Source: Liolophura sinensis
Taxonomy: Eukaryota > Mollusca > Polyplacophora > Chitonida > Chitonidae
Assembly (NCBI RefSeq): GCF_032854445.1
Contig: NC_088307.1
Location: forward strand, 23,449,953-23,513,952
Direction of reading: 5' to 3'
Length of the DNA: 64,000 bases
Both the position numbers and the translations under genes were made by a program. The number at the start of each line of letters is the position of its first letter. Positions within the stretch are counted from its first letter, which is position 1. This document shows positions 1 to 64,000 of the stretch, one piece after another. The notes beneath the pieces are model-generated. The model did no database searches and had not been told where the DNA came from. It was given only the letters and a program-made list of their open reading frames with translations.

Positions 1-920
1 CATCATTGTTCTCCGCATCGACATTTATATAATGTGTTATCACTATATTATCTCATCACAGCAACTTTACATGTGCCATTACAATCTGTGCATACACATA
101 AACGCTGCTCGTCGCATTGGCATTGGTATGGGCTGTATACAGATCATTGTTCGCCACATGCATGTATAGTTGTGTATATACAACGTCATTATCATTTCAT
201 CGCAGCAAATGAATATTTTCGTCTGTAATCAAAAAACCGATTTTTTCAATCCATATAGTATGCAAGGGTGTAAAAGCCGTTTTCCTTGACCAAATCAATT
301 CATGGTTTGAATAAATCTATTGTGTTTTCATTATACTGCGTGCAGTATATTGTGGTTAACGTTGTTGTTGTTGGCCATCCTGATGATATATATTACCATT
401 TCTATACTTATTCCAGCAAGTATTGGGGCGATACACCAGTATCTTATTCTTTGTGTATACTGACATAACTTTGTAGGAATTGTTTGTCACAACACATTGA
501 TATGTTTGAGCGTCAATGTTTACTTATATGAGGTCGGTATATACAATAAATATATATCCATCAACCAGATATTTTGCCGCTCTAGAGCGATTGAATCAGC
601 GCTTATTTCACCTGCATGGTCACTAGTAATATGATATAACAGACCACCAGACAGAGCATGGAGAGTCTTGAAGACTACAGCGCATACAGAGAGTGAAAAT
701 CCAAAACATTGACGACAGTATGTTAATGGACAAATTGTCACAGTTTACCTCAGTCAGAGTTTTCAGGCTCATGCATATATGCATAGAAAATAGCTACTTA
801 CGCTCCAGCTGTCAGCATGGCTTTAGATCTGGTTTTACTCTCCATTCTGCAGTGTGCTGGTTGCATTCTATTTTAGGTTTGTATAACAGTATACCATATG
901 AAAGCTGAAATAGCAAAGGA

Positions 921-959
<39 letters not shown>

Positions 960-1650
960 GTTATATTATACCGACATATGTCTAAAGCATCTATATACGT
1001 ATATACACACTGTGTTCTTTTCCAGCCATTCAACTCTTTGAGGAAGCGCTCTGTATTTCGCTGTGTGTACAGAAGTGAAAAGACTGCAGTTCACTGACAA
1101 ACGTTAAACCAGAGCTTTTCAGGAACACGGTGTATTGCGTGTATGTACGGGTTACTCAGACGGCGTATACCTAGTTGAAGCACGGATTTGATTCAATATA
1201 AGCTATGGCATGACGAACATTTGTGTCAATAACCTGTGGTGTACTGTTAAACATACTGAAACTCTTCATGGAGAATGTATAAATAGATTTACCACGGCGA
1301 CTCATTTCATCGTGTATTTGTGCATATAGTTCGTTTTGTTAGCAACAAGTTTACAAGAAGTTGTCTCTGAAAAACACTCACGAGAAGCCAGTCCTCAGAG
1401 CGGGCTGTAAATTGCCTTTTCTTAACCGGAAGTCTCTCTTTAAGATTAAACTGTCCTGAATACGCATTGAAGATGTTAAAGGGAACTACCACCCAAAATG
1501 AATTAAAACTGTATGTCTAAAACCACCGTTACTCCTTTTAAGAGATTTTTGTTTGAACTGAAATGAAGGCAATCCAAAGTATTATTCACACGATGAGTTT
1601 TAGTGACAATATATTCGGGTACAGTTAAGAGCATTACGTTCACGTCTGAT
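1..1650. other. AT-rich DNA without supported genes
   Basis: Only short chance reading frames and a (TA)n tract. Nothing recognised. Confidence 0.5.
920..953. repeat. (TA)n microsatellite
   Basis: Alternating TA after GAGTG. Confidence 0.9.
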
Positions 1651-1654
1651 TTTA

Positions 1655-1911
1655 TATACCCTACCCTTCAGCAAAAGCGGGGGATATTAATTTGGGTATG
1701 TCTGTCTGTCGGTGACGCTTTGTTTTCCGCGCAATAACTGCCCCAAATATTGTCCTCTTTATAAGATTTTGTGCGCAGTTTCACTTTGTGTGACCATGGA
1801 TCCTCATTTTGGCACATTTACTGAATTTTATGATTCTAATTTGATGTCAGTTCCTCTACAACACCTACTCTAAATATTGTCCGATTTGGAGTCAAATTTT
1901 GAGCGAAGCAG

Positions 1912-1953
<42 letters not shown>
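1655..1953. repeat. Unclassified interspersed element ending in (TA)n
   Basis: Begins near CCCTACCCTTCAGCAAAAGC, contains GTCTGTCTGTCGGTGACGC, and ends in an uninterrupted (TA) tract at 1914-1952. The layout, unique body then microsatellite tail, resembles a short retroposon. I see only this copy in the window. Confidence 0.35.
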
Positions 1954-1956
<3 letters not shown>

Positions 1957-2554
1957 CATGCAAAATGCAGACACTTTAAGACACCTTTAAGAACTCTTGT
2001 GTTACGTACCTTAGGTTATAGAATGGTACAGTAAAGACATCTGAAAGCACCGATTAGTTTTCATTTAAAAGTAATTTGGTTTGTATATGTTTAGTATAAT
2101 TAGCGTTTGGTTTAGCTTTTCTGAATTTGCTGGTCCTTTTTCCTATATTATGTATGTTCATCTACTTTCTGTTACTAAAGCTCCCACAACAAACACTTGG
2201 TAGCATATGCTTTAATTTACATTGGCCAAGATTTTACATGTATGACACTAGGGGATTAGGGGATACATGGGATTCTATATCTATTGGCGAAAACAAAATA
2301 TGTAAATACACAAATATTAGGTATTTGCGAACACAGTACATGTGTAGCTGTGCAAGACGTATGCCTGATGAGGATTACTCCCAGCTTTCTGACAGTTTTC
2401 AACATGTGATGAAAGTGTAACACGGGTATTCATGAATGGACCATATATCGTGGGTTGGTCACCGGATGCATTGTACTATTTACAGGTTTATACGCACAGC
2501 AGGGGAGTTTCGAGTTCTAACTCTTTTATTGCTGAAGGTAAAGAAGTCCTGCCT

Positions 2555-2840
2555 TTCAAATCTATTCGTCAAAACAGACATTTCTATACCAGCCGTCAAC
2601 CAATAAGGATTTTCCAGGTCAACAATCGCAAGGCCAATTCCCCAAAGCGACGTATAACACAAACCACCAAAGAACTAAGAAAGTATCAAAGTGTGAATAT
2701 AGGACGGAATCCTGCAAAGGGAAGCAGATAACAGTTTTCACCGGTGTTAGAAAGCCCCAAGATATGTTCTGCCATGCTAGAATGTCGGTTGTCGATAAAA
2801 AAATATGCATCTCAGTTGCGCTTTGATTGCAGCTGTTCAC
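2555..2840 (-). repeat. R1 interspersed element
   Basis: R1 markers: CCAGCCGTCAACCAATAAG, CCAGGTCAACAATCGCAAGG, ACAAACCACCAAAGAACTAA, AGGACGGAATCCTGCAAAG. Non-coding and probably non-autonomous; class unknown. Confidence 0.65.
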
Positions 2841-3103
2841 ATGTTCACAATGTCAAAACTAAAACTATCCCTCATGACGTAAAGTCTGGGAGAGAGGAAA
2901 CCGTTTTGCTCTCATATGTACAAACATAGATCCAGATAAGATGTACCATCTAGGTACTCTGTGGTTCCCTTAAATCCAGCGAAGGTGGATATATATCTTT
3001 CACAGCATTTGCTATATACGGATAGTTTAAAGCCAGCAGATCACCAGTATACCGCCAAGTGAATGAGAAAAGATCGGATCTGGTGAGGATTACTCCTTAA
3101 TAG

Positions 3104-3678
3104 TTACTGCATATAGTCGTATTCATATGAGAACAGGTATAGGTCGGCCAAAAAGGGAGCACAGTTGGTACCCATCAGAATACCTATGCACTGCTGATAT
3201 ATGGTTTCCCTGAATTTCACATAGATGTTAATGAGAAATTCAAGCAACTCAATGAACATGGAAACATCCCATGAATGGTAACCCTTGTATGTAGTAGAAC
3301 GGAAGAAGGCTTTGTTGCCTATGACGTTAATATAGCTGTAACCGGTTTTGTTAAACACCGAAAGAATTAGTGATGAAATTCTATCTATTAAATCCGTGTG
3401 ACGAATATAGAGAGTATATAGAGAGTGGAGAAATCCCAAGTAGACATGTCCTTATACGGTACGTACATTAGAGAGCCTAGTTCTTCCGTGAGACGTTCAG
3501 AGTTTGTAAGTATCCATATACAGTTGACGCCAGAATTTTTTTTGCAAAATGCACAACAGTATTTTGTACAAAATGACTGTGCTTCTTCTTGTGCTTTCGT
3601 CAAGAGAATTGACACAAGTTTGATTGTACAGCTTTTTGACCCCGCAATAAAGCGATCTTTGTATGGGGATTTATGCAT
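3104..3678 (-). mobile_element. Broken Penelope-like reverse transcriptase fragment
   Basis: Two overlapping minus-strand frames together give part of one RT domain. The upstream frame (3678 to about 3430) has MHKSPYKDRFIAGS and WDFSTLY. The downstream frame (about 3439 to 3104) has a GYHSWDVSMFIELLEFLI-type helix and the catalytic-region motif GILMGTNCAPFLADLYLFSY. A frameshift near 3430 separates them and the ends are missing, so it is a dead relic. Penelope-like assignment rests on remembered motif style; another non-LTR RT is possible. Confidence 0.65.
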
Positions 3679-4291
3679 TTTTGGAGTGACGGGAAGGTAC
3701 GGATATACTCCTCTGTTTGAAACTTTATGTAGCTTGTTGAAGTTACCCGTTAGTAACGTTAGGCAATTACATGTCCTCTTGTCAATTTCTATGGCATGTG
3801 CGTTTGAAAATGTTCAAAAAAAAAGTTTTTTGGAGTATACAAACGATGGAAAGAATTGATGAACTGAGTGTCAGTGAATTTAAAATGCTACTAAGGGTGC
3901 TGTCATTTGTGTCTCTGGGACACGAACGCGTATGCATATTATTGGTAAATTAATCGCAACAAATTTTGCTAAACATTTTCAAAATGTGACATGATACACT
4001 ATACCCTTTTTTTTATTTTAATCTCCATAAATATGTTAGTTCGTAAGCTTGTGTATGATCTTGTATTACGCATGTTAGAATGAAAGCTTAACAACCTGAC
4101 AGCTGCTACATTATACTCGTAGTCATTGCAACATTGCAATATTCTGCAATACGCTATTTAAGTATTTACTTGAACGGTTAGAATATAGCCATAACAGATT
4201 ACTGAGATAAACTGCAAAGAGGCCGGGTTTTGTCAGTCATGCACGTGTGGCCTTTTGGTGTAACTGTTTTACCATTGCTCTTTTTTTTTAA

Positions 4292-4450
4292 TTTGTGCTG
4301 GGAAGGTCTGTCAGCAACATGCTGACGGTCGTGGGTTTTCACCGGGCCCTGCTCGGTTTCCTCCCACCATAATGCTGGTCGCTGTCGTATAAGTGAAATA
4401 TTCTTGAGTACGGCGTAAAACAATAATCAAATAAATAAACAAATAAATGA
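4292..4450 (+). mobile_element. SINE-A, 5'-truncated
   Basis: Core from CTGGGAAGGTCTGTCAGC to ATTCTTGAGTACGGCGTAAA and an AAATAAATAAAC tail. Confidence 0.75.
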
Positions 4451-4599
4451 ATCAGTCTAATTTTTGGTTGTAATCTTTTATATTATACCAAAAGAGACAT
4501 ACAGCCACAGGTACGGATCGAACCCCGAGTCGATCTCAGTTTATAACGTGTAGGTTCTTTGATGGCTTACAAGTGGAAAACGTCTCCTGGCTACGTGTA

Positions 4600-4870
4600 A
4601 CCGACCCCTGGTCAATGACGGTGCAGGCGCATTTCCAGTAAAGACTGTTCTAGAGGTTTGTAATCCACGTGGATAAAAACACGGTGCATGGGTTACTCCG
4701 GGCTACAGTCTGGATTCCTCCCATTTTGACGTACTTCCACTTAAGCCATGGTGCAGCTGTAGAATAAAGCTGTTGTTTCAACTTAACCATTCACATGAAC
4801 AGTTATAGAATAAAGCGCTGACTGAGGTGAACTGAGGTGAATTGAGGTGAACCACACCGTCATTTTCCGT
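4600..4870 (-). repeat. R2 interspersed element, worn
   Basis: R2 markers in reverse: TTAAGCCATGGTGCAGCTGT, CATTCACATGAACAGTTATA, GAATAAAGCGCTGACTGAG, with the word GAGGTGAA repeated three times. Confidence 0.4.
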
Positions 4871-5109
4871 CTGGTTTAAGATTTTGTTGCTACTGTTCGT
4901 GTAACTGCATACTTAATAAATTGCAACTCATACGGTTCCCAGTTTCCTAGCCGTCCTTATTACATAAACTAATTATTGAGAAGTTTCGTTAATGATTCAT
5001 TTTTCTTTTCTACACGAATCTTGTGAATATTGAAATCATCCTTTAATTTGTATTCTTTGGGTTTCTAGTGTGCCTTGTATCCCTATGTTTTGTCCTGTGT
5101 AAGGACATG

Positions 5110-5640
5110 CGAATCTTATTCCTTAGTTGGCGGTGATTTCGGCGGACCAGAAAATGGAATGTTTGGTATGTCTTGGCACCAGTAGACAACCACTTCTACC
5201 ATCGCCTAACCACTGCCCAATGCCGGCAGCCGGTGGCTGTTGTTTTTCGACTCGCGACACCACCTGCACCCGGGGCTTCTGGGTCGGCAGTTCGCAAGCA
5301 GACATTCCCCTTCTCGCCGCGGTCCGCTCCCCGTCACGGCGGGTCCACCAGTAAGGGGCCTGCGTCCCATGTTTGCGCTAGTTAGCTCACATTCGCCGCT
5401 CGTCTAGAAGGGAGTTTTTCTCAAGACGTAGCTCCCGCAGAGTTTGTTGAGCAGAACCCCTGCTCGAAATCGGCGTGGACTATTTATGAAATATGAATTT
5501 AATTTGCAACAGGACGTCAAACAGATGTCTCGTATTAAACCTCGTTGTCAGATTCCATCGGACAGATTTCCTAAACGATCGGCAATTGACAAGTTCGTCT
5601 ACAGGAGGTCCGTGCCAGCGAGCTGCATCAGCTAAGTGGT
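5110..5640 (+). other. GC/CpG-rich segment with short open frames, function unknown
   Basis: Clearly richer in G+C than its neighbours (for example TCGCCGCGGTCCGCTCCCCG near 5312). Open frames of 60-75 codons run on both strands here, as expected of GC-rich DNA with few stops. No peptide is recognised and no clear splice pair flanks it. It could be a CpG island, an old coding remnant or the edge of a mobile element. Confidence 0.3.
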
Positions 5641-6439
5641 GACATATGTTCCATGCTTCACAGTGAACATATCAAAGGGTTTAGATACCTTTTATACGCT
5701 GGTTCCGTTTCCGTACCAACCTTGTGAAGTCCGTATACCAAGGATCAGCTGTAATAAACAATAAACATCGTATCCATACCGATGTTTTTAACGCATAATT
5801 TATATATACTAATTATTAGGACGCTAGCTTCGTTTAAAAGGAACGCTGTAGATCTATATAATGCTATACTGTGGCTTCCTTTCTTGAGAAGATATACAGC
5901 TCTGTGACCTAAGCGTCATTAGAGACACTTGCGCTTTTGTATACCCAAAACACAATAACCTACCTCCTGTACATAATATTTAGCTTCTCATCAGGAAGAT
6001 CGCATTAATTAATTAAAGTTCGGCGACATACAAAACTATTCCATGTTTTTTCTTACAGAAGTTTAAAATTAACGCATTAAAAGAATTCATATTGGTGTGG
6101 GTAAAACATGTATCATTGGATAACAACGTTTTAGGTCTGTCAAAAACAAAAGTCTGATATATTTTAACTAGATACAAAATAACAGTGCAGAAATTTATAA
6201 TGTAACAACACCTTTTGATGTGTACCTTTTGAAGTACTATCCAATAAGTGTCCCAGTACTCTTCCGTTCGAAGACAAATATTGGACCAAATTGCACGAAA
6301 TGCGCATGTGTAACCTATATACCAATTCCCACAATGTTCAACTCTAAACACCCAAGAACTGTGAAAGAATACAAAGTAAGATTCAACCGGGCTTTGCACA
6401 GTATCCCTCCACCAAACTACTGGCAGCCGTTGTCTATTA

Positions 6440-7130
6440 AGTGAAATTCGTGAAATGTCGGGGAGACTTAGGCGTTGTCGGCGAAAGGTCGTGGAGTTGT
6501 CGTGACTTGTCCTGGCAAGGTCGTGCTGGTCTGGCCCGGTCCTGGTCAGTCAGGGGTTTCTTTTGAACATGTTGAAAATTTTGAGTACTCCTGCTAAGTC
6601 GTAAATATATCGTGGTGTAGTCGTAGAGCAGTCGTTCTACTGGGAACTCGGTCGTACAAGTCGTGCTGCAGTCCTACTGTTGTCGCAGTACAGTCGTACT
6701 GTCGAAATCGTTTCTCGGTCGAGGGAAACTTGCATAAAGCTCATGCGTTAGTCCTAGAACAGTGATGACATTGTCATGGTAAAGTCGAACGACTCCTGTA
6801 TACTCGTTGAACACCAGTGCATTAGTCGTATTGTTGTTGTCGTCATGTCCTACTGTTGTCGTACAATACTCATGTGTCTGTCGTATAATCTCATTAACGC
6901 GAGTTCAGACGTTTACCTTTAAATAATATCATCACACATCATGTGAAAATATCATCACATGATTAGTGTTTACTATCGTACTACTCGTGGAGCAATTGTA
7001 CAGGTCGTGCCTCTCTTCTAGTACGCCCTTACTTCACTTTGGTCTGGTCGTCAAAAGGTCGGGGTTAGTCGGGAACAAGTCGTGACAGTATCTTCCTGTA
7101 GTCTTACTACAGCGCTGATTTGCTCGTACC
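6440..7130. other. GTCGT-rich low-order region
   Basis: Dozens of irregularly spaced GTCGT / GTCGTA / GTCCTA words, with no clean period, perhaps a decayed minisatellite. No gene seen. Confidence 0.45.
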
Positions 7131-7499
7131 TAGACCCTCTTTCATTCCCGACCAACAAAGACTAGCCGCCGGTTAAACAGGACTGTAGTAGGACTATAAA
7201 CGACAACAACAGGGGTTATCCCGATTTTTGTCACGAATAAGTCGGCCTCTAGCCCTGAGATAAACCGACCTCGTGGGGGAGCTACTAAAGTAAGAAAGCA
7301 GGACGGAGTCGGGCAAAGTGAAGCACTCAAAAGTTTTAAATTCCGCTTAACCTGGAGCTATAGTGATGTGTATGCATAGTGTTGAATATATTAATTGACC
7401 GTTGGTCTGTCATCAGCCTGCGTATGGTCATGGGTTTTCCTCTGCCCTGTCCACCCCCCTCCCCCCACCCCCCATATATTTTCTTTACCAAATAAATAA

Positions 7500-8425
7500 A
7501 TATTAATTTACTGACTGATCAAGGCGCTCAAGAGTACTTCCTTGGTGGTTTGGTGCGACTATTGGCCCTGAATGTTGCAGCAGTTGCAGGCAACCGACGG
7601 GCACCATTAAACAAATAATCCAAACGCAGTAGTGTGAATCAAACCTTAGTTTGAAAAAGAACTGTTACTGGCTGTTACAGGTTTTTTTTTGTTTCTGTTT
7701 CAGTTTTGTGAGATATTCTCCGATGGACTTTTTTCATAGGATGATGGATGCGTTCGAGCTTGTGTCATGACGTCACAGCGTTCCTCATTTGACATCGGTC
7801 GCGTGTTTGGTTTGTAATTATCATCCAATCGCATTTGCCGATCTCCAACACTAAGTCGTGACCTGTTATATCCTAACCTCGGACTGAAGCCTATCGATTT
7901 ACGTACGGTCACGTGAATAGCCTAACTTTAAGCCCTCAGCATTGGAAATTCCGTGTTAGATTTCAAGGCTACTCACAACAGCATCGGTGGTCCCAGCAGC
8001 TGCCGAACTCGATGTGACATCACTTATCAGCCAGTCATCTGATTTATAGCCGCGACTGCGGATTTTTCTTCAGCGAACCGCGTGTCTCTTTTCTCCGGCT
8101 TTTTGTAAGCTTTGAAATTAAAAAAAAAATGAGATTTCAACAATAAAACACAAGAAGCTTTAAAACAGATCTTTGACAGGTTGTAAATCACAGAATCTGT
8201 TTTACTTTTGTTACTTTGTGATGAAATCAGGTCACGTAAACAAAATGAGACTTTTTTTGTGTTAAGCTTTCAGGATCACTGAATCTGCCTGTCACCTCGA
8301 CACTAGATGTACTCTGGAATGGTATCTACGAAAATCATCTTACACTAAAGTTTCGTTACAGGTGAAGTCTGCGTGAATATGAATGTGTCATAATAGGCGT
8401 TTTGTAGCAGTCCGTATTAGGAGAT
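7500..8425. other. Unique non-coding DNA with a consensus CRE-like site
   Basis: No gene seen. TGTGTCATGACGTCACAGCG near 7761 contains the palindrome TGACGTCA, and the neighbouring 7740-8100 stretch is relatively CpG-rich. It could be regulatory; no gene start is attached. Confidence 0.2.
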
Positions 8426-8429
8426 AATC

Positions 8430-8698
8430 CATTTATTTATTTATTTGATTGGTGTTTTACGCCGTACTCAACAATATTTCACTTATACGACGGCGGCTAG
8501 CATTATGGCAGGTGGAAATCGGGCACAGCCCGGGGGAAACCCACGACCATCCGCAGGTTGCTGGAAGGCCTTCCCACGTACGACCGGAGAGGAAGCCAGC
8601 ATGAGCTGGACTTGAACTCACAGCGACCGCATTGGTGAGAGACTCCTGGGTCATTACGCTGCGCTAGCGCGCTAACCAACTGAGCCACGGAGACCCCA
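8430..8698 (-). mobile_element. SINE-A, near full length
   Basis: Read on the minus strand: tRNA-like head (GGCTCAGTTGGTTAGCGCGC A-box region, GAGTTCAAGTCC B-box), core with CTGGCTTCCTCTCCGG, TTTCCCCCGGGCTGTGCCC and TATAAGTGAAATATTGTTGA, and a TAAATAAATAAA tail. This is the reference copy for the other SINE-A entries. Confidence 0.8.
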
Positions 8699-9012
8699 GG
8701 AGATAATCCAAGAGTGTACATGTAAAAAAATTTCGACAATTTTTTTCCCGTCAAGAAGATACAAGATATTGGGTAAAAAGGTCTTGTTCCCTATGCGATA
8801 CCACATATTTATCATATAATACTATTGTGGAAATAAAAGGAACCAACTTGCATTTAGGCTTATGTATTTGGGATAGTGTGACTAAAGTAAATAAGTAAAC
8901 AAACAAAAAAAAAACAGCAGGGAATGGGACACTGGTCTAATGCATATGACGTCATATGCATCACGGTTTGATTGATGAGCGGGTATTTGTAATCTCTATA
9001 CAAACCCTTCAG

Positions 9013-9214
9013 GGGTCTGCGTGGCCGAGTGGAGTTGCACGGAAGCGCGACGCAATGACCCAGGGGCCTCTCACCAATGTGGTCGCTGTGAGTTAAAGTC
9101 CAGCTCATGCTGGGTTTCTCACTGGTCGTATATAGGTTTCATTCCACCATAATGTTGGCCACCGTCATATAAGAGAAACATTTTGAGTACGGCGTCAAAT
9201 AAATAAATAAACAC
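9013..9214 (+). mobile_element. SINE-A, internally shortened
   Basis: Head GGGGTCTGCGTGGCCGAGT through GAGTACGGCGTCAAATAAAT. The central CCGGG block is deleted. Confidence 0.7.
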
Positions 9215-9627
9215 AGACCCTTTATGACTTGCGAGTGGTTTAGGAACGTCAGACTTGATGCTAAGGCAGGTCATTGTTCGCCACCGGAATATCGAGATTA
9301 TTCCGTGTTTTCTGGTACCCAATAACATGGCTACAAAGACATGACCTACAACTTTCCGTTTAGTGATTTTGATTAGGCGATTGACATTTTACAACAAACT
9401 GCAAAATTTTTCATCGCTTACTATACAAATCTGGTCTGGTTTATTGTAGGATAAAATCGGATACAACTGGAATAACACTACCAAACGAAGCCACATAACA
9501 CGTAGACAACCAAAACAAAAACTGTACTCATCAGCGAACGCTGGATTCGAACACGCCACCACAGTACTTGGCATCGTGTTTGAGTGTAGTACGTTGTAGT
9601 GAGGCTTCGTCATATTTTAATCAACAC

Positions 9628-10236
9628 TGGTGTACCAAATACGGCCATATTGTATACTAAATACAGCCATAATGTATACCGAATACAACCATGATGTATA
9701 CCAAATGCAGGCGTAATGTATACAAAATACAGCCATAATGTATACCAAATGCAGGCATAATGTATACCAAATGCGGCCATTATGTATACCAAATACGGCC
9801 ATAACGCATACCAAATGCAGCCATAATGTATACCGAATACAACCATGATGTATACCAAATGCAGGCGTAATGTATACCAAATACAGCCATAATGTATACT
9901 GAATACAGCCATAATGTATACCAAACACGCCCATAATGTATACCAAATGCAGCCATAATGTATACCAAATGCAAGCATAATGTATGCCAAATGCAGGCGT
10001 AACGTATACCAAATACGGCCATAATGTATACCAAATGCAGCCATAATGTATGCCGAATACAAACATAATGTATACCAAATACAGCCATATATTGTATATA
10101 AAATACGGCTACATAACGTATACCCAATACAGCCATAATGTATGCCAAATACAGCCATATAATGTATACCAAATACGTCATATAGTGTATACCAAAATAC
10201 CGCCACATAATCTATACCAAATACAGCCATAATGGA
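9628..10236. repeat. 22-bp tandem array
   Basis: About 27 units of CATAATGTATACCAAATGC/AC + AGC with substitutions; the last few units are lengthened by a TA. No stop is created on the minus strand, so long reverse reading frames appear (up to 206 codons). These are a by-product of the repeat. Confidence 0.9.
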
Positions 10237-10343
10237 CGATGCGGATCAAGAATATATGCTTGTTTATGCACAATACAGCCCAGCCATTTATTCTAAGCGT
10301 TGTAAAATGATGGTCCCCGTATTTCAGTTTGTGTACATATATC

Positions 10344-10386
10344 TGTGTGTGTGAGTGTGTGTGAGTGTGTGTGTGTGTGTGTGTGT
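10344..10386. repeat. (GT)n microsatellite with GA interruptions
   Basis: GT dinucleotide run broken by two GAG steps. Confidence 0.9.
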
Positions 10387-10389
10387 CGA

Positions 10390-11375
10390 TATCACGATTT
10401 ATGATCTAAGCTTCTTCTAAAGTATGCTAATATATCACAAACTCAGAGCCACATCAAGAAAAGCAAAAGACAAAGCTATCTTAAAAGAATAAAAATATCA
10501 AATGATCATATAAATTAATCGAAATTTTAGATACCTAAAATAAAAATGCGCCTAATAAATATTGAGGCTAACCTTACAAGTGTCCCTCTCTTTGTGGAGT
10601 TAATCTTAAGGGACTAATCATGCTTTAGTTATTATATACGCATACTTACATAAATCAGTCTGTTTGAAGACATCAATAGCCTCGCGTCCTCAGGGGAGGT
10701 CCTGTCAGAAAAATTCGCCTTAGTCCCAGGTCTCCAGGGTGATCATTAAATCCGAGGTAAAAAAAAAAGCCCAACACATGAGGTGTCTGGGTTATGGTTG
10801 GCAAACAATCCACGATTACAGACAATAAAATGAGTATGCCTTAAACCATGTTCGTTCTTTTTTTAACACTGGTAGGGGTTTACTACAGTCTTTGTCAACT
10901 CACTCTATATACATGTACATTCAAGAAGATTTCGGGCGTGAATGGATTATAAAATCATGATGATCAAAATATCTGGTTTTTAAATAACACTTTTTACATA
11001 TACCTCCGATAATAAAGTTCTAATTCCAATATACATTTTATGCAATGTACAAAATTAAAATTTAAAAGAAGATTTTTCCACCTCTATATAAGCCACGTGA
11101 AAAAGTTTTACATTAACGACGTCATATAAACCACAATGTCATTTTATTTCCTAAAGACAAATGTTAATATTACATGTATTATGCAGCCACATTTAAAAAT
11201 GTTGTTGAAAAAGTACATACTGATAAAAAAAAAACATTGATATTAGAGAAAAATATTTATGTATGAACTTTATAATGTCACTGCTATATTGTTGAAAACG
11301 CTTTCAATCCTCTTTGGGGTCATAATAGACGTTAGGCCTGTTAACAACTGTATATATCAACGTTTGTAATTTTGC
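10390..11375. other. AT-rich DNA without supported genes
   Basis: Very AT-rich, with no reading frame of note and no repeat family recognised. Confidence 0.5.
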
Positions 11376-11379
11376 AAAA

Positions 11380-11960
11380 CTGACTTTCTTATTGGTTGAC
11401 GGCTGGTATACGAATGTCTGTTTCGACGCATAAATTTTCCAGTTTTCCAATATGAATACGTGATGGATTGCATGTACATGTTTTATATATCTTTTATAAT
11501 TGTACTTCTAAGATAATGTACAATTTCTTATTCAATATTGCAATTTATTGGTCACTTGATTTGGTCAAGTATTATTGAAAATGCTGTGTTTTCATCACAT
11601 TGACGTGTAAGGACTGAAAAGGACGTGTATGTCACGTGATGGTCTCTGCTGTTTATTGGTATTTTGTACAATCAGAGATCCAAATGAACGCATTATCTCT
11701 TATTTTGTCCCAGATCAAGTGTGGAGTGGCTCGGGCACTCTGCTTCATGACTGTGTCCAATTCCGTTTAACTTGGGGGTAGGGGGCAGTATATTCATGGT
11801 GTTGAATTAGATCGCAACGTTGGATATGTGAACACTTGCAATCAAAGCACAACTGAGATACATATTTTGTTATTGACAACTGAAATTCTAGCATGGTACA
11901 CGGTTTGAATACTGATTTCACTCAGTCGCCTAGAGTGGGCAGGCAATTTCCCCTTGTTTT
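11380..11960 (+). repeat. R1 element pieces
   Basis: TTGGTTGACGGCTGGTATAC at 11392 and, separately, CTCTGCTTCATGACTGTGTC to CACTCAGTCGCCTAGA at 11740-11935. Confidence 0.55.
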
Positions 11961-12654
11961 CATTTTTCGTGGAGCATTTGTGACAATTTATGTTCATCAG
12001 TGCTCGTGGTGCCCGCGAAGCAGTTGCCCACTCATGAAAGACGACGTGTATATAGCGTTATTAAGAAACTAAGAAAAAAAAAAGAAATAAATAACCATCA
12101 CATAAGCGTTGAAGGTCGATAGCAATGTCAGAAATGTCGACTTAAACTTTTCGCCTTTAACAAAATCATGCACGTTGCTGAGAACAGCGCTTGTGGCATT
12201 GATGAGGAAGTGGGGTTGGGTGGGTGGAGGTAGTCTAAAGGTACAGCTGCGCCCCCAGGAGCGTGAAGACAGAAACACCCTACCACGGTGTGTGTTCTTA
12301 AACCGGAAGTTCGTCTAGTGTGGCGGGATAGCCGTTAGCTTGGCAACAATTGAGTACCGACGTTGCTTCTTGTCGCCTTTGAGGCCATGGCATTGGCTAG
12401 GAGAAACGGCATGAAAATCGCAGGATAATTATCTTGTCCCCCGCCCAGAAGAGACTAAAGACGCGATCGCCCCTCTAGTGATGATATGGTTTTTCAGTGC
12501 TTTTCACCCTAGGGATTTTTTAAAACAAAGCGACCGTCTACACCAATAACCACCTCCAGCAACGCGCATGTCTAAGTCATGGATGTCAATAATTTTATCC
12601 GTGCTGTAATGAGACTTTAAGTTCAGCTCTTGCCTAGCCTCCTCGTCTGCCACC

Positions 12655-12732
12655 CCAATGCTCCATTGTATAATTGAAATAACCTTGATTACGACGTAAA
12701 ACACCAATCAAATAAATAAGTCAATCAATCAA
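12655..12732 (+). mobile_element. SINE-A 3' fragment
   Basis: Keeps only CACCCCAATGCTCC... GTAAAACACCAATCAAATAA. Confidence 0.6.
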
Positions 12733-12814
12733 TTTCTGTTGAATATACCAGTTTATTTCAACACAACCAGTTTGAATGCGATTCCCCTTATAGATATTAT
12801 TAAAGACGTATACA

Positions 12815-13085
12815 ACAGCATAGAGAGTAAAACCGGAGTAGCGACGACGGTGTGATAGCTGCCAAATGGTCACACGTAACCCGTGAAATACGACCTGTTG
12901 TCAATTTATCCTAGTTGGGGTTTTCATCTTACGCTTCATGCAAATGCTTGAAAAGTGGCAAATTATACGCCCCCTAACACCACGGCTTAATCTGAATTAG
13001 GTAAAAATACGCAGTGATGTTAATAGTAATATTTTAAACGTTACTGGTCTAGAATTACTCAAAATGCTGTGTTGCAATCACGTTT
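12815..13085 (+). repeat. R2 interspersed element
   Basis: AGAGAGTAAAACCGGAGTAG, GTGTGATAGCTGCCAAATGG, CACACGTAACCCGTGAAATA, AAAATGCTGTGTTGCAATCA. Non-coding, class unknown. Confidence 0.6.
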
Positions 13086-13262
13086 AATACACAAAGCTAT
13101 GCAGAAGATAAGCGTAATACAATATACAGTTAGAGTATACGGACACCAGGTCGACCCGTGCTTAGCTTATCTCCTTACTATTATCTGTTTCTAAGGCAAA
13201 GAAGTATTGAGATTGCCGAATTTAAAATCTCTTATGCGTGTAGGACCGTGCAAATTCGGATT

Positions 13263-13465
13263 TATTGTTTAAATTTATTTATTTATTTGACTGGTGTTTT
13301 CTCAAAGTTTTTCTCACTTATGTACGGCGGAGCTTAGGTCTTGGTGGAGGCAACTGGAGTGTCTGAAGAAAACCATCGAACTTTGTCAAGTACCTGACAA
13401 ATCTCCTGACATAAAGCTACCGCCGAACCAGCGTGCACGATGTCTTACCGATCTGACAGTTTCAT
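13263..13465 (-). mobile_element. SINE-D (SINE-A tail with a different body)
   Basis: Shares TTTATTTGACTGGTGTTTT and TACGGCGG with SINE-A, then a body with GGTGGAGGCAACTGGAGTGT and ACCTGACAAATCTCCTGACA. Related copies at 23580-23790 and 57850-57970. Confidence 0.5.
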
Positions 13466-13699
13466 GGAGTGGTCGATTTATTTATTTCTTTGTTGATACG
13501 ATTGTTTTCAAACTCTCTCACATACGCATACCATATTGGTGGAAGACACATTAGACTGCGCAAGTGTTCAGGGATTGTTAAATACGTAGTGAAAAACCAA
13601 GCATCCATACCTACATACCTACATACAGACAAACATACGTACATATTCCCTGACAAGACAGGAAGTGAACCCGCGTCTCACGTCCTAACTATCAGAGTT

Positions 13700-13753
13700 A
13701 GGTTTTATTTTATTTATTTATTTATTTTTTTTGATTGGTGTTTTACGCCGTGA
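13700..13753 (-). mobile_element. SINE-A tail fragment
   Basis: TTATTTATTTATTTTTTTTG then ATTGGTGTTTTACGCCGTGA. Confidence 0.55.
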
Positions 13754-14313
13754 GTTAGGTTTTAAGGATAGTTGTCAAAATGTATACACACCCCAAAAAG
13801 GAATATTGTCATGGTTTTGAATATGTATATTTTATAAGAGTTTTAAGGGCCTCGTTTTGTTTTCATCAGTCGATATGTCGAGAGATCTAGATAAAACAAT
13901 TTCGATGAAAACTTTGGAGCAATATTTCAAATCTGGTTGTCAATTTGATGAAAATGTCAATGGGAAAAACCGAGCTACACTGAAAATTTCTATTTATGGG
14001 CATTTGTGTTTTTCTTCCTTTTCCTGCGCTGTGATAAATCTAATTTTGTATTCAGATTTCTGACTTATTTAATGATGACAGTATTCCTATCAATAATATC
14101 CTTGACATCTTCGAATTGAGCTCAGGTGGCGAAACAGAAAACCCTGGAATACTTCACAATCTAGGAAGATTTCCTCTGTATGTCGACAGGAGTGGGTAGG
14201 TACAAGATCTGATGGGGATAAACATCACTTATCTCAGACGATTTCAATGCGCTCCGTGTAATTTAAGTCATCAGCCTTTCAATTAAAAGTCAATTGGGGT
14301 ATCTATAATTGGC

Positions 14314-14500
14314 GTGATTGATTGGCGGCGACCCTCGTGCATCCCGTGCGGGGGTGATGTGCGGGTACGCGATCCTTGTGCGAGACTCAGCCATTGTCCA
14401 CACACCGTCCCCGATGCACCGCGACAATATGCCAAGTGGGTGCGTGAAGAGACCGCACGTGGCTTCTGTCTAACACCGTACCTCCTGGGACACTAGGACC
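14314..14500 (+). mobile_element. Possible tail of a non-LTR retrotransposon ORF
   Basis: The 60-codon frame WRRPSCIPCGGDVRVRDPC... resembles the C-x2-C ... H/C knuckle near the C terminus of jockey/CR1-like ORF2 proteins. Locally GC-rich. Too short for firm assignment. Confidence 0.25.
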
Positions 14501-16520
14501 GGCCTGAAGAAGACACATGTATCATTTGCCCCGTGGGTCTGGCTTGACAAGTGTCAGGACGCCCCCTGGTGGGCAGAAAATGCGTTTTAAGTTCGGTTGT
14601 AATAATGGCTCAGATGCGCTTTGATTTTCCACAAGAAACAAAACATTTTGGCTTTAATTGCTCCCGTGGAACCAATGTATCACGGCTTGTGTTGTTTTTG
14701 TCTTCGTTATTATATTTTTAGCTTCACATTACAATAAATCACAAAATAAAGACACATATGCGTCAGGTTTTCAGCAAAATTATTACTAAACGTATATACG
14801 AAAATATGAAAAAAAAATGAATACCAAAATTTATTGATTGATAGGTTTATTAGTTGCCATATAGTTGTATACTGTTTCGTTGAAAATTAGATAAATTTAT
14901 ACGCAACAAAGATCTATAACCAGAATTGCTGACACTATTTTGATAAATTCTATATTTCAGAAAATTATTCATTCAAAGGAAAAGCTGGAGAAGTAGACAA
15001 CTTAATTAAAAGTCACACAACACGTCTGAATTGAGTGAGAGTGAAATTATGGCTCTTTTTCATGCGAATATTAACTGACAACGTTTTACTTGACACATCC
15101 AAAAGGTTTTCCGATACAGTAATGGAATGAAGATTACAAAAATAAACGTTAAAATTTTGCCACACCATTTCAGTCATTTCAAGTCTAAAGAAAATACTCA
15201 CGATGTGAAGTACAACAGTTATTTGAGCCGAAATGTGTTGATTAAAAAAATAGGGCAAGAAATTCAGCCCACTAAAATTATTTTTAAAAAAGTCCTTGAG
15301 TCTAATGGTTACCCATTTACGTTACGATATATTTCCACGTTCCCCCGTTCATTCACTCCTAGCGTGCTAAATGGCATTTACCTGAGCCTGTTCAGGTGTG
15401 CTCGGTATACCTGACGGTTTCACGTTACCGCCAGGTGGACACATCGTCACATGATCCCTTCACGCGGGTGTTTGCAACTAACAAGGGATTTTACCGACTG
15501 TTTCCTCCCTGCCCTATTCGGAATCGATCGCAGTTACGTTCCCAGGTCGATTTAAGCCTCCTTACTCTCTCATTAAATACAGAGTATTGCGCAACAGAGT
15601 GATGCTCCGTTATAAATCATTAGCAACTCTGTCCGCTGGTAATTATCTACAGCACCGGTTCCGGAGTCTCCGCGAACGCGCTCCGGCAGCCGTAAACAAA
15701 GCTTCACACCGCACTGGCGACTCAGAGTCATGTAACATAATCACTGGAGAATTTTAAGTTCAATTAAAACCTGAAACTTTTGTATAACTGAACAAAATAA
15801 GGTATCGGATGTTAGTTACATTTAATAAAACTCAATTTAAACTTAACTTCCTTCCAAGATGTCTCGGATGAGGTCCGAATGCATGCAGGGAACTTTAGCA
15901 CAGTTTGTCTTAGAATTTAACAGAGTAAATTAACACAATAAATTATCATAGGCAAAAAAACACGTGCATTACTGCACGAGTGTGACTATATACAGGCCTG
16001 GGCCCATTTGTTCGAACGTGTATCATTTACTACTGGTATTAAATCATATTTTATGTTTAAAGTTTCAGCCAAACACGGCAGCCAATGCAGTTGTCTACTG
16101 TCAAGTATAACAGCGGGAGTTTTAGTTCATATTTAACATACTGTGACGGAATTTTTTTCAGGCCAAATACAAAATTGAAGACTTGATTTAAATTTGATAT
16201 TAAGCCTTAAATCAGTTTTGAAAATCTGAGCTCTGAAGCTGATATACCAAAAGATTATACACAAATTACACCGCAATCTCTCTAATGAGTCTAGGAAAAT
16301 AGCGGCAAATCATCAATACTATTCAATACATTATCTATCCTTTTTCTCATGGAATGCAATCGAAAAAGTAGAAATAAAACGATTTATTGATCGATACTGG
16401 CTGGTATTGATTGAACCGATTCTGCTTCATCTATGGTGATATAGCGGGTAAGTTAATGCTATTTAAGAATAAATACGTAACGGTGAAAATTATACCATAT
16501 AATGAAGATAAAACCACAAT
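14500..16520. other. Non-coding DNA with a CpG-richer patch
   Basis: Mostly AT-rich. About 15340-15730 is richer in CpG (TCCGCGAACGCGCTCCGGCA near 15669). No exon recognised. Confidence 0.4.
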
Positions 16521-16524
16521 AGGC

Positions 16525-16605
16525 TGGATTTCATCGGTTAAGTGTAACCATTTGCCAACTATCACATTTGTCGTCGCTGCTCTGGTTTTACTTCACATGC
16601 TTTTA
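16525..16605 (-). repeat. R2 end fragment
   Basis: GTGTAACCATTTGCCAACTA, GTCGTCGCTGCTCTGGTTTT. Confidence 0.5.
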
Positions 16606-17559
16606 GCCTTTTATGGTTAACGTTGTTCTCTAGAAAATTTCACCTACCAGGACGTGACAGTCGCATGGAGCAAGTGTATAGATTAAGTGTAAATCTTTTT
16701 ATAATACACAGATGTATGTATTTTCTACAGATGAGGGAATATTTGAATGCCAATCCCAATTACAGCAAGGTAATTTCACACTACAAAAAATTGAAGAGCG
16801 AAGTGAAGTTAATTTTTTTTTTTTGTAAAAAGTTCATCCTAACTGCGGAGTCGGTAAGTCTCAATCGAGCAACACACTTGCAAGAGTTACAGAAAGAAAC
16901 AGTCACAGATTGCCATCAGGTTGCTTGATTGAGACTGACTTTAAGCCTTTGTCAAAGTGTAAATGCACGCAGAAATATAGCGATGAATCAAGGAATTATT
17001 TCCCTTGAACCATCCTTTTTGTGGATCACGTGCCTATAGATATGAAAAGCAGACCGAGATGGCAGCCGCCGCAGGGTAGACTCTCTGAAAATGTGCTTTT
17101 TGTGAATTTGTGTGACTGTTGTGGATTGTGTTTGGTTAGTCTATGAAAAGGTTAGTTAACTTGGATGAATATTGCGTTGACCGTGGCTAACGGTAGGAAA
17201 GTTTTAATGCAGGTATGAACAACGGTTGTTCTTGTTCCTTACCGTAAATCTGAAACGTTTGTGAATGTTTCTCGCCGTAATTCGCACAGTTGAATTGCTC
17301 TTATGAGAGGTACCCCACTCCACAACTAATTTCATCCAAACTAAAAAAAGAATATTGTGAATTAGGGTTTGCGCCAATTTTTTCGATCATTTCTAACAGA
17401 GTAATGACCAGTAAACTTGGTTTTCGCGAACAGAAAAAAAAATCGTTCAGTTTTTTATTCTTTTTTCGCAATGCTTATATCGGTTTAGTTAGAGCGGGTG
17501 AAAAAGAAGAAGAATCTCGCGAGCAAAAAACACAGCCTGTCAAGTGGCTCTAAAAACGT

Positions 17560-17667
17560 GATGAAGCGGCATTGCTGGCGGTGACGAGGCTGAGCTCTGG
17601 GACTCCAGTCCGCGAAACAGACAGAGAAATAGTCGTTAGAAACGCGAGGACAAATTTATCAGCTGAG
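17560..17667 (+). promoter_or_regulatory. Candidate non-coding first exon with strong splice donor
   Basis: CpG-richer stretch ending AGCTGAG|GTGAGT, a consensus 5' splice site, in otherwise AT-rich DNA. It has no long reading frame. It would fit a 5' UTR exon of a plus-strand gene, but I cannot link it to one; the nearest plus-strand coding exon begins at 29325. Confidence 0.25.
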
Positions 17668-18911
17668 GTGAGTTTGTGTCTGACTTGGTCGGCTATTGTA
17701 AACTAATGAAGTCACTTAGAGCAAGATGAATGGACCGCTGAAGCGGTCACGGGACAGACTGTCCGTGCCTTGCTCTGGCTGGATGCGCTCTCCTCACCAG
17801 CTTATTACATCGCAATCTTCCGCTCATTCGTTTTTGTGATCAATGGACGCGCGCCTACTCTCGTCCCAGCGCCACTTGTGTAAGAAGATAGCGGAAACCC
17901 AGTCATTTATGAAATACTAGAGAGAAATATTGTCTTCCGCCCTACGGACAGTTCCCCCTCCCCTATACGTGGGGCTGTGGCAAGAGCCTTCAACGGCGGG
18001 TCCCCGGAGTGGACTCGGGTGTCAACACGCTGAAACAGCGTTGGTCCACCAGAGGGACTCATTAGCAGCGTCGCGGACTGCTCGTGCCTTCTCGGTTGAG
18101 AGAAATCTTTCTTCCGCTTCATCGATTCTGGGAAGGGTCTGCGACAACGTCATTCCGGCTGTAGCTGGTTTTCTTTCCCACTGAACAGATTAACCCAGTG
18201 ATTGTAGATGTATGAGGAATGGAGATATTATGAACGATGAATATATGATGTAATTGTAACTCAGCCAAATGTTATCAGTGTTGTTTGGGGTTACATGGAT
18301 CTTGTTGAATAAAACCGCCATGTAACTGTATATCTGTTGCAATCAAAGCTAACTATGTTTTGATTAGGGATAACTTGTAAACTAGTATGCTGTACACTAT
18401 TTGGATAGTGTGATTAAATTTATGCGCCGTATTTATTTCGGAGTCATGAAAACTGTTGACTACTTGCTTTACATTATAATCCGTCCTAATTTCTCAATTA
18501 CTTTCTTTGACCATTGCTGGTTTCTGCCGATCTTTGTTTTGGAAATTGGCCCGGTGATTATTGACTTGGCACGCCCATTATGTCGATGATTGATTGATTG
18601 ATGTACGAAAATCGGTTTCGATGCCTAGATTTTGTAAATCCACATGTAATAAATCCGGTCATTTAATTTATGTTAACTTCCATCAAAGTTTAATCTTGCT
18701 CAAATACACGAATACAGGATTGCTTTAAATAAGAGAAATTAAATAGTCACCATAATTTCCATGTGATTCCATGATTTAAAACAAGAATTTAGGGAGACGA
18801 ATTTGCATATATTAACGGACGAACACAAACTTATACAGAATAATATTATTTTCCTTAATATTTATATTATTTTCCTTAAAAGTACGGAAAAGTTAAGTAT
18901 TCTGATTTTAG

Positions 18912-18985
18912 GCATGAAAACACACATTCGTATACTGAGCGCCAACAGAGATGGACGTTCCAGGTCAATAACCTATCAATAGATC
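18912..18985 (-). repeat. R1 fragment
   Basis: ATGAAAACACACATTCGTAT and GGACGTTCCAGGTCAATAA. Confidence 0.45.
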
Positions 18986-20199
18986 GATAGACTAAAAAAA
19001 ACCTGGGTTCATCACAATAAATAAAGAAAACCGGGATTCAATTGTGGGGTAATCTCCACGGACGTTATACCTTGGATTGAAATCACACCGCACCTTTTTT
19101 CTTTATATCCATCTGTAAAAAGTATTTTTTGTATATGCTATTCATATTTAATGTATTCGAAGATAACCATTCCAACGTACAAAAAATGGTTTGTCCCGGA
19201 TGTTATCAACTGCATTTGACGTCATCAGTTGTATGTGTTTGCAACATGGTCCACATCACCCATCTCATAACATTAAAAAGTTCTTCCGTTAAAATGATCT
19301 GCAATATAACCCAGGTCTTATAATAAACGTATATCTAGTGCATGTATTTAGTAGCTCTTGTAGCATATTGATACTTTCTTCAGCTTTTATACACGATATT
19401 CACGACGGCTTCACGGAACGTGCCTGTGTGATTTTTTTTTCCAGTGCTTTTCAGCAAAATCGTATCGAAGACACCATGTTAGCATGCATCGCTGACCCGT
19501 GACCCAACACCCAACATTCAAACACAGTGTCTATACTAACATTGGAGGAACTATTTGTTTTCTTTGGCCTCATTGTTATGCTTTGCGTGTATATTATTTT
19601 TTCTATACTTTTTGTTGTAAGGTTCATTTCCATGGAGGTCAAATCTGAAAAGTAACTATATGCATGCGTGCACTCTAAATAACTGTATCCGGGATCAAAT
19701 TCTAGACAAGTTGAAATTAGGTTTCGCGTTGTGTAAATAAGACTTTCTTTCATTGCTTGAATTTGAATCAGTCTGTGCACGAAACGCATTGAAACGGTGT
19801 TAAAAGATCTATAATCAACTGCATTTGATCTAAGTTACGGGATATTACCAATCTGTCATATACGTGTGTTTCTTGATATGATTATATACCAAACAGGTAG
19901 AAATCCGGAGGGTCATATTCCAATTAAAAATGGAATTGAGGTGTATTGTGTTCTTTTTTTTTTCATTACTATTTTTATGTATTTTTCGGCTTTGGTGCAC
20001 CAGGAAAAAAATCTTCAAAGAAAAGGCATGAGAATAAAAAAATGTGACGACACAATAATTGTACGGTCGAGGCTGTTAAAATCTAGCAATCAATCAAACA
20101 TTCATTTTATGTTGGTTGAGTTACACACTTGTGATGTATTGGATGTGAAGAAAGGGAAATGGGCCTGTATCTCATAGGCTTGGGAAGCTAGAAGAGACA

Positions 20200-21060
20200 G
20201 TTATTGCGTGGACACCAAGCGGAAGTTAGGGCTCGTATTTCTCCCATAAAACATGGCGTTTATGTAAAAAAGCGCGAGACCTTGCACCGGAAAACGGCGC
20301 CAAACTACCGGAAAATGGCGACATGATGAGCGAGCGTAAACGGTGCAAGTGTGAAAATAATCAAATTAACTGTACACGGGGTTGAACCCACAAGTTCTTC
20401 TTTCTTCACGGAATTACACGGAGCCAGTTCGAGTTGTTGGCAGGGCTGTCATTAGAGAGAGGGTTATACGAGTAGTTTTCTCCGTAGACCGGAATTAACT
20501 TCGCCATACGGAATCGTGGAAGCGATAAGGAAACGCGGGTTCAATTTCACACCGCTAACAATATGGTGTTTTTCTCCCCCCTTTCGAAGATTTGCCACCC
20601 TTTCTTTCGAGACGTATAAGAGCGTTAATCAACCCGTAATTACGCGAACAGTTGAAGAATAGAAGATTTGGCCGGGTGTCAAAATTGAAGGTGGTAGTTT
20701 GGCGAAATCGTGGTGGCTAAACACCATGTATGGAAACTGATAAATCGCTCAATGCCCCCGCCGGTCACCAGTGGTCTCATTCAAGCTGCAATTTGTAACG
20801 TTTGACAACTCTGGGTTCAATGCTGGTCATAGAGTGGGTAATTCCACAGAGGGGTTATGTCTGACGCGAGACACAACGATTATTGGAGCGAATAATGAAC
20901 GATCCTACTTGCCAAAAACCACATCTATATTTAAATGTCGTAACTTTGATTATATTTATATACAGAAGTCCGGAGAAATCTGACATTATGAACCGGAATG
21001 TCTATTGATGTTTGTAAATTGTACGGATGTAAACATTCATTTGGTTTGTGACATATTCCT
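20200..21060. other. CpG-richer unassigned stretch
   Basis: Around 20270-20340, GCGCGAGACC, CCGGAAAACGGCGCCAAACT and AAAATGGCGAC recall promoter-type DNA (ETS-like CCGGAA, YY1-like AAAATGGCG). No transcript could be traced from it. Confidence 0.25.
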
Positions 21061-21117
21061 TTGTTGCTGAAAACATTTTTTTTATTCTTTTGTTACAGTT
21101 ATTTCTATATATCTATG

Positions 21118-21365
21118 CCACATTCGTATAATGGCGTCAACCAATCAGGATGTTCCGGGTCAATAATCGCAAGCCCATTTCCCAAAACGACGTTTAACAC
21201 AAACTACCAAAGCACTAATAAAGTATATAAAGTACGAAAGTAGGACGGAATCTTGCAAAAAGAAGCAGTCAACATTTTTCAATGATGTGGGAAAAACGCA
21301 ACTTATGTTTTAGGCGACTGAGAGAAATCAGTATTCTGTGTTTATGTATGCTTTAGGTTTAACGT
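21118..21365 (-). repeat. R1 element
   Basis: TGTTCCGGGTCAATAATCGC, CCCAAAACGACGTTTAACAC, AGGACGGAATCTTGCAAAAA and GGCGACTGAGAGAAATCAGT. Confidence 0.6.
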
Positions 21366-21397
21366 CGTACTTAGTAATTTGTCAGTCATATGACCAC

Positions 21398-21650
21398 ATG
21401 CAGGGAGTCATTAGGTGAGTGTACGTATGATGTCTTCTTCTGGCGCCAAAGTACTGCCGCCACTGACATATCATGCCGAAGACACCAGACATAACGCCCC
21501 ACCCGGTCACATTACACTGACATCGGGCCAACCAGCCCCGTTTTCTTGCTCGAACATCTCAGTGCCGAGCTACAAGCGAGGCAGCAGCTAGTATCATTTT
21601 TAAAATCTTTGATATGAGCCGACCCGGGTTTGATCCCGAGTCTCCTCATT
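21398..21650 (-). mobile_element. SINE-C copy
   Basis: Contains ATGCCGAAGACACCAGACAT, GCCCCACCCGGTCACATT and GGGTTTGATCCCGAGTCTCC (B-box side). Confidence 0.55.
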
Positions 21651-21909
21651 TGGCAGTTATTTGTAGTCATGCATGCTGTATATGGTTATGACTCGTACAT
21701 ATTAATTTAATTTTGTTTTTTATTTTCAGTGCTTTAATCAACACTGGCGCACATAACATATACATTTATTTATTTGTCTTATTAGGGTATAAGATCACAA
21801 TTAAAAATTTTACTTATAAGCTATCTGTGAATTATTTTGTTAATAAGACTCGATTAATGGCTGAACTAAATTTGTTGTTATGAAACGTTAAGGCTTCATC
21901 AATACACCC

Positions 21910-22262
21910 AAGCGGAGTTGGTAGAGCTTCCGCTTCGGGAGCGGTAGACCCAGGGTCAATCCTGGGTCAAGTCACACTTAAGACTTTAAGAGAAGAGGTT
22001 GTAACGTCCTCGCTTGGCCTTCAGCATGAAGGGAATAGTGCAACGACTGGTTGACCCGCATCAGTATAATGGCTCGGGCGGGGCCGCTTACTAACCTCCA
22101 GTAAGGTGTCTCAGTGAAGCAGCACTAGATAAAACGGCGGTGAAAATCCGTCCTGCAACAAGGAGGAACATTACATGCACTCTAAGGATTCCTTGGTAGT
22201 CATATGACTGAAAAAATGTTAAGTACAACATTAAATCCCAAGCACTCACTCACTCACTCAAT
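21910..22262 (+). mobile_element. SINE-B, near full length
   Basis: tRNA-Pro-like head (AGTTGGTAGAGC A box, GGTCAATCCTGGGT B box, CGG-type anticodon region CTTCGGGAG), core GACTGGTTGACCCGCATCAG, 3' end TGACTGAAAAAATGTTAAGT and an (ACTC)n tail. Confidence 0.75.
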
Positions 22263-22639
22263 ACACCCGCGAGGATATACAAGAATTGTCAAACTACATT
22301 GTCAAACCCGTTTTCGACATTTAAAGAGCCAGTGCTTATTAAAAAAACCGAAAGAACATCATTTGAAGAAAGTTACAGCTACATGCGTATATATTGGTTT
22401 TGTCTAACAATTAGTTTCTTTTAATCGGTTTGTTTCTGTTATAAAATACCATTTTTCACCACTTTCACTGTAAAAGTTACAATATGTTAAATTCTATGAA
22501 TATAATGTTTTTTAGTGTTAACCTTTATTGTGCCTTATATGACAGACTTCTGTTATTCCAACAGAATACCTTCTGTTGTGCAACGGGGCATTGCAGTAGT
22601 AGTCTGTTTGCATTGTTTTAATGTGATTGTATGTTAAAT

Positions 22640-22870
22640 GTGATGACAACACAGCATTTTGAGTAATTCTAGAACAGTGACCTTTAATAAATTGTAATTA
22701 ACATCACTGCATTTTATTGTTTACCTAATTCTGCTTAAGCTATGGTGCTAGGGGCGTGTATATTGCTATTATTTATGCGTTTACATGGACAGTTGGAATA
22801 AAACCCTGACTGAGCTAAATTGACAAGAGGCAATATTTCCTTGGTTACGTGTGACCATTTGCCAACTGCT
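22640..22870 (-). repeat. R2 interspersed element
   Basis: ACAACACAGCATTTTGAGTA, AACATCACTGCATTTTATTG, TTAAGCTATGGTGCTAGGGG, GTTACGTGTGACCATTTGCC. It continues into the tandemly repeated end. Confidence 0.6.
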
Positions 22871-23125
22871 AGTATCACACTGACGTCGCTGCTCTGGTTT
22901 TACTCTCTATGCTGTACGTCTAATCACCCTGCCGTCGCTACTCCGGTTTTACTCTCTACGCTGTACGTCTAACACACTGTCGTCGCTGCTCTGGTTTTAC
23001 CCTCTATTCTGTACGTCTATCACACTGTCGTCGCTGTTCTGGCTTTACTCTCCATGCTGTACGTCTATCACCCTGCCGTTGCTGCTCTGGTTTTACTCTC
23101 TATGCTGTACGTCTACCACACTGTC
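22870..23125. repeat. ~48-bp tandem repeat at the end of an R2 element
   Basis: About six units of GTCGTCGCTGCTCTGGTTTT then ACTCTCTATGCTGTACGTCTA and CACACT, continuing into the following (GT)n tract. The unit is the end sequence of the R2 family. Confidence 0.8.
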
Positions 23126-23127
23126 GT

Positions 23128-23130
<3 letters not shown>

Positions 23131-23209
<79 letters not shown>
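23131..23209. repeat. (GT)n microsatellite
   Basis: About 39 uninterrupted GT dinucleotides. Confidence 0.98.
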
Positions 23210-23212
<3 letters not shown>

Positions 23213-23577
23213 TGTAATTTTTCATGACGACGAGGTGTCATTAGGCAAAAGAATTGCATGGTCAGGCTGGTGTAATTTATACATTTATAGGCTGATACTT
23301 GACAATGAAGTAAGGATGTTCCAATTCTCGTCCTGTTTTCATCCAAATTTATGATTTCTTATTTTTCACCATATGAGAAGGTATGCCAGTAACTTGTAAA
23401 AGATCGGTGGTTTACCCCGATCACTCCTATTTTCCACAAATCTGATCCCCATCGAACAAGTGAAATATTATTTTGATGCATGGTGATGTTTATCAATTAA
23501 GTAAATAAGTAAACAAATACGTATGTGCATTAGTTTCACCAACATAACGACATAGTGAGGGATAAAAGTAGCAGGGT

Positions 23578-23792
23578 TTATTTATTTGTTTACTATAAAT
23601 TTATTTGTGTTTACCCCACTACCCGACGACAGTCACGTTCAAAGGTGGACGAAACGAATGCCCTCTTACCAGGTGTTCGACAACCCTCCTAGCTAAACGC
23701 TGCAGCCAGACCTGCCAGAGCTGGATTTGAACCTGTGATCCCACTGGTCGGCTACAGACATCTTAGTGAAATGAGCCAGCTGAAGTTTACAG
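23578..23792 (-). mobile_element. SINE-D copy
   Basis: Degraded: TTTATTTATTTGTTTACTA start, then GAGCTGGATTTGAACCTGTG near the head. Confidence 0.4.
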
Positions 23793-24194
23793 GGCGAAAC
23801 AATATTAACATCATTTCGAACCCATATAGACCAGTGTTAGTATTACAATATATGGACATTCTCAGCCATTTGGAGTTCAGCCGATCAAATCGATTACGAA
23901 GCTGTATAACAGCTTAAAAGTTTATTCTGAATAAAATTGAGTTGCCCTCACAATTTTTTTCTTTCCAATATATGATGATATCCAAATTGTAAATTTGCGC
24001 GTCGATAGAACATACCTTTGTGTAGTCTCGGTAATATACGGAAGGGTCCTGCAAATGACGTTTACATAACTCGCCTTGTATCATTTCTAAGTTCCTGAGC
24101 TGTGTGTTATGTGACTATTTCAGTCACAAGTTATTAATTCAAAATCTAGTGTGCCAAGGCTATTCCATCGAACTCTTTCACTCCAAGTTTTACA

Positions 24195-24860
24195 ATGAAT
24201 ATAAATCTATGCGTCGAAACAGACATTCGTATACCTGCCGTCAATAAATAATTACGTTCCAGGTCAATAATGGCAAGCGAAATTCCCCCCCCCCCCAAAA
24301 GTATAACATTAACCATCAAAGAACTGAGAGAGTACATAAAGTACGAAAATAGGACGGAATCATGCAAAGAGAAGCAGACAACAGTTTACATTGATGCTGG
24401 AAAGACGCAAGGTATGTTCCAAGCAACGGTATGTCTTGTAAATAAATATGGACAGAGTGTCCAAGATCTCTGGCGCTCTGCTTCATGACGTTGTGTAATT
24501 CCGCTGTAGCTAGGGGATGTAAAGTTATCATGTTGAAATAGATCGCCACGTCGGATATATGAACAGCTGTATCATTATCGACAACTTATGGTACACAACT
24601 TGAATACTGATTTCACTCAATCACCTGGAACATACATTGCACTATTCCAACATCATTAAAAACTGTTGACTTCTTCTCTTTGCATAATGGATTCCATTCT
24701 GATTTCGAACTTTATGTAATTTCATAGCTCTTTGGTAGTTTGTGTTGAACGTCTATTCGAGAATTGGCCTTGGGATTGTTGACCTGGAACGTCCATCTTG
24801 GTTGACAGCTGGTATGCGACGCATAGATTCAGCATCATTTGAAAGTGCAGACTGCTTTTA
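24195..24860. repeat. Two R1 elements in head-to-head arrangement
   Basis: 24195-24520 reads in reverse R1 orientation (CGTCAATAAATAATTACGTT, GTAAATAAATATGGACAGAG, CTCTGCTTCATGACGTTGTG). 24530-24860 reads forward (GATCGCCACGTCGGATATAT to GGTTGACAGCTGGTATGCGA). Confidence 0.55.
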
Positions 24861-25344
24861 TTTTCATGGCGCCTAAATTCGTACTTCATATGCAATACTT
24901 GATTGGAATGAAGCCCTGACATAAAATGATAAGTAGACGGAATTCATTGGTAATACATGTGAAAATTTGCCAACTCCCACACTGTCGTCACTGTGGTTTC
25001 ACTTTCCATGTTCTACTATTTCATATTGATGTTTTTAAGTGAAACGCTATTGTAGAAACTGCATAGAAACTATAGAAACTGGTCTGGCCATTATTTCTCT
25101 CTGTGATGTACATCTTAATTATATTGTAATTTTATGGTTGGCGATTAGGAAACGAATTCCTGATCCACTAAATTCTAATTCATTCCATTGCTAATTTATA
25201 AGCGGCCGTCAATCAAACCTTGTAGGCCGTGTCTCAGTAGCGTTTTGACCACAGCTGTTCATTTTCAATGGGGTCATTTTATTCAACGCGATGCATATAC
25301 AATCCCTATCCCAGGTACAAGCCCAAGGTAAATACGATTACAGT

Positions 25345-25605
25345 TCTACACCATAAAGAGAGTAAATCCAGAGCAGCGACGACAGTGTGATAGTTGGTAA
25401 ATGGTCACACGTAACCGGTGAAATATTTCACTGTAAGGGTTTATTCCTATTGTGTTATTAAGGGGTTAACAGTTCAAGTAATTGTATCAATAACACCATA
25501 GCTTAAACAGGTCAAGGTAAAAAAAAATGCAGTGATGTTAATTGCAATTTATCAGACGCCACTGGTCCAGAATTCCTCAAAATGCTGTGTTGTCATCACA
25601 TTTAA
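25345..25605 (+). repeat. R2 interspersed element
   Basis: ATAAAGAGAGTAAATCCAGA, CACACGTAACCGGTGAAATA, CAAAATGCTGTGTTGTCATC. Confidence 0.6.
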
Positions 25606-27400
25606 TTAGAAAAACATAAAATAACATTAAATCAGTAGAAAGGGGCACATAACAAAGCACAGAGGGGTTTTCAACGGAATGTATACGTTCGTAACAGTTT
25701 GTTATTTGATTAAGCCTGATGTTTTATATAATATTTAAACTTATCGAGAAATAGTTGTGTAATTATATTTAATCTAGGCGCCAGTTTAAATATTTAATAA
25801 TGGCATTGATCTTTGAATAAGTAGTAAATATCATTCAACTTTTTGTGAATTTTTTTGTCACGATATAGTTAATATATATTATAGGTCCTTTACTGTAAAG
25901 CCGGCAATGTAAGGATGTGCAGCTACGCGCAGAGCGAAACCCATCCACCGCCTCTTGACCTCCGAACTACGACGCGTGACTATTAGTAGATCCAACCCGC
26001 CATTTTCTAGCTTCCACAAACTTCTTGTTTCAAATGTTTCTCACCGTCTATACCTCGAGATTTGGTCTGTCGAACACGCCGACCGTTTAATCCCCACTTC
26101 GTCTGTTTGTTTGACAGAATGTCAGCAACACCGTAGTTTAAATTAAGACTTTTGTCCAAATACACAAATTACTGACGAATTTCCAATAGGCACACGACCT
26201 GTGATTACGCGGTAATTTGCCGTCGCGAGCGAGTCTCGCTGTGACAGGCGGGATTTGAGCGTGGCCGGTACGGTGTTCAGCTGTAATTACTTCAACGGCA
26301 CGAGGCAAAACTCTCCGGCTGCGGAACTGACATCCACGCCCCGTCGCCAGCGTACCGAAGAAGGAACAAATCCTATCACGGTCGCATTTCTTTTATTATA
26401 ACCATACGAAACTGTTTCTTCGGTGACATTTACCGGTGCCATGGTAAATTACTGGACATAGTTGAGTATTGTAAATTACCTGCCAGGAAGCAAACAGACA
26501 AATCTAAAACCGAAAAGTGAAATTATGTATATGTACCCGTCACTGACCTTATACAATGTTTATATGCTTCGATAACATGCCAAATTCCTTATAGCTGACT
26601 GTCTGATTTAACAATTATAAGATAAAATAAATCATACACACTATACGTCATGGAGAATAAAATCGGACAGGCGTAGTCCGGTAAAACATGGGCGTCTTGA
26701 TAAGATAATCTTTTATTCTCACTGTTCATGTATATGAAAGACTGAATATATGCATGTAATAGCAACTTATACATCCTCTATACCACCATGTCTTGAGACT
26801 GAAAGGAGATTAAAGTATAATTAATATTTATTTTATAAATATAATATAATTCTAGAATTATTCCAAATACCGTGTTTTCACATTTAATAAACAATACCGT
26901 GAAAACAATACACAGATACCAGGCCTTAGGGATACTTAGTCCATTGGCGGAATACCAATTTATACAAGTATATTACATAAAACAGTGTTTTATTTTTCTT
27001 CATTAAAGCATCTATTTAAGGCCCTATAGGAAAAGTTAATCTGCCTGCTAAGTGTTCTGCAATTTTCTCACCGTTATGTATGAGACGTCGTAGATCGAGT
27101 CATCGATTCTGAATGAAGTACGAGGAAATATATATTCGTAATATACGGATACGGTGAGCACATCTGTATATTTATACACGCATCGCACGTGGAAAAGTTT
27201 GTCAGTAACATGCCAATGGTCGGTTGTATATACCATGGAGACTTCGGTATCCTCTAACGATAAAACTAACCGCCATCGTACAATGGGCAATTACAAGTGA
27301 ACATTTACTGAGTATTGCATTAAACAATGATTAAATAAATAAATATATAAATGATCGGACTCGTTGTCTAAGTGAGGTGTGTCACACCCTTGTCAAAAGT
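25606..27400. other. Unassigned DNA with a CpG-rich core
   Basis: About 26200-26400 is CpG-rich (GTCGCGAGCGAGTCTCGCTG near 26222). The flanks are AT-rich. No gene seen. Confidence 0.35.
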
Positions 27401-27404
27401 ACAG

Positions 27405-27605
27405 AACAGCGTTTACTTATTCGCCTAGAACATACCTTGCGTTTTTCCAAAACCATTGAAAATTGTTAACTGCTTCTCTTTGCTTGATTCCGTACTAGTT
27501 TCTTTGAGAGCTTATGGTGTGAATTGGCCTTGCGATTATTGACGTGCATCTTGATTGACGGCTGGTTTATGGGAATGTCTGTTTGGACTGCGTATATTTG
27601 TATGG
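27405..27605 (+). repeat. R1 3' half
   Basis: TTCGCCTAGAACATACCTTG to TGACGGCTGGTTTATGGGAA. Confidence 0.55.
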
Positions 27606-27607
27606 TA

Positions 27608-27830
27608 CACTGTAAAAAACGAATCAGTGAAATGGACAGAATATATGCTGTGTTTTGTGAGTGATGGCAGAATAGATCGTGTTACTGCTACAGATTGTGA
27701 TAGGTTTATTGTGTTATGCGTATAGATAACGTTTCTAGGTTTAATAGGATAATCTGTTCTTCACAAAATAATATTACACTGCAGTAACATAAATCGCTGA
27801 AGCATCACTCAGAAAACACAAAATAAATCT
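27608..27830. mobile_element. Diverged MITE related to family M
   Basis: Mirrored ends CACTGTAAAAAACGAATC...GAGTGATGGCAGAATA and GCATCACTCAGAAAACACAA, with less exact arms than the intronic copies. Confidence 0.4.
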
Positions 27831-28239
27831 AAATGATGAGTTTATAGTACCTCGTCGCATTTCTTGTGATCATTTTGCTGCTTAAACTATCTCTGAAGGC
27901 GTACAGTATGTAGGCTGTGTTGTTGTTCTCCTCGACACATTCACTCTCTGGTCAGGCAAGGGATCGAACTTACACCTTTTGTGTCAAAAATAAAAAAAAT
28001 GAAAGACATCCACGTTAACGGTGTGGCCGCAATGATCCCGTGGTGTGGTGGAGATGGAATTGTATTAGCCAAGACGGTTTCTTGACACACCGATTTTAAG
28101 ACGAGATATAGTTTTCAAGTTTCACAGTCCTATACATGCATGACGTATACATATCTCGCCTTGTAGCATTTGTTAGATCCTGTGACGATTTCAATCAACT
28201 TCGCAGGTTATTACTGCAAAAACTTCTGTGTCAAGCTTA

Positions 28240-29015
28240 TTCCATCAAACGCTTCATACCTGTGTCTAATTCCGCTTAGCCCGGGTACTATCGGGGCCGT
28301 ATGTTCGTCGGGGTGAACTTGATCACTGCGTTGAATGTATGCGTGCGTGCATGCGTGCTTGGGATTTAACGTCGTACTTAACAATTTTTCGGTCATATGA
28401 CGACCAAGGAATCCTTAGAGTGCATATAATGGTCTTCCTTGTTGCATGACGGATTTCCACCGCTCTTTTATCTAGTGCTGCTTCACTGAAACGACTTACC
28501 GAAGGCAAGTAAGTCGCCCCACCCGAGCCATTTTACTGATACGGGTCAACCAGTCGTTGCACTATCCCCTTCATGCTGAAGGCCAAGCGAAAAAAATACA
28601 ACTTCCTTTTGTAAAGCCTTAGGTGTGAGTCGACCCAGGATTGACCCTAGATCTACCGCTCCCGAAGCGGACGCTCTGTCAACTGGACCGGGCCGGTCGT
28701 TGAATGTATGAACAGTTTCAATCAAAGCGTAACTGAGATACATATTTTGACCATTGTCAACCTATAAACCAACATGGTACACTATTCAGACTGATTTCAT
28801 TCATTCACCTGTAACATTTCTTACGTCTTTCCAATATCATTGAAAACTGATCACTGTTTCTCATGATTCCGCCCCGATTTCATACTTTACATACTTTCTT
28901 TGGTCTATGGTGATTTGAGTTAAACGTCATTTTGAGAACTGGCCTGCGATTATTGACCTGGAACGCCCATTTTGGTCGATGACTGGCATACAAATATCTG
29001 TTTGACGCATAAATT
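28240..29015 (+). repeat. R1 element interrupted by SINE-B
   Basis: Left part at 28245-28325 (TGTGTCTAATTCCGCTTAGC), SINE-B at 28325-28695, right part at 28696-29015 (AATCAAAGCGTAACTGAGAT to GATGACTGGCATACAAATAT). It ends about 300 bp before GH1 copy 1. Confidence 0.6.
28325..28695 (-). mobile_element. SINE-B, near full length, nested in an R1 element
   Basis: Reverse orientation of the copy at 21910: GGGATTTAACGTCGTACTTA, GGGTCAACCAGTCGTTGCAC, GGATTGACCCTAGATC, CGAAGCGGACGCTCTGTCAA. R1 sequence continues on both sides. Confidence 0.75.
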
Positions 29016-29234
29016 CGGATGGTGACTGGTGCACGGCCGGTGGATTGTGTGATATGACACCTAGGTGTGCATATATCTGCTTTGTGTATATAATGTAATC
29101 ACTTGAGCACCGCTATCTTTTTGTTCCACATATATTGATAACAAAGGTTAAGCATATCTATAGCAGGTCACAAGACCGTCTATATTTGTTTTATCTTCAT
29201 ATTAAATGAAGTACATATTTTACAAAGTGACTGC

Positions 29235-29247
29235 AGATATATATATC
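29235..29247 (+). promoter_or_regulatory. Possible TATA-like element of GH1 copy 1
   Basis: ATATATATAT run about 80 bp before the start codon. Position fits a core promoter, but AT runs are common here, so this is weak. Confidence 0.2.
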
Positions 29248-29324
29248 ACTGCATATCTGTGGAAATCACTGACGACTATAAGTCACAGTAACTATACATT
29301 GATTTGTAAGCAAGCGGTCCCGCT

Positions 29325-29514
29325 ATGAAGCTTTACGCTGACTGTATTGTAGTGCACCTGTGCTGTGTCGCGCTCCTGGCGCCAATCCTCATAGCGGCAT
29401 CCACTGCCGGAGAGGATGAGGATGGCGACTTTTATTACGGTCAGTTCCCAGAGGGATTCATCTGGAGTACGTCCTCAGCGGCTTACCAGTACGAAGGAGG
29501 ATGGAACGCTGATG
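29325..29514 (+). CDS. GH1 copy 1, exon 1
   Basis: Starts at ATG with a signal peptide (residues 1 to about 25, ending near LAPILIAAS), an acidic spacer (GEDEDGD), then the GH1 opening [19 protein letters not shown]. Ends GATG|GTACGT, phase 1. The first 64 residues closely match exon 1 of copy 2. Confidence 0.92.
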
Positions 29515-32500
29515 GTACGTTGGAACGCTGAAACTGGGATCTTTTCATTAAACCATCCTGACGCGAAACTGAGAATAGATGTTAATCTTTGGCTGGTAGG
29601 ATTCTTTATTTGTAAATGATTATGGATTATTATGACATTTGGATTTGATAAAAGAAATTAATGATATCAACTATTCAATCGGCAAAACATTTTGTTAATG
29701 GGAAAGGGTTGTGTTTTCCGAATATGTGATATCATGATATGTTGGTTGGATCAAGAAATATGAGATTTTATCGAACACAATCTAAAATATACATGTTATA
29801 GTTTCTGGATGCGGTCGATACACAGTTTTACAGACCTGAAAAGGTATATAGTATTCATGGACATCGAATAAGGCAGGGATCAATGTTACTAGTGATAAAT
29901 TGTATTGACCGATTAAAAAGAGGTTAAATATTTAATTTATGATTGATCGAGGAAATGAAAAGTTCAGTTTTCTATTTAAATGAAACCTTTCTTTTGGTCC
30001 CGCCGTCTTATAAGTGAAATATTCTTGAGTTCGGCTTTAAACACCAATCAAATAAATAAATAAATTTCTTGTGGTCCTCCTTTTTCAACGCACACTGACG
30101 GTACACTGAAGGACAGCACAAAACAAATTCAGAATAGTTAAAATCGTGGTTTTTGGGAATTGGTCTATAGCGATTATTGACCTGGAACGTCCTTATTGGT
30201 TGACGGCTGGTGTACAAATGTCTGTTTCGACGAATGGATCTAAAGGATTCCTTATTTCCATAAAAAAATAAAATTCTTTTTTTTTTCGAGAATTGAGAAG
30301 AACAGTGATTCCGTTCAAATGCTAAATGATACCGAAGAGATTTCCTATGACAAGAAGGAAAATTCTTATGTAATAATAGGATACAGCCGTCTTAAATTGT
30401 TGACATGTCTATTGGCAGGCAAAGGCCCCAGCATCTGGGATGTGTTCAGCCATGACCCGGGTAACATCGTGTACAACGAAACAGCTGACGTCACATGTGA
30501 CAGTTACCACAAATACCGAGAAGACATAAAGCTGATGAAGAATTTGGGGGTGAGGATATAGGTGTATGGAAGACCGGTGTAGACAAACGTTTCTTGATTT
30601 ATTCCGTTTTATTACTCTTGGGTCAACAATGGCCGAAGGTATTGTCTTGGCGGTTGGCGTCAAGCCATACACCTGTCTGACCATTTCCATGTTAACCAGA
30701 CTTAGACACCACAAGTACGATTAATGACTACGAGGAATCCTTTTTTGTCAAGGTCATGCACATCACTTAAGGGCTATGCTGCCACAAACTTCCAAACACG
30801 ATCTACGTTGAAGTCTTTATTATTATTATTACTATTATTATTATTATTACTATTATTATTATTATTAATCAATTAATTAATTTATTTATTTGATTGCTGT
30901 TTTACGCAGTATTCAAGAATATTTCACTTATATAACGGCGGCCAGTTTTATGGTGGGAGGAAACCGGACAGTGCCCGGGGGAAACCCTAGACCATCCGCA
31001 GGTTGCCACAGACCTTCCCACGTACGGCCGGAGAACTCTAATTTTAATCAAACTTGTATCTCATTTTTGCCTCTCGCTGGCTGGGATTTCAGAGGGAGAT
31101 TACTGGAGCCCGTTCTACAAAGCAGTCGCAAACTGCGCCTGGCACAATTTCCATGTAACATACAGTGAAGAAATACGTCACTTGTAACAACTTTGTAGAA
31201 CGGGCCCCATGTGGTGATGATGGCTTCGGTGTATGGTGACATTGTGTGTATGGTGTTTTCGGCACGACTTTCCTTGAGGCCACACTACAAATATGTCGGT
31301 GCTGGGACCAGCTGTGGTTCGAGCGATGTAGTACACTCAAAAAATAAATCCGTTAATTTTAACAGAAAGCCTATTGTCTGAATGATGCTAGGATGTATTC
31401 TGCTATTGCATCGGATTGTCCTGTTAGATATAACACGCGTATTCTACTGATTCAGTATAAAGATTGTCAATTAATCTAACAGGAAAATATGTTGAATATG
31501 ACAGAAAATTATAATAACAGAAAACACATTCTAGCATCATTCAGACAACAGACTTTCTGTTAAAATTAACAGATTAATTTTTTTAGCGTTAGACCACTTT
31601 CAGACGACAATGGCGAATCAGATCCTACCTAAGCCGACTATTATTCTCTTGAAGTATGAGGAATATGACACCAAAAGATCATTGAGGAATATGACCCCAA
31701 AACGTCATTGAAGAATATGACCCCAAAACGTCATTGAGGAATATGACCCCAAAAGATCATTCAGGAATATAACACCAAAACGTTATTGAGGAATATGACC
31801 CCAAAACGTCATTGAGGAATTTGACCCCAAAACGTCATTGGAAAGACAGAAATGAGCAAGAGATTTCATAGCTTATGTCCGAATTACTTTAGAAGCCGGA
31901 AAAGTTCCCCAATGGCTCACGCATTCCATGGGACGTGGGCTGACATGTTTTACAAGTCTACTGGCGGGTCCGTCTCCCCCAGCAATACAAATCCAAGAAA
32001 CTTAAAAAGATTTCCCCCGGTTCACCAGATGTGATTAAAACCATAGTAACGCCTAAGGCATAAAAAGACTAGTGAAAGTACTCATTTTTGCTGGCTGTCG
32101 TTCCGATGATTGTGCAAAGCCAAGTATTATCGTTGGAAATGTCCTTCACTAACATTTCGTTATTTAAAAGCTGGAATGGTACATTCGCTTTCTGTTATTA
32201 AATATAATATAAATAACGACGTACCACATAGAGAGTAAAATCAGAGCAGCGACAGTGTGATAGCTGGCAAACGGTCACACGTAACCGGTGAAATACGGCT
32301 ACAGAATAGAGAGCAGCGACGACAGTGTGATAGCTGGCAAATGGTCACACGTAAGCGGTAAAGTATGGCCAATGTCGGTTTACCTAAGGTTAACAATCGC
32401 ACAGAAGCAGCCCAATGTATTGACACAGTTCACATTCTCAGAAGAACAGCAGGGCGTGTAATCGCAAATAGTGTCTGCGTGGAAAAACGACAATTATTTT

Positions 32501-35500
32501 GACGATCTGTGTCAACTACTAAATGTCTCTTAAAGAAAAAATATGTAAACAAACTGGAGTATACTTCTTGATATGTGCTGGAATTTGCGAATACTGTCGC
32601 AAATGTAAAAAAATAAATCCATGAATATTCTCAGTTGTCATCAAAAAATGTAGTACGCCCATATGGAACCCTAAAACAGAATAAGAGAAGGGAGGCTAGC
32701 CTTTCGGCAGTATCGCATATTATGCTTGCAAGATTTTTTTCCCTTTAGTGACTTGTCTGTCCCTGATTAATGCTAGTCTGGTAATCATAAATATATTAGT
32801 CACTCTTTGCTAATATCTCTCAATATGGCAACGCCCCACAGCCTTGTTTGATGAATTCAATTTCATTTGCTTTCTTATGGTAAAGTAAAACATATTTGTT
32901 AATGATGGTATGAAAGGGATCATATCAAACCCAGTTCTCTTCTTTTGCATATATACGACCGTGATAGTATTCTTAGAATAATGCCATTCTCTCGACTTAG
33001 CAAACAGTTTTTGGGGGTTTTTGATTTCACAATTAGTAGTTTTCCGTTTCCGTTTTTTTTCTTTTTAATGTAAAGAGGAGTACTTGCATTTTTCAGCACT
33101 TAAGTATCAGCACTAACTCTCCGTGAACAAAAACTTCTCTCCATGATCTACAGTGATAACATTCTGTTTCACAAGTTTGGGAAAATTTTTTACTCCCGCC
33201 CCAAACGACACCCACCCCAACTCCTGACTAACGCGCTTTATCTTTCCCTATTTAAAAATATTTTTTTTTTCATTTACATTTGAAAGGTGTCTCACTACCG
33301 GTTTTCCATATCCTGGCCACGTGTCATCCCGGACCCCGTGGAAGGCAGTATAAACCCCGCAGGAATAGCCTATTACAACAATCTCATCGACGGTTTGCTG
33401 GAGGCAGGCATTCAGCCAATCGTAACGATGTATCACTGGGATTTACCTCAAACCCTGCTGGAAAAGTATCTAGGATGGATCAATCCGGTAATAGCAGACT
33501 ATTACATCAAGTACGCCGACCTCTGCTTTCGAACTTGGGGGAATAAGGTAAATATATTGTAGCCGAATGCTGATTGACTATCATCTCGTCAAAATAGTTC
33601 GTTCCAACGTCCATTCATCGCACACATTCATAGATTTTTATGTATATGCATTAATATTTTAACTATCTGAACCAGTGAGTTCCTTTGTGACATTTAAAAA
33701 TCAATATTGATTACTTATCATCAAAACTATCAAAACTCACGTGTTAACATATATTTTATAGGTCAAATGGTGGATAACGTTCAATGAACCTTTGTCGTTC
33801 ATCCAAGATGGTTTGGGGACGAACACGAAAGCTCCAGGCTGGGCACAGCCGGCCTACTACCCGTATATGGCGAGTAGGACTATGCTGCTGTCACACGCTA
33901 GGGCGTTCCATCTGTACAATGAAAAATACAGAGCAACCCAGAATGGTAAGTCACGCTAGAGCGTTCTATCTGTACAATGAAAAATACAGAGCAACCCAGG
34001 ATGGTAAGTCACGCTGGAGCGTTTCATCTGTACAATGGAAAATACAGAGCGACGCAGAATGGAAAGTCTGATACACGCTAGGGCGTTCCAACTGTACAAT
34101 GAAAAATACAGAGCGACCCAGAATGGTAAGCCTGATATACGCTAGAGCGTTCCATCTGTGCGATGAAAATTGCAAGGCGAGTAGGAATGATAAGTCTGAC
34201 ACACGCTAGAGCGTTTCATCTATACAATGAAAGATGCAAGGCGACCAGGAATGGTAAGTCTGACTCAAGCCAGGGCGTTCCATCTGTACAATGAAAAATA
34301 CAGCGCGACCCAGGATGGTAAGTCATGCCAGGGCGTTCCAGTTGTACAATGAAAAATATAGGGCGACCCAGAATGGTAAGTCACGCTAGTGCGTTCCAGC
34401 TGTACAAGGAAAAATACAGGGCGACCCAGAATGGTAAGTCTGACACACGCTAGAGCGTTCCATCTGTACGATCAAAATGCAAAGCGACCAGAAATGATAA
34501 GTCTGACACACGCTAGGGCGTTCCATCTGTACAATGAAAAATACAGGACGACCCAGAATGGTAAGTCTGACACACGCTAGAGCGTCCTATCTGTACAATA
34601 AAAAATACAAGACGAGGTGAAATGGTAAGTCCGTCACACGCTAGAGCGTTCCAGTGGTACGACAGATGCGGTGAGACTCCATCTGTACGACTGACCGGCC
34701 CCGATAGCTCAGTTGGTAGAGCGTCCGCTTCGGGAACGGTAGTTCCAAGGTCAATCCTGGGTCAGGTCACACCTAAGATCTTTTATAAAGCTGTAACCTC
34801 GCTTCGTGTTCAGCATTAAGGGGATAGTGCAACGACTTGTTGACCCGTATCAGTATAATGCCTCGGGCGGTGCAGCTTACTTGCCTTCAGTAAGTTGTCT
34901 CAGTGGAGCAGCACTAGCTAAAAGAGCGGTGGAAATCCGTCCTGTAAAAGTTCGCCACACGCCAGACTACGACTTATACGTACAAATACAGGGCAATTCA
35001 AAACGGTAAGCCCGCCACACACTAGAGTGTTCCATGTGTGCGACAAGAACAGAATTACTCAAAGTTACACCCAAGATATTCAACCTCTACCACAGTGTAA
35101 GTCTAAATAAAACCAAACAACAACGACAAATACAGGGCGACGCTAAATGTAAATAAGTCTGTCCCACACTACAGCGTTCCATCTGCACAACTACAAACAG
35201 AGGGTAAATGTTAGGTGGTAAGCTTGGAACACGCCATAGGGTTCAGTTTGTACAACGACACGTAAACGGTGACTAATAAGTCAGTTACACACTACTGCTT
35301 TCAACCTGCGCAAGAATGGAAATCTTACTGAGATATGCAACCATGCAAAAGAGGATATCTGCACCTGCAACGGGTCCGTTATCGAGCTTTTTGATGTTTT
35401 AAAAAAATAAATAACTTCACCATTTCGCTGCGTATGCAGGCCATATACTTTTATGACTTATAACAGGCCTGTAAGTGGGAAGGTCTGTCAGCAATCTGCC

Positions 35501-38500
35501 AGCGGATGGTCGTGGGTTTCCCCCCAAGCTCTGCCCGGTTTCCTCCCACCATAATGCTGGCCGCCGTCGTATAAGTGAAATATTCTTGAGTACGGGGTAA
35601 ATCACCAATCAAATAAATTAATAAATATAACAAGCCTTCATGAAATTAGTATGTGGACATGGGAACATCTTGACAGTAATGGTCTACAACCGTGTGGCCC
35701 TCTACCAATAAGGTTGTGAGTTCAAATCCGGCCCTTGCTGCTGCTTCGGCTGCAGCTTTAAGTCAAAAGGTTTAACATCCAACTAGCAAAGTCGGTTGCT
35801 CACTTCAGGCACCCCGGTTTCTTCCATCCATATAGGCCTAACCCAAACGAAAAATTAAAAATCTTGAACACTGCGTTAAACAAAAAGGAGATATGTTACC
35901 ATAGTAACGCCCTTTTTTAAAACTTTGTACATTTCTCAAGGTCGGCTGGGCGTATGCTTTGCTACAAAATGGATGGAACCAAAGAACGCGAGTGACCCGG
36001 CTGACGTCATGGCGGCTGATCGCGCTCAGCAGTTCTCCACGGGCTGGTTCGCTCACCCAATCTACGGTGCTGGAAATTACCCACCAGTGATGAAGGAACA
36101 GGTTGCCAAGAAGAGCCGATTGCAGGGGCTGCCCAAGTCACGCCTGCCAGAGTTTACCCAAGACGAGGTCGCTTACATCAAAGGTAAAATGTCGGGTTAG
36201 CATGCTAATCGCCACTCAGCAGCGCCAGTTCCAAAACGTATAAACTTCCACAAAATTGTGTAAAACATGATATGAAGTCAGTCTCGTGTTTTAGACTGGC
36301 AGTGATTGGTCCATATTTCCTTTTGTCAACCGTACATTGATTTAAAATAGGTGATGTTCTAAAAAGTAAACGTAATATATCAATGGTTTTCTGTCTGTAG
36401 TAATTTTAAGCCCCCTAAGTACTACGTAGCCTCTCTTCTTATCTCATTCTTTGACTGGGTGCAATGAGCTTGTTTAAATGCCAGTACTCACATGATTTCT
36501 TGGACAGGAACTATTTCCTGTTAATGAACTTTCTCTCGGTTGTGGGACGAATTAGAGGTAAATTATGTTCTCTTCATAAGGAAGCGCCATGGAGGGCGGC
36601 TTTTGGCGCGCTTTGGCCTGGCAACAGGACAGTTCTTTTCTGCTAAGAGTTTTTTTGTATGTAAAATATATCTGGACATCCGCACGGGGTGATTTTTCCA
36701 GAAAATTTGGCCAAACAGGTTATTATTTGAAATGGTTCATATGGTTTATCTCTGAGGGAGGGGAGTGGGTAGTTATGTGGGGTGCACTTTGTGTCATGAT
36801 GAAGAGGATCTCTCAGGGAAACTTGTTGTTATCTGTTTCACACCTGATATGTTGTTACGTGTTTCACACCTGATACGTTGTTATCTGTTTCACACCTGAT
36901 CTGGTGTTACCCTTTTCACACCTGATATGTTGTTACCTGTTCACACCTGATATGTTGTTAGCTCTGTCACACCTGATATGTTGTTACCTGTTTCACACCT
37001 GATATGTTGTTACCTGTTTCACACCTGATATGTTGTTACCTGTTCACACCTGATATGTTGTTGGCTCTGTCACACCTGATACGTTGTTACCTGTTCACAC
37101 CTGATATGGTGTGACCTGTTTCACACCTGATATGTTATGACCTGTTTCACACCTGATATGTTGTTACCTGTTTCACATCCTATATGTTGTTACCTGTTCA
37201 CACCTGATCTGGTGTTACCCTTTTCACACCTGATATGTTGTTACCTGTTCACACCTGATATGTTGTTAGCTCTGTCACACCTGATATGTTGTTACCTGTT
37301 TCACACCTGATATGTTGTTACCTGTTTCACACCTGATATGTTGTTACCTGTTCACACCTGATATGTTGTTGGCTCTGTCACACCTGATACGTTGTTACCT
37401 GTTCACACCTGATATGGTGTGACCCGTTTCACACCGGATATGTTATGACCTGTTTCACACCTGATATGTTGTTACCTGTTTCACATCCTATATGTTGTTA
37501 CCTGTTCACACCTGATTTGTTGTTCCCTGTTTCACATCTAATATGTTGTTACCTGTTTCACATCTGATATGTTGTCACCTGTTTCACACCTGATATGTTG
37601 TTACCTGTGTCACACCTGATATGTTGTTTCCTGTTTTACACCTGATATGTTGTTTCATGTTTCACATCTGATACGTTGTTATCTGTTTCACACCTGATAT
37701 GTTGTTATCGGTTTCATACCTGATATGCTATTACCTGTTTTACACCTGATATGTTGTTACCTGTTTTACACCTGATATGTGTCACACCTGATATGTTGTT
37801 CCCTGTTTCACACCTGATATGTTGTTACCTGTGTCACACCTGATATGTTGTTTCCTGTTTTACACCTGATATGTTGTTACATGTTTTACATCTGATACGT
37901 TGTTATCTGTTTCACACCTGATATGTTGTTATCTGTTTCATACCTGATATGCTGTTACCTGTTTTACACCTGATATGTTGTTACCTGTCTTACACCTGAT
38001 ATGTTGTTACATGTTTCACATCTGATATGTTGTTACCTGTTTTACACCTGATATGTTGTTACATGTTTCACACCTGATACGTTGTACGTGGATACACTAG
38101 GTAATATGTATTATACTCATTGTTACTCAACCAGACTAAAACAGCGGTTGTCGTGTTTCTACTCCAGTAATGAGTTGTGTCGTTTCTTACACTCGGTCAC
38201 GAAGTATAATAAGAGAACTTAACTTTCTCCGTGAACCATAGTTTTTGACATAAAATATTTAAATTCTCATTCTTTTTCTTTCTCTGCATTGCTGGTATGC
38301 GCTGGTATGCGCTTGTGACGTGCTCTGTATGAACTGATTCACACTTTTTTTTTTTTCTACGTCATTCATAATCTTTAGCATAAACTTTTCCCCCACCTCT
38401 GTGCACCTTTATCATTTATTTCCATGTTAAAGGTACATACGACTTTTTCGGGATGAATTACTACACAACCAGGCTAGTACAGAACAAGGACAGAGGACTG

Positions 38501-41500
38501 AAGGACCCGGGCATCTACGGGGATTCCGACTCCTTGCAGAGCGTCGATCCGTCCTGGCCCAAGTAATACCATTACCTTGGCCCAAGTAATATCATCCAAG
38601 TAATACAACTGTCCTGTTCCAAGTGATACAATTGTCCTGGGCCAAGTGATAGCGTTATCCTGGCCCAAAAATACCACTGTTCTGGTATCCTTACCCAAAT
38701 AATATCATCATCTTGGCCCAAATAATACCGTTATCGCAACCCAAGAAATACTATTGTCCATAATAATACCATTTCCTGGTCCAAGTAACACCATTATCCT
38801 GGTCCAGAAAATATCATTGTTCTGGTTCAAGTAATACCATCGTTTTGGTCAAATTAATACCATTTCCTGGTCCAAATAACACCATTATCCTGGTCCAGGA
38901 AATGCCATTGCTCTGGTTCAAGTAATACCATCGTTTTGGTCAAATTAATACCATTTCCTGGCCCAAATAACACCATTATCCTGGTCCAGAAAATACCATT
39001 GTCCTGGTTCAAGTAATACCATTGTTTTGGTCAAATTAATACCATTTCCTGGTCCAAGTATCACCATTATCCTGGTCCAGAGAATACCATTGTTCTGGTT
39101 CAAGTAATACAATTATCCCTGCTCAAGTAAAACCATTGTCCTGGCCCAAGTAAAATCAACACCCAGGCGCAGGTAATTATTCTGGCCCAAGTAACATCAT
39201 TGTCCTGGCCCAAGTCATGTCATTATGTTGGTCCAAGAAATAACGTTATCCTGGTCCTAGTAATTCCCTTTATCCTGGTCCAAAAATACCATTGTTCTGG
39301 TCCAGGTAATACAATTATCCTGGTCCAAGTAATATTATCATTCTTTTCCAAGTAATATACATTTTCTAGACCAAGTAATACCATTGTCCAGGCCAAGTAA
39401 TCCCACTATCCTTGTCCAACAAATATCGCTATCCTGGTCCAAATAATACCATTGTTTTGGTCCAAGCAATGTCATTATTTTGGTCCAAGTAATATCATTA
39501 ATCTGGTCCAAATAATACCATTGTTTTGGTCCAAGTAATACCATTATTTTGGTCCAAGTAATATCATTAATCTGGTCCAAATAATACCATTGTTTTGGTC
39601 CAAGTAATACCATTATTCCGGTCCAAGTTCTAGTAATACCATTATCTTGGTCCATGTAATACCATTATCCTGGTCCAAGTAATATCATTATCCTGGTCCA
39701 AGTGATATCATCCTAGCTCAAGTAATACCATCATACTGACTCAAGTAATATTAGTCTTCTGGCCCTAAGCAATGCCATAATCTTGGTCGAAGTAATATCA
39801 ATATCAAGGTCCTGATTCAGGTAATATCATCTTCCTAACCCAAGTAATTCCATCAACCTGGTTCAGGTACATGTAATACCATTACCCTGGATCAAGGGAT
39901 ATCATCAATTTGGCTTAAGTAATATCACCATCCTAACCCACGTAATACCATCATTCTGGTTTAAGTACATGTAATACCATAACCCTGGACCAAGTGATAT
40001 CATCACACTGGCTCAATTCAAGTAATATAACTTTTTCTGGCCTTATCAATGCCATAACCATGGTCGAAGTAATATCAATATCAAGGTGATCGTAATCCCA
40101 CAATATTATTTTCCTGATTCGGGTAATGCGATCATCCAAACCCAAGTAATACCATTATCCTAACCCAAGTAATACCATCATCCTAACCCAAGTAATACCA
40201 TCATCCTAACCCAAGTAATACCATTATCCTAACCCAAGTAATACCATCATCCTAACCCAAGTAATACCATTATCCTAACCCAAGTAATACCATCATCCTA
40301 ACCCAAGTAATACCATCATCCTAACCCAAGTAATACCATCATCCTAACCCAAGTAATACCATTATCCTAACCCAAGTAATACCATCATCCTAACCCAAGT
40401 AATACCATCATCCTAACCCAAGTAATACCATCAACATGGATCAAGTAATGAAATCATCCTGGATTATTTCTCTGCCAAGTATGCTGTTTTGTTTTATAGA
40501 AAGTTAGCAGTTACATATTTAATATGGAATTATCACTAAAAACATCATTTGCAGATCTCCTTTGAACTGGTTGTATGTTGTACCATGGGGCTTCCGGAAA
40601 ATGGTGAATTGGGTGACGTCACAATATGGCCGCCAAGTGAAAATCCTCATCACGGAAAACGGCTACGCTGATGGGACTGGGGAAGTGGTAGATGATTTCA
40701 GAATTGAATTCTACAAAAATTATATCGATGAGCTGTTGAAAGGTAGATTACCTTTTTTGTGTCATTGATTACTTCGTCTTATTTAAATCTGTTCCGGGTG
40801 ATGAATTCTTAGATTCAGATTCTTAGGCTTCAGGCAAATTTCGTAAACCTTGTCACTTTAATTGACAACATATTTTAAGAAGAGAGGTATGTAGGCACAG
40901 ATAAAGTAAAGAAAACACTAGTGTGAACTAAATGTCGAGTGAAAGCACATTAAACACTGTCCCAAAAAAAATAGCCCGACTGATTTATTTTTAACCTAGA
41001 AAAATGCAATAGAAACGTTGGATTCTACGGTGGCCTTTTCTGACCATACTGGGTCCAGTGACGTCACATCAGTTTTTTTTGGCCACATAACACACACCGG
41101 CTGCTAAATTTAATCATTCAAAATGCATATACATATACATGTATGAATGCATTCTCCAAATGGACCTCTGGGTCACTACAGATCTCCGTAGAATTGGATG
41201 TTTTAAAACCACTTTACTGGGTTGGAAAAACTCTAAAAAAAATAAACTAGTTTCCTGGTTACTGTTAAGTGGTCTTTTATCTGATATGTGCTTCGTTTTT
41301 GTGTTTTCTTTGCCTTTAAGTCCAAAGCCGATATGGTGTGATTTTCAGCCTTGTGTTAAAGATAAAGAATGGAGCTCTGAACATTGTTTATTGCAGCTAA
41401 GATTCACTTTGATTTAAGCAATGCTTTTGTATTATTTCTAGTTAGGGTTAGCAACATGCCAAGCTAGTCTATGAACATCACTATCTTGGCATATTGTGAA

Positions 41501-41773
41501 ACGTCGGATTCGCTTTACTTCACTAACTTCACTATGTATGTATAATGGAGAATGCATTTCATGTTTTTAGCATCCAATGTCGACAACTGCACAGTGATTG
41601 GATACAGTACATGGGCCCTTTTGGACAACTTTGAATGGGACAGTGGCTACACGGCAAAATTTGGCATTCATTACGTGAACTTTAGTGACCCCAGTCGCCC
41701 AAGAGTACCGAAAAAGTCGGCGGGATACTTCACCCAGATTGTCAAAAATAATGGTTTCCCGAAGCCGAATTAA
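29325..41773 (+). CDS. Secreted family 1 glycoside hydrolase (lactase-phlorizin hydrolase / beta-glucosidase type), copy 1, complete, 8 exons
   Basis: Retaining beta-glycosidase of family GH1, expected to cleave terminal beta-glucosides or galactosides outside the cell. Exons: 29325-29514, 30419-30549, 33287-33547, 33762-33945, 35941-36183, 38433-38562, 40555-40742, 41571-41773. All introns are GT-AG and the joined frame is 509 codons plus TAA. Residues 1 to about 25 are a hydrophobic signal peptide. Known GH1 active-site positions are all visible: Gln55 (SAAYQYEG), His157 (MYHWDLPQ), Asn202-Glu203 (TFNEP, acid/base), Glu414 (LITENGY, nucleophile) and Glu464-Trp465 (DNFEWDSGY). There is one GH1 domain and no membrane anchor, so this is not the multi-domain vertebrate lactase form. 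A same-strand paralogue with identical exon phases starts 1.7 kb downstream. Introns 4, 5 and 6 carry large minisatellites. Family is certain; substrate is not. A klotho-like or myrosinase-like role cannot be excluded from sequence alone. Confidence 0.93.
30000..30064 (+). mobile_element. SINE-A tail fragment in GH1 copy 1 intron 1
   Basis: CCGTCTTATAAGTGAAATAT then CTTGAGTTCGGC and an ATAAATAAAT tail. Confidence 0.6.
30070..30240 (+). repeat. R1 3' end, GH1 copy 1 intron 1
   Basis: GGGAATTGGTCTATAGCGAT, TTGACCTGGAACGTCCTTAT, TTGGTTGACGGCTGGTGTAC. Confidence 0.55.
30419..30549 (+). CDS. GH1 copy 1, exon 2
   Basis: Acceptor TTGGCAG, donor GGG|GTGAGG. Encodes [17 protein letters not shown]... 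ending LMKNLG (residues 64-107), with the GH1 pattern [11 protein letters not shown]. 131 nt, the same length as in copy 2. Confidence 0.92.
30818..30868. repeat. (TTA)n microsatellite in GH1 copy 1 intron 2
   Basis: TTATTATTATTAC pattern immediately before the TTTATTTATT end of a minus-strand SINE-A copy. Confidence 0.9.
30877..31037 (-). mobile_element. SINE-A, truncated, GH1 copy 1 intron 2
   Basis: TTTATTTATTTGATTGCTGT through GGTGGGAGGAAACCGGACAG to CCCACGTACGGCCGGAGA; the head is missing. Confidence 0.75.
31332..31592. mobile_element. Palindromic MITE (family M), GH1 copy 1 intron 2
   Basis: The 5' end (CACTCAAAAAATAAATCC, GTTAATTTTAACAGAAAG, TGATGCTAGGATGTATTCTG) is mirrored at the 3' end (CATTCTAGCATCATTCAGAC, CTTTCTGTTAAAATTAACAG). 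No coding capacity. Confidence 0.75.
31655..31848. repeat. ~26-bp tandem repeat, GH1 copy 1 intron 2
   Basis: About seven units of TGAGGAATATGACCCCAAAA + CGTCAT with small substitutions. Confidence 0.85.
32222..32405 (+). repeat. R2 end, duplicated, GH1 copy 1 intron 2
   Basis: Two tandem copies of GACAGTGTGATAGCTGGCAA followed by CACACGTAA.CGGT. Confidence 0.6.
33287..33547 (+). CDS. GH1 copy 1, exon 3
   Basis: Acceptor TTGAAAG, donor AATAAG|GTAAAT, phase 0 at both ends. Encodes [16 protein letters not shown]... and the substrate-binding His in MYHWDLPQ (residues 108-194). Confidence 0.93.
33762..33945 (+). CDS. GH1 copy 1, exon 4 (acid/base catalyst)
   Basis: Acceptor ATTTTATAG, donor CAGAATG|GTAAGT, phase 1. 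Carries TFNEP with acid/base Glu203. The last ~55 bp ([18 protein letters not shown]) plus the donor are the seed of the minisatellite that follows immediately. Because of this, many downstream GTAAGT sites compete for the exon end. I chose the first because it joins in phase to exon 5 and matches the exon length in copy 2. Confidence 0.92.
33890..35330 (+). repeat. Exon-4 donor minisatellite (58/64-bp units) in GH1 copy 1 intron 4
   Basis: Unit = end of exon 4 (CACGCTAGGGCGTTCCATCT...ACCCAGAATG) plus donor GTAAGT. Intact GTAAGT or GTAAGC donors recur at 33946 (the real one), 34004, 34126, 34254, 34318, 34376, 34434, 34561 and 34625. Mutated ones occur near 34062 (GGAAAGT), 34189 and 34497 (ATAAGT). 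The 58- and 64-bp forms differ by a CTGACA indel. Units further from the exon are increasingly degraded; a SINE (34696-34955) interrupts the array and worn units continue to about 35330. Confidence 0.9.
34696..34955 (+). mobile_element. SINE-B inserted inside the exon-4 donor array
   Basis: Head CCCCGATAGCTCAGTTGGTA through GGAAATCCGTCCTG; the 3' end is missing. Array units lie on both sides. Confidence 0.75.
35476..35632 (+). mobile_element. SINE-A, truncated, GH1 copy 1 intron 4
   Basis: GGGAAGGTCTGTCAGCAATC to AAATCACCAATCAAATAAAT; well preserved. Confidence 0.75.
35941..36183 (+). CDS. GH1 copy 1, exon 5
   Basis: Acceptor TTCTCAAG, donor ATCAAAG|GTAAAA. Encodes [16 protein letters not shown]... 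with GH1-typical [20 protein letters not shown] and [14 protein letters not shown] (residues 256-337). 243 nt in both copies. Confidence 0.93.
36830..38092. repeat. ~26-bp minisatellite with higher-order periods, GH1 copy 1 intron 5
   Basis: About 50 units of CACACCTGATATGTTGTTAC + CTGTTT (25-26 bp). A block beginning CTGGTGTTACCCTTTTCACA at 36901 recurs at 37209, a 308-bp higher-order unit. A second block containing CTGTGTCACACC recurs with an offset of about 224 bp near 37601 and 37825. The array is not adjacent to an exon: exon 5 ends 650 bp upstream. Confidence 0.92.
38433..38562 (+). CDS. GH1 copy 1, exon 6
   Basis: Acceptor GTTAAAG, donor CCCAA|GTAATA, phase 2. Encodes [16 protein letters not shown]... 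to SWPK (residues 337-380). The donor sits inside CCAAGTAATACCA, the unit of the long minisatellite that follows. Read-through past the donor gives an immediate TAA. Confidence 0.9.
38545..40440 (+). repeat. Exon-6 donor minisatellite (~23-bp units) in GH1 copy 1 intron 6
   Basis: About 80 units of the form TCCTGG(T/C)CCAAGTAATACCATTA. The first unit is the exon 6 end itself (TCCTGGCCCAA|GTAATACC). The centre is diverse. The last ~290 bp (about 40145-40435) is a nearly uniform 23-bp unit TAATACCATCATCCTAACCC + AAG, indicating recent expansion at the distal end. Confidence 0.92.
40555..40742 (+). CDS. GH1 copy 1, exon 7 (catalytic nucleophile)
   Basis: Acceptor TTTGCAG, donor TTGAAAG|GTAGAT, phase 1. 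Encodes [16 protein letters not shown]... [13 protein letters not shown] with nucleophile Glu414, ending DELLK. No counterpart was found for copy 2. Confidence 0.92.
41571..41773 (+). CDS. GH1 copy 1, exon 8 (terminal)
   Basis: Acceptor TGTTTTTAG. Encodes [20 protein letters not shown] then [16 protein letters not shown] and [12 protein letters not shown], ending PKPN and TAA: the usual GH1 C terminus with the substrate-contacting NFEW. ATTAAA overlaps the stop and an AATAAA lies at 42438; either could serve poly(A) addition. Confidence 0.92.
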
Positions 41774-42234
41774 AGTCTCGATTAACAGAAAACAAAAGTT
41801 CTAAAATAGTCTGTGTTTCTGTGCTTTGATTGTTTTAAGGTAAGATTGTTAACTATTGGAAAAAGACTAACTTTCCTAAAAAGCACTCCGCGAGGGTACA
41901 CCTCAGCCTCAGCTGTTTAAGCAGATATCCCCAACTACAGTCAAAGGGGCAACACTCTGCATATTTGTCCTGTCTGTCAATGGTGAAGAATCGTATAAAA
42001 AATTCCTGGGTCCGTATTCCGATCAACATCACCATCAAAGTTTAATGGGTTGCATGATCTTTTATTCAATAACGTAAACTACCCAGCTCAAGCCGCTTCT
42101 ATCCCAAGTTAGGCTGGTAAAATTCAAAAGCCATCCACCCAGTTCAAAATATCTGATTCAGCTTTTGATTGGTCAAATTCGGCAATGAAGATGTTGTCCT
42201 TCCATGCATATCCATAAGAAATTAGTTATAACAT

Positions 42235-42390
42235 TTTCGCTTCTTATCCTGTAGCACCCAGCATGAGCCCATAGGATAAGCACTTGTCTGACCATCGTCA
42301 GTATCCATTGGATGGGTGAGGTGTCAGGTCTGGTGTCTTTAGCATGACGTTCTAGTGAAGAGGCATAGGGACCCTGCACAAGGAGACTTT
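42235..42390 (+). mobile_element. SINE-C fragment between the GH1 genes
   Basis: Shares CAGGTCTGGTGTCTTTAGCA with the copy at 55228. Confidence 0.45.
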
Positions 42391-42811
42391 GTCGAGATAT
42401 GAACGAAATTATGTTTACCTAAACCCCAAGCAAGCGAATAAACAAGACAGCAGCGTGCATAATGATCCATTGTCCGAAAAAGTTTTCTGAAATTCAAAAT
42501 GGTCAGTTAGTAATTTTAATATTTTTTAACCGCATAATGGCTATGCCGGTTCGAACCCTATCAGTTGGGGCTTTCCGCCAACCGGATTGGAGCCTACTTT
42601 TTGGCTGGTCACTTGACCGAATAGACACTCCGGATGTGACGTAGACGGTGTATTATTTCCGTATTAGTGCCCACGTACCTGGTGATAGGTACAATCTTAT
42701 TTTTCAGTGATGCTTGCGCAAACGTCACAAGCTCCTAGGATTTATGTCTATGCACTTATCTGGTTTTGGTGAACGACAAGAATCCAAGTCATTTTAATAG
42801 CAAGCGAGAGG

Positions 42812-43062
42812 GGGGACTGGTCTAGTGGTTAGAGTCACTTGCCTTTCAACCCCTAGGTCACAAAAGGCGTCGATTCAAACCCGTCTTTGAACAGGGTATT
42901 TTTGGGAAGACCCCTTGTCTTTCACCCATATGGCGTGTATGTCTTTTCGTAAGTAACTTACCAAAAGTAAATGGTTTACGCTCACCCAAAAACTGACTGA
43001 CTTCATACAACGTAAAAATTCTCAAGTATGGTATTAAGGAAAAATGAAATAAATAAATCACT
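42812..43062 (+). mobile_element. Single-copy tRNA-headed SINE between the GH1 genes
   Basis: GGACTGGTCTAGTGGTTAGA (A-box region) and GTCGATTCAAACCC (B box) start the element. It ends CTCAAGTATGGTATTAAGGA and AAATAAATAAATC. Different body from SINE-A, B and C. Confidence 0.55.
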
Positions 43063-43395
43063 TTAAGAACAAGAGGGACGACAAGCACGTAGAAAGCATC
43101 ATCCTCAGAGTAATTTTGTTAGCCTATATCTAAAAACTCACAAAACGTCATATTTTAACTTCGCTTAAGTTGCTTCTAAACCGCGGCCTTTTTTAAGGAA
43201 GAAAATCTGGGCAGAACAATGCAGTAGAATCGTGAGCAAAGTTTCTCAGCATGAGGTTATGTTGAGGTGCAAGTGTTCAACACTGGTAATGCAGACAATG
43301 GATCGTTATCTAGAAAATATCAGTAAATAAACACTAGTTATAGATACCTATCTCGTTATCACACTTGGTATAGGTGTAGGTCATGTATACATGGC

Positions 43396-43403
43396 CTATT
43401 TAA
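43396..43403 (+). promoter_or_regulatory. Possible TATA-like element of GH1 copy 2
   Basis: CTATTTAA lies about 40 bp upstream of the copy 2 ATG, which would leave a very short leader. No conserved block shared with the copy 1 upstream region was evident by eye. Confidence 0.2.
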
Positions 43404-43440
43404 TCAGTATCCTACAGAAGCGTATACAGCAACGGTAGCA

Positions 43441-43630
43441 ATGAAGTTTACCAGGAGCTGTATTTTGGCGCCCCTGTGCTGTGCCGCGCTCTTGGCGCCA
43501 ATCCTCACAGCAGCGTCTACGGCTAGAGAGGATGAGGACGGCGACTTTTACTACGGTCAGTTCCCAGAGGATTTCATCTGGAGCACGTCCTCAGCCTCTT
43601 ACCAGATAGAGGGCGGATGGAACGCTGATG
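43441..43630 (+). CDS. GH1 copy 2, exon 1
   Basis: ATG, signal peptide, then [20 protein letters not shown]. Donor GATG|GTACGT is identical to copy 1. Confidence 0.9.
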
Positions 43631-45557
43631 GTACGTTCATGCCGACCGTCATGTAAATTTACTCGTACACTCAAAAAACTTAAACTGTTAATTTTAACAC
43701 AAAGTATGTTGTGTGATTAATGGTAGGATGTATTCTGTCATTATAACATAATACTGTGTCACATTCAACATAATATCTTCTCAGTCTAATAGAATCTTTA
43801 TGTTGAATTAATAAAATATGCGTGTGATATCTAACAGAATAATCTGTTGCAATAGCAGAATACATTCTGGCATCACTCAGACAACAGACAGTTAAAATTA
43901 ACAGATTACTTTGTTGAGTGTACTTTAATACTCATGAATCTTTAGTGGGTAATTACCGTTCAGTTTAAATACATGCAACACGTTTCGTCCAGTCACTTAT
44001 TAGATAGAAGACATGTAAACCAATCGAAATATCGGTTTTAAGCCGTATATTGCCACGGACATACGATTGCATTCGCGACAGGTCGTCCTTTAATTCCGAG
44101 AATGGGAATTACCTAAATGCGATTGTTTAACGCATGTTCCAACGTTCCACACACCAGGGAAGGAGTAATTGCTGATTAGGTGGATTGACAGGGTAGAAGA
44201 TGATACGGGTAACGCAGGTGCGTTGGAGACACCTGACGCCCGCGTCAAACGCAATTGTATGTCCGCGGAAACACAGTATGAAGTGTGCACCGCAGATATA
44301 CGACATGGAACAACATGTGACTCAAGATGTGCTGAGAGATTTCATTTGATCTAGGCTTCCAAAAAGACACTCGTATATCAATCGTTAACCATAATGGACG
44401 TTGCGGGTCAATGACCCGACCATTTTCCAAAATAACGTTCAACACAAACCAGCAAGGAAAGGACACATAGACAGAAATTTAGGATAGCCCAACACTCAGG
44501 TTTCGAGATACCACGTTCACTAGGACAACAGAGTGACGTCCCTTTATATCGTGAAGCCATCGCCTTACGACTTTGGCGGCACGAACTCGCCCTGTCAAAA
44601 GTAAGAAAACACAGTATATCTTCACACACCTAATACATAAATAGTCTCAAAAAATAATCTGTTAAGTTTAACAGAAAGTCTTATCTGAGTTAAGCTAGAG
44701 TATATTGCAGCAAATTGTTCTATTAACACACATATTCTATTAATTAAACACAACAATAGACTAACTAGATACTTTCTTAAATTTAACTAATTAATTTTTT
44801 GAGTGTACGATCTACCTAAGGATTACGGACCCAGGAAATATTCGTTTTTTACTAACTGTTTGCAGGGAAAGGCTTAAGCATCTGGGACTTGTTCACGCAC
44901 GAGACAGGGAACATCGCCTTTAATGAGACAGGGGATGTGGCCTGTGATAGCTACCATAAGTACAAAGAGGACATAGCGCTGATGAAGAAACTAGGGGTGA
45001 GGCAAGGTTCATCTCTGATAACTGTTTGTTTATTTCATTAGTGTTTCACGGCGTACTCAAGAATATTTCATTTCGACGAAGGTAACCAGCATTATGGTGG
45101 GAGGAAACCGGGGGAAAACAACGACCACCCGCAGATTGTTGCCAGGCATCACCAGAGAGGAGACCGCATGGGCTAGGCTTGAACTCAAAGCGACCGCAAT
45201 TACACATGTATATGAGAAATCTCTGAGTAATTGTGCTACGCTAACACGCTGACCACTCCTCCAAGGAGCCTCCCTGGCTCTAACAGAAGTGAGCAGTAAC
45301 TTCCAAAGCGGTCTGTTCCATCACAAAAAGATTTTTACCTAAAGAAAAACTAAACTTTTAGTATGCGTATTATGACAGGTCTGTCAACGAAGTATTGTTT
45401 TCCATTCAATCATTTAAACAACAATGCGCTAAATATATTTATATTTTAGAATTATATACAGTTTGAGTTGAATTAATGTTAACTGTTTTTCTTCTTTAGG
45501 TTTTTGTTGTATATGGGGATGGGTGTTAAATTTACTAAATTAGTTAAATTTAAATTT

Positions 45558-45644
<87 letters not shown>

Positions 45645-48600
45645 TTTATAGTTTTAGGCCCTATCTATCTTTACTAATCACGTTACAATGCGTGACAAAT
45701 CGTTTTCTTAACTTCCATCGCTTTCATTCTTCAAGGTATCTCACTATCGGTTTTCTATATCCTGGCCACGTGTCATCCCGGACCCCGTTCTGGGCGGTGT
45801 AAACCCCGCAGGAATAGCCTACTACACCAATCTCATCGATGGTTTACTGGCCGTCGGCATTCAGCCAATCGTCACCTTGTATCACTGGGATTTACCTCAG
45901 TCCCTGCAGAGCACAGATCAAGGTTGGATCGATGGGGTCATGGCTAGTTACTATGTGCAGTACGCGGATCTATGCTTCCGGACTTGGGGGAATAAGGTAA
46001 ATTCAACCATTAAATCAGAACGTTCGTGGAACCTGACACACATTTACATTTTTTAGTATGTGGGATAAAGCAGTTTATCAATCCAAGTAGATTATAGGTC
46101 ATTGGTCGATCTTAATTTTATGTGGGGTCCTCCGAGGCAGAGATTGTTAGCGTACCAACGCGGCGCAGTGACATAAGAGCCTCTCACCAGTGAGGTCTGC
46201 ATGAGTTCAAGTCCATCTCATGCTGGCTTCCTCCCCGGTCGTATGTGGAAAGATCTGTCAACAACCTGCGGATGGTCATGGGTTTCCCCCTGGCTCTGCC
46301 TGGATTCCTCGTAATGCTGACTTCCGTCATACAAGTTAAATATTCTTGAGTACAGCGTAAAACACCAAATAAGTAAATAAATAAATAAATAAATAACTTT
46401 ACAACAACAACAACAACAAAAGTTTTCGTAAACCACTTCAGTTATATCAAGAAATAAGACCCTTAGAGTTCTGCTCGTATTCAAGTTGCTACCAGTTATT
46501 CCTCTCTAGGAATATTTATTTGATTTGTGTTTTACGCCGTACTCAAGAATATTTTCACTTATACGACGGCGGACATCATTACGAGTATCAAAGTTTGACA
46601 CAAACAAAACAAATAGTAGCATGGGGAGTACATCTCCAAAAAGTTTCTGTCATCAGATACTTTCAGAACAACACTTTTTCATATTTAGCTGTTGATGTGT
46701 AGCTGTTTTTGATGCCAATGTGGAATTCGTTTATTTAGTGTGGTCCTTGTACTTTATCTCTGTATAATTGTGATATACAGAACACTTGTAGAGAAAATAC
46801 CCCATATAATGTATGGGATCGGGAGACTATGCCATCTACTTATCGATGTGGGGGTCGAATCCACAAAACAATTTCTGACTGTTTTCTCTGACTGTGACAA
46901 GTGAACATGTGACATACGAAGCTTATTGTCTGCTGTTAAAAATTAAATTTTGTTATCTTAAGACAAATGTGTCCAAATTGCTGCTTCCAGTTCCAAATAT
47001 TAAGCATCCTAAAGAGTTTTAAAATTTCGACATAAGCCAACAACGGTTTTGTAGAATCGACCCGTTGTTCTTTTCGTTACAGGTCAAATTCTGGATAACA
47101 TTTAACGAGCCAGTTTCTTTCATCCAAGGCGGGTTGGGTTCGAGGTCCAAAGCCCCAGGCTGGAACCAACCAGCTTCTCTCCCTTACTTGGCCAGCAAGG
47201 TGGTTCTCTTGGCCCATGCTAGAGCCTGGCATCTCTACAACGATACCTACAGAACCACTCAGCATGGTCAGCAAACGTCTGTTCATAGTTAAGGGCTTGC
47301 ATGTTCCCGCGCGCATTGGCGACTCGAGTCCAAGCTGCATTGTTTGAACTCTGCTCATACAATGTAGAGTATGATCACAATTACACAAATAGGAGAAGTG
47401 TAACAAACTCTCTACGCTCAAAAAAATTAATCTGTTAATTTTAACAGAAAGTCTGTTCCTGAGTGATGCTAGAATAGATCCTATGATTATAACATTATGA
47501 TAACACTGTCAAATTCAACATAATATCACTAAGCTAGCATCGCGTCATCGCTTCGTGCCATCGTATTGATTTTATTAATGTTGTGGATTTTGTGTGACAG
47601 TTTGTCCACTTAACCTATTTAGGTCGCGTCGGCATGTGTTTTGGTACTTGGTGGATGGAACCTTTGAACTCAAGTAATCCCGATGACGTCATCGCCGCTG
47701 AGCGAGCCCAGCAGTTCGACGTCGGTTGGTTCGCTCATCCCATATATGGCGCTGGGGATTATCCAGTGGCCATGAAGGAAGCCGTGGCCAGAAAGAGCCG
47801 AGAACAAGGACTGAATAATTCTCGCTTACCAGAGTTAACTGAGGAGGAAATTGCCTACATTAAAGGTAAGAAAATATACCGCCCGACGATGGCACGATAG
47901 TACGAAACAATGGACACCATGTCCCATCATTTTGTGTCATCGTGGCATCGATTCTCCATCACCCCATCGCTTCATACCATCGTCGGTCGATGGAAAGGTG
48001 AAACGATGCTCCGATGATGACCTTACCTGGTGTTCATAGAACAAATATCAATATAATAAAAGACTTACAGTATAGAGTGTATAATTATGGCGATGATGAC
48101 ATGGTGATAGTTGCCACACGGTCAAAAGTAACGGGTGAAATAAGCCCTTTTGTCAATTTACCTCAGTTACGGTTTCAGTCTAACTGAAACGGCTGAAATA
48201 TAACTAATGTGGCATAATAACCCATGCAGTCTTGCAGAGTAACTGTTCATGCCAATGCATAAGCACTAGCAAACTGGCTTTTGCAGAATTAGATAAAAAT
48301 GCAGTGGTGTTAATGGCGACTTATTAGATGTCACTGGTCTACACAAAATTAAATCTCTCCATTTATTTGCATTCAAACGCCTGTACATTAAAGGACTTAT
48401 TTTACGTAACCCTAAATTTACATTCTGATAAAAGGCTAGATGTGAAAATAAACTAAAGTACAGTAGTTTTAATACAAACATGTTATATTTACAGCCAATA
48501 AATGAATTTTCATAAAATGATATCTAAAACTAGCTTAGAAACACACAAACACAAATAATTACAATAAAAAAGCCCTTGACAAGGGTAAAGTTTCTTCTTC

Positions 48601-51600
48601 AGCACCAAGTATTCCTCGCACATATAGGACAAAGAAATGAAAAAAGTTGTTTACTTGTCTCACTCTACAGAATATAACGCAATTCTATATGACATGTGTG
48701 TCAGTTTGACGCATACTGCTAATAAACAAATAAATATTTTTTGTCAATGTATTTTTATGGTACGGATGCTAATGTTAATATATATTATAAGAAATTGTCT
48801 GAGATATCAATCCGTGTTTGGCCGAACTGTCAATACCAGCACTGAAGTAAATATTTAGTCTACGTTCCTTCACTACTCTGTCCATCTATATAGTTCACTA
48901 GAGCCATCCACCTCACATCAGTCATACAAATGTGTCCGATTCTAATGCCACTTGTCTACTACCGCCCTACGTCCAATCGTGTAAGCTTTCATAAAGGGGT
49001 TGTCGCCGTTCGACCAATCACATAAGCCGGTACAAGTGGTAGGGATCTGACGTCCTCGCCTGATGGGCTATCTGTTTTCAGCGCAGATTCACTGTATATT
49101 GCGGTGGATGAGGAGAATGAAGAATAAACCCACCGCTGTGCTGAGTATATTATACATGTATTGATCTTTTGCTATAAATCTGTGGTTGAAAATAAAACTG
49201 TTATGTTAAAGTTTATTTCTTAGCGTAAGGCATCAGATAGTCTCCCCCAGAAAATCGCCTGATGTTCCGGATCAAAGTTCCATTTTAAAAAAGTGATCTT
49301 GTGCCAGAGATTTCTAAGCGCCCTCGGCATCTGGCGAACCGGAATTTCCTCCATCAGCACACACACTATGATGTCATCTCTACCCTCGTCCAAGCATTTC
49401 ATGCCAGCGTATTCAATTTCAAGGGGACCGTAGGTCGAATCCAAGAAATGCGTGCTGATAATCAGTAGGACTTTACGACTTTGCCTAATGTTGTCCACGA
49501 TGTTCTCGTGAATCGGTCTTCCAGGTAAAAAGTCTCTGTCGTGGATGCATAGCTTGAAAGGATCCTCATGTAGCTCGAGTTTTGGTCGTAACTGTTGTTT
49601 TACCCACTCTCTATCCTCATGGGTGTAGGCTACAAAAGCGTTGAAGACGTACTCGACACCAGAAAACATGTCTTTCGGAGGCTTCAGTCTCGTGTACAGC
49701 CAGTACCTTAGATTTAAACGGTAGCGATACATTCCTGCCAGAGACAAAATTAAGATCAAACTCGTAGAAATTGCCACCACTGATATTATTATGTAAGTGG
49801 AACTAACGCAATTGACTTCGAAATTTCTCATGTCTCTCCTAAATTTGTAGATCGCCAATTGTGATCCGTTGGACAGAAGGCACGTGTAGTTGTCTGGATG
49901 ATCTAGGTTTATTTTCCTCAAAACAATCCAGCGGATAAACAAAACGGTGTCGCAAGTACACTGTATAGGATTCCTAGCCAGGATCAGCGAGAAAGGATCT
50001 TGTATCCTGGCTCTGGTGATCCAACCATCAATCAACGCCATTTCGTCACTCTGGAGGTAGGTAAAGGCATTGGCGGATAAGTCCAATTTCTTTAGTTGGG
50101 CGATTTGGAACAAGGCCTTGGGAAGACGGTTCAGCTTGTTATTCGCCAGATTGATTTTCATAAGATTTCGATTGTCTTGAAAAAGGCGTGGGTGCAGTTC
50201 GGTTATTTTGTTGCCGGATAGGTCGATGCTCTCCAAGGTATCAAGTAGGTCAAAATATGTCAGTGAAGAACTTGAAAAGTCCAACCCGTGAGAATTTGAC
50301 AAGGAAAGTTTCTTTAATTTTCGTAAATGAAGGAAGAAATCCCTGCTCATGCGCGAACATCTTATTCCTGACAGGTCGATTTCAGTTAAATTGTCAAGGC
50401 CTTTAAGCATGGGGCCTCTACAGTTACCAAAGTTGTTATACGCAATACTGAAAGACCGAAGATTTTTCGCGTTAATAAAAGTAAAAGGTTTACTCAGATA
50501 TAACCTAACGGATATTGCAGTTAGGTCAAGTTTTTCTAAAGACGCCGGAACAATCAAATCGTGTACGTCGTAGCCTAGTCTCTCCTGGTATTTACGCGAT
50601 TGAAAATAGTACCCATCGTCATCCTGAGGAAAACCAAAACCGTAGCTTAGGTCCAAAGACTTCAAAAATATTGATCTAACACACATGCGAATTAAAAAAG
50701 GTGGAGGATAACATCTCAGTGAATGAAACGACATGTTAAAATTCTCTAGACAATAGTATAATCGATCTCCAGGAAAATCCTCAACAGAATTGATGAAATT
50801 TTCAGACAAATCCAATGACTCTACGCACAAATTGGACAAGATTTCCATACTATTTCGGTTTAGCACGAAATGTGCGCCCTCAGAACAGCTCCCGTTGTTA
50901 ACGCGTGGCAGCTTAATTTCTTTCATGGTTCGATTGTGAAAAGAATGTAACAAACTTACAGCTTGGTTAAGTCCAAGCCCGAAGTTGGTTGAAATATCTA
51001 AGGTATTTAACGAGGTTAACGGTTCAAAGGTGGCTGTTTCAGTATAATCTATGTTACAGTTGATAAGTCGTAGCTCCTTAATGTTAAGTCCACGTAAGCT
51101 ACAAAACGTGGAATTCCGCAAAGCTCTAATTTCACAGGAATTACTTCTGTACTCTCTTCCCGCCGTAGAAATCGTCGTTAATTTGGAAAGCGCGCGAAAT
51201 CTTTCTCCGAAGACAAAGTCGCGGGGGAAGTCAATATACAATCGTCTTAAATTTTCTAGTTTCCCAAAAGCGGCATCTACACCTTTCCACTTTGATGTCG
51301 TCATGGGGACGATCTCTTGAATGCGTATCTCTTCCAGAGACACCAGAGGCTCGAACAGCTCTGGCGTGATCACATCTGAACTGAGATGAACGTAATTGCC
51401 CGAAAAATTCAAGGTGACCAAATTGTCAAGTCCTCGAAATGCTTTTGAACCCAGGTCCGTTATATTATTGTACGACAGATCCAAATACTTCAGCCCCGAC
51501 GATTTCGAAAATTCTCCGCCTGTTATTTTCTCTATTGAGTTGTGGCTAAGATCGATTCCCTGGGAATCGTTAAAGTGGGGGTTTTCTGCAGGCACAAAAA

Positions 51601-54600
51601 AGAGTCCACGCGAGCTGCAGTTTAGGAAATTCAGGGATGTGTAGAAGTCACAAGGCCGACCAGCCACTGCGGAAACACCTAAGCACATTAACAAGACGAT
51701 CATCATTTCCTGAGGCGCACTGCGCACACCCATGGTGTCACTTCTGCCGCTGCGTTCCTGTAAAACCAGAGGACACGAATTAGGAAATGAAAAAACTTAG
51801 CAAATTGAGAAAACCGCGTTCACATTGCATGTGCGAATTGTCGTATTGGAAGAGAGCTCTGGTTGATCACCTATCAGCAACTAGCATGATGCCACTATAA
51901 CTTCAGTAATGGTTACCATGATAGTTACTATCAACTTGCCCAGCTTTGATTGTACAACACGTTGCCTTGGTTACTGTAAGCATAAATCATTATAACTTAA
52001 GTAACTGGTTACAATCGTAGATACAATCAACTTTGTCCAAGACAGCTTTGTTTTTAAAACGTGCTGTTTTGGTAGTTATACAATCAGCTTATAACACGGT
52101 GTGTAATTGTTGCCGGGGTAGTTATGACCACAAAACGTCTAGAACACTATTCAGCATAAATACTTGCGATTCAGTTTTGTAGCTGAACTTTTAAGTGGAG
52201 AAGGCAGTATATGCTGAATACACCCCCGTAGTTCCAGATTATCCTCCAGCCAGCCTTGAGCACCAAGACAGTCCTCAGTTCGTAAGTCCTCATATACATA
52301 GCTGCAAATTGATGTGATTTTATATGGATGAGAGTCTTATTTTTAAACCATTTTCGTCATTTTACTGTGTCGTCTGCTTCGTGATTTTTTGGCGTCAAAT
52401 TACATTCTGCAACGCTGATAGCTGTCGATGTCAAACTATATGACTGCCTGGCAGAGGCGTACAAAGTCTACATGGACCACAGGCCACCAAAAATATGAAC
52501 AGCCGACAATCCATTTTATTTCGGCATCAATTACGAAAGAAAAGCTTGCAGTAATGTATGGTACAAATACCAACCAATGGGAGAGCACACCCTAAAAATC
52601 AATTATGAAAACCATGGCACGATCGAACTTACCTGGCCGTTTTACAAACCACAGTGTCCGCAAAACAACATGTAACCGTCTTAATCATGCTGGCGTAGCT
52701 CCCACGACTATTATGCAACTCACTGGCCACAAAAATGTTGCAAGTAGAAATAATTACGCTGTTTTTTTTCTCATGGTACGCAGGAAAAGATGAGCCACAT
52801 CATTTCAAATGCACCAGTCACACAGCCTTCCGCTGCGAGCGCAACTCTTCCTCCCCAACCCAGGACATCCACAGAAATTGATGCAACTGTCCCATCATCT
52901 TCTAAAGTACAGAATGATCTGTTTGTTTTACAAAATTTCACACACAATGTAAACCATGCCACTAGAACATGTACAATTACCGGTATTTTCCAGGGTGCAT
53001 CCTTCTCAAATTGCACTTTCCACCTCAATTTCTGCCACGGATCAACTGCCCATTAACTTTGTTGACAAACCCTTTCAAGAACTCACAAAGACTTCAGCAA
53101 ATTTAGAGAACTTTCAGTCATCCACATGTAATTAAATCACTTCTTCACTTCCAAAATTGGTGGTTGACCTGATTTTTTAGCGCTCTTTACAGTCGGTATA
53201 CTGAATTTCAAAATGCCACTTGTCAAGTTTGAGATGACGTTTATATAAACGTTACAGTTCTTGCATTCAGATAGCATCTGTGTTTTGAAAAGCCAGCTAT
53301 ACTTACTTGATGTTGTATAAATAATATTTCCACGGTTTTTCGAGTCTTTGTTTTATTTTATTTTCTGTGTTTATTTTTTTTTAAACCACTGTTTGTGTCT
53401 TCTGCGGTAATTTGAAATATGCTATAGTTAGAACGAAATCCATGTGCGCGTAATAGTTTGTGAGCGTCATGGCGGACTGTGCACTGCCAGACACTGTGCG
53501 CTAAGCAAAGTAGTCTGAAGAAATATCTGGATTTTATGCCCCCCATAGTAGTGTCAATAGAAGATATATGATAAATAGATTATCATTACACTGTGCAGAT
53601 CTGCATCGTCGTATCTGCCCTCGTTCTCTGCTGTTGCATCGCCGTATCGACCGGGATACGGCGACGCAACCGCAGAGAACTCGAGCAGATACGACGATGC
53701 AGATCAGAGCAGTGTGATGATAATCTCTATGAAATTAACATCACTGCATTTTTTTAACCTAATTCTATTTAAGCCATAGTGCTAGGGGTTGTCTTATGTT
53801 CTACTATTTAGGCATTTACACCAACAGTTAGAATAAAACCCTAACTGGGGTAAATTGAAGAGAAGCCCTATATTTCTCCGCTTATGTGTGACCATATGCC
53901 TGTTAACACACCGTCGTCGTACCTCTGGTTTGACTCTCTATACCATAAATCCTTAATTGTACGTATAGTCATTTCTAATGGGTGTAAATATACGTAGACA
54001 TTGTGACAGGTTTATTTATTTGCAAGTGGCGTCACTTCAGACACCATTGTACTACAGTTTCTTATTCCGCTTCCTGCAGTTGTTTTAAACCTGTAGGCAC
54101 CCATTCTTTATTTGCATGCATATGTGCAAATGCTTTTGTATTAAACAACTATTTCCTCATGAAGTTTCAGTTTCCTTAGAAACTATAGTATATCATTTCA
54201 TAAATATTCTTCACAAGGAGATAATTAACCTCTAATGTAGAGCACATTTCGAGAGTAATAAATATAAGTGCAGCATATGTGATCATCAGCAGGAAATAAA
54301 ATCTGTGAACAGGTATAGGAAGGATAGGCGGAAGTGAGATATATGAAGTTCTCGGGTTCGGAAACTGAAACAAAATTTGTTCCGGGATCAATCCTGGGTC
54401 GAGTCACACCTCGAGTCAGCATGAAGGGGATAGGGCAACGACTGGTTGACCCGTATCAGTATAATGGGTCGGGCGGGGCGGTTTACTTGCCTTCGGTAAG
54501 TCGTCGCAGTGAAGTAGCACTAGATAAAACAGCGGTGAAAATCTGTCCGCAACAAGGAGGTGCACACCCTAAGGATACCTTCGTCATCATATGACTGAAA

Positions 54601-56095
54601 AATTGTTGACCCCAAGCACTGACTCACTCACTCGTTGCTTATATGCCATGTACCATGAATTTGACTGGGTCATGTCTTGACAGTTTAGCTTTGCTGTTTT
54701 TTTGTTAAAGAGAAATACCTGTAAGTGCATTGTTATGTACTTATAATATAAAAGACTACAGTGCAGAGAATTTAACCAGAGCACGTCCGTTTCCCCCGGG
54801 CTCTCTCCCCAGTTTCCTCTCACCATTATGCTGGCCGCCGTCGTATAAGTGAAATATTCTTGAGTACGGCGCAAAACATCAGTCAAATAAATAAATAAAT
54901 AAATGAATAATACAAGAGCAGCTGTGATAGTGCCATAGCTGGCAAATGGTCACACGTTACCGTTGAACTCAGTTTACCTCAGTTAGGGTTTTATTCCAGA
55001 CACTGAAACCGTTCTTTTAAGTACTTAAACTGTCAGGGCAATTTATAAAACCGCCAGCCCCATAACGTGGGCAGAGTTAAGTAATTTGAACTAAAACATG
55101 CAGTGATGTTAATTGCGATTATTACTCATCTCTTGTGAGTTAACTGACTGTTTACTGTGTCCAAGTGCTGAATTCCTGTGTATGGGTTGAATATACTTGT
55201 ATCATCAAAGTTTAATTAAATCATCATTATGACCGCTTTGGTAGTCTACAGTTAAAGCGTCCACCTAAAAGTCGGGAGATCTCGGGATCAAAACCAGGTC
55301 AGGTGATACCAAAGACTATCAAATAAATGGTACTTGCTGCTGCTTCGCTTGGCGCTGTGCATTGAGAGGTTAGAGCAAAGAAACTTCACTGATTAGCCCG
55401 GTGTCAGTATAATGTGACTGTGTGGGGTGTCATGTCTGGTGTCTTTAGCATGTTACTTCGCAGTGGCGGAAGCACTTTAGAGGCATGGACTCGCCCTGCC
55501 ACATGTCACGAGAAGTCCCAGTATATGTACACACCTAATGATTCCTTGTCGTCGTGTGACTGAAAAAGTGTTACGTATAAGCTGCGACGTAAAACCTCAA
55601 GCATACATACATACTTCTAGTGCTTCATAAATACTGTAATACTTGTTGGTACTTGTAATTCTCTATAACACTAAGACAGGTACTTATTCTGCATAATTCA
55701 TACTCTTGCAGGTACTTCCTCTCTATAATTCGTGCTCTTGTATGTACTTCCTCTCTATAATTCGTACTCTTGTAGGTATTCCCTTTCTATAATTCGTACT
55801 CTTGTAGGCAGTGCCTCTCTATAATTCGTACGCTTGTAGGTACTGCCTCTATATAATTCGTACTCTTGTAGGTACCGCCTCTATAATTCATACACTTATA
55901 GGCATTGCCTCTCCATAATTCGTACTCTTGTGAGCACTTCCTCTCTATAATTCGTACTCTTGTAGGTACTTATGACTTTTTCGGCCTGAACCACTACACA
56001 AGCAGACTCGTCCGGTACAAGGATAACGGGATCAGCAATCCTGGATACTCCGGAGACCAGGACACCGAGATGATTGTCGACCCCTCCTGGCCTAA
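43441..56095 (+). CDS. Secreted family 1 glycoside hydrolase, copy 2; exons 1-6 seen, exons 7-8 not found
   Basis: Tandem paralogue of the gene ending at 41773. Exons: 43441-43630, 44866-44996, 45736-45996, 47083-47266, 47623-47865, 55966-56095, with the same lengths (190, 131, 261, 184, 243, 130) and phases as copy 1. It has a signal peptide ([14 protein letters not shown]), Gln55 (SASYQIEGG), His157 (LYHWDLPQ) and the acid/base Glu in TFNEP. The frame is open through all six exons, so it is not an old pseudogene up to that point. Intron 5 is 8.1 kb against 2.2 kb in copy 1 and contains an antisense Toll-like receptor. From 56096 to the window end I see no TENG or NFEW exon. The gene therefore either continues past 64000, across the methyltransferase exon, or has lost its C-terminal third including the nucleophile. 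Confidence 0.85.
43666..43923. mobile_element. Palindromic MITE (family M), GH1 copy 2 intron 1
   Basis: Terminal inverted repeats TACACTCAA...TTGAGTGTA with internal mirrored GTTAATTTTAAC / GTTAAAATTAAC. Same family as the copy at 31332-31592. Confidence 0.75.
44345..44500 (-). repeat. R1 fragment, GH1 copy 2 intron 1
   Basis: AAGACACTCGTATATCAATC, AACGTTCAACACAAACCAGC. Confidence 0.45.
44540..44640 (+). mobile_element. SINE-C 3' fragment, GH1 copy 2 intron 1
   Basis: ACTCGCCCTGTCAAAAGTAA, CACAGTATATCTTCACACAC aligned with the 3' half of SINE-C. Confidence 0.35.
44642..44817. mobile_element. Palindromic MITE (family M), shorter copy, GH1 copy 2 intron 1
   Basis: Starts TAGTCTCAAAAAATAATCTG and ends TTAATTTTTTGAGTGTA; the right arm is partly deleted. 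It lies 48 bp before exon 2. Confidence 0.65.
44866..44996 (+). CDS. GH1 copy 2, exon 2
   Basis: Acceptor GTTTGCAG, donor CTAGGG|GTGAGG. Encodes [20 protein letters not shown]... to LMKKLG. Confidence 0.9.
45025..45275 (-). mobile_element. SINE-A, nearly full, GH1 copy 2 intron 2
   Basis: Starts 28 bp after the exon 2 donor: GTTTATTTCATTAGTGTTTC, GGTGGGAGGAAACCGGGGGA, then CTAACACGCTGACCACTCC at the tRNA-like head. Confidence 0.7.
45563..45642. repeat. (AT)n microsatellite in GH1 copy 2 intron 2
   Basis: About 80 bp of pure alternating AT, self-complementary and able to extrude a cruciform. Confidence 0.97.
45736..45996 (+). CDS. GH1 copy 2, exon 3
   Basis: Acceptor CTTCAAG, donor AATAAG|GTAAAT. 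Encodes [20 protein letters not shown]... and [11 protein letters not shown] pure (AT)n tract lies about 95 bp upstream in intron 2. Confidence 0.9.
46125..46398 (+). mobile_element. SINE-A, nearly full, GH1 copy 2 intron 3
   Basis: GGTCCTCCGAGGCAGAGATT head through TTGAGTACAGCGTAAAACAC and a long (AAAT)n tail. Confidence 0.7.
46515..46586 (-). mobile_element. SINE-A tail fragment, GH1 copy 2 intron 3
   Basis: TATTTGATTTGTGTTTTACG to ACTTATACGACGGCGG; opposite in orientation to the copy 120 bp upstream. Confidence 0.6.
47083..47266 (+). CDS. GH1 copy 2, exon 4
   Basis: Acceptor TTTCGTTACAG, donor CAGCATG|GTCAGC. Encodes [15 protein letters not shown]... to [18 protein letters not shown]. 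The intron after it has no junction-derived array, unlike copy 1. Confidence 0.9.
47413..47528. mobile_element. Half MITE (family M), GH1 copy 2 intron 4
   Basis: Only the left arm (TACGCTCAAAAAAATTAATC ... GAGTGATGCTAGAATAGAT) through ACATAATATCAC is present. Confidence 0.6.
47623..47865 (+). CDS. GH1 copy 2, exon 5
   Basis: Acceptor CTATTTAG, donor ATTAAAG|GTAAGA. Encodes [20 protein letters not shown]..., [20 protein letters not shown] and [14 protein letters not shown]. Confidence 0.9.
48065..48340 (+). repeat. R2 element, GH1 copy 2 intron 5
   Basis: ATGGTGATAGTTGCCACACG, TGTCAATTTACCTCAGTTAC, AATGCAGTGGTGTTAATGGC. Confidence 0.55.
48341..49211. other. AT-rich DNA downstream of the TLR, within GH1 copy 2 intron 5
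   Basis: No reading frame of note and no repeat recognised. Confidence 0.45.
49212..49217 (-). terminator. Poly(A) signal AATAAA after the TLR stop
   Basis: The minus strand reads TAAGAAATAAAC: canonical AATAAA two bases past the stop codon. If used, the 3' UTR would be extremely short. No other strong signal was seen close by. Confidence 0.45.
49220..51733 (-). CDS. Toll-like receptor, uninterrupted 837-residue coding region
   Basis: Type I membrane pattern-recognition receptor. Residues 1 to about 25 are a signal peptide ([16 protein letters not shown]). An LRRNT-like cysteine patch follows (PCDF...LNCSS), then leucine-rich repeats to about 585 (for example [19 protein letters not shown] and [19 protein letters not shown]). 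A single LRRCT at about 588-642 has [15 protein letters not shown]. The membrane span is about 647-667 and the cytoplasmic TIR domain about 698-837. TIR box 1 is [15 protein letters not shown], box 2 [14 protein letters not shown] keeps the BB-loop proline, and box 3 is IFW. One juxtamembrane cysteine cluster places it with single-cluster (vertebrate-like) TLRs. The start ATG is in a strong context (CACCATGG). The gene lies antisense inside intron 5 of GH1 copy 2. Ligand unknown. Confidence 0.96.
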   Translation of the reverse strand: MGVRSAPQEMMIVLLMCLGVSAVAGRPCDFYTSLNFLNCSSRGLFFVPAENPHFNDSQGIDLSHNSIEKITGGEFSKSSGLKYLDLSYNNITDLGSKAFRGLDNLVTLNFSGNYVHLSSDVITPELFEPLVSLEEIRIQEIVPMTTSKWKGVDAAFGKLENLRRLYIDFPRDFVFGERFRALSKLTTISTAGREYRSNSCEIRALRNSTFCSLRGLNIKELRLINCNIDYTETATFEPLTSLNTLDISTNFGLGLNQAVSLLHSFHNRTMKEIKLPRVNNGSCSEGAHFVLNRNSMEILSNLCVESLDLSENFINSVEDFPGDRLYYCLENFNMSFHSLRCYPPPFLIRMCVRSIFLKSLDLSYGFGFPQDDDGYYFQSRKYQERLGYDVHDLIVPASLEKLDLTAISVRLYLSKPFTFINAKNLRSFSIAYNNFGNCRGPMLKGLDNLTEIDLSGIRCSRMSRDFFLHLRKLKKLSLSNSHGLDFSSSSLTYFDLLDTLESIDLSGNKITELHPRLFQDNRNLMKINLANNKLNRLPKALFQIAQLKKLDLSANAFTYLQSDEMALIDGWITRARIQDPFSLILARNPIQCTCDTVLFIRWIVLRKINLDHPDNYTCLLSNGSQLAIYKFRRDMRNFEVNCVSSTYIIISVVAISTSLILILSLAGMYRYRLNLRYWLYTRLKPPKDMFSGVEYVFNAFVAYTHEDREWVKQQLRPKLELHEDPFKLCIHDRDFLPGRPIHENIVDNIRQSRKVLLIISTHFLDSTYGPLEIEYAGMKCLDEGRDDIIVCVLMEEIPVRQMPRALRNLWHKITFLKWNFDPEHQAIFWGRLSDALR
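51734..51759 (-). other. Likely 3' splice site and 5' leader just before the TLR start codon
   Basis: Read on the minus strand, GGTTTTACAG|GAACGC lies 24 bases before ATG, a pyrimidine-rich AG acceptor. This suggests a 5' UTR intron, with the promoter and first non-coding exon upstream (above 51760). The whole coding region would then be one exon. Confidence 0.5.
51890..52085. repeat. Imperfect direct repeat upstream of the TLR
   Basis: Two ~90-bp segments (about 51895-51980 and 51992-52080) share TATAACTT.AGTAA.GGTTAC, TA.AATCAACTT and AAC.CGTTG-like words in the same order. They lie in the presumed 5' intron or promoter of the receptor gene. Confidence 0.35.
52395..53060 (+). mobile_element. 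Crypton-type tyrosine recombinase remnant
   Basis: Consecutive pieces in different frames: VYMDHRPP, then [12 protein letters not shown]...[13 protein letters not shown], then (52605-52793) [11 protein letters not shown]...[17 protein letters not shown], then a tail with [17 protein letters not shown]. The H-x-x-R (NHSVRK), GH (LTGHK) and Tyr (NNYA) positions of the recombinase core are visible. A stop and at least two frame changes break the gene. The same domain family was domesticated in some vertebrate proteins, but nothing here suggests use. It lies in GH1 copy 2 intron 5, upstream of the antisense TLR. Confidence 0.7.
53577..53726. mobile_element. Long inverted repeat (72-bp arms, 6-bp loop), probable foldback MITE
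   Basis: Left arm 53577-53648 and right arm 53655-53726 are near-perfect reverse complements (AGATTATCAT...ATGATAATCT at the outer ends, GCCGTATC/GATACGGC at the centre), with loop GACCGG. The arms are GC-rich in AT-rich surroundings. The transcript of either strand would fold into a long hairpin. Confidence 0.8.
53735..53965 (-). repeat. R2 element, GH1 copy 2 intron 5
   Basis: AACATCACTGCATTTTTTTA, TTAAGCCATAGTGCTAGGGG, CACCGTCGTCGTACCTCTGG. It directly abuts the long hairpin. Confidence 0.55.
54385..54638 (+). mobile_element. SINE-B, 5'-truncated
   Basis: GGATCAATCCTGGGTCGAGT to ATGACTGAAAAATTGTTGAC and CACTCACTC. Confidence 0.7.
54745..55135 (+). repeat. R2 element carrying a nested SINE-A
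   Basis: ACTACAGTGCAGAGAATTTA and AACCAGAG before the SINE, ATAGCTGGCAAATGGTCACA and ACATGCAGTGATGTTAATTG after it. Confidence 0.55.
54783..54905 (+). mobile_element. SINE-A fragment nested in an R2 element
   Basis: TTTCCCCCGGGCTCTCTCCC to GTCAAATAAATAAATAAAT. It splits R2 sequence: AACCAGAG before, GAGCAGCTGTGATAGTG after. Confidence 0.7.
55228..55612 (+). mobile_element. SINE-C, near full length, GH1 copy 2 intron 5
   Basis: tRNA-like head CCGCTTTGGTAGTCTACAGT, core GGTGTCATGTCTGGTGTCTT, 3' end TCGTGTGACTGAAAAAGTGT and a short (ATAC)n tail. Ends directly before the acceptor-derived minisatellite. Confidence 0.65.
55640..55965 (+). repeat. Exon-6 acceptor minisatellite (~32-bp units) in GH1 copy 2 intron 5
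   Basis: About ten units of TCTCTATAATTCGTACTCTT then GTAGGTACTTCC (28-32 bp). The last unit contains the true acceptor, CTCTTGTAG|GTACTTATG. Each unit has a pyrimidine-rich run, AG and the first exon bases GTACT. Confidence 0.9.
55966..56095 (+). CDS. GH1 copy 2, exon 6
   Basis: Acceptor CTCTTGTAG, donor CCTAA|GTAAGT. Encodes [20 protein letters not shown]... to VDPSWPK. The acceptor is the last unit of a ~32-bp tandem array. This is the last exon of the copy I can place. Confidence 0.88.
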
Positions 56096-56199
56096 GTAAG
56101 TATCAATAATCGATGCTGATTGGCTGAAGAATCAATGCACTATGAATAATGTATTTATTTGTTTGATAGGTTTTTGTAATTTGCATTTTTGTTAAAGGG

Positions 56200-56432
56200 G
56201 TTGTACGGCTACAGGATACTGTATAGGCAAATTCGGCTACACCATGCTGCATGGGGAAAACGGTTACAGGATACTGTAGGAAATTCGGCTAAAGGATATT
56301 GCATTGTGAAATTCGGCTATCAAATACTGATCACGGAAATTCGGCTATGCGATACTGTATAGGGAAATATGACTATAAGATACTGATCACGGAAATTCGG
56401 CTGTAGGATAATAGATAGAGAAAATCGGGTAC
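56200..56432 (+). repeat. ~28-bp tandem repeat downstream of GH1 copy 2 exon 6
   Basis: About eight diverged units built on GGAAATTCGGCTA(C/T)..GATACTGTATAGG. Variants include ATCACGGAAATTCGGCTATG and GGGGAAAACGGTTACAGG, which resemble the copy 1 exon 7 stretch ATCACGGAAAACGGCTACGC. Confidence 0.8.
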
Positions 56433-56833
56433 CAGTATAGTGCTCCAGGGTAAGTGAATTCTGTTTTTCATAACAACAAATATACAATATAGTGTCAATA
56501 TAATCCAATACAACACAATACGAAAATAGAAAACCGCTACTCCATAAACAAAACTGCCTATGTTGGTGCATACGTTTACTGAATACAGGAAAAATCGACA
56601 ACAGGCATTGTGTGGTAAAGAGGGTATCTCCCACGGATACTGAATATAGTGCAACCATGCAGTGATAGTGTTCGCCAGAGATGCGAGATACGCAATAACC
56701 TAGCTTATCATACCGAAGCGGTTATAACATACGATCATGTGGTATTTCGCAAATTATAGGTTTTGTTTTGACTGATCATGACATTCATGTATGTACCAAT
56801 GTGTATACGAATCTTGTCAGAATAAAGATTTCT

Positions 56834-56908
56834 TTATTTATTTATTTGATTGGTGTTAACGTCGTACTCAAGAATATTTTATTTATACGACGGTTCGAAC
56901 CCACGAAC
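56834..56908 (-). mobile_element. SINE-A tail fragment
   Basis: TTTATTTATTTGATTGGTGT to TTTATACGACGG. Confidence 0.55.
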
Positions 56909-57545
56909 ACAAGGCTTTAGACAACGTTTGTTGTGACATCGATCCTTTGTCTAACCGCTTCTTTTTCAAGAATAGACGCGTATTCGTAAAAGTGTCAAAG
57001 ATATAGGTGGATATCTAATACGACAAACAGTCATCAGGCACTGGCTACAATGGAAAACCACAGAGAATCTGTATGTAACATCAGATTGACAACAAAAAAC
57101 AGTTACGGATCCATGGCTGTCACACTAAGAAAGAAATACAACCGATTTTCTCATTACTTATGACGGAACGTCAACTTAAGGTGTTTCAGTTACTTGCTTT
57201 GCTATCTGGAATTGTTGTCTAACAATTCTGGGGCGTGTTATGTTATAAACGGCCTTTTAAGGATTATGACCAGTCCAAAAAATCCGCTGACAAACAGATG
57301 TTGTACTTTACTGCGTGCCAGAGGTCACTCATATTACTCAACAGTGCACCTTTGATGGGGTTTGTTCCATTACATCATCTTACACACCCAGTGTATGCTC
57401 ATGCAGTAACCTATACAGAGTACAATCAACTCGACTCCCATTGGCTAAAAGAGTTAATTGGAAACATAGCATTCATAATTTCAAATGACACGAACTCGGG
57501 CATAAAGATGTAACTCGTCATGGTTAACATGTACATGTACCAAGT
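56909..57545. other. Unassigned DNA where GH1 copy 2 exons 7-8 were looked for
   Basis: A 92-codon plus-strand frame (57235-57513) has no recognised motif. There is no TENG or NFEW. Confidence 0.35.
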
Positions 57546-57549
57546 TTCA

Positions 57550-57780
57550 TTTCATACATTAAAGTATCATGCCGAAGACACCAGACATGACACCCCACAA
57601 GATCACATTATACGGATACCCGGCCAGCTAGTCATGTTTCCCTGCTCTAACCTCTTAGTGCTGAGCGCCAAGCGTGGCAGTGATAGGCCTAAGTGCCATT
57701 TTGTATATGCCCCAACAAGGATTGGATCCTGGGTCTACCGACTTCGAGACGGACACTTAACACTTATTCCACTGAAGAGG
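57550..57780 (-). mobile_element. SINE-C copy
   Basis: ATGCCGAAGACACCAGACAT, CAAGGATTGGATCCTGGGTC, then TTCGAGACGGACACTTA at the head. Confidence 0.6.
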
Positions 57781-57849
57781 TTCTTTGTAAAGTGAAAGAG
57801 GTCACCTTTATGAAGCATACATTTCACCACCTAAGCGTGTAGGCCTTTG

Positions 57850-57972
57850 TCGTATAATGAGAGAAATCACTATTTCAAAAGTCTTCAGGTAGCTGAAAAT
57901 CCTCCTGACGTTAAGTTGCAGTTCAACCAGCGAGAGCTGGGTTCGAGCCTGCGACGTTAATAGCCATAGCTT
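57850..57972 (-). mobile_element. SINE-D fragment
   Basis: TCGTATAATGAGAGAAATC, then CCTCCTGACGTTAAGTTGCA and GAGCTGGGTTCGAGCCTG. Confidence 0.4.
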
Positions 57973-58279
57973 GACTTAAGGTGCAGTACACACGTTAGGC
58001 CAATGGGTCAACGAAGGCCTGTGCAAGATGGCAGTTCGCACAAGGGATTCATACGTCATCTGACATTATCTACTGGTTTCAATAATCTGGAATTATGTTA
58101 CATCCACGAATTTCTTAATAGCTTTTCATATCTTTTTTCAAGATGCAAAACAATTAAAACGTAATACTTAAAGGTCAAATTTCTTCTGATTTTGTCTACA
58201 TTTTCTTCTGTTATGTTTCGGGTTTAGTAATTGTGTAGCGTGAAAGACATTCTCCCTTGCTATAAAATTTGTTTTTGTT

Positions 58280-58412
58280 TCATTTCATTGGTTTTTTACT
58301 CCGTACTCAAGAATATTTCACTTATACGACGGCGGCCAGCATTAAGATGGGAGGAAACCGGGCAGAGCCCGGTTCAAACCCACGACCATCCGCAGGTTGC
58401 TACAAAAAACAT
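58280..58412 (-). mobile_element. SINE-A, truncated
   Basis: TTGGTTTTTTACTCCGTACT to CACGACCATCCGCAGGTTGC. Confidence 0.7.
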
Positions 58413-58487
58413 TCTAGCAGCCAGGTGGAAGGTGGAAAAAACAGAAGTTCCAGGGTAAACCACTGACCTTTGTCAAGTTACTATCTA

Positions 58488-58710
58488 CTTATTTATTTGA
58501 CTGGTGTTTTACGCCGTACACAAGAATATTTCACTTATACGAGGTCGATCAGTATTATAGTGGGAGGAAACCGGGCAGAGCCCGGGTGGAAACCCACCAG
58601 AAGACGATAGCATAAGCTGGACTTGCACTCACAGCGACAACAGCGATGAGAGGCTCTTGGGTCATTGCCCCGCGCTGGCGTGCTAACCCCATGGTCACGG
58701 AGCCCCCCCG
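58488..58710 (-). mobile_element. SINE-A, nearly full
   Basis: TTATTTATTTGACTGGTGTT to the head GGCGTGCTAACCCCATGG and CGGAGCCCC; adjacent to another copy in the same orientation. Confidence 0.7.
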
Positions 58711-59449
58711 CCCGTCAAGTTACTAAGAAGCATTCTCAGCAAGGTGTGAGCGTGACGTACAGACTTGCACAGCGCATTATATCTGGTGGAAGACAAATGG
58801 TGATCAACAAACCTCAAACTTCCAAAATAGTCACACGATTCTGGAGGAGTAATCATCTGATTGCAATTTGCAAATGAACAAAAATCACCAGATGTTTTGT
58901 TTTCTTTACTTTAAATTTATTAATTTATGGGCAGTTTTATAAAGTATATATTTGAGCCACATCTGATTATTGCCCTATGTCAATTACACACATCACTAAC
59001 ACATCAAGTTTATAAAATCAACAACATAAATGTTTGAAGCCAGGGGTACGGACACCCTCCTTTTAAGGAACTTGTAAGAGATGACAATATTCACAGGATA
59101 CAGGAATAATTTGTGATAACAGTAAAACAACTCCCCCACACCCCACCCTTCATCCGAAAAAGATGTTTCCCAAATTCCTAAATCTGTTCGCCAATGAAAC
59201 AGCTACTTTCAGTGCAATTTAGGTATAGTCATATTTATTATTTGATTTTAGAGACAAACTAGCTTGGATAATTGGATTGGCCAGTTTCAGGTCTTCACAA
59301 AAAGTATAATTTTATCAGTCTACACAGAACGATGCCTTCGGAATATGCTTGAATAAACACCTTGCAAACAAACGAAAAGGTTGAGGAATTATAGTATGTT
59401 TTGCCTAGGTTAACTGTTCACATATCAATTTCTTATCCTCATACGCATT

Positions 59450-59612
59450 TCTTGATTTATTTGATTGATGTTTTACGCCCTACTCAAGAGTATTTCAAGT
59501 ATAAGACGGCAAGCCAGCATTATGGTGGGAGGAAACCTGGCAGAGCCGGGGGAAACCTAGAACCATCCACAGTTTGCTGGCAGACCTTCCCATGTATGGC
59601 TGGAGAGGAACA
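59450..59612 (-). mobile_element. SINE-A, truncated
   Basis: TTGATTTATTTGATTGATGT to CTTCCCATGTATGGCTGGAG. Confidence 0.7.
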
Positions 59613-60604
59613 AAACATAAACAAAACAACAAGATCTCGTTCTAACCTGCATGACCAGGATGATCTGTACAGTGACCACAAAATAAAACTGAACTTATGT
59701 TATAAATTATTTAAAATATTTTCTTCAATTTAATATCCATATTATTTAAGTTACTAACCACATTGTGATAGAGAGGGGTAAACAACAGCTTTCAATGTTG
59801 AATGGTGAAAACTCATCTGGCTTTAAGGTAAATAACCTCAAATTCCCCCCAAAAAATTGCATTTTTGGAGGCAATTAAATGCCATAAAATATTACTTTTG
59901 CAGCTAAATTTTATGCTTTTCCAGCAGGCATGGTAGGATACGAGTCTATATTCCAAAGAAATCTCAAAATACCTTTCTAAGGTCAACTTTGGGACTCGGG
60001 CAAAATGTCCATCTTGGTAATAGTCAAAAGGTCAAGTCCTTTCCTGAATTCCTAGTCATATTTCACATACACATGACAGCAGATTTCACAAAGTTTCACA
60101 AAGTACCGTACAACATTTTTACATCATATATCTGTTGTACGATGCTTTGTACATCACCATTACCATAGCAATGATTTGTCCTATATGTGCGATTATCGTA
60201 CATGTACGACTTCTTCGTGAAACTGGGCAGATCTATTAAATATCTAGTGAAATAGAAGAGGAAACCAGACATACAATCTTGTGACAACAATAATAACAGC
60301 TTGTATCAATAATTAGTTCAACTTCATTTAAGTAGACTTAATGTGGTACATTCTTCTAATACAATCACATTAACACGTCGCAGTTTTCTAATCAAATTGC
60401 ACCTGCATGTATACACATGATTTGCATGGAGAATAAATAAGTAAACGGTCATGTTAAAGAGAAATACAAGATAACTTCAGACAGCAGTGTCAAGGATTTT
60501 CCCCAAAAGACAATGTGCGTAAAATAATTACTAACAAACATACATTACACTTCCACAAATATTTCACCCCTCAAATATGCTTATTTCATTTTTCTTGCTC
60601 AACA

Positions 60605-61117
60605 TTACTGCAAGGCATACATATATACATCGTATAAAGGTTTAGGAAACCCACGTTGCTTCTGTTTCTTCAGTATCCTGAATCCAGATTCTTCGATTAG
60701 CTTTTCCAATTCCTCACGAAGTCGAGTCCAACTGCTGTCCTGTTCGTCGAAGTCTCTTTCAGAGCCATCTTTAACGTTTTCCTTCAGGCACATAATGCCA
60801 TTTGTGCTAAGTCCTTTCCGACATCGGTGAAAAAAGTCAACAAGATCTGAGTCTGTCAGATGACCAAGAACCCACTGACACCAGATCACATCATAGCGAC
60901 CTTCCTCTGGTGTGAATTCCTGTAGTCCAGAACAAATACACCTCTCCACTCGATTCCTTTCTGCACCCAGGAACTTTTCAGCTTGGTCAAGGAAGATCTG
61001 ATTTTGCTCAACCATATCAACCGTCTCAAACATCGTGAGCAGCAGACGTTTTGTGATACGGCCAATTCCAGCTCCACAATCCAATGCTCGCTTTCTGCCT
61101 GTTGTGGCTTTGTCGCC
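60605..61117 (-). CDS. NTMT1: Alpha-N-terminal protein methyltransferase 1 (NTMT1/METTL11A type), terminal exon
   Basis: SAM-dependent enzyme that methylates the alpha-amino group of proteins carrying an N-terminal Xaa-Pro-Lys signal after Met removal. The exon encodes the C-terminal ~170 residues. It starts GDKATTGRKRALDCGAGIGR, which holds the SAM-binding motif DCGAGIGRIT, then TVDMVEQNQIFLDQA (acidic SAM-contact region), YDVIWCQWVLGHLTD (post-motif with active-site Trp-Gln-Trp), LSTNGIMCLKENV and the end YDVYMYALQ. Acceptor on the minus strand is TATTTGCAG|GGCGAC, phase 0; stop is TAA. The family N-terminal segment with the GGYGHIS-like stretch is not visible between 61118 and 64000, so upstream exons probably lie outside. 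The gene is opposite in strand to GH1 copy 2 and about 4.5 kb past its last visible exon. Assigned by residue pattern, not by search. Confidence 0.9.
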   Translation of the reverse strand, partial: GDKATTGRKRALDCGAGIGRITKRLLLTMFETVDMVEQNQIFLDQAEKFLGAERNRVERCICSGLQEFTPEEGRYDVIWCQWVLGHLTDSDLVDFFHRCRKGLSTNGIMCLKENVKDGSERDFDEQDSSWTRLREELEKLIEESGFRILKKQKQRGFPKPLYDVYMYALQ

Positions 61118-62540
61118 CTGCAAATAGAAAATCAAGATGAAGCAAATACTGTCAGCAATAATTAATTTATTACTTTAAATCCTCACCTTTTTTGCATATG
61201 AAGGAGCAATTTGCAGTCAAATTCATGCGCCTTTTTCATTTCATTTTGGAGATGAAACTACATTTGTTGTGTTGATCAGTTTCAGGGCTTCACAAAAAGT
61301 ATAATGTTATCAGTCGACACAGAATAATCCCTTAGAATATGTATAGATTAACAACCTTTCAAACATGCAAAATGACTGAAGAATTTACGTACCAAAAATT
61401 AAGTAGAGCCCTAGGGCTGTGAAATGGATCTATTGCTTTTCTTCTATTTTAATTTTTCTTTTAACTAATGACCAATTGTCTTCTAGTGCAATTCATTGCT
61501 CTTCTCCACCCACAAAGGCCTAGCAGTTATTCTGTCTGTAATGGAGGACCCTCTCCCACCTAAGTATGACATGACTTTGAAGAGAATGCATTGCACCAGA
61601 ATGTCGTCTTATGATATACTGTAAGATTGTAAACATTTTTCCGGATTTTCTTTGGCAACTAAGTTATCATTTGTATTTGTTTAGTTGGTGTGAGCAAGAA
61701 AATCTTCATTACTTGTACCAATGCCTTATGTTGCAACAGATCAAGGCAACATATCATAATACAATACATGCCTCGGTCCTTACACTGTATAGTTGTATTT
61801 CTGTATCAGTACAAATATGGCAACAACACATAAAATATATGTAAAATCTGTTAACCTTTTTTCGATCTTTTCAGGATTATATCCAGATGTTCATCACATA
61901 CAGAAAACATACTGAACAGCTCATTCCAAAATTTCTGAAAATTAAAACGTTGTGGAGAGCGTCATGCACATAAACTAATCTGGAGATCTACTTTCAATTT
62001 TGACAAGACTGTTTGCTTTAAATCTCGCATGTACGCTATATCTTTTAGGAGTTTAGTCTTACACACAAATCGTCAAGCGATTTAATGTTAGAAGCGTATC
62101 ATCTAATTTTTAAGCGCGTTTACACCTGCACACCCCTTATCTGTAGCACTGGGGTCACGATCAAATGACACAGGTCTACCCGTCATCTGGTAGCTTCCAC
62201 ATTCTTTATTTTCACCATCTTGGTGACTAACAAAGACCTAGAATGTTGTAAGGTAGGCCTTAATATTATAAAAAGCTGTTAAATACATGAAGGTAGGCAT
62301 GATTCCAAACATAATTAAAATTTTTACTCAATGCATGATCATTACACATAAATCCAAACAAAACAATGAAGAAAACATCAAGAAAGAAACCTAATATTTG
62401 ACCAAGACACACTTTCTATTTCGTTAAGTGCACTGACACATCATACTTGTGTGAAACTACTTCCGCCAATGTCTTCACATTTTTTCATGCCTCTATTATG
62501 GGCCTCTATTATGGGCAATTCTCACCAATAGACCCACAAA
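61118..62540. other. Presumed intron of the NTMT1-type gene
   Basis: AT-rich. No upstream methyltransferase exon (GGYGHIS-like) is visible on the minus strand up to the window end. Confidence 0.4.
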
Positions 62541-62545
62541 GAAAA

Positions 62546-62726
62546 TGATTTATCTGATTGGTGTTTTACGCCGTACTCAAGAATATTTCACTTATACAAC
62601 GGCGGTGAGTATTATGTTGGGAGGAAACCGGGCAGAGCCCAGGGTAAACTTGCGACCATCTATAGGTTGCTGGCAGGACCTTCGCACATGCGGCTGCAGA
62701 GGAAGCCAGCATGGGCCGGATTTGAG
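62546..62726 (-). mobile_element. SINE-A, truncated
   Basis: TTATCTGATTGGTGTTTTAC through TGTTGGGAGGAAACCGGGCA to GGAAGCCAGCATGGGCC. Confidence 0.7.
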
Positions 62727-62878
62727 ATGGGTTGGTTACACATATGTAACCATATAAATAAGGAAACTCCTGCCCATACATCTATCACGGCAAGAATGAA
62801 AAAGAAAACATTTCAAGCTATCCAGAAATATAGTTATTATACAAAAATGTATTTTTTGGTCTTATGATCTTATTTCAG

Positions 62879-62970
62879 GACTGAAGAAGATCTGAAGCAT
62901 GACAGTTCTGCTCAGGAACCATGTTGTTTGAGACACATGAACAAAACTGGCAGGGCAGTGGCTTCCCAGG
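62879..62970 (+). CDS. Possible orphan internal exon, unrecognised
   Basis: Open segment between TTATTTCAG and CCAG|GTCAGT. Frame 2 reads EEDLKHDSSAQEPCCLRHMN then KTGRAVASQ, 30 codons. It is inside what should be the first visible intron of the minus-strand methyltransferase. No flanking exon was found in the window and I do not recognise the peptide. It could be chance. Confidence 0.2.
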
Positions 62971-63313
62971 TCAGTATTCGTAGTCTCTCTTTTCTTCTGT
63001 GCAAGAAACAGACACAAAATTACACTAAATCATGACATACATTATATTTCTGGATATCTTTAAATGTGCTCTTTTTGAATGCAGTAATTTCTTTTGCCAG
63101 GACAGTTAGTGTATATACACGTATAATAGTCACCTTAAAGTACCTCGAAGCTTCTAACACCGTTATATAAGTGACAAATGATAGGGTTCACAGCAGTAAG
63201 ATAAATATACAAATAAATCTAACCCACTCAAATCCACTTTTCAATTCACCCACATCTATAAGATTACTTTCCCAAGCAAGCCACCTGTCCTATCCCCTTA
63301 AAGCCTGGTGGGT

Positions 63314-63508
63314 TCATCCCTTATCAAATCTAACCACATTTGGTAAGTTCTTGGGTTGTCTCAGACAAGCCACATTAGAAAAGCTCCCCACCCCCAACCA
63401 ATTCGATTCTCTTTTCAGATATAGCCATTCTTTGGGAGGACATTCAAAAAACAGGTGTTCTGTGTTACCCCTTAATTGCAAGATGGGTAGGAGAATACCC
63501 CTTTTCAA
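63314..63508 (-). mobile_element. Possible LINE ORF tail fragment
   Basis: The minus-strand frame contains GNTEHLFFECPPKEWLYLK, similar to the 'TEHLFxxCP..W' knuckle at the end of many non-LTR retrotransposon proteins. The frame is short and unflanked by other domains. Confidence 0.3.
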
Positions 63509-64000
63509 ATGTAGTCATAACTGAAAAGCACCGAGGAACTGCAGCTACCCCACTTCCCTCACCAGTGAAGCCACATTTAAAAGCAGTTGTCCTGTCATTC
63601 CTGCGCTACTCCGTTAATGACAAGTACACTATATACCACTCGTGAAATAATACCCCAATTCCACACAACTATGCATGTTTCTTTTGTGTACTCTCGAAAA
63701 ACTAACCATGCCCCTTTTTCGTATCGTCCTTCCCAAAAGAAGTACCTTTTGAAGAGTGAATTTCTGACATCTGGGAACACACCATATATTTCTTGTGAAA
63801 TAATACCCCCCCCCCCCCAAAGTACAAGTTCATTCAATGCGCTTCGACTTAGCAAGAGGACTTTTACCGGGGTGCTATATCACGATATTGCCCATGCCGC
63901 TCTTAAAAGAAACACCTCTCTGTGAGCCCAATCAGCTTTTCAGGGGTCTTGTGAGTTCACGTAGATATGAGCAAGACAGGTGGAAGCTCCCGCAAACTAA

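Follow-up and report, generated by a model that had tools for sequence, protein, structure and literature searches.

Three minisatellite arrays in a tandem pair of GH1 (beta-glucosidase-like) genes of Liolophura sinensis each contain an exon–intron junction of their host gene. We analyzed a 64,000-nucleotide stretch of contig NC_088307.1, referred to as the window. Comparison of the repeat units with the exons suggested that the arrays are probably products of minisatellite growth, in which the founding duplications crossed the junctions and were tolerated because the outermost copy splices. An initial annotation had placed three arrays at splice junctions of this gene pair, two at donors and one at an acceptor. 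TRF and the homology gene model agreed with that placement for arrays 1 and 3, and for array 2 it was supported by the unit alignment. The features are listed in Table 1, where a caret marks the splice junction.

Table 1. Genes, junction arrays and control repeats in the window
Feature	Position	Strand	Description
Gene A	29325..41773	+	Complete GH1 (beta-glucosidase/klotho-like) gene, 8 exons, 509 aa; homology model and PF00232
Gene A exons 1-4	29325-29514, 30419-30549, 33287-33547, 33762-33945	+	Homology gene model
Gene A exons 5-8	35941-36183, 38433-38562, 40555-40742, 41571-41773	+	Homology gene model
Gene B	43441..56095	+	GH1 paralogue, 6 exons seen; homology model and PF00232
Gene B exons 1-3	43441-43630, 44866-44996, 45736-45996	+	Homology gene model
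Gene B exons 4-6	47083-47266, 47623-47865, 55966-56095	+	Homology gene model
Array 1	33888..34653	+	64/58-bp units; TRF (64)
Gene A exon-4 donor, authentic	33945..33946	+	ATG^GTAAGT, within the first array-1 unit; homology model
Array 1 continuation	34654..35202	+	Partial copies at 34984-35010, 35016-35053 and 35159-35202, past the SINE-like segment
tRNA-derived SINE-like segment splitting array 1	34711-34947		Rfam tRNA match at 34698-34769
Array 2	38552..40481	+	23-bp units TCCTGG(T/C)CCAA^GTAATACCATTA; own unit alignment
Gene A exon-6 donor, authentic	38562..38563	+	CAA^GTAATA, within the first array-2 unit; homology model
Array 3	55678..55971	+	32-bp units ctctctataattcgtactcttgtag^GTACTTcc; TRF (32)
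Gene B exon-6 acceptor, authentic	55965..55966	+	TTGTAG^GTACTT; homology model
26-bp array, gene A intron 2	31657..31840		TRF; control, no junction contact
26-bp array, gene A intron 5	36824..38085		TRF; control, no junction contact
28/56-bp array, about 110 bp downstream of the last gene B exon seen	56205..56410		TRF; control, no junction

The host genes

The two GH1 genes lie in tandem, and both have PF00232 support. Gene A covered the whole profile (E 2.9e-156, profile 3-453 of 453). GH1 proteins carry two catalytic Glu motifs, T-F-N-E-P and T-E-N-G. Both were present in the gene A protein, as TFNEP and ITENG. Gene B, of which the last exons are missing, covered profile positions 3-327 of 453; it contained TFNEP, and the second motif would fall in the exons not found. 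Gene B shared 73% identity with gene A over 379 aa, and exons 1-6 had equal lengths in the two genes (190, 131, 261, 184, 243 and 130 nt), indicating that no intron had been added.

Exons 7-8 of gene B were not found in 56096-64000 by tblastn with gene A at E values up to 10. The other gene B exons matched gene A strongly, unlike these two. Gene B may be truncated, or it may continue past another gene beyond the window.

PDB relatives, led by 8in1 and klothos, aligned across all three array junctions, so the junction positions rest on homology and not on consensus hunting alone. The best match, 8in1, is possibly from a sea hare, as we assume.

The window held several other features. An 858-codon intronless ORF encoding leucine-rich repeats plus a TIR domain, as in Toll-like receptors, was located at 49223-51796 on the minus strand, within intron 5 of gene B and on the strand opposite to that gene. 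An open frame at 60608-61174 (minus strand) matched the AdoMet-dependent proline di-methyltransferase family PF05891 (E 3.1e-66, profile 38-218 of 218). A 22-bp array of about 27 copies at 9613-10245 gave a minus-strand frame of 211 codons without a stop, which had no Pfam match. A 48-bp array at 22876-23129 overlapped at its edge an interspersed repeat family that also occurred at 12815-13094, 25347-25634 and 53730-53941.

Array 1 copies the end of exon 4 with its donor

Each array-1 unit consists of exon-4 end sequence (58 or 52 nt) followed by GTAAGT. The 64-mer and the 58-mer are thus two forms of one array, the latter without 6 bp. The exon copy occupies 33888-33951, so that 58 coding nt of exon 4 lie inside the repeat, and the 11 full intronic copies were 75-95% identical to it. 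Because the repeated piece encodes a 19-residue segment conserved among GH1 relatives, the exon is taken as the source and the intron as the copies. At the level of sequence, this established array 1 as exon-derived. Eight identical ATG^GTAAGT donors were found within 680 nt, namely the true one and 7 of the 13 distal sites. The array had been described as shorter than it is: partial copies reached 35202.

The SINE-like segment that splits the array was 84% identical to 21916-22158. It belongs to a family of four copies that are 80-87% alike, the others being at 21916-22265, 28336-28684 and 54416-54633, and the copy inside array 1 appeared cut short at its 3' end. A 7-bp flanking match was considered as a target-site duplication around the segment and was rejected, as the four-copy alignment did not locate it at the ends of the element. 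Identity to the exon copy showed no significant fall with distance in array 1 (rho -0.27, p 0.42).

Array 2 includes the exon-6 donor of gene A

Array 2 contained 83 full or partial unit matches, the shortest of 7 nt. TRF reported it as three 23-bp rows (38595-38668, 38756-40449 and 40419-40464), whose edge lies 33 bp inside the intron; the reach to the junction was given by our unit alignment. In that alignment, 38552-38574 was the first unit, matching at 22 of 23 positions and adjoining the next copies. This unit takes in 11 nt from the end of exon 6 together with the donor. Those exon nucleotides code for SWP plus part of K, within a stretch common to relatives, which suggests that array 2 likely also grew from exon to intron.

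The authentic donor, CAA^GTAATA, is weak, agreeing with the consensus at 6 of 9 positions. The exact 9-mer occurred 31 times among the 83 matches, true donor included. GT was kept in 59 of 81 copies (exon copy included) and was absent from the other 22. The most uniform part of the array, 40181-40316, had a pairwise identity of 1.0 over aligned columns and was far from the exon, indicating that the latest growth took place away from the junction. At the far end, 13 nearly identical 23-mers (40142-40431) formed the youngest-looking part. Growth of these two arrays was therefore not visibly anchored at the junction, as the uniform part of array 2 was distant and identity in array 1 was flat with distance.

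Array 3 includes the exon-6 acceptor of gene B

Array 3 consists of about nine copies, each an acceptor-like module with a pyrimidine-rich stretch. The last copy includes 6 nt of gene B exon 6 along with the acceptor of that exon. In the nine intronic copies of at least 25 nt, the acceptor position read TAGG in five, CAGG in two, TATG in one and TGAG in one. AG^GT was present at 5 of the 7 upstream AGG sites. With only 6 exon nt in common, the overlap does not set a direction: the array may equally well have arisen in the intron and reached the acceptor or have been seeded by it. The claim that all three arrays grew from a boundary held for the exon-derived array 1, is likely for array 2 and is one of two equally likely readings for array 3.

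The distal splice sites tested are predicted to lead to early stops

The products of alternative sites were predicted from the sequence. In array 1, all 13 distal sites tested (10 with GT) led to a stop at codon 260; at least 605 nt separate this stop from the last junction. In array 2, all 36 distal AAGTAAT sites led to a stop at codon 381, because the retained sequence reads AAG TAA, which leaves at least 207 nt to the last junction. In array 3, the 7 upstream AGG sites gave a stop at codon 342 (6 sites) or 352 (1 site). The test covered sites of the AAGTAAT type in array 2 and copies with AGG in array 3. None of the tested sites of array 1 (13) and array 2 (36) gave an open protein isoform from a downstream donor.

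Messages whose stop lies more than 50-55 nt before the last junction are subject to decay. By this rule, decay would be expected for the distal products of arrays 1 and 2. The judgement is confined to gene A, since the last exons of gene B were not seen.

The unit lengths 58, 64, 23 and 32 are all non-multiples of 3, as the initial annotation had noted. Three such lengths have a chance of about 0.3, since two in three random lengths are likewise not divisible by 3. The argument that a one-unit slip shifts the frame is true for each unit and has no work to do here, as every alternative product tested has a stop. Because the stop nearly always fell in the first retained stretch, unit length modulo 3 neither protects nor harms.

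Splice-site columns are not significantly more conserved

Splice-site columns were compared with the rest of the unit, using equal-sized circular windows along the unit as the null. In array 1, mean conservation was 0.97 vs 0.89 (11 intronic copies), and 5 of 64 windows were as conserved. The corresponding values were 0.887 vs 0.884 in array 2 (70 copies; 10 of 23 windows) and 0.887 vs 0.912 in array 3 (9 copies; 20 of 32 windows). By this test, none of the three arrays showed significant excess conservation of its splice-site columns.

Among array-1 intronic variants, 13 of 39 were synonymous, with an expected fraction of 0.22-0.37. A first count had a third-position excess (43 changes at codon position 3, 23 at position 1 and 20 at position 2), and coding constraint on this basis was considered and rejected. 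Three of the four differences between exon and array consensus were third-position, and the bias inside the array alone was not significant (p 0.09-0.13). The intronic copies of array 1 thus showed no clear coding constraint.

The 13 annotated donors were also ranked by their longest run of consensus matches. The array-1 donor tied with three others for second place, whereas the array-2 donor was among the weak ones, indicating that strong or weak host sites are not a common theme.

These data bear on a role in splicing control, in which banks of identical donors (gene A) or acceptors (gene B) compete with the true site and the fraction of misdirected splices, all leading to a stop codon and decay, would set the amount of enzyme. 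The identical donors of array 1, the exact 9-mers of array 2 and the early stops from all distal sites tested would suit such a system, and a human minisatellite in IFI6 is reported, in the excerpt of PMC4526556, to use downstream units as donors. Against it, the splice-site columns lack significant extra conservation, more than a quarter of array-2 copies have no GT, the arrays differ between the paralogues, and stops are common in any intron and are thus weak evidence. The control system suggested in the initial annotation was therefore not borne out, and we regard it as quite unlikely. A broader version is very unlikely. It holds that junction-copying minisatellites are adjustable decoy banks that tune paralogue output via stop-bearing products, with repeat-based recursive splicing in array 3 in addition; there, the repeated TAG^GTACTT would regenerate AG^GT, from which another, seamless splice could put a wrong acceptor choice right.

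Overlap of minisatellites with junctions

The chance count was limited to the gene pair, where junctions are mapped. The span 29325-56500 contained 6 minisatellites and 25 known junctions, and 3 of the 6 contained a junction. The null was random array placement (20,000 trials) with a limit on the coding nt inside an array. With 60 coding nt allowed, a fair rule because array 1 covers 58 coding nt, 0.47 overlaps were expected and P(≥3) was 0.0066. Under other coding limits it was 0.0003 (20 nt), 0.025 (100 nt) and 0.38 (no limit). TRF rows with 2-4 base units were left out of the six, at 30817-30867 (also reported as an 18-mer), 45564-45640 and 46367-46396. When these three microsatellite-type rows were added, P was 0.019 for 3 of 9 (60-nt rule). 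With TRF's own edge for array 2, P was 0.067 for 2 of 6 (60-nt rule). As the span and the arrays were chosen post hoc, the true surprise is smaller than these P values. The excess of minisatellites on junctions is suggestive, not strong.

Each of the 25 junctions was also represented by a junction-spanning 45-mer and matched against at most 1000 bp of the intron it borders; 1000-bp segments elsewhere in the window served as the null. Neighboring self-copies stood out at 3 of the 25 junctions, and the other 22 had no clear adjoining copy. The gene B intron-5 donor had a weak match at 0.041, which is the chance level for 25 tests. The value for the gene A intron-6 donor, 0.008, is conservative, as the null windows took in the far part of its own array. 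In the same comparison, the homologous junctions of the other paralogue had no neighboring copies, indicating that the arrays are gene-specific; each overlaps an exon–intron boundary in one paralogue and not in the other.

Three further minisatellites of the span touched no junction (Table 1). In the array of gene A intron 5, which has about 48 copies, periods of 52 and 154 bp were also present.

The initial annotation had stated that junctions of this pair repeatedly seed minisatellites. This stood in a modest form, for 3 of 25 junctions with a post hoc P of 0.0066, and was weakened by the value obtained with the TRF edge and by the 22 junctions without copies. A stronger version, that junctions are real hot spots of minisatellite birth in the genome, DNA-level or transcription-linked and whatever their later function, would explain the overlap at half of the minisatellites. 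The P value rises when microsatellites are counted or TRF's own edge of array 2 is used, the span was picked post hoc, 22 junctions lack a clear neighboring copy, and the three junctions share no common motif (ATG^GT, CAA^GT and TAG^GT). We consider genome-wide hot spots unlikely.

Discussion

The data are best explained by minisatellite growth without a splicing role. Every array would go back to a tandem duplication that arose by chance in a gene pair rich in minisatellites, and three of these duplications would cross an exon–intron boundary. The intronic copies would then multiply and decay as neutral minisatellite DNA. The outermost copy would still join the exon, through the donor next to the exon in the case of arrays 1 and 2 or the acceptor next to it in that of array 3, and the gene would survive because this copy still splices to the exon correctly. 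This reading also predicts that an array that crosses a junction ends with an intact exon copy, because running far into the exon would destroy the exon. The surplus sites would be decoys; use of one would lead to a premature stop, and the message would be expected to be degraded. We infer the neutrality of the copies, the actual use of the sites and the decay of the wrong products.

Neutral growth is favored by the three minisatellites of the span that touch no junction, by the GH1-conserved segment and donor copied in array 1, by the equal lengths of exons 1-6 and the copy-free homologous junctions of the other paralogue, by splice-site columns without significant extra conservation, by the lack of clear coding constraint in array 1 and by growth that is not visibly anchored at the junction. 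Against it stand the 3 of 6 on junctions where 0.47 were expected, the somewhat more conserved donor columns of array 1, and the third codon positions of the same array, which were somewhat richer in variants.

The proposal of junction duplication without intron gain was upheld by the coding segment and donor copied in array 1 and by the equal lengths of exons 1-6. An intermediate of intron gain via tandem duplication of an AGGT segment is a different matter. Array 3 repeats TAG^GTACTT, with AG^GT at most upstream AGG sites, as is needed by the model in the review PMC3443670. The junctions are common to genes A and B with equal exon lengths, there is no sign of a new intron, and AG^GT is absent from the junctions of arrays 1 and 2. 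An intron-gain intermediate is thus extremely unlikely. The AGGT tandem genomic duplication of that review is like array 3 only, and it differs in that the model duplicates the interior of an exon, whereas array 3 duplicates a junction of an intron already in place.

Assemblies often get the size of minisatellites wrong, and an assembly or collapse error might be expected in sequence so rich in repeats. Variation among the units and the SINE-derived segment within array 1 make such an error as the origin of the arrays hardly credible. The copy number of the arrays may be wrong in the assembly.

The arrays resemble cases already described, and there is no sign of a new splicing system. In the human IFI6 (6-16) minisatellite, downstream repeat units are used as donors and encode different IFI6 isoforms, according to the excerpt of PMC4526556; the source cited there and in the excerpt of PMC2572611 is Turri, Cuin and Porter 1995, Nucleic Acids Res 23:1854. 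Like that repeat as excerpted, arrays 1 and 2 hold the authentic donor and offer further intact donors downstream of the exon. Unlike the IFI6 isoforms described there, the distal donors tested here are all predicted to lead to an early stop, and an acceptor case (array 3) is also present.

Human segmentally duplicated genes contain internal tandem repeats, some at exon–intron boundaries of recently duplicated paralogues, with units of about 30 bp on average; PMC2812944 gives 162 boundary alignments before manual filtering and 27 intron modifications after it. Those repeats and ours are alike in being minisatellites at exon–intron boundaries of duplicated paralogues. The human cases in that text have transcript support and novel introns, whereas ours come from genomic sequence and have no new intron.

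In potato RdRp, as outlined in PMC4974935, a tandem duplication across an intron–exon boundary made a new intron. The array-3 duplication likewise crosses an intron–exon boundary and copies the acceptor. In the potato gene as outlined there, a single duplication gave a new intron, whereas array 3 has about nine copies and none was gained. Among the matches listed from open-licence literature, with few subscription journals covered, no paper dealt with this GH1 gene pair or with an array of dozens of donors.

If the excess of minisatellites on junctions held genome-wide, it would show how clusters of splice sites and new introns may result from ordinary repeat growth, with the exon copy as the reference. 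The natural tandem-site arrays in this one gene pair, two of donors and one of acceptors, would offer a test of how the spliceosome chooses among identical neighbors.
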